DNA from: Halobacteriales archaeon QS_9_70_65
Lineage (GTDB): Archaea; Halobacteriota; Halobacteria; Halobacteriales; Haloarculaceae
Assembly (NCBI GenBank): GCA_003023535.1
Contig: PXSC01000199.1
Coordinates: 1 to 26,015, forward strand
Reading direction: 5' to 3'
DNA: 26,015 bases
A program made the translations under genes and the position numbers. Of this stretch, positions 1-26,015 are shown in pieces; position 1 is the first letter of the stretch, and every line of letters begins with the position of its first letter. The notes beneath the pieces were generated by a model. It saw only the letters and a list, made by a program, of their open reading frames with translations. It made no database searches and was not told where the DNA came from.

Positions 1-103
1 CCCGCACCTCGTCGGTGTGCAAACCCGAGGGTCCCAAACCAGCCGCCTGCGGTGCGGGGCGGTGGGAAACCCCGCCGTCGCCGGGCGACGCCCGGCTGCC
101 TGA

Positions 104-152
104 GGGAGCTTCGCTCCCGCTCCGTTCACGGCGGGGAGGATGTCACATCCTC
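104..152 (+). mobile_element. Possible right end of an IS200/IS605-type (TnpB) element
   Basis: Three hairpins lie together. GGGAGC pairs with GCTCCC around a TTC loop (104-118). CTCCCGC pairs imperfectly with GCGGGGAG across 114-138. GAGGATGT faces ACATCCTC around one base (136-152). A G-rich stem followed by GGGGAGGATGTCA resembles, from memory, the 3' hairpin at right ends of haloarchaeal TnpB elements, where the omega RNA meets its guide. No TnpB domain is visible, since the window begins only about 100 bases upstream. The call rests on a remembered motif and remains tentative. Confidence 0.3.
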
Positions 153-663
153 TGTCGACGACCTACTCGCTGGTGGTTAGATCGTTCTCTGGCATAAAAC
201 TACGTCAGACAAGTTTCTATGGAGCGGAAGGTAGAGAACTACGATCGGACAGGAAACCCGCTGTCCGGGTCTTCTCACCGAGCATTTCAGTGGAACCCCG
301 GTGTGTGCGTGTGGGGCGGCAGGGACGGTAGGGGTCGAGTACGTGGTGCAGGGTGTCCGACCCCCCTCCTATGAACCGCTTCGATTGCCTCGAGACTGAA
401 TACCGATCGGCCCGACTCGTCCGGAGTGTATTTCACCGGAAACCCGGTGTGTATCTCCGATCTGCTCGCACGTTCTCGACTTAGCGTACGTCCGATCGGT
501 ACGGACCCGTGTCATCGCACCCAACAGCAGAGTCGTCCGTCGTCATATCCCGTGCGTAGTTCCGTTCGTCGCCTTCCGTATCGAAGTGTTTGCGGTGTCG
601 TTCTTCGAGGTGAACCGTGTCGGTAGGTGCGAACGCCGCTTCCTCCGAGCCGCCTTCGCCCCG

Positions 664-717
664 AAGCGCTCGAAGAGATCGAAAAGATCGAAGAGATCGA
701 CAAGATCGAAGAGATCG
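664..717 (+). repeat. 9-bp tandem repeat, six copies, consensus AAGAGATCG
   Basis: Six consecutive 9-base units run from 664 to 717. Units 2, 4 and 6 are identical, and the others differ at one to three positions. Because nine is a multiple of three, the repeat is open in several frames. In the frame starting with GTG at 627 it encodes an acidic, helix-forming Glu-Ile-Glu/Lys tract ending at TGA 765-767. It lies 76 bases upstream of the aldehyde dehydrogenase start. It may be a decayed coding tail or a simple slippage repeat; I see no promoter function. Confidence 0.7.
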
Positions 718-793
718 ACGGGCGGAGCGACACGACCGCCACGGCCGATAACTCACCGGATGGCTGAACGTTAATGCACTCAGCCGCCCTACC

Positions 794-2164
794 ATGCGGC
801 GTATGGACGTGGTCAACCCTGCGACCGGTGAACGGGAGGAGACGTACGAAGAAGACACCCGCGAGGATGTCGATGCAGCACTCGATCGGGCGACGAGCGC
901 GTTCGACGAGTGGCGTGACCGGTCGATCCGTGACCGCGAACACCTCCTCGATGCGGCCGGAAGCGTCCTCCGGGAGAACAAACGCGAGTACGCCGAGACG
1001 ATGACCCGCGAGATGGGCAAGCCGATCACCCAGGCGCTCGCCGAGGTCGAAAAGTGTGCCCGGGCCTGTGATCACTACGCCGAGCACGCCGGTGCCTACC
1101 TCGATCCCGAACCGCATCCGAGTCCACCGGGATCGACGGTCGAGACGGTGTACGAACCGCTCGGGGCCGTCCTCGCGGTGATGCCCTGGAACTTCCCCTT
1201 CTGGCAGGTGTTCCGCTTCGCAGCGCCGTACGTCACGGTGGGAAACGTTGGGCTCCTCAAACACGCCTCGAACGTCCCGGGATGTGCGCGTGCCATCGAG
1301 GAGGTGTTTCGGGAGGCCGGTTACCCCGAGGGCGTTTTCCAGTCGCTGTTGATCTCCTCGGATCTCGTCGACGACATGCTCGCCGACGATCGGCTCCGGG
1401 CGGCCACCCTCACCGGGAGCGGTCCGGCCGGGCGAGCCGTCGCGTCGACGGCCGGGGAACAACTCAAAAAGACCGTTCTCGAGCTCGGCGGGAGCGACCC
1501 GTTCGTCGTCCTCGACGACGCCGACGTCGAAGCGGCGGCCGAGACCGGTGCGTGGGCGCGCAACCAGAACAACGGACAGTCCTGCATCGCCGCCAAGCGG
1601 TTCGTCGTTCACACCGACGTGTACGACACCTTTCTGAACCGGTTCCTCGGAGAGATCGAAGCGCTCACCGTCGGCGATCCGATGGACGAGGAAACCGACG
1701 TGGGCCCGCAGGCCCGCCAGGGTCTCCTCGACGGCCTCCACGAACAGGTCGAAGCGAGCGTCGCCGCCGGTGCACGGGTCGTCACGGGCGGCGACCCGAT
1801 GGACCGGGATGGGGCGTACTACCCTCCGACGGTGCTGACGGACGTCCCCGAGGGCAGTCCGGTCGATGCCGAGGAGGTGTTCGGTCCGGTCGCTGCGGTG
1901 TACGAAGTCGACGACGAGACCGCAGCCGTCGAGAAGGCCAACGACACGGAGTTCGGCCTCGGTGCCAGTATCTGGACGGACGACCGCGACCGCGGCGAGC
2001 GCGTCGCCCGACGGATCGACGCCGGCTGTGTCTACGTCAACCAGCTCGTGAAGTCGGATCCACGGGTTCCTTTCGGCGGTATCGACGAATCCGGGTACGG
2101 GCGCGAACTCGCCGAGGACGGCATCACGGAGTTCGTCAACCGCAAGACCGTCTGGGTGGAGTGA
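794..2164 (+). CDS. NAD(P)-dependent aldehyde dehydrogenase, succinate-semialdehyde type
   Basis: This enzyme oxidises an aldehyde to the carboxylic acid using NAD(P). It is a cytoplasmic member of the ALDH superfamily, 456 residues, close to the short succinate-semialdehyde dehydrogenase type. Landmarks are the PWNFPFW loop with Asn133, the general-base Glu230 in LELGG, and the catalytic Cys264 in NNGQSC. The C-terminal VPFGGIDESGYGRE motif is also present. ATG 794 was chosen because a TTAAT-like box lies about 20 bases upstream, suggesting a leaderless transcript; an in-frame ATG at 806 is possible. The stop directly abuts the ATG of the next gene, so the two are probably translated from one mRNA. 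Its aldehyde may come from the neighbouring ThDP enzyme (inference). The substrate cannot be read from sequence. Confidence 0.9.
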   Translation: MRRMDVVNPATGEREETYEEDTREDVDAALDRATSAFDEWRDRSIRDREHLLDAAGSVLRENKREYAETMTREMGKPITQALAEVEKCARACDHYAEHAGAYLDPEPHPSPPGSTVETVYEPLGAVLAVMPWNFPFWQVFRFAAPYVTVGNVGLLKHASNVPGCARAIEEVFREAGYPEGVFQSLLISSDLVDDMLADDRLRAATLTGSGPAGRAVASTAGEQLKKTVLELGGSDPFVVLDDADVEAAAETGAWARNQNNGQSCIAAKRFVVHTDVYDTFLNRFLGEIEALTVGDPMDEETDVGPQARQGLLDGLHEQVEASVAAGARVVTGGDPMDRDGAYYPPTVLTDVPEGSPVDAEEVFGPVAAVYEVDDETAAVEKANDTEFGLGASIWTDDRDRGERVARRIDAGCVYVNQLVKSDPRVPFGGIDESGYGRELAEDGITEFVNRKTVWVE

Positions 2165-3745
2165 ATGACGGCCTCGGATCTGCTGGTGGCCTGTCTCGAG
2201 CGCGAGGGTGTCGACCACGTCTTCGGCCTGCCGGGAGAGGAGATGGAGGACCTGTTGTTCTCGCTCCGGGCGTCGGACGTGACGTTCGTCCCGGTGCGCC
2301 ACGAGCAGGGGGCGGCGTTCATGGCCGACGTCCACGGCCGGCTCACGGGCGATGCCGGCGTCTGCCTTTCGACGCTGGGCCCCGGGGCGACGAATCTCCT
2401 GACGGGCGTCGCGGACGCCCAGTTGGACAAGAGCCCGCTCGTCGCGATCACCGCACAGGGCAGCCTCGAACGGCTTCACGTGGAGAGCCATCAGGCGATC
2501 GACGTGGTCGGGATGTTCGCGCCCGTGACCAAGTGGAACGCCCAGCTGAACGACCCGGACATCGTCCACGAATCGGTCCGCAAGGCGTTCAAGATCGCCG
2601 AGTACGAGAAACCCGGTGCGACCCATCTCGAACTCCCCGAAGACGTCGCGGGCGAGGACACGGAGGTGGGTCCACTTTCGACCCGTGAGCGCGTTCGGGG
2701 TGCGGCCCCGACCCCGGATTCTCTCACCCGCGTCGAGGCGCTGCTCCGTGAGTCCGAACGACCCCTGCTCGTCGCGGGCAACGGCGCCGTCCGCACGGGG
2801 GCTGCGGGCCCGCTCCGCGAGCTGGTGGCCGTGACGGACCTCCCGGTCGTGTCCACCTACATGGGCAAGGGAGCCGTCTCGGATGACGACGAGCGCTCGC
2901 TGATGACGCTCGATTCGGGTGCCCACGAGGAGGCGGCCGATGCCATCGCGGATGCCGACCTCCTGCTCACCGTCGGTTACGACGTCGCCGAACACGATCC
3001 CGCCGACTGGAGACGCGACGATGCCGCCGTGGTTCACATCGACAGTGAACCGGCCGAAGTGTACGAAGCGTACAATCCCGACGTGGAGGTGGTCGCGGAC
3101 ATCGGTCGCACCCTCCGGGAGTTAACCGAGTGGTGTGAAGCGACGGCAGCGAGCTTCGACACCGAGTGGTATTCGGCCCTCCGTGAACACGTCGTCGCCG
3201 ATATCGACCGCGAGCCGGCCGACACACCGCCGTTCACCGTTCGGGACGTCCTCCCGATACTGCGCGAGGCGATGGCTTCCGACGACGTGTTGATCTCGGA
3301 CGTCGGGAGCCACAAGATGGCGATCGCGCAGAACTTCCCCACGTACGAGCCCGACACCTGTCTCATCTCGAACGGGCTCGCTTCGATGGGGATCGCCGTT
3401 CCCGGCGGGCTCGCCGCCGACCTCGCGATCGACGAGAACGTGGTCGCAGCGACCGGAGACGGTGGCTTCCTGATGAACGCCGCGGAGATAGAGACCGCGA
3501 CCCGCACGGGGTGTAGTTACACTATCGTCGTGTTCGACGACGGCGACTACGGGTTGATCTCCGAAAAGCAGCTGGACCACACGGACGAGACGGTCGGGAC
3601 GGGCTTGACGAACCCGGATTTCGTCACTTTCGCGGAGAGTTTCGGTATCGACGGCTACCGACCGGAGTCCCCCGCCGAACTTCGGGACGCCTTCGAGGCC
3701 GCGATCGGAGGCGGAATGGCACTGGTCGAAATCCCGGTCGAGTAG
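2165..3745 (+). CDS. Acetolactate synthase-like thiamine diphosphate enzyme (catabolic AlsS type)
   Basis: A 526-residue ThDP-dependent enzyme with the three-domain acetolactate synthase layout. The N-terminal pyrimidine-binding domain includes Glu47 in VRHEQGAAF, the residue that activates ThDP. The central domain contains VGYDVAEHDPADW, which resembles Bacillus AlsS. The C-terminal pyrophosphate domain carries GDG at 431-433. The ThDP/Mg motif GDG-x24-NN ends here in Asp458-Asp459, where Asn is usual. No small regulatory subunit gene is adjacent, which fits a catabolic rather than branched-chain biosynthetic enzyme. The family joins two 2-oxoacids or decarboxylates one. ATG 2165 directly follows the aldehyde dehydrogenase stop, so the pair forms a transcription unit. 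Exact substrate is unknown; a 2-oxoacid decarboxylase feeding the dehydrogenase is an alternative. Confidence 0.85.
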   Translation: MTASDLLVACLEREGVDHVFGLPGEEMEDLLFSLRASDVTFVPVRHEQGAAFMADVHGRLTGDAGVCLSTLGPGATNLLTGVADAQLDKSPLVAITAQGSLERLHVESHQAIDVVGMFAPVTKWNAQLNDPDIVHESVRKAFKIAEYEKPGATHLELPEDVAGEDTEVGPLSTRERVRGAAPTPDSLTRVEALLRESERPLLVAGNGAVRTGAAGPLRELVAVTDLPVVSTYMGKGAVSDDDERSLMTLDSGAHEEAADAIADADLLLTVGYDVAEHDPADWRRDDAAVVHIDSEPAEVYEAYNPDVEVVADIGRTLRELTEWCEATAASFDTEWYSALREHVVADIDREPADTPPFTVRDVLPILREAMASDDVLISDVGSHKMAIAQNFPTYEPDTCLISNGLASMGIAVPGGLAADLAIDENVVAATGDGGFLMNAAEIETATRTGCSYTIVVFDDGDYGLISEKQLDHTDETVGTGLTNPDFVTFAESFGIDGYRPESPAELRDAFEAAIGGGMALVEIPVE

Positions 3746-4038
3746 GTGGCCGGCGGTCGGTCACCGGATTCCGCTGGACCTCCATCGGCTCGTCCGCGAT
3801 AGCCACAGTTCCGGCACCGAACGTTCATCCGACGCTTCAGTTCCCGGTCTGATCCTTGCCGTATGAACCCCCCGAATAGCGCTTCGGCGGTCATCCCGGC
3901 GACGATTCCTGCCGGATCGGAGACCGCTCCGCCGAGTCCTCCAGCGAGGGCCCCTCCGAGGCCATCGGTGGACGTCTCGACGTTCTCGGTCGCTCCCTCT
4001 TCCGGGGCGAGCTGTCGGACGAACTCGAGTGCGTGATC
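3746..4038 (-). pseudogene. Remnant of a small Gly-rich protein with a CxxC C-terminus
   Basis: The minus frame from 4038 downward reads as plausible haloarchaeal protein. An acidic start (DHALEFVRQLAPEEGATE) leads to a glycine/alanine-rich stretch resembling a glycine zipper, then LKRRMNVRCRNCGYRGRAD with a CxxC pair. Upstream of 4038 the frame turns arginine-rich and offers no credible start nearby; the only ATG is at 4212. Downstream the frame has no stop until 3655, inside the 3' end of the convergent synthase gene. Both ends therefore look damaged. It could also be a divergent gene with an unusual start. I do not know its function. Confidence 0.4.
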
Positions 4039-4264
4039 GCCACGATTTCTACGAGGCCGGTCGCGAGAAGGGACGATGGTCGACGCGATTCGAGACCGCG
4101 GACGTGGCGGACGCCTCGAAGGCAACTCGTCCGGGCGCGCCGAGATACGTCGGAGGGACCGGTCGCCTCGTGCGGTCCACCGTCTTTCCGTCCGCACCGC
4201 ACATCGCTCCATTCACGCTACGATTCGAATACGAAGACGAGCCACGTCGTCCGTAGGCTACTCT

Positions 4265-5144
4265 ATGGACGGTCGGTACTCCGACTTCGAGGAACTGCGG
4301 CCGACCGGCGAGGCGTCCTACGTTCCGAAGACGAGACTGGACGACGAGTGTGATGGTGACCTCCGGCGGCAACGCATCGCGACGAGTTCCGGTGGCTACC
4401 CCGATGCGCCGGCGGCCACCGACGGCCGATGCCGGTCCTGTGGGGCGTCAGTCCCGGACGGCCGGACGAAATGCCGGGTCTGTCTCACCGACCATCTCGG
4501 GAGTGCCGCGATCGGCGCGGACGAGTCGGCGTCGACGACGCTCCTCGGCATCGTCCACCTGGTCGTCGAATCGATCACGTTCTACGGCGCCGTGGCGAAG
4601 GGCGGCGCCGCGGCGAACCTCCTCTCCGCCGACGAGGCGGAGCCGGCCGTCGACGACTACACGCTCATTTATGATCTCGACGAGGCGCCGGCGCGCCAGT
4701 TGGCCGAGCGATGGCTCCCACTTTCCGACGCGGTACAGGTGTCTCAGAGAAGGGAGAGCGGCTTCTCGGAGCCGCCCGTGACCGGACCGGGTGGCACGGG
4801 AAGGAAGCGTCGGAGCGTCAGGAGCAGCTCCTGACGCGGTTCTACGACCAGCGAGGGAACGACATCCGCGACGAGTCGCACCTCGAAGCGGTCCTCGACG
4901 ACGCCGACGACGTGGTACGGCTGGTTCCGGCGATGGCGCCGACCGAATCTCCCGGCTGGGGTGCGGCTGATCGCCGGGGTTCGTCGGTGCCGACGATGCA
5001 GGAACTCGACCGTCAAACCTGTGGACGGACGACCGACCATCGGTTCGAGACCCACGAGTCGGTTCCGGACGAGGCGTGGACGGGGCGACCGATCCGGGAG
5101 TGCCGGACGTGTGGTGCGGCTCGCTACGGACCGGGTTCGAGTAG
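4265..5144 (+). pseudogene. Frameshifted 'biosurfactant protein 1'-like zinc-ribbon protein
   Basis: ATG 4265 begins a readable haloarchaeal protein. It has a CRSCG...CRVC zinc ribbon (about 4434-4483) and a conserved core TTLLGIVHLVVESITFYGAVAKG. The frame then runs to YDLDEAPARQLAERW near 4710. Around 4741-4746 the conserved sequence moves to another frame, where SEKGERLLGAARDRT continues through to CRTCGAARYGPG near 5135. Inserting one base near 4743 would restore continuity. In the second zinc ribbon, ELDRQTCG has Arg where homologs I recall have Cys, so one ligand is lost. The expected stop is also out of frame: a TAG at 5142-5144 lies in the third frame. Family recognition is from memory ('biosurfactant protein 1' is a database name; biochemical function is uncertain). 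Decay is more likely than a single sequencing error. Confidence 0.6.
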
Positions 5145-5463
5145 GGACGGTGCCGGGCGTCGATCGATCGACAGCCCCGTAGGTAGATCCGAGTCTCGTC
5201 AGTCCACGGTTCCGGAGGACAGGCCAGCTTCGGGTCGGATCTCCGCTGGTTCGGGGCCCGATCTCCCGACGAAACGCTCGATTCTCGCCCACCCTGGACG
5301 AGATGACCGGGCGAGCACGGGGAATCGTCCGGATTTCGATGCCACCGGGGAGCATCGTCACTCCCGGGTGGAGAATCGGTCGCTCAGTCAAGTATCGATG
5401 CCGACGCGACGAGCTCGTGTACCCGCGCTGTGGCGCGCCGCACCGGCCGGGGGATTCGGTCGG
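5145..5463. other. Intergenic stretch without a recognisable gene
   Basis: Between the decayed zinc-ribbon gene and the iron-regulated promoter I recognise no gene. The frame of the pseudogene stays open through the whole stretch and into the next gene, but its translation is arginine- and serine-rich and looks non-coding. A 60-codon frame at 5303-5485 contains three cysteines near its end but no CxxC pair and no resemblance I know. Confidence 0.5.
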
Positions 5464-5504
5464 CCTAAAATGCGGAACCCTTTAGACCGATTAGGTGAGC
5501 CTAA
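5464..5504 (+). promoter_or_regulatory. Promoter with DtxR/IdeR-type iron box for the siderophore uptake operon
   Basis: The inverted repeat TTAGGTGAGCCTAA occupies 5491-5504, just before the ATG at 5510. TTAGG/CCTAA arms around four bases match the DtxR/IdeR/SirR metalloregulator operator consensus. A TATA-like TTTAGA at 5481-5486 sits about 25-29 bases upstream of the start, so the box lies between TATA and the probable leaderless transcription start, ideal for repression. A further CCTAAAA half-site is at 5464-5470. The same arms recur before the second binding-protein gene at 10618-10631. The regulator itself is not in the window. Confidence 0.7.
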
Positions 5505-5509
5505 ATCAT

Positions 5510-6670
5510 ATGCCGGGAGACGATGCGGCTCACGAGGCACCGACGCGCAGGGACTACGTGAAGTACGGCGGGGCGATCGTCGGTGGGGGTCTGCTCGCCG
5601 GATGCACGGAGAGCGGTGAACCGGAGTCGACGTCGACCGAGACGAGTACGAACACGGCGTCCCCTACCGAGGACGACGGTAGCTACACCGTATCGATGGA
5701 ACCCGTCGGCGATGTCGAATTCGAAAGCGTCCCCGAAACGTGGGTCGCCAACAACGGCAGCTGGGCCGACATGGGAATCGCGCTGGGCCAGGAACCACCC
5801 GAGGGGCTCTGGCTCACCGGCCGGTACCGTACCCGGTACTACGACGAAATTCCGGGCGTCTCCGTCGACGAGAGTGAAATAGCCGACCTCTACCGGGACG
5901 GTGTCAGCAAGGAACTCTTCTACGAACTCGACGGCGACGTCCACGTCATCGATCCGAACTTCCTGATGAACCGCTTCAAAGGCTGGGAGCGGGAAGACGT
6001 CGACGAGATCCGCGAGAACGTCTCGCCGTTCTTCGGGAACAGTATCTTCTCGCGAGGTTACCCATGGCACGAAAACTACCGGTACTACTCCCTGTACGAG
6101 GCGTTCGGAAAGCTGAGTCGGGTATTCCAACAGCAGGCCCGCTACGAATCGTTCGTATCGGTGCACGAGTCGTTCCAGGAGAACCTCGCACCCGTAGTTC
6201 CGGGGCGTAGTGACCGCCCGTCGGTGGCCGTCCTCTGGGCGAGTGGTGACCGACCGGAGACGTTCTTACCGTACGTCATCGGAGACGGGTCCAGTTTCAA
6301 GCACCTCCGCGATCTGAAACTCCGGGACGCGCTCGCGCGCTCCGACATCAAAGACTTCCACGCCGATCGCGGCGAGATCGACTACGAGACGTTACTCGAC
6401 ATCGATCCGGAAGTGCTTCTCCTCCGCGGCCAAGAAGCAAAATCGGCCGACGAGTTCGAGCAGACGGTCGTCGAATTCATGCGAAATCACGGTGTCGCGA
6501 GCGATCTCACGGCCGTCGAGAACGCTGCCGTCTACCGCGCGGGTGGCCTGTATCAGGGACCGATTACGAACCTCGTCCTGACCGAACGACTGGCGGCGAA
6601 CGTGTACGACGTCGACGAGGAACTCTTCGACCGACAGCAGGTCGCGGACATCGTCAACGGCGATATCTGA
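5510..6670 (+). CDS. Iron(III)-siderophore ABC transporter substrate-binding lipoprotein
   Basis: This 386-residue exported protein captures ferric-siderophore (or a related chelate such as a cobamide) outside the membrane and delivers it to the FecCD-type permease downstream. A twin-arginine signal (TRRDYVKYGG, Arg13-Arg14) is followed by lipobox LLAGC, with lipidation Cys32. A Thr/Ser/Glu-rich linker precedes the binding domain, as usual for haloarchaeal lipoproteins. The mature part has the FepB/BtuF-like layout, including DIDPEVLLLRGQE and YQGPITNLVLTERLA. ATG 5510 was chosen over GTG 5495 because the paralog at 10612 begins at the matching distance before HEAPTRRD and because the GTG lies inside the iron box. 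It is first in an operon of four genes. Ligand identity is inferred from family and iron box. Confidence 0.88.
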   Translation: MPGDDAAHEAPTRRDYVKYGGAIVGGGLLAGCTESGEPESTSTETSTNTASPTEDDGSYTVSMEPVGDVEFESVPETWVANNGSWADMGIALGQEPPEGLWLTGRYRTRYYDEIPGVSVDESEIADLYRDGVSKELFYELDGDVHVIDPNFLMNRFKGWEREDVDEIRENVSPFFGNSIFSRGYPWHENYRYYSLYEAFGKLSRVFQQQARYESFVSVHESFQENLAPVVPGRSDRPSVAVLWASGDRPETFLPYVIGDGSSFKHLRDLKLRDALARSDIKDFHADRGEIDYETLLDIDPEVLLLRGQEAKSADEFEQTVVEFMRNHGVASDLTAVENAAVYRAGGLYQGPITNLVLTERLAANVYDVDEELFDRQQVADIVNGDI

Positions 6671-6672
6671 TC

Positions 6673-7332
6673 ATGGCTGTCGCCGAACCCGGACGGACAC
6701 CCGGGCACGACCACGACGTCGTCATCGCCGGCGGCGGCCCGGCCGGCTGCTCGGCGGGCGTGGTCTACGCCCGCGAAGGGCTCGACACGGTCGTCTTCGA
6801 CCGCGGGCGCTCCTCGATCCGGCGCGGTGCCCACCTCGAGAACTACCTCGGCTTCCCGGCGGGCGTCGACATCGAGACGTTCCGCGAGTTGATCCACGAC
6901 CACGCTGAGGCCGCCGAGGGCGTCGATCGGATCCGACGGAAGGCGAACCTGGACGACGAGTGTACCGACCGCGATCAGTGGATCGAGTGGTTCGGCGATC
7001 ACTACGGCGAGGACGCGCCGGTCGCGCCGGAATCCGACCGCTTCCGGCGGGTTCGCGAAACCTACACCGACGCCGAACCGTCGATGTACCTCCCGGACGA
7101 CGGGATCGATGAGTACGCGAAACGCGCCCACGAGACGCTGGCCGAGCGGCTGAATCCGTCCGCGGTCACCGCCGCATCCGAGAACGCTTCCGGGGGTGAG
7201 TCCGACGGAGTCGACGCCGAGAGTGCCGTCGACACACTCGGGTCGGATACGCTGCCCGACGCGATCGACGACGAGGCCATCACGGCGTACGTGATCGACC
7301 ACGGACTCGTGGAAGCGGGGGGACACCGATGA
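6673..7332 (+). CDS. FAD-dependent oxidoreductase of the thioredoxin-reductase fold, apparently lacking its centre
   Basis: Two bases separate this gene from the binding protein, and it overlaps the permease by four bases (ATGA), so it belongs to the iron uptake operon. The N-terminus has a Rossmann FAD-binding motif GGGPAG at residues 20-25, then VVFDRG and LENYLGFPAG as in thioredoxin reductase-like enzymes. After HDHAEAA (about residue 80) the sequence passes directly to RIRRKANLDDE...DRDQWIEWFGDHYGEDAPV. In homologs I recall, that is the C-terminal tail, reached after roughly a hundred more residues covering the NAD and second FAD segments. At 219 residues the protein is short, in frame, and probably unable to bind NAD(P)H normally. 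The intact family member could reduce ferric-siderophore inside the cell (inference). It could be a natural reduced variant or a deletion product. Confidence 0.65.
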   Translation: MAVAEPGRTPGHDHDVVIAGGGPAGCSAGVVYAREGLDTVVFDRGRSSIRRGAHLENYLGFPAGVDIETFRELIHDHAEAAEGVDRIRRKANLDDECTDRDQWIEWFGDHYGEDAPVAPESDRFRRVRETYTDAEPSMYLPDDGIDEYAKRAHETLAERLNPSAVTAASENASGGESDGVDAESAVDTLGSDTLPDAIDDEAITAYVIDHGLVEAGGHR

Positions 7333-8453
7333 GCGGCGAACCCGCCGCCGGCAGCGACCGGTCGACCGGTCCCCGCGACACCCGTCGGTTCGCCTGGCTG
7401 CTCGACCCGAAGCTCGTGACGACCGCGGTCGCGAGCCTCGTCGTCATCGTCGTCGCCGGGCTCGTCCAGGTGAGCTTCGGTGCCTACACGATGAGCATCG
7501 GGCAGGCGTGGGCGGCCGTGTTCGATCCCGACGTGATCCTCAACCGGCGGGCGTGGAACGCGTTTCTGCTGGGCGGGGAGATGCCGGAGATGGGCAGGGA
7601 GAGTCTCATCGTCTGGAACATCCGTCTGCCTCGCGTGTTCGTCGGGGCGATCGTCGGGATGAACCTCGCCGTATCGGGGGCGATCTTCCAGGCGATCACC
7701 CGCAACGAGCTGGCGAGTCCGTTCATCCTCGGTGTCTCCTCGGGTGCCGGACTGATGATCCTGCTCGTGCTCGTCGTCTTCGGCGGCCTGGCGGTTTTCC
7801 TCCCGCTGATCGCTGCGCTCGGTGGGGCAGCAGCGTTTTTGATCGTCTACGCGATCGCGTGGAAGAACGGCACGTCACCGGTCAGGCTGGTGCTCGCAGG
7901 CGTCATCGTCGGGAGCGTCTTCAACAGCGTCCAGACGGCGCTGTTTTTCTTCGCCGACGACATCGGTATCGTCCAGTCGGCCATCGCGTGGACGACCGGG
8001 TCGCTGACGGGCACGGACTGGGAACAGGTGCGGATGGCGCTCCCGTGGTCGTTCGTCGCGATCCTGCTTTCGATCGCCGGGGCGAGACAGTGTAACGTGA
8101 TGCTGCTCGGCGAGCAGACCGCGAAGTCGCTCGGGATGTCGATCGAGAGGGTCCGCTTCGCGCTCTCGGGCGTCGCCGTTCTGGCGGCCGCGGCGTCGAT
8201 CGCGGTCGCGGGCATCGTCGGGTTCGTCGGCCTCATCGTCCCGCACATGGTGCGAAACACGGTCGGCAGCGACTACAGGAAGGTGATCGTCGGCTGTCTG
8301 TTCGTCGGCCCCGCACTGATGGTCGGCGCGGACGTCGGCGCACGGCTCGCGCTCAACCCGGTTCAGATCCCCGTCGGAATCGTCACCGGGCTGGTCGGCG
8401 GGCCGTACTTCCTGTATCTGATGCGCAGGAAACGGAACATGGGTGAGATCTGA
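7329..8453 (+). CDS. FecCD-type ABC transporter permease for iron-siderophore uptake
   Basis: A 374-residue inner-membrane permease of the FecCD/BtuC/FepD family. After an N-terminal cytoplasmic stretch of about 35 residues there are some nine to ten hydrophobic segments. Family signatures are visible: NIRLPRVFVGAIVGMNLAVSG followed by NELASPFILGVSSGAG, and later GIVGFVGLIVPHMVR, which contacts the ATPase. Its start overlaps the stop of the FAD protein (ATGA) and its stop is directly followed by the ATPase ATG, indicating translational coupling. FecCD permeases usually act as homodimers or FecC/FecD pairs; only one permease is present, so a homodimer is expected. No break is visible. Confidence 0.92.
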   Translation: MSGEPAAGSDRSTGPRDTRRFAWLLDPKLVTTAVASLVVIVVAGLVQVSFGAYTMSIGQAWAAVFDPDVILNRRAWNAFLLGGEMPEMGRESLIVWNIRLPRVFVGAIVGMNLAVSGAIFQAITRNELASPFILGVSSGAGLMILLVLVVFGGLAVFLPLIAALGGAAAFLIVYAIAWKNGTSPVRLVLAGVIVGSVFNSVQTALFFFADDIGIVQSAIAWTTGSLTGTDWEQVRMALPWSFVAILLSIAGARQCNVMLLGEQTAKSLGMSIERVRFALSGVAVLAAAASIAVAGIVGFVGLIVPHMVRNTVGSDYRKVIVGCLFVGPALMVGADVGARLALNPVQIPVGIVTGLVGGPYFLYLMRRKRNMGEI

Positions 8454-8454
8454 G

Positions 8455-9378
8455 ATGGCACGCGACACCACGGAGACACGGCGACGTGACGGAAGCGAAA
8501 AACCAGTCTCGAACGGGTCGACCGCCGAACCCGACGGCTCGGAAGCGAGCGAGCTGTCGGGAGAGGGGCTGGTTCTCCGCTATCCGTCGACGGACGAACC
8601 GGTTATCGACGGCGAGCGACTCGTTGCGACACCGGGGGCGGTCACCGCACTCGTCGGGCCGAACGGCTCCGGCAAGAGCACGCTGTTGAAAGGGCTCGCC
8701 GAGCAACTCGTGCCCGACGACGGCACGGTACTGTTGGACGGCCGGGACGTCCACTCCATGGGAACGAAGGAGCTGGCTCGCAGGCTCGGGTTGCTCTCCC
8801 AAGAGAGCACGTCGCCGGAGTCGATCACCGTCGAAGACCTCGTCTACCACGGCCGGTATCCCCACCGCGGGTTCTTCGAGATCACCACCGAAGAGGACGT
8901 GGACGCGGTCGACCGGGCCATCGACCTCGCCGGCTGTGGCCACCTCCGCGACCGCGAAGTCGGCAGCCTCAGCGGCGGGCAAAAACAGCTCGCGTGGATC
9001 GCGATGGTGCTCGCACAGGACACCGACGTGCTGTTGCTCGACGAGCCGACGACGTTCCTCGATCTCCACCACCAGTTGGAGGTCATGGAGATCGTCGAAA
9101 CGCTGCGCGACGAGAGCGACATCACCGTGGTGGTCGTCCTCCACGACATCGAACAGGCGGCGCGGCTGGCCGACGAGATGGTCGCGCTCAAGAACGGCGC
9201 GATCCAGGCACGCGGGACACCCGAGGAGGTGGTCACCGAGGAGTTGCTCGCGGACGTGTTCGAGATCGACGCCGAGGTCGACGCCACCGAGCGCGGGCCA
9301 CGAGTCACGCCGCTTCGGGCGCGGCACGACGCCGAAGAAGCCGAACGCTCTCCGGCGGATGCGTCCGAGGCTGAGTGA
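8455..9378 (+). CDS. ABC transporter ATP-binding protein for iron-siderophore uptake (FepC type)
   Basis: This 307-residue ATPase powers the FecCD permease. Visible motifs: Walker A GPNGSGKST (68-76, Lys74), Q-loop region LLSQEST, signature LSGGQ (172-176), Walker B VLLLDEPT with Asp196-Glu197, and the H-loop His230 in VVLHDIEQA. An N-terminal extension of about 35 polar residues precedes the domain. The C-terminal GTPEEVVTEELLADVFEIDAEV is characteristic of FepC/FecE-like ATPases. ATG 8455 sits one base after the permease stop; an in-frame GTG at 8443 is less likely. It is the last gene of the operon. The region behind it (9379-9569) separates it from a convergent gene. Confidence 0.92.
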   Translation: MARDTTETRRRDGSEKPVSNGSTAEPDGSEASELSGEGLVLRYPSTDEPVIDGERLVATPGAVTALVGPNGSGKSTLLKGLAEQLVPDDGTVLLDGRDVHSMGTKELARRLGLLSQESTSPESITVEDLVYHGRYPHRGFFEITTEEDVDAVDRAIDLAGCGHLRDREVGSLSGGQKQLAWIAMVLAQDTDVLLLDEPTTFLDLHHQLEVMEIVETLRDESDITVVVVLHDIEQAARLADEMVALKNGAIQARGTPEEVVTEELLADVFEIDAEVDATERGPRVTPLRARHDAEEAERSPADASEAE

Positions 9379-9569
9379 CGGCCGATCTGCTCGACACGGA
9401 CGGCTCGAGAGGCGAATCGGTGCCGGCAGCGTCCTGACCGGGGAAGCTATCGACCGGAAACCGGAAGTCGGTGTCGACCCACTCCGTCGTGTGCATCTCC
9501 GAGCCGTTCGTGACCAACCTGTACCGACCGGCCCACCGATCCCCGGACGGCCGGACGATCGAGAGCCGG

Positions 9570-10612
9570 TCAGGCCTCTCCGTTGATGATGTCCGCGACG
9601 CGTTGCCGGTCGAACAGTTCGTCCTCGGTGAACTCGTCGTCGAAGATCCGCCGGGCGGCTCGTTCAGTCTGGAAGAGGTTGATGATCGGGCCTTGATCGA
9701 GGTAGCCACCCTGGTAAATCGCGCCGTTCCGGACGGCGGTCAGTTCGCTCCCTACCGTGTGTTCTTCCAGTGGTGTGACGACGTGTTCCTCGAAGGCCGC
9801 CCGATCACGCTCCTCTTGGCCGCGGATCAGCAACACGTCCGGGTCGATGTCGAGCAGTGTTTCGAAGTCGACCTGCAGGCTCGTGTCGGCCGAGTAGTGG
9901 CCCACGTCGGTCCCCTCGAAGGCGTCGCGCAACCGCAGGTCCCGCCACTGCTTCTTGCCGACGCCGCCGTCGTAGAGCTGGTAGGGGTAGAACGTCTCGG
10001 GGGTCTCGTCGGCCGGGTACAGTAGCGTCGCTTCCGGGGTCTCCTCGGGCAGTCGCTCCTGCAAGTTCGACAGGAATTCGTCGTGAAAGGACCTGAACTG
10101 TCGGTAGCGCTCCTCGCGTCGGAACACCTCGGCGATCCGTTCGAACGCCCCGTACAGCGAGTAGTACGGATAGTCGTGCCACCCGTCGCTGCGCCGCCGA
10201 ATGAAGTTCCCGAAGAACGGCCCGACGTTGCGCTCGATTTCCTCGATGTCGCTCTCGTCCCAGTCGTACCAGTGGATCAGCTGGTTCGGCTCCATGAGGT
10301 GGACGTCGGCGTCGATCTCGTAGAACCGCTCCTTGTCGACGCCGTCCTGATCGAGGGTCGTCACGGCGTCGGGATCGTACTCGACGCCGGGAAGCTCGTC
10401 GTAAAAGTGGCCGGTGGTCCGTCGAAAGTAACCGGTCCCATCGGTTCCATCGAGACGGAGTAGCTTTCCTCTTCCGCGTTCTGGGTCGGTGTCGACCGGG
10501 GGTCCGACTGCCCGGCACACCCGGCGAGCAGTCCACCGCCGACGACCGCGCCGCCGTACTTGATCGCGTCTCGCCGCGTCGGTGCCTCGTGGGTCGCCGA
10601 CCCGTCTACCAT
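9570..10612 (-). pseudogene. Second iron-siderophore substrate-binding lipoprotein, broken by an internal deletion
   Basis: The gene is a paralog of the binding protein at 5510. The ATG is at 10612, with Tat motif THEAPTRRD (Arg13-Arg14), lipobox LLAGC (Cys32) and VSMEPMG. The conserved body, from FYDELPGVEYDPD to the end LFDRQRVADIINGEA, lies in another frame. From the shared MEP motif to the shared DE-PG motif I count 162 nt in the paralog but only 65 nt here, so 97 nt are missing and the frame is lost. The join lies within about 10380-10440. The rest is intact, so the loss is recent or artefactual. The gene converges on the operon and carries its own iron box. If expressed as is, only a signal-peptide fragment would be made. 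Confidence 0.8.
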
Positions 10613-10617
10613 ACGTT

Positions 10618-10641
10618 TTAGGCCAGCCTAAAAATTAAAAA
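10618..10641 (-). promoter_or_regulatory. Promoter with DtxR/IdeR-type iron box for the second binding-protein gene
   Basis: The inverted repeat TTAGG-CCAG-CCTAA (10618-10631, plus-strand reading) lies six bases upstream of the minus-strand ATG at 10612. Behind it the minus strand reads a T-rich TATA-like ATTTTTAAT (about 10634-10641). The order TATA, iron box, start codon is the same as before the operon at 5510. The arms are identical to those at 5491-5504 while the four central bases differ, so shared regulation is likely. Confidence 0.7.
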
Positions 10642-11452
10642 TCCATCGAAATAATCCGACTCGGTCACCGCCGGGGGACGGTTCGGACGCTGGTCGGCTG
10701 CCGTCGAGCGAGGCGGCGACCGCGACTGTCCCGACGACGACAGCGGCGATGGCGTAAAAAATAGCGCGGACACCGACGTCACGGAAAACACCAGCGAGGG
10801 CGGGGTGCGAGGACCGATGTCGGCTTCCAGAGGATGCTGCGGAGCGACAGTAACGTGACGGCCCGCGAGGCGGCTCCGGCCTCAGCGAACAGCACGACGC
10901 TCGCGGGGATTCGACGAGCGTCGGTGAGGCCGAACAAGGCGGCACAGGCGGTCGGGGTTTCGAGCGAGCCCGCGAGCGGGCGGCCGCCGCGCGAGGACAC
11001 CACAGCGAACGCAGTGAGCGAAGCGCGCGGTAAGATGCGACGCGTTCTGACGACACTGCCGGACCACGTCCGGCAGGCGGCCGGAATCCGACGGATTCCG
11101 GCACCGTCACGAGAGAGCTCCGCTCTCTCGAACGACGGCGAGCAGTAGCGAGGCGCCGAGCGAGGCGAGGGGCCTCGGACTGGCGAACGGCGTCCTCGCG
11201 AGTGAAACGAACGAGGGCTCGGCAGAGCGTCGCTCTGCCGGCGAGCCCCGCGAGCCGTGAGCCGCGCGACCGGAGCCGGCCGAGGGATTTCGAGGTTCGT
11301 ACCTCGAGTCGACAATTACCACCACGAACCGTCCCGTACGCTCCCTACCTCGGCCGATTCGGGGTGGCGGACTACAGGGCGTGCGGTGTTTTCTATTACG
11401 GGCGGGAACCGCCAACGGAGGATATTTCCACTCCCTCGCCCTTTCTTCGTAC
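10642..11452. other. Non-coding, hairpin-rich intergenic region of about 0.8 kb
   Basis: No recognisable gene. Open frames exist on both strands but are arginine-, serine- and proline-rich. A minus frame near 10640-10800 contains one hydrophobic stretch (AIFYAIAAVVVGTVAVAA), with no start or family resemblance. From about 11056 the sequence is dense in short perfect hairpins, listed separately. The region marks the change from the lower-GC left part to the higher-GC right part. Just before the next gene, a GATATTTC at 11421-11428 may serve as TATA box for the ATG at 11453. Confidence 0.55.
11056..11240. repeat. Cluster of hairpins with 9-bp stem and 3-nt loop
   Basis: Four perfect hairpins each span exactly 21 bases, with a 9-bp stem and a 3-nt loop. 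They are at 11056-11076 (stem CTGCCGGAC, loop CAC), 11081-11101 (CCGGAATCC, loop GAC), 11110-11130 (CGAGAGAGC, loop TCC) and 11220-11240 (CGGCAGAGC, loop GTC). Weaker hairpins lie at 11161-11177 and 11290-11307. A fifth 9-3-9 hairpin is at 15718-15738. Stem sequences differ, though several share an AGC-NNC-GCT core. They could act in transcription termination or RNA stability, or be relics of a dispersed repeat family. Confidence 0.7.
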
Positions 11453-12476
11453 ATGTACGACTTCGTCGTCGTGGGCGCGGGGCCCGCGGGCTCGCGGTTC
11501 GCCCGGTCGGCAAGCGGGCGGGACCACGACGTGCTCGTTCTGGAATCGGGCGAAATCGGCCGGCCGCTGGCCTGTTCGGGCCACGTCAGCCGCGACGTCT
11601 GGGAGTTCGTCCCCGACGACGCCCGCGACCGCCTCCTCCAGAACGAGGTGGCCGGTGTCGAACGTCATCGACCGGGTCGGCCTCGACAGGACCCTCGCCG
11701 ACCGCGCCCGCGAGGCCGGCGCCGAGGTCCGCGACGGCCACACCGTCACCCGGGTCGATGAGGGCCCCGACGGCGTCGCGGTGACCGCCCGCGGGCCCGA
11801 CGGCACCGAGTCCTTCGAGGGCCGGATGGTCGTCGGCGCGGACGGCCCGCGGTCGAAGGTCCGCGACGAGGTGGGCCTGCCGGAACCCGACGAACTGCTG
11901 CACGGCGTGCTGGGATTCGAGGACGGCGCCGACGACGGGGACCGCGTCGACGTCCACCTCACCGTCCCGCGGTTCTTCGCCTGGCGCATTCCGCGCGGCG
12001 ACGCCGGCGCCGAGTACGGGCTGGCGGTCGCGCCGGGCGACGACGCCCCCGGCCGGTTCGAGGCGCTGTTGGACGACTACGGCGTCGACGTCGAGCGGCG
12101 CTGCTCGGGTGCCATCCCCATCGGCCCGCCGGACCGGACCGTCGGCCGCCGGAGCCTGCTGGTCGGCGACGCCGCCGCCCAGACCAAGCCGTTCACCGGC
12201 GGCGGCATCCTCTACGGGATGCGCGCGGCGGATATCGCCGCCCGCGAGGTCGACCCCCGCCGGCCCGCGACGCTGGACGACTACGAGCGGGCCTGGCGCG
12301 AGGAACTACGGACCGACCAGCGGCTCGGCAGCCTCGTCCGGGCCGGCTACTCGATGCCCGAACCCGTCCAGCGGGCCGGGCTGCGGGCGTTCAGCGGCGA
12401 GATCGCCGTCCACATGGACCGGCCGACGTCGCTGTTCTCGCGAGCGCAACTGCGGGCGCTGCTGTCGTGGGGCTGA
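11453..12476 (+). pseudogene. Geranylgeranyl reductase-family FAD oxidoreductase with an internal frameshifting deletion
   Basis: ATG 11453 starts MYDFVVVGAGPAGSRFA, an FAD-binding Rossmann motif (GAGPAG, residues 8-13), and runs in frame through ACSGHVS and VPDDARDRLLQNEVAG to about 11656. The rest of the protein, from SNVIDRVGLDRTLADRAREAGAEV to the stop at 12476, is in another frame. It includes the second FAD motif LVGDAAAQTKPFTGGGILYGM. Homologs I recall have about twenty residues between these parts, so a short stretch is missing at about 11651-11660. The family reduces geranylgeranyl chains of archaeal lipids or menaquinone-related substrates using FAD. Apart from the one join, both parts read as conserved protein. 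A TATA-like box about 29 bases upstream suggests a leaderless start. Confidence 0.75.
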
Positions 12477-12513
12477 TCGTGGAACTGACGTGCGCCCGCG
12501 CTGTGCCGCGCAT

Positions 12514-13098
12514 ATGACCGACGAGATGGCCCCGACGACGCCGACGGAGGGGCGGTTCCGCGTCCTACCGGGCCGGGACGACGACGAGTGGCTCTTCCTC
12601 GACGTCGAGACGATGGAGCCCACCTACGTCCCCCGGGCGTCGGTCCCGGCGCCGACGCCGGCGGTGGGCAACCGCGTCGAGGCGACCGTCTCCTGGGACG
12701 ACGGGCCGGTCGTCGACGCCCTGACCGTCGAGACGGAGACGACCGTCGCCTTCGTCGAGACGACGGAGCCGATCTTCGAGGCCGCGGCGAACTGCTTCGA
12801 GCGGGCCCGGGCCGACGGCGAGGCGATGAACTCACGGGTGACCTACGACACCGACAACGAGGCCAACGGCGTGGTCTACACCTTCGCCGACCAGTCCGGT
12901 CGGCGGGATCTGCTCGCGGAGTTCCGCGACGGGGGCAAGCCGCTGGAGCCGCTGATCGACCGCACGGCCCGGCCGGACGGGGTCGACCCGCCATTGTCGG
13001 TGTTCGTCATCGATCCCGAGGAACCGTTCGTCGTCGTCTACATCGTGCTGGACCCGGACGGCCTACTGGACGAGACCGTCCGGGACACCTACCTGTAA
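12514..13098 (+). CDS. Haloarchaeal protein of unknown function (DUF6663-like)
   Basis: A 194-residue, very acidic soluble protein with no signal peptide or membrane segment. It opens with EGRFRVLPGRDDDEWLFLDVETMEPTYV, followed by an OB-like or beta-rich region containing VSWDDGPVVDALTVETETTVAFVET. It continues with a helical region (EPIFEAAANCFERARADGEAM) and ends with a strand-rich part (SVFVIDPEEPFVVVYIVLDPDG). From memory it resembles the haloarchaeal family DUF6663. ATG 12514 was chosen because translation before it is arginine-rich and non-coding. It follows the broken reductase by 37 bases on the same strand and could share its transcript. Function unknown. Confidence 0.8.
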   Translation: MTDEMAPTTPTEGRFRVLPGRDDDEWLFLDVETMEPTYVPRASVPAPTPAVGNRVEATVSWDDGPVVDALTVETETTVAFVETTEPIFEAAANCFERARADGEAMNSRVTYDTDNEANGVVYTFADQSGRRDLLAEFRDGGKPLEPLIDRTARPDGVDPPLSVFVIDPEEPFVVVYIVLDPDGLLDETVRDTYL

Positions 13099-13121
13099 CC
13101 GAGCGCGGAGCGAACGGCCGA

Positions 13122-14021
13122 TTAATCGTCCCGCCGGCGGACCTCGTGGCGGCCGAAGCCGTACCGGAGGCGGTTGGCGAGCCGGCGGGAGAACTTCTCC
13201 GTTCGGCGGGAGTCGAACCGCTCGCCCAACGCCTCGTAGATGAGCGGCACCGACACCTCCTGGACGAGTGCCTCCCGAATGGTCCAGGTGCCGGTCGAGC
13301 CGCCGGCGACGTGGTCGGCGACCGATCCGAGATCGTCGCCCTCCTCGCGGAACGCCTCCTCGCAGAGCTCCAGCAGCCACGACCGGACGACGGCGCCGTT
13401 GTTCCACGTCCGGGCGACCGACTCCATGTCGAGGTCGTAGCGGCCCTCGTGGAGGAGTTCGAACCCCTCGCCGTAGGCCTGCATCAGGGCGTACTCGACG
13501 CCGTTGTGGACCATCTTGACGTAGTGGCCCGACCCGGACGGGCCCATGCGAGCGTGACCGTCCGGGCCGGTGGCGACGGCGTCGAATATCGGCGTCATCG
13601 CCTCGTAGGCGGGCTCGGGGCCGCCGATCATCAGCGAGAAGCCGAGTTCGGCGCCGGCGGGGCCGCCGGAAGTGCCGCAGTCGAGGAACCGTGCGTCGAC
13701 GGCCTCGGCGCGCTCGACGGACCGCTCGAAGTGGGAGTTGCCGGCGTCGACGACGACGTCGTCGCCGTCGAGGTGGGGGTCCAGTTCCCCGAGGGTGGCG
13801 TCGACGGCGTCGCCGGCCGGGACCATCAGCCAGATTCGCTTCTCGTCGGGCAGGCGGTCCGTGAGGTCGGCGACGGAGTCGGCCGGCGTCGCGCCGGCGT
13901 CGGCGGCGGCTCCGACGGCCGATTCGTCGAGGTCGAAGGCGACGACGTCGTGGCCGGCCGCGAGCACCCTGTCGATGACGATGCGGCCCATCCGACCGAG
14001 TCCGATGACGCCGAGTTGCAT
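13122..14021 (-). CDS. gnd: 6-phosphogluconate dehydrogenase, decarboxylating (GndA type)
   Basis: This enzyme oxidises and decarboxylates 6-phosphogluconate to ribulose 5-phosphate with NAD(P), the oxidative pentose-phosphate route used by haloarchaea. At 299 residues it is the short GndA/YqeC form lacking the long C-terminal domain duplication of the enteric enzyme. Motifs: GLGRMG (7-12) for the nucleotide, FLDCGTSGG with the substrate-binding SGG at 118-120, and GSGHYVKMVHNGVEY with catalytic Lys169 and Asn173. The start at 14021 directly begins the Rossmann strand. It diverges from the hydrolase gene across a 116-base region holding a perfect inverted repeat. No damage is visible. Confidence 0.92.
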   Translation of the reverse strand: MQLGVIGLGRMGRIVIDRVLAAGHDVVAFDLDESAVGAAADAGATPADSVADLTDRLPDEKRIWLMVPAGDAVDATLGELDPHLDGDDVVVDAGNSHFERSVERAEAVDARFLDCGTSGGPAGAELGFSLMIGGPEPAYEAMTPIFDAVATGPDGHARMGPSGSGHYVKMVHNGVEYALMQAYGEGFELLHEGRYDLDMESVARTWNNGAVVRSWLLELCEEAFREEGDDLGSVADHVAGGSTGTWTIREALVQEVSVPLIYEALGERFDSRRTEKFSRRLANRLRYGFGRHEVRRRDD

Positions 14022-14077
14022 GTTCCGACCTCGACGGCCCGGCAGGTGAGGGTTGCGGTCGCAGCTCCCGGTATAAA

Positions 14078-14113
14078 CACCCGGATAGAAGCGCCGATAA
14101 CGCTATCCGGGTG
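14078..14113. promoter_or_regulatory. Perfect 10-bp inverted repeat between divergent genes
   Basis: CACCCGGATA at 14078-14087 is mirrored by TATCCGGGTG at 14104-14113, with 16 bases between the arms. A TATA-like GTATAAAC (14071-14078) touches the left arm and, read on the minus strand as GTTTATAC, is placed about 55 bases before the gnd start. The repeat lies between gnd and the hydrolase, 25 bases before ATG 14138, so an operator for one or both genes is the simplest reading. The regulator is unknown. A hairpin in the RNA of the plus-strand gene is an alternative. Confidence 0.5.
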
Positions 14114-14137
14114 GTTGTGATTGTACCGAACCAAGGG

Positions 14138-15694
14138 ATGGGAGGTGACTACACCCGGCGAGCGCTCCTCCACCTCGCCGCGACGACGGGCATCGTTCCC
14201 GCCGCCTCCGGCACCGGAGCGGCGGCTCCGGTCGGCGGTGATCGGGGGACGGACGCCGACGAGGAGTACCTCGAGCGGGAGTTCCGGAACTTCGCGAAGA
14301 CGATGGAGGCGCCGGCCGAGCAGACCTCCGACCCGGGGTTCATGCGCCGCTGGCAGGCCCGGAGCCGGAAGAACGGCCGGCGGTACGCCGAGCGCGTCGC
14401 GGCCGAACCCGGCTGGCGGAGCCACGCCAACCTCTGTGCGACGTGGAGCGAGCAGTGCACCGGCGACCCCGCCCTCTATCGCGACGTCGACGACCGGGGG
14501 TTCTACGGCGCCGTCGGCGAGCGCCGCCGGGTGGCCTTCTACGACCGGCAGGGTGCGCGGCTCTCCGGTCACCTGTGGACGCCGGTCGAGGCGAGCGGGA
14601 GGGACGGAGAAGGGCTGCCGGGGGTCGTCGTCACCGACGGCTCCGTGCAGGCGCCGGAGCCGCTGTACTGGTGGGCCGCCCAGTCGCTCGTCGCCGCCGG
14701 CTACGTGGTGCTGACGTACGACCCGCGGGGGCAGGGTCGCTCCGACAGCGTCACGCCGGACGGCGACCGCGGCGGCAACGCCGACGCCGACGTGTTCGTC
14801 TCCAACCAGGTCGACGCCGTCGACTTCCTCCGGTCGACGCCCGAGGAGCCCTACGCGCCGAACGCGGAGTACGACCGCGGCGACGGGGCGCCCGTCGAGC
14901 CGTACGACCCGGCCGCCGGGCTCTTGGACCGCTCGCGGGTCGGGATCGCCGGCCACTCGGCGGGTGCCGTCGGCGCCAGCATCGTCCAGGGGCTGGAGCC
15001 GTGGCCGACCGGCGGCGACAACCCCGTCGACGCCGTCGTCGCCTGGGACAACCTCGGCGACGGCGAGGCGCTCGCCGCCCGCCGACCGGAGCGGGAGGCC
15101 GAGGACCTGGCGACGCTGCTGGAGACGGTCCCCGACGGCGGGGTCGAGCCGCGGGTCCCCGCGATGGGCCAGGCCGGCGACTACTTCCTGACGCCGCGGC
15201 CGCACGTCGAGCCGCCGGACCCGGACGCCAAGTCGGTCGGCTTCGAGCGGTGGCGCGCCGCCGACGTCGACGCCTACCAGCTGGTCGTCCGCGGCGGCAC
15301 CCACTACGAGTGGTCCCGGACGCCGACGTTTCCCGCCACCTCCTGGGGGTTCGGCAACGCGCTGGCGGACTACTACACCGTCGCGTGGTTCGACCGCTGG
15401 CTCAAGCGACCGTCGGAGCCGGGCTACGACGACGCCGACGCCCGGCTGCTGGCCGACGACGAGTGGGGCGACCACCTCAGCTTCCACTACTGCTCGCGAC
15501 GGGCCTTCGAAGGGCGCGACGGCCGCGAGCACGTCTGCGAAGAGGGAGTAGTGTTTAGTGGGGGAGGAATAGCGTCTTTCGGCGGTGATGACGGCGTTTC
15601 CGAACGCCCCCGCCCGCTCGCTTCTTTACGAGGTCTCCTTCGCTGCGCTCGCTCGTCCTCGCCGTCTCCGGCAATCGGCGATTTCCGGGAGTGA
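14138..15694 (+). CDS. Tat-exported alpha/beta hydrolase with a doubtful C-terminus
   Basis: A 518-residue secreted serine hydrolase. The N-terminus carries a twin-arginine signal (DYTRRALLHLAATTG). The alpha/beta-hydrolase core includes YDPRGQGRSD, the nucleophile elbow GHSAG with Ser274, and a likely catalytic His389 in GGTHYEWS. The substrate is unknown; carboxylic ester or peptide-like bonds are possible. ATG 14138 was preferred to GTG 14111 because the Tat motif then sits near the N-terminus and GTG 14111 lies in the inverted repeat. After REHVCE, near 15545, the translation becomes Gly/Ser/Arg-rich and reads into hairpin DNA before the stop at 15694. The natural stop may therefore be lost. 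The gene diverges from gnd. Confidence 0.8.
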   Translation: MGGDYTRRALLHLAATTGIVPAASGTGAAAPVGGDRGTDADEEYLEREFRNFAKTMEAPAEQTSDPGFMRRWQARSRKNGRRYAERVAAEPGWRSHANLCATWSEQCTGDPALYRDVDDRGFYGAVGERRRVAFYDRQGARLSGHLWTPVEASGRDGEGLPGVVVTDGSVQAPEPLYWWAAQSLVAAGYVVLTYDPRGQGRSDSVTPDGDRGGNADADVFVSNQVDAVDFLRSTPEEPYAPNAEYDRGDGAPVEPYDPAAGLLDRSRVGIAGHSAGAVGASIVQGLEPWPTGGDNPVDAVVAWDNLGDGEALAARRPEREAEDLATLLETVPDGGVEPRVPAMGQAGDYFLTPRPHVEPPDPDAKSVGFERWRAADVDAYQLVVRGGTHYEWSRTPTFPATSWGFGNALADYYTVAWFDRWLKRPSEPGYDDADARLLADDEWGDHLSFHYCSRRAFEGRDGREHVCEEGVVFSGGGIASFGGDDGVSERPRPLASLRGLLRCARSSSPSPAIGDFRE

Positions 15695-15738
15695 GCGGAT
15701 CGGAGATCCGCGATCTACGGAAGAGCTTCGCTCTTCCG
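15695..15738. repeat. Two hairpins directly behind the hydrolase stop
   Basis: Right after the TGA at 15692-15694 come a 7-bp hairpin (15695-15711, stem GCGGATC, loop GGA) and a 9-bp hairpin (15718-15738, stem CGGAAGAGC, loop TTC). The second has the same 9-3-9 build as the four at 11056-11240. They could act as a terminator, but no T-run follows. The GAGCTTCGCTC core is also seen at 104-118. Confidence 0.6.
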
Positions 15739-15929
15739 GGATGACGAACGACGGCGACGACGGCAGCGAGACGAGAGCAACGACGACGGCGGCAGTGGAA
15801 ACGACGAGAGCGGCGACGAGGGCGACGAGGGCGACGAGAACCGCAAAACGGACTTGAGAACCGACGCGACGTTTCGGCGCCCGTAACCCCCGCAGGGTAT
15901 AGGCCGCTGGGGGTCGAAGGCGTCGACGA
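15739..15929. other. Low-complexity GAC/GAG-rich tract and upstream region of the ABC genes
   Basis: About 15741-15850 consists of repeated GACGAC, GACGAG and GGCGACGAG units. One frame (about 15801-15890) reads as an acidic Asp/Gly/Glu tail (DDGGSGNDESGDEGDEGDEN), typical of haloarchaeal linkers, but it has no start or recognisable domain. It may be the tail of a lost gene or simple-sequence DNA. A GGTATAGG at about 15896-15903 could be the TATA box for the ATG at 15930. Confidence 0.45.
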
Positions 15930-16635
15930 ATGCCGGCCATCCAGACGCGGGCGCTGTCGAAGCGGTACGGCGACGTCGTCGCGCTCGATTCGCTGTCGCT
16001 GGCCGTCGGCGACGGCGAGTGCTACGGGTTCCTCGGGCCGAACGGCGCGGGCAAGTCGACGACGATCAACATCCTGACGGGACCCCGTCGAGACGCCGGT
16101 CGAGGCCCGCCGCCACGTCGGCATCCTGCCGGAGAGCGGCCGGCCGCCTTCCTTTCTGACCGTCCGGGAGTACTTCGAGTTCGCGGCGGCGACCCGCGAG
16201 CTCGACCCGGCGACGGCCGCCGACCGGATCGAGGCGTGGGCCGAGCGGCTGGAGTTCGCCCACAAGCTCGACACCCTCTGTACGGACCTCTCGCAGGGCG
16301 AACGCCAGAAGGTGCTCATCACGCAGGCGTTTTTCCACGAGCCGCCGGTGGTGTTCATCGACGAGCCGTTGACGAACCTCGACCCCATCATGCAGGAACG
16401 GGTCAAGGGGTTCTTCGAGACGTACCGGGCGGCCGGCAACACGCTGTTCCTGTCGACGCACTTCGTGGAGACGGCCGCCGAGGTGTGTACGCAGGTGGGC
16501 ATCATCAACCGGGGCCGGCTGTTGGAGGAGCTGCGGCCCCGCGGGATGGACGGCGACGCGCTGCTGGATCGGTTCTTCGCCGCCGTCGACGAGGACGTCG
16601 CCGAAGCCACCCTCGCGCGGTCGTCGACGGGATGA
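15930..16635 (+). pseudogene. ABC transporter ATP-binding protein with a frameshifting internal deletion
   Basis: ATG 15930 starts a normal ABC ATPase: [22 protein letters not shown], then Walker [10 protein letters not shown] (36-44, Lys42) and TTINILTG, ending at 16080. At 16081 the conserved sequence resumes in another frame with [20 protein letters not shown]. It continues through a signature-like LSQGE, Walker [14 protein letters not shown] and H-loop STHF to the stop at 16633-16635. Homologs have about 14 residues between LTG and DPV, so roughly 40-45 nt seem to be missing. The stop overlaps the permease ATG (ATGA), showing the two were coupled. The intact protein would drive the downstream membrane protein as an exporter. 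Without the missing segment, translation from 15930 continues out of frame into the permease frame. Confidence 0.8.
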
Positions 16636-18056
16636 CCTCGACGGGCTACCTGCTGCGGCTGATGGCCGTCGAGGAGTGGCGGCTCCGCAGCCACGTCTTC
16701 GGCGGCCGCCGGTTCGCGCTGTTCCCGCTGTTCGTCGCCGGCGTCGCCGCCGGGACGGCCGCCTTCTTCGGGCTGGCCGACGCCGACGCCGGACTACTTA
16801 TCGACGGCCTCCACCTCGTCGTCGCCGCCCTCGGCCTGCAGGTCGGCACCGTCGGGCTCGTCGGCCGCGACGCCCTCGAGGACCTGCTCGGGGAGACGGC
16901 GCTGCTTCTGTTCTCCGCCCGGGCCCTCCCCGTCGAGCCCCGGAAGCTCCTCGTCGCCTTCCTCGTCAAGGACGTCGCCTTCTACGCGGTGCTGTTCCTG
17001 CTGCCGCTGACGGTCGGGTTGGTCCCGCTGGTCGTGCTGGCGGACGTGCCGGCGGCGCGGCTGCCGCTGCTGTTCGGAACGACGGTCGGCGTCTTCGCGG
17101 TCGGCGTCGCCGCCAGCGTCGCGCTGGTCGGCGTCCACACCCGCTCGCGGCTGGCTTCGACGGCCGTCGCGGCCACGACCGTCGTCGCGCTCGTCGTCGA
17201 CGGCGGCCGCCTGCTGTCGGTCACCCCCTACGGGCTCCTGTCGGGCGTCACCCCGGCGGCGGTCGCCGGCAGCCTCTTCCTGCCGGTCGGGCTCGGCGCC
17301 GTCGGGGTCGCGCTGTTCCGGTTCGACCGCCGGACGCCGACCCGGACCGCCGAGAACCGCTTCGGCCGGCTCCGCGGCCGGCTCGGCGACGCCGACGGCC
17401 AGGGGCTGCTGGCGAAGTCGCTACTCGACGTCGTCCGGTCGTCGGGCGGGCTCTGGAAGGTGGTCTTCTCCCAGGGGCTCGTCTTCGCCGTGCTGGCCGT
17501 CCTGCTCGCCTTTCTCCCCGACGTCGTCCCGATCCGCCTCGAACCCGGCCTCACCGTCGCCGGCGTGCTCGCGCTGGGGTCGTTCACCACGTACAACTGG
17601 CTCTGTCAGTTCGACGACACCGGCTTCTACCTCCGGTATCCGGTCGCGCTGTCGGCGGTGTTCCGGGCGAAGCTGCTCGGCTTCTGTCTGCTGGCGCTGC
17701 CGTCCGGGCTGGCCTTTCTCACGCTCGGCGGGCTCGTTTTCGGCACCGGGACGATGCTGGTCGGTATCGCCGTCTTCGCGCCGCTGTCGCTGTACGTCTT
17801 CGGCGTCACCGCCTACGTCGCCGGCCTGGAGCCGACGGAGCTGCTGTTCGACACGCCCGTGTTCGCGGCGTTCACGCTGGCGATGATGATCGTGCTGGTT
17901 CCGCTGGTGGTCGCGGCCATCGTCTTCGAACTGTGGCCGGCCGGTCTCGCGGTCGGCAGCGTCGTCTACGCGTCGCTGGCCGGCGGCGTCGGCCTCGTGC
18001 TCTACCGCCGGGCCGGACCACGCTGGGAGCGGCTGGCGCTGACCGGCGACGCCTGA
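16632..18056 (+). CDS. ABC-2-like transporter permease, haloarchaeal exporter type
   Basis: A 474-residue integral membrane protein with roughly ten to twelve hydrophobic segments and very few charged residues inside them. It opens with a cytoplasmic elbow-like region ([31 protein letters not shown]). The loop [24 protein letters not shown] before a transmembrane helix is typical of the permeases paired with DrrA-like ATPases. ATG 16632 overlaps the stop of the ATPase gene, fixing the start and showing an operon. The substrate cannot be inferred. Its 3' end overlaps the convergent Agl23-like gene by 55 bases. The gene itself looks intact although its partner is broken. Confidence 0.8.
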
Positions 18057-19789
18057 CCCGCGACCGCCGGGTCGACGTACACCACCATCCCGTCGAAGGA
18101 GTTGCCGCCGGTCGAGCGGTGGAGAACGCCGTACCGGCGGTAGTCGTCGGGGACCCGCTCGGCGAGCCGTGGCGACCGGTCGCCGTCGGCGACGACGAGC
18201 CGTTCCGGCGCCCGCCGGCAGTCGACGGCCCGCTCCAGCGCACAGTCGGCCTCCGCGACCACGACCGGCGGGAGGTCCTCGGGTAGCGGCTCGTCGCCGG
18301 AGACGTCGACCGCGGTCACGGAGGCGCCGGCGCCGTCGAGGTACCACGCCCACGGGAGCGTCTCGAACCAGGCGACCCGCTCCGGCGAGCGGGTCCCGCC
18401 GGCGGCGTCGGTGACGTCGCCGGTGCCGTAGAACAATACGTCCGGGTCGCCCTCGTGGCGCTCGGCGACGGCGACGGTCGCGTCGACCGGCTCGCGCAGC
18501 TCCTGTTGCGGCTGGGCGAACTGCACGAGTTCGTTGTCGGGGCCGGTCGGGTCGACGAACGCCGCCGAGACGCCGACGACGGCCACGTGTCCGGCCGCCG
18601 CCGTCAACAGGACGGCGACGACGGCGGCGCCGATCCGGTCGTCGTCGGTCAGTGACTCGCGGCCGATGTCGACGAGCGTCCCGAGACCGACCGCCGCCGG
18701 CACCGCGAGCGGGACGAGGGCGTTGACGAGTATCCAGGCGCCCCAGATGTCCGTTCCGAGGGGGTAGCCGACGACGCTGGCGAACCCCCAGTAGCTACAG
18801 CCCAGGACCACCCGTCGGGCCTCCGTCCGGCGGGTCAGCTCCGAGAGAAAGCCGACCACGGACAGCCCGACCAGCACGCCGGCGTACTCCAGGCTCGTCG
18901 CGACGAACCGCTCCAGTAGTGTTCGGTACGACTCGAGGTCCTTCTCTCCGCCCTGGCCGAACCAGTACTCCATCCCGGCGGCGATATCGGACGACGTCGC
19001 CCGGAGGGTCGCCCCGGGCGCGCCGGACCACAGCCCGGCCTCGCCGCCGCGAGGGGCGTAGAGGAAGACGACGACGGCGACGAGAACCGCGGCGGCGCCG
19101 GCCGCCGAGACGACGAGCCGCCTGGCGGCGCCGGGCGACCGGTAGGTCCCGACGCGGTCGGCGAGAAGCGGCCACAGCCGCCGCCGGGTGCCGACCGGCG
19201 GGGCGACCCGCACTTGGGTTCCGACGATCAAAAGCGCCGCCGCCCCGAGCCAGCAGAGCACGTAGACGACGGCGTTTTCCTTGGCGCCGGCGCCGAGCGC
19301 GAGGAAGACGGCGGCCACGGGCAGGTATCCAGTGCCGTCGCCGTCGTACCAGCGGACGAGCGCGGCGAAGGAGACGAAGCAGAACGCCGCGACGAACACC
19401 GTCGACCGCGCGAACCGCGAGTAGTACAACAGTACGGGGTCGAGGGCCAGCAGCGACGCGAGACCGACGACCTCGACGTCGTCGAGGTGGCGGCGGAACC
19501 ACAGCGCCACGAGCGGCAGCAGGCCGCCGATGGCGGCGACCGGCGCCCGCATCACGAAATCCGAGGCGCCGAACGCCGCGAACAGCGGCCGGTGGAGGTG
19601 CTGCATCAGCGGGCCGTGGATGATGTACCGGTAGCTGACCGCGCCGGTTTCGAGGTACTCCAGGCCCCACCAGGCGACGCGGGCCTCGTCGTAGTGGGCC
19701 ACCCGCGACCCCAGCAGGACGAACCGCGCGACGAGCGCGACGACCGTCACCGCGAGGACGGCCCGGCGGGTGCGGTCGCCGGAGTTCAT
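18002..19789 (-). CDS. agl23: Flippase activity-associated protein Agl23-like (TIGR03663), membrane protein
   Basis: A 595-residue polytopic membrane protein resembling the archaeal TIGR03663 family. These are GT-C-fold proteins related to dolichol-phosphate-mannose-type glycosyltransferases, linked to S-layer N-glycosylation. The N-terminus has a membrane helix followed by the acidic motif HYDEAR (32-37) in the first extracellular loop and, later, IIHGPLMQH, both conserved in GT-C proteins. Many hydrophobic segments follow, then a soluble C-terminal domain ([37 protein letters not shown]). ATG 19789 was chosen because the upstream 55 codons are arginine-rich. The last residues overlap the convergent permease, so the final codons may not be native. 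Precise role in glycan transfer or lipid flipping is uncertain. Confidence 0.8.
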
Positions 19790-19971
19790 CGCCGGGCGTC
19801 GACGGCGCGCGTCGGGCCGTCGCGGACGGGTGCCGCGCCGCTGTTCGACGGCCAGCGGGCGGGCTGTCGGGCAGTCATGGAGCGCAACTCGGGGAGGGCG
19901 GGCAAATGTCTTTCCGTCGCGGGCGGGTCGTACTGCCGGCCGTGATTCCACCAAGTCTTGACCGGGGAAGA

Positions 19972-19996
19972 TACGTCCGGAGCCACGTCGTCCGGA
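19972..19996 (-). terminator. Hairpin downstream of the carboxypeptidase gene
   Basis: CGTCCGGA (19972-19979) pairs perfectly with TCCGGACG (19989-19996) around nine bases. It lies about 30 bases beyond the minus-strand stop at 20027 and before the next minus gene. No T-run follows, so a terminator or RNA-processing role is only suggested. The rest of the gap 19790-20026 shows no gene. Confidence 0.35.
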
Positions 19997-20026
19997 CGGG
20001 ACCGTCTCACGCGGGGACGGTAGCCG

Positions 20027-21514
20027 TCAGCGGGCGGCGTCGAGCCCGTAGAGGGCGCCGAACTTCGACTCGGCGTAGTCGAGGAAGAAGTCGGCGGTGA
20101 ACGGCTCGCCGGTCGCCTCCTCGACCAGCTCGTCGGTGGTGTACCGCCGGCCGTGGGCGTGAACGTCGTCGGTGAGCCACTCGTGCAGCGGGCCGAACTC
20201 GCCGGCCCGGATCTTCCCGTCGAGGGCCGCGACCTCGGCGGCGGCGGCGTCGTACAGCTGCGCCGCGAGGACGCTGCCGAGCGAGTAGGTGGGGAAGTAG
20301 CCGAAGGAGCCGTGGCTCCAGTGAATGTCCTGCAGACAGCCGTCGGCGTCGGTCTCCGGCCGGATTCCGAGATACTCGTCCATCTTGTCGTTCCAGACGG
20401 CCGGCACCTCCGCGACGTCGAGGTCGCCGGCCAGCAGGTCCTGCTCGATCTCGAACCGGAGGATGATGTGGAGGTGGTAGGTGAGTTCGTCGGCCTCGAC
20501 GCGGATGAGGTTGTCCTCGTACACCCGGTTCGCGGCCTGGTAGGCCTGCTCGGGCGTGAGGTCGGTGCCGTGGTGGTCGTTGAACCGGGGGACGAACCCC
20601 TCCCAGAACGCCCGCGACCGGCCGACGTGGTTCTCCCAGAGCCGCGACTGCGATTCGTGGACCGTCAGCCCGCGGTGTTCGCCCAGCGGCGTCCCGTAGT
20701 CGTCCGTCGACAGCCCCTGGGTGTAGGTGGCGTGGCCGAACTCGTGGACGGTCGACCCCAGCGAGTCCAGCGGCTCGGACTCGTCGAACCGCGTGGTGAC
20801 GCGGGCGTCGAACTGCGTTCCCGACGAAAAGGGGTGGGGAGCGGTGTCGAGCCGGCCGCGGTCGAAGTCGTAGCCGAGCGTCTCCAGCGTCTCCCGGGCC
20901 AGCGCCAGCTGGTCGTCCTCGGGGAAGGTCCCCTCGACCGCGTGGAGGCCGGCGTCGGCCGTCCGGATGTCGTCGATGAGCGGCACCAGCCGGTCGCGGA
21001 GCCGCTCGAGCACCCGCTCGGCGACCTCCAGGTCCAGGTACGGCTCGTAGTCGGCGAACAGCACCGCGTAGGGGTCGGCGTCGGAATCGATGTGCTCGGC
21101 GTACTCCCGCTTGAGTTCGAGCAGCCGCTCGACGGTCGGCGCGAACGTCGACCAGTCGTCCGTCTCGCGGGCCTCCTGCCAGACGGGGTGGGCGTCGCTG
21201 GTGGCCTCGCTGATCTCCTCGACGAGTCCCGTCGGGACCCTGGCTTTCCGGTCGTACTGCCGGCGTATCTCCCGGACGACGGCCGCCTCCTCGGCGGGCA
21301 GCTCCGCCGCCTCCAGTTCGTCCAGCCAGGCGCCGACGTCGTCGTCGACGAGCAGTTCGTGCTGCATCGCCGAGACCGCACTGCGCTGTTTCGCCCGGGC
21401 CGGCGTCCCTCCCTCGGGCATCATCACCTCCTGGTCCCACGACAGGACCATGTTCGCGTCCCCGAGGTACGTCGCAGTCAGGGTTCGGCGGGAAAAGAAT
21501 CCACGGATGGACAT
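20027..21514 (-). CDS. M32-family metallocarboxypeptidase (carboxypeptidase Taq)
   Basis: A 495-residue cytoplasmic zinc or cobalt carboxypeptidase that removes C-terminal residues from peptides. Motifs: HPF at 227-229, the metal site HEFGH at 257-261, and HESQSRLWEN (286-295) whose Glu supplies the third metal ligand. DANMVLSWDQEVMMPEGG near the N-terminus is typical of the family. The first 20 residues (MSIRGFFSRRTLTATYLG) look unlike the expected helical N-terminus, and only 42 bases separate the start from the upstream peptidase stop. Part of the N-terminus may therefore have been lost. It lies behind the M20 peptidase on the same strand, forming a probable peptide-degradation unit. No signal peptide is seen. 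Confidence 0.88.
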   Translation of the reverse strand: MSIRGFFSRRTLTATYLGDANMVLSWDQEVMMPEGGTPARAKQRSAVSAMQHELLVDDDVGAWLDELEAAELPAEEAAVVREIRRQYDRKARVPTGLVEEISEATSDAHPVWQEARETDDWSTFAPTVERLLELKREYAEHIDSDADPYAVLFADYEPYLDLEVAERVLERLRDRLVPLIDDIRTADAGLHAVEGTFPEDDQLALARETLETLGYDFDRGRLDTAPHPFSSGTQFDARVTTRFDESEPLDSLGSTVHEFGHATYTQGLSTDDYGTPLGEHRGLTVHESQSRLWENHVGRSRAFWEGFVPRFNDHHGTDLTPEQAYQAANRVYEDNLIRVEADELTYHLHIILRFEIEQDLLAGDLDVAEVPAVWNDKMDEYLGIRPETDADGCLQDIHWSHGSFGYFPTYSLGSVLAAQLYDAAAAEVAALDGKIRAGEFGPLHEWLTDDVHAHGRRYTTDELVEEATGEPFTADFFLDYAESKFGALYGLDAAR

Positions 21515-21556
21515 ACAGGACCGGGCTGGCGGGCCGGCCGCGGCGCCACCGTGTCG

Positions 21557-22672
21557 TCACCACGCCCGCGATTCGGCGACCCGACGGTAGACGTCGGTAC
21601 ACCGCTCGACGGCGTCGAGGGAGACGCTCTCGGTCGCGGTGTGGGCCTCGCCCGGCTCGGCGGCGCCGCAGACGACGCAGGTCGCCCCCGCCCGTCGGGC
21701 CAGCCAGCCGGCGTCGGTGGCGTGCGGCTTGACCACCGCCTCGGGCGTTCCCGGCTGGGCAGCGTCGGCCGCCTCGATGACGGCGTCGGCGAAGGCCGAC
21801 TCGTCGCAGGCCATCGGCGGGAGGTCCTGGTCGACCGCGACGGAGACGCCCGGAATCGCCTCGACGGCCCCGAGGTCAGCGCGCTCTCCCGGTACCGTCC
21901 GCTCGTCGACGGTGACCGTACACCGCTCGGGGACGACGTTCCAGCCGTCGCCGCCGTCGATTTCGGTGACGACGACGCTACCGGCGAGGTCGTGGCCCAG
22001 CACCTCGGTTCGGGGTGCGTCGGCGGCCCGGACCAGGTCGACGGCCTCCGTCGCCCGGTAGATGGCGTTGGCGCCGGCCTCCGGTTCGCTGGCGTGGGCG
22101 GCCTCGCCCTCGGCCTCGACGGTCACCGCGCGGCGGCCCTTGTGGGCGACGGCGACGTCCGTGATCCTCTTTCCGGAGTACCCGGTCGACCCCTCGCCGA
22201 CGACGGCGTAGTCCGGCGCGAAGCCGTCCTCGACCGCGGCGCGACAGCCGACGCCGCCGGACTCCTCGCCGACGAAGGAAGCGAAGACGAGTTCGCCGGC
22301 CGGCTCGGCGTCCCGGAAGGCGACCATCGCCGCCGCGAGACTGCCCTTCATGTCGGCGGCCCCGCGGCCGTACAGTCGGCCGTCCCGCTCCTCGAGGGCG
22401 TAGTCGTCGCCGTCGCGCTGGCCGTCGTCGGGCGCGACGACGTCGTGGTGGCCGACCAGCGCCAGCGACGTTCCGGCGCCGGCGTTCCGGCGGGCGACGA
22501 CGTTGCCGGCGTCGTCGCGGGCGACGGCCGCGTCGGCGTGGTCGGCGAGCCAGGACTCGATCAGGTCGCCGGCCGCCGTCTCGTCGTCGTGGCTGGGCGT
22601 CGCGACGAGCCGGCGGGTGAGTTCGCGGGCCGTCATCGACGGGACGACGGGAGCGAGCGGGTTCACTGTCAC
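21557..22672 (-). CDS. M20-family metallopeptidase / deacylase (ArgE-DapE-ACY1 type)
   Basis: A 371-residue cytoplasmic di-zinc hydrolase that cleaves N-acyl amino acids or small peptides. Metal ligands fit the family pattern: His75 and Asp77 in GHHDVV, Asp107 in GRGAADMKG, Glu136-Glu137 in GEESGG, and Glu160 in VVGEGS. A dimerisation lid lies between, starting around KGRRAVTVEAEGEAAHASEPEAGANAI with its conserved His. The start at 22672 is the first ATG; a second ATG at 22636 (MTARELTRRLVATPS) would remove twelve residues and also fits family length. It diverges from the PIN-ATPase gene and leads the M32 carboxypeptidase gene. The substrate (acetylornithine, succinyl-diaminopimelate, dipeptide) cannot be assigned. 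Confidence 0.85.
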   Translation of the reverse strand: MTVNPLAPVVPSMTARELTRRLVATPSHDDETAAGDLIESWLADHADAAVARDDAGNVVARRNAGAGTSLALVGHHDVVAPDDGQRDGDDYALEERDGRLYGRGAADMKGSLAAAMVAFRDAEPAGELVFASFVGEESGGVGCRAAVEDGFAPDYAVVGEGSTGYSGKRITDVAVAHKGRRAVTVEAEGEAAHASEPEAGANAIYRATEAVDLVRAADAPRTEVLGHDLAGSVVVTEIDGGDGWNVVPERCTVTVDERTVPGERADLGAVEAIPGVSVAVDQDLPPMACDESAFADAVIEAADAAQPGTPEAVVKPHATDAGWLARRAGATCVVCGAAEPGEAHTATESVSLDAVERCTDVYRRVAESRAW

Positions 22673-22751
22673 GGCTCATGGGGCCGGGGTCGCGTCGTCG
22701 GCGACGGGTCGCGTCCCTCGCCGCGGCCGGCGGACGCCCCTCGCATCACCG

Positions 22752-22759
22752 TATTTATA
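22752..22759 (+). promoter_or_regulatory. TATA box for the PIN-ATPase gene
   Basis: TATTTATA at 22752-22759 is a strong archaeal TATA element in otherwise GC-rich DNA. It lies about 25-32 bases before ATG 22784, so the transcript is probably leaderless. This spacing supports the choice of start. Confidence 0.65.
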
Positions 22760-22783
22760 CGCGTCGACCTCCCTACGTCGGGT

Positions 22784-25612
22784 ATGGAGATTCTGCCGGA
22801 CACGAGCGCGGTCGTCGACGGCCGCGTGTCGGAGCGCGTCGAGACGGCGGGCTTCGACGGCACCGTCTACGTCGCCGAGGCCGTCGTCGGCGAACTCGAG
22901 GGCCAGGCCAACGACGGCCGCGAGGGCGGCTGGGACGGCCTCGAAGAGCTCCAGCGGCTCGCCGACTTCGCCGACGACGGCGACATCGACGTCGAGTACG
23001 TCGGTCGTCGGCCGGACGCCGCCGAGCGGTCGGGCGCCGGCGAGGGCGACGTCGACGCGCTCATCCGTGGACTGGCCGCCGACCACGGCGCGACGCTGCT
23101 GACGAGCGACGTCGTCCAGGCGGAGGTCGCCGAGGCCAAGGGGCTGTCCGTCGACTACGTCGAGCCCCGGACCGACGACGCCGGCGACGACGATGGGCTC
23201 GCCGTCGAACGGTTCTTCGACGAGCGGACGATGTCGGTCCACCTGAAGACGGGGGTGCCGCCGAAGGCCAAGCGCGGCGCCGTCGGCGAGATGAGCTACC
23301 AGGCCCTCGAGGACGACCCGCTGGAGGAGGCGCGAATGCGGTCGTTCGCCGACGACGTCGTCGAGACGGCCCGCGCCTCCAGCGACGGCTTCGTCGAGCT
23401 GTCGCAGCCGGGGATGACCATCGCCCAGGTGCGGGACCTCCGGATCGCGGTCGCGGAGCCGCCCTTCGCCGACGGCGTCGAGGTGACCGCCGTCCGGCCC
23501 ATCGTCAAGACCGACCTCGACGACTACGCCTTCGCCGACGAGCTCCGCGACCGGCTGGCCGAGCGGAACCGCGGCGTCCTCATCTCGGGGTCGCCCGGCG
23601 CCGGCAAGTCGACGTTCGCCCAGGCCGTCGCCGAGTTCCTCGACGACGCCGACTTCGCCGTCAAGACGATGGAAAAGCCCCGCGACCTCCAGGTCGGGCC
23701 GGAGATCACCCAGTACACCGAGTTGGGCGGGTCGATGAAGAACACCGCCGACTCGCTGCTGATGGTCCGGCCGGACTACACCATCTACGACGAGGTGCGG
23801 AAGACGTCGGACTTCGAGACGTTCGCGGACATGCGGCTGGCCGGCGTCGGGATGATCGGCGTCGTCCACGCCACGCGGGCCATCGACGCCCTCCAGCGGC
23901 TCGTCGGCCGGGTCGAGCTGGGCATGATCCCGCAGGTCGTCGACACCGTCGTCTACGTCGAGGCCGGCGAGATCGACACCGTCTACGACGTCGCCACGGA
24001 GGTGAAGGTGCCGCACGGGCTCACCCAGGACGACCTCGCCCGGCCGGTCATCGTCATCCAGGACTTCGAGACCGGCACGCCGGCCTACGAGATATACACG
24101 TTCAACCGGCAGGTCGTCACCGTCCCGCTGGAGGGTGCCGACGGCGCGGGCGACGACACCGGCGTCGAGCGCGTCGCCAAACAGGAGATCGAGCGGGAGA
24201 TCCGGTCGGCGGCCCGCGGCCACGTCGAGGTCGAGCTGCGGGGACAGAACGAGGCCGTCGTCTACGTCGAAAACGACGACATCAGCTACGTCATCGGCAA
24301 GGGCGGCGGCCGCATCGGCAAGATCGAAGACCGCCTCGGCATCAGCATCGACGTCCGGACGTTCGACGACCGGCCGGGCGGCGCCTCCGGCGGCGGTGGC
24401 GGCTCCGGGGGCGCCGCCGGCGAGGTCGTCGTCCCGGAGGTGACCGACCGCCACGTCGTCGTCCCGCTGGACGACCACCACGGCGAGACCGTCGAGGTGC
24501 GGGCCGACGACGAGTACCTCTTCACCGCGACCGTCTCCCGCGGCGGCGAGATTCAGGTGTCGCGGGGCTCCACGCACGCCGTGGCCGCATCGCGGAGGGA
24601 CGCGGCCCTCCGGCGCCGCGTCTCACCTCTCGGCCTCGAGTCGGACGAACGCGATACAGGCGACCCAGCCGTCGCCGGCGGGGTCCGGGGTGCCGAGTTC
24701 AGCGGCGTACCGTCCGGGGTCGAGGTCGGGGTCCGATCGGACGGACTCGACCGCCTCGAGGAGCGACCAGGAGCGGGTTCCGCCGGGCGTCACGGTCGCC
24801 TCTCCGTCGCCGGCGGTCTCGCGGTCGAGTTCCGTCCACCCGTCGCCGCCGTCGTGGTGGACGCGCCAGCTGTGGGGGTTGAACGAGAACTCCACGTCGG
24901 ACCGGTCGTGGAGGGTCAGCGTCACCTCCTCGGCGGGTGTCCCGTCGTCGAGGCGGCTCCGCTCCGGCGTCGCCGCGAGGAAGACGCCCGCGTCGCGCTC
25001 GACGGTGTGCGAGCAGACGGCTCTGTCGCGGGTCGTCTCGAAGGGTGGACACCGCCGGGCTTCGGCGGTCGGGGTCGGCTCCGTCCCGTCGGAGTCGGTC
25101 GGCGCGCCGTCCGGCGCGTCGTCGCCGCCGGCCGGGGCACCGGTACAGCCGGCGGCGAACTCCAGGGTCGGCAGAGCGGCGAGAAGCCTTCGTCGGTTCA
25201 TACTTCGAACGACGGACCGAAGCGACGAGCACGTTCGGGTGGCGCAAAGAGCCGGTTGACCCTCGGCGACGCGGGACGGTACGCTTGCCAGTGCAGGCAG
25301 TCGTACGGAGAGCGACGGTCAGTCGTCGGAGACGGCCGCGTCGGTCCCGTCGGCGGCGGCGTCGACCGACGTCTCGATCTCGTAGAGGTTCTGGCGCGCG
25401 TCGGCGAAGTAGACGTCCTCGGTGACGATGTCGATCTCCTCGAGTCGCTCGAGGGCGTAGCGGACGGTTCTGGGTCATCGGGCCGTTGTACTCGAGCACC
25501 TTGTAGACGAGCTTCGCACTTGGCGGGAGGTCCGAGAGTTCTTCCCCGTCAGAATCGGCCATCTGTGCTAATTCACACGCAAGGCTCGGGAATAAGCTTT
25601 GACCCCAACTAG
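22784..25612 (+). CDS. PIN domain - ATPase - KH protein, with its natural stop apparently lost
   Basis: The recognisable protein runs from MEILPDTSAVVDGRV to EIQVSRGS, ending near 24571 (596 residues). An N-terminal PIN domain (acidic Asp6, about residues 1-125, ending TLLTSDVVQAEVA) suggests metal-dependent RNase activity. A PilT/VirB11-like ATPase follows, with Walker A GSPGAGKST (269-277, Lys275) and Walker B-like DYTIYDEVRK. Near the C-terminus is a KH-type RNA-binding segment with GKGG at 505-508, then a glycine linker and a small beta-rich tail. This architecture is an established, poorly characterised archaeal family. Homologs end soon after this point. Here no frame has a stop near, and the reading frame continues another 346 codons, antisense to the lipoprotein and the regulator, to 25612. 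That extension looks non-native. A strong TATA box precedes the start. Confidence 0.8.
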   Translation: MEILPDTSAVVDGRVSERVETAGFDGTVYVAEAVVGELEGQANDGREGGWDGLEELQRLADFADDGDIDVEYVGRRPDAAERSGAGEGDVDALIRGLAADHGATLLTSDVVQAEVAEAKGLSVDYVEPRTDDAGDDDGLAVERFFDERTMSVHLKTGVPPKAKRGAVGEMSYQALEDDPLEEARMRSFADDVVETARASSDGFVELSQPGMTIAQVRDLRIAVAEPPFADGVEVTAVRPIVKTDLDDYAFADELRDRLAERNRGVLISGSPGAGKSTFAQAVAEFLDDADFAVKTMEKPRDLQVGPEITQYTELGGSMKNTADSLLMVRPDYTIYDEVRKTSDFETFADMRLAGVGMIGVVHATRAIDALQRLVGRVELGMIPQVVDTVVYVEAGEIDTVYDVATEVKVPHGLTQDDLARPVIVIQDFETGTPAYEIYTFNRQVVTVPLEGADGAGDDTGVERVAKQEIEREIRSAARGHVEVELRGQNEAVVYVENDDISYVIGKGGGRIGKIEDRLGISIDVRTFDDRPGGASGGGGGSGGAAGEVVVPEVTDRHVVVPLDDHHGETVEVRADDEYLFTATVSRGGEIQVSRGSTHAVAASRRDAALRRRVSPLGLESDERDTGDPAVAGGVRGAEFSGVPSGVEVGVRSDGLDRLEERPGAGSAGRHGRLSVAGGLAVEFRPPVAAVVVDAPAVGVERELHVGPVVEGQRHLLGGCPVVEAAPLRRRREEDARVALDGVRADGSVAGRLEGWTPPGFGGRGRLRPVGVGRRAVRRVVAAGRGTGTAGGELQGRQSGEKPSSVHTSNDGPKRRARSGGAKSRLTLGDAGRYACQCRQSYGERRSVVGDGRVGPVGGGVDRRLDLVEVLARVGEVDVLGDDVDLLESLEGVADGSGSSGRCTRAPCRRASHLAGGPRVLPRQNRPSVLIHTQGSGISFDPN
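24593..24612. terminator. Hairpin between convergent genes
   Basis: CGGAGGG (24593-24599) pairs with CCCTCCG (24606-24612) around a six-base loop. It lies just after the last recognisable codons of the PIN-ATPase and 11 bases beyond the minus-strand lipoprotein stop. Its place suggests a shared terminator or convergent-gene barrier; there is no T-run. Confidence 0.35.
24623..25201 (-). CDS. Predicted Tat lipoprotein with a possible BsuPI-like beta domain
   Basis: A 192-residue exported lipoprotein. The short signal has three arginines (MNRRRLLAALPTLEFAAGC), ending in a lipobox-like AAGC with Cys19. A Thr/Asp/Pro-rich linker follows. The mature domain contains EEVTLTLHDRSDVEFSFNPHSWRVHHDGGDGWTEL and a later PGRYAAEL strand. 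The pattern resembles bacterial BsuPI/immunoglobulin-like domains in other exported proteins, from memory. Four cysteines in the mature part (for example CPPF, VCSH) might form disulfides. Function unknown. It lies on the same strand downstream of the broken regulator. The long plus-strand reading frame across it is taken to be spurious because this frame has a full signal peptide, linker and domain. Confidence 0.7.
   Translation of the reverse strand: MNRRRLLAALPTLEFAAGCTGAPAGGDDAPDGAPTDSDGTEPTPTAEARRCPPFETTRDRAVCSHTVERDAGVFLAATPERSRLDDGTPAEEVTLTLHDRSDVEFSFNPHSWRVHHDGGDGWTELDRETAGDGEATVTPGGTRSWSLLEAVESVRSDPDLDPGRYAAELGTPDPAGDGWVACIAFVRLEAER
25319..25562 (-). pseudogene. Winged-helix transcription regulator missing its central helix region
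   Basis: The ATG at 25562 reads MADSDGEELSDLPPSAKLVYKVLEYNGPMTQ, the conserved start of a MarR/TrmB-like haloarchaeal winged-helix regulator. At about 25469 the conserved sequence jumps to another frame: TVRYALERLEEIDIVTEDVYFADARQNLYEIE, ending VSDD and TGA at 25319-25321. In homologs I recall, about twelve residues join these parts (helix two and the start of the recognition helix), so about 35 nt appear to be missing. The wing and C-terminus are perfect. The palindrome and TATA-like element upstream suggest self-regulation. As it stands no functional DNA-binding protein could be made. Confidence 0.75.
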
Positions 25613-25617
25613 TTGGG
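25591..25617 (-). promoter_or_regulatory. Palindrome and TATA-like element upstream of the regulator
   Basis: CCCAACTAGTTGGG at 25604-25617 is a perfect 14-bp palindrome. Next to it the minus strand reads AAAGCTTATT (25591-25600), a TATA-like element about 30-38 bases before the regulator ATG at 25562. The palindrome thus lies just upstream of the promoter core, where an activator or autoregulator could bind. It is also about 80 bases before the divergent EMC6-like gene. Confidence 0.5.
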
Positions 25618-25688
25618 TACGGTTCGACGAGTTCGACGGGCGCGGGCGAGGGGTGGAACGAACCGCTTTTGCCGCCGGACGGCCGACG

Positions 25689-25695
25689 GTGAGGT
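25689..25695 (+). promoter_or_regulatory. Purine-rich ribosome binding site of the EMC6-like gene
   Basis: GGTGAGG at 25688-25694 directly precedes ATG 25696 and matches the anti-Shine-Dalgarno of archaeal 16S rRNA, though the spacing is unusually short. It supports this start. Confidence 0.4.
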
Positions 25696-26013
25696 ATGTC
25701 AACCGACACGGCCGAGCGGCGGGCCGAACACGTCCGCGGCGTGACGGTCACGTTTCTGGCGTGTTTCGCCGGCGTCGCCGCGGCGGTGGTCTCGGCGAGC
25801 GTCGCCGGCGGGCCCAAGGACCTGCTCGGCGTCTACGTGGTCGCGGGAGCCGTGCTCATGCAGTTTCCCCTCCACCGGGCGCTGGAGGCGGTTGGAATCG
25901 ACCTCGACGTCGACGACTTCGGGCCGAAGGACTTCCTCTACGTCGCGTTCATGACCTTCGCGCTGTGGTTCGTCTGCTGGACGGTGCTGCTGACGACGGG
26001 GACGAGCCCCTGA
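25696..26013 (+). CDS. EMC6-like small membrane protein
   Basis: A 105-residue membrane protein with three hydrophobic segments (about residues 17-37, 43-60 and 80-101). It resembles archaeal EMC6-like proteins, related to a subunit of the eukaryotic ER membrane complex and possibly helping membrane-protein insertion. The acidic DVDDFGPKDFLYVAFMTFALWFV, leading into the last helix, is the most characteristic part. The acidic, polar N-terminus contains no signal peptide. The TGA at 26011-26013 overlaps an ATG at 26013-26015, so a further gene probably begins at the window edge. The regulator gene diverges from it. Function in haloarchaea is not established. Confidence 0.75.
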   Translation: MSTDTAERRAEHVRGVTVTFLACFAGVAAAVVSASVAGGPKDLLGVYVVAGAVLMQFPLHRALEAVGIDLDVDDFGPKDFLYVAFMTFALWFVCWTVLLTTGTSP

Positions 26014-26015
26014 TG

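Follow-up and report, generated by a model that had tools for sequence, protein, structure and literature searches.

The window analysed here is a stretch of 26,015 nt of haloarchaeal, high-GC DNA (69.3%) from Halobacteriales archaeon QS_9_70_65, and among its genes are those for a zinc-ribbon protein, an FAD-dependent oxidoreductase, a second binding protein, a geranylgeranyl reductase, an ABC ATPase, a PIN-ATPase and a winged-helix protein. It was aligned with 20 loci from nine relatives and then with eight further loci. The closest genome compared is G001 (the metagenome-assembled genome, MAG, QS_8_69_73), with 29% of the window's sampled 31-mers common to both; the other relatives include G012 (MAG QS_4_69_225), G015 (MAG QH_7_69_31), G008, a MAG of the same genus from another project (JAHENN), and Natronomonas gomsonensis (G016), which is also of the same genus as the window.

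Clean joins in conserved genes of the window

An earlier note on this DNA had proposed that at least six genes, the PIN-ATPase apart, each lack a short segment at a single point between intact flanks. Comparison with relatives confirms a loss from the window sequence for five of the six named, each at one clean join, and reduces the sixth, in the zinc-ribbon gene, to a frameshift of 1 nt. The positions are as follows.

4743, forward strand: zinc-ribbon gene, 1-nt frameshift near here, no segment loss
6903 to 6921, forward strand: join in the FAD-dependent oxidoreductase gene (6673 to 7332), about 378 nt (126 codons) missing in frame
10409 to 10411, reverse strand: join at 10410/10411 in the second binding protein gene (9570 to 10612), 98 nt missing
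11650 to 11651, forward strand: join in the geranylgeranyl reductase gene (11453 to 12476), 62 nt missing relative to insert-free relatives, probably about 206 nt with a repeat insert
16080 to 16082, forward strand: join in the ABC ATPase gene (from 15930), 44 nt missing after 16081
24571 to 24572, forward strand: join in the PIN-ATPase gene, 3' end and stop removed, fused to the convergent gene
25467 to 25471, reverse strand: join in the winged-helix gene, 35 nt missing after 25468

In the case of the ABC ATPase, where a short loss had been predicted at 16080/16081, the missing segment is present in all five relatives aligned there (G001, G012, G008, G017 and G015, the gap relative to the last being split into 33 and 9 nt), and the best protein match (P0122), which is G012's own protein, is intact and 98% identical. 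The winged-helix segment, whose loss had been placed at about 25469, is kept by all six relatives aligned there (G001, G012, G008, G015, G017 and G003); the winged-helix piece gave no match to proteins at E ≤ 0.001. The second binding protein, already thought to be shortened, lacks the equivalent of L033 5938-6035 of G012, which is the sole close relative that aligns across the join. For the FAD-dependent oxidoreductase, with a loss suspected at about 6910, the deficit lies between 6904 and 6921 and amounts to 378 nt relative to G003 and G011, 384 nt relative to G052 and 439 nt relative to G055, and it is seen at the protein level too, where intact homologs have 307-327 residues. The segment loss suggested at about 4743 in the zinc-ribbon gene did not hold, as window positions 4048-5146 align with G012 (L036) over 1101 columns with three gap columns and a net difference of 1 nt, the gene being one open frame in G012 and two in the window.

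The PIN-ATPase had been described as lacking its stop, and the stop is indeed gone, though not alone, since the whole 3' tail is cut at 24571. The conserved tail and stop are found in seven of the eight relatives checked, whereas the window jumps at this point into the convergent gene; G001, the eighth, has its own jump in this region, with end points that differ from the window's. The pieces missing from the window are ordinary conserved coding sequence, with lengths of 35, 44, 62-206, 98 and about 378 nt, and of the five genes for which the loss was measured, four have their frame broken by it. Substitutions private to the window, sorted by codon position, were few in the broken pieces and carry no weight here. 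Two further differences were not counted as joins, a 39-nt in-frame difference near 7781, where the window is shorter than G017, and a frame-breaking loss at the end of the reductase gene (12476) that is seen relative to G001 and is absent relative to G012.

Inserts in the reductase gene and other sequence features

The reductase loss, anticipated at about 11655, was located at 11650/11651, where all seven relatives read have extra sequence, with a net excess of 62 nt in G012, G008 and G017, more in G014 and G019, 194 nt in G015 and 206 nt in G001. Among 120 listed matches to the C-terminal part of the reductase, the best is a 409-residue protein from ENA (P0002). It is 99% identical to the window over all 274 residues of this part, agrees with it at 65 of the 66 positions that precede the join and is open across the join, and it exceeds the usual 361 residues by 48, with an insert that resembles that in G001. 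An intact protein with a G001-like insert suggests that the piece missing from the window is probably about 206 nt and holds the repeat; what the loss at 11650 conceals is probably an in-frame insertion of a repeat, of the kind met again in the reductase gene of several lineages.

These in-frame inserts (L031 3042-3247 among them) are rich in Arg, Glu, Ala and Ser and occupy two sites in several lineages, one after FHLGG (P0002, P0008, P0026 and P0043; about 20-50 residues) and the other after W-E/D-F-x-P (P0016, P0017 and P0019; about 9-36 residues). In an alignment of 12 reductases picked mostly by length, seven have an insert and five have none. At the DNA level, the repeat core (22 nt, two mismatches allowed) occurs in 10 of 20 same-genus genomes, with 10 copies in G001 and none for the reversed control, and QS_4_69_225 has a second, truncated N-terminal part of the reductase with the same repeat (L032 17193-16700) about 1.2 kb upstream of the intact gene. 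The in-frame repeats look like real biology. A different in-frame insert, of about 449 residues, is found in RNA polymerase A' of QS_4_69_225 (L131 7940-9287), just before CPPYNADFDGDEM, and is absent from G017; from its ends and site we take it to be a putative intein.

Elsewhere in the window, positions 1-150, 11023-11296 and 15545-15755 match many places in G001 and G012 and are dispersed lineage repeats, and positions 683-718 hold 36 nt of short tandem repeat that is absent from both genomes. A tRNA-Thr (cgt) called by ARAGORN at 17005-17093, on the same strand as the long open frame that contains it (15930-18056), is probably a false positive.

Losses in sister MAGs and in other haloarchaeal genomes

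Losses of the same kind occur in the relatives themselves. G001 lacks window positions 12199-12270 and 16302-16375, G015 lacks about 12078-12166 and 23913-24037, and G014 lacks about 11998-12096, all of these pieces being present in the window and in G012 or G008, and in the window and its relatives alike the losses are private to each assembly and lie at differing places. RNA polymerase A' of QS_4_69_225 has lost about 114 nt, which shifts its frame, while the five of five relatives aligned there (G017, G019, G014, G003 and G011) keep the segment; this is an indispensable gene, affected in one case among nine polymerase loci of MAGs with QS or QH names (QS/QH MAGs).

Pairwise comparisons left out alignments below 250 bits and, in the classing of indels, also breaks whose shorter side had over 15 unmatched nt. 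In the 147.9 kb compared between G001 and G012, which are 94% identical there, 47 indels of at least 15 nt were counted. The missing bases are on the G001 side in 37 of these, 22 of them spanning 59-128 nt, and on the G012 side in 10 (p = 1e-4). Under strict classing by codon usage, which leaves 34 of the 47 as noncoding or unclear, there are five frame-breaking losses in G001 and none in G012, and the 14 isolate pairs, with 192.3 kb compared, have none of at least 15 nt (p = 0.016). The lack of such losses in G012, a MAG attributed to the same study as G001, counts against assembly error as the cause. By the same method the window has one to two frame-breaking losses per close relative in 13-21 kb, more than chance would give and with the event at 12476 among them, and G008 has none relative to 13.4 kb of the window, which is a small control. 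A cruder classing by GC3 phase, which flagged a 107-nt loss (L111/L112) and a frame-breaking gain (L096/L097) in 15 isolate pairs, was set aside as too strict, and the codon-usage version (14 pairs) repeated neither of these isolate events.

Rates were then obtained by counting frame changes relative to conserved isolate proteins around the PIN-ATPase and around RNA polymerase, with tblastn matches of less than 45% identity or fewer than 20 residues dropped and at least two reference proteins demanded per event. Around the PIN-ATPase, 76 of 80 loci from QS/QH MAGs, other MAGs and isolates were used (L125, L126, L127 and L129 are not haloarchaeal and were excluded), in-frame losses were left out, and the window was counted apart, with one loss of 62 nt in the 5.5 kb covered; a polymerase match was found in 9 of 14 QS/QH genomes. 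The QS/QH MAGs have four frame changes in 75.7 kb around the PIN-ATPase (14 loci), all of them losses (53, 83, 115 and 131 nt), and one loss of 116 nt in 83.1 kb around the polymerase (nine loci). Other MAGs have no frame changes in 103.4 kb (18 loci) and 152.1 kb (17 loci), respectively, and isolates have six in 334.1 kb (44 loci) and three in 117.7 kb (10 loci), of which eight of nine are 1-4 nt and one is 10 nt. For losses of at least 10 nt, the counts are five in 158.8 kb for QS/QH MAGs, none in 255.5 kb for other MAGs and one (10 nt) in 451.8 kb for isolates, so that the QS/QH MAGs hold five of six in 158.8 of 866.1 kb (p = 0.001; p = 0.008 relative to other MAGs alone), with the caution that three of these five are special cases, L051 (G001) and L130 (G015) as the events from which the idea arose and L120 through its position at an N-run. 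In-frame gaps of at least eight residues around the polymerase were seen at one place in QS/QH MAGs and at seven in other MAGs. The losses in L116 and L120, the latter being the one at the N-run, are in QS/QH MAGs of other lineages, but the most affected genomes (the window, G001, G014 and G015) form one clade, which leaves the effects of clade and pipeline separated only in part.

Two contigs show other irregularities. In an isolate of Halarchaeum acidiphilum, one 12-kb contig has five frame changes (L115 5396-9416), mostly of 1-4 nt, and these are ordinary sequencing errors. In QS_9_67_17, about 32 residues of the PIN-ATPase are repeated upstream in another frame near the contig end (L101 729-3203), and this duplicated piece is probably another assembly chimera.

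Origin of the joins and what they mean

Four runs of N occur in the QS/QH loci. One (116 N) is outside the sized set, and the three of three that could be sized fall short of the true gap, the shortfalls being 73, about 53 and 141 nt. The 82 N in G015 should be 73 nt longer according to each of six genomes (G014, G001, G012, G017, G008 and G019) and 82 nt longer according to G003; for 169 N in L120, the median shortfall is 53 nt (range 32-92) in 38 protein pairs; and where G001 has 19 N, G012 has 160 nt. These shortfalls are similar in size to the clean losses.

The earlier note had weighed three causes of the joins, namely short segments dropped by the assembly, microdeletion at a high frequency and the excision of elements, and the first of these is borne out by the occurrence of private losses in MAGs of one pipeline and hardly anywhere else, the damage to an essential gene, the undersized N-gaps and the near-identical intact protein. 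We therefore conclude with high confidence that the joins with lost segments arose as local errors in the assembly of a MAG from short reads. The software step responsible is probably the mis-sizing of scaffold gaps, although on this point our confidence is clearly lower. In such a scheme, contigs would end at low coverage, strain variation or repeats and would then be linked by read pairs, and the scaffolder would underestimate the gap, in the typical case by some 35-140 nt. A positive estimate would yield a run of N shorter than the true gap, and with an estimate of zero or below the contig ends would be abutted or trimmed and the segment lost without N. Contigs between which IDBA estimates a distance of zero or less are abutted or trimmed, and by this behavior an underestimated gap would become a clean loss.

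The methods passages of a study of Atacama salt crusts (Finstad et al. 2017, PMC5532433) describe sites Sw, Qh and Qs, HiSeq2000 2x100 Illumina reads, a library of 600-1000, 13 PCR cycles and IDBA_UD scaffolds. By our reading of the site names, the QS_ and QH_ MAGs belong to this study, and from kinship we infer that the window's own assembly came from the same IDBA_UD Atacama pipeline. The joins resemble the IDBA-UD metagenome scaffold errors treated by Chen et al. (2020, PMC7111523), where the consensus of short-read scaffolds is wrong at single points and where local assembly errors are suspected to be especially common with IDBA-UD, but the passages concerned do not describe clean 35-140 nt losses without N or undersized N-runs. 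They also share with the 1-2 nt frameshift errors of some isolate assemblies, such as L115, the breaking of conserved genes in public records, although those errors are of 1-4 nt and clustered, and here whole segments are missing.

Ordinary scattered decay was rejected as a cause. Frequent small deletions in the lineage, which would leave many recent pseudogenes, are very unlikely. The joins do resemble ordinary small-deletion pseudogenes in having one deletion per gene, clean and with conserved flanks, and losses are found in several same-genus genomes. They differ from such pseudogenes in that an essential RNA polymerase subunit is affected in a relative, every loss is private to one assembly and near-identical intact copies exist; moreover, N-gaps are undersized by like amounts, G008 has no losses over its 13.4 kb, and losses occur in unrelated QS/QH MAGs (L116). 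The ends of the losses were also compared, using a set of 45 distinct rows (35 of them of 30-150 nt) and 525 controls for overlap. For a short direct repeat at the ends of the 35 losses, the median overlap is 1 nt compared with 0 in controls (p = 0.10), and the microhomology that was to be looked for amounts to 0, 0, 1 and 3 nt at the four window joins measured, which, together with the varied length and ordinary coding content of the pieces, argues against microdeletion. Overlaps of at least 5 nt are nonetheless found in 5 of the 35 losses and in 5 of the 525 controls, suggesting the possibility that a minority are real deletions between short repeats. Two causes of drop-out considered for the lost segments were rejected, GC content because it is slightly lower in the losses than in controls (0.69 and 0.71, p = 0.048) and hairpins because the folding of the segments is like that of controls (p = 0.27).

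Likewise very unlikely is that an Atacama salt-crust clade of haloarchaea truly loses segments of 35-400 nt genome-wide at a very high rate. Such loss could be tolerated because haloarchaea carry many genome copies, each broken copy being one of many, and if this were true the consensus of different populations would pick up different lesions. Defined elements that are excised or skipped, such as introns, inteins or hop elements, would give single clean joins, and the clade does have in-frame repeats as well as an insert that resembles an intein, but the missing pieces are conserved coding sequence of 35 to about 378 nt with no common length or ends and leave the frame broken in four of five genes, making this reading of negligible probability. 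The idea that homologs naturally lack the segments and nothing was lost fits only the zinc-ribbon gene, which matches its homolog in G012 in length to within 1 nt, and can be dismissed almost entirely for the set, since in the other five genes the segment is present in every relative aligned across the join.

The pieces were most likely lost in short-read assembly, and the joins are accordingly a warning about data quality and not new biology. MAGs of this kind serve as species representatives in public sets, and a broken gene in one of them, such as that for RNA polymerase A', can be mistaken for a pseudogene, for gene loss or for a sign of low completeness. A simple test for such assemblies is the joint presence of clean 35-140 nt losses and undersized N-runs.
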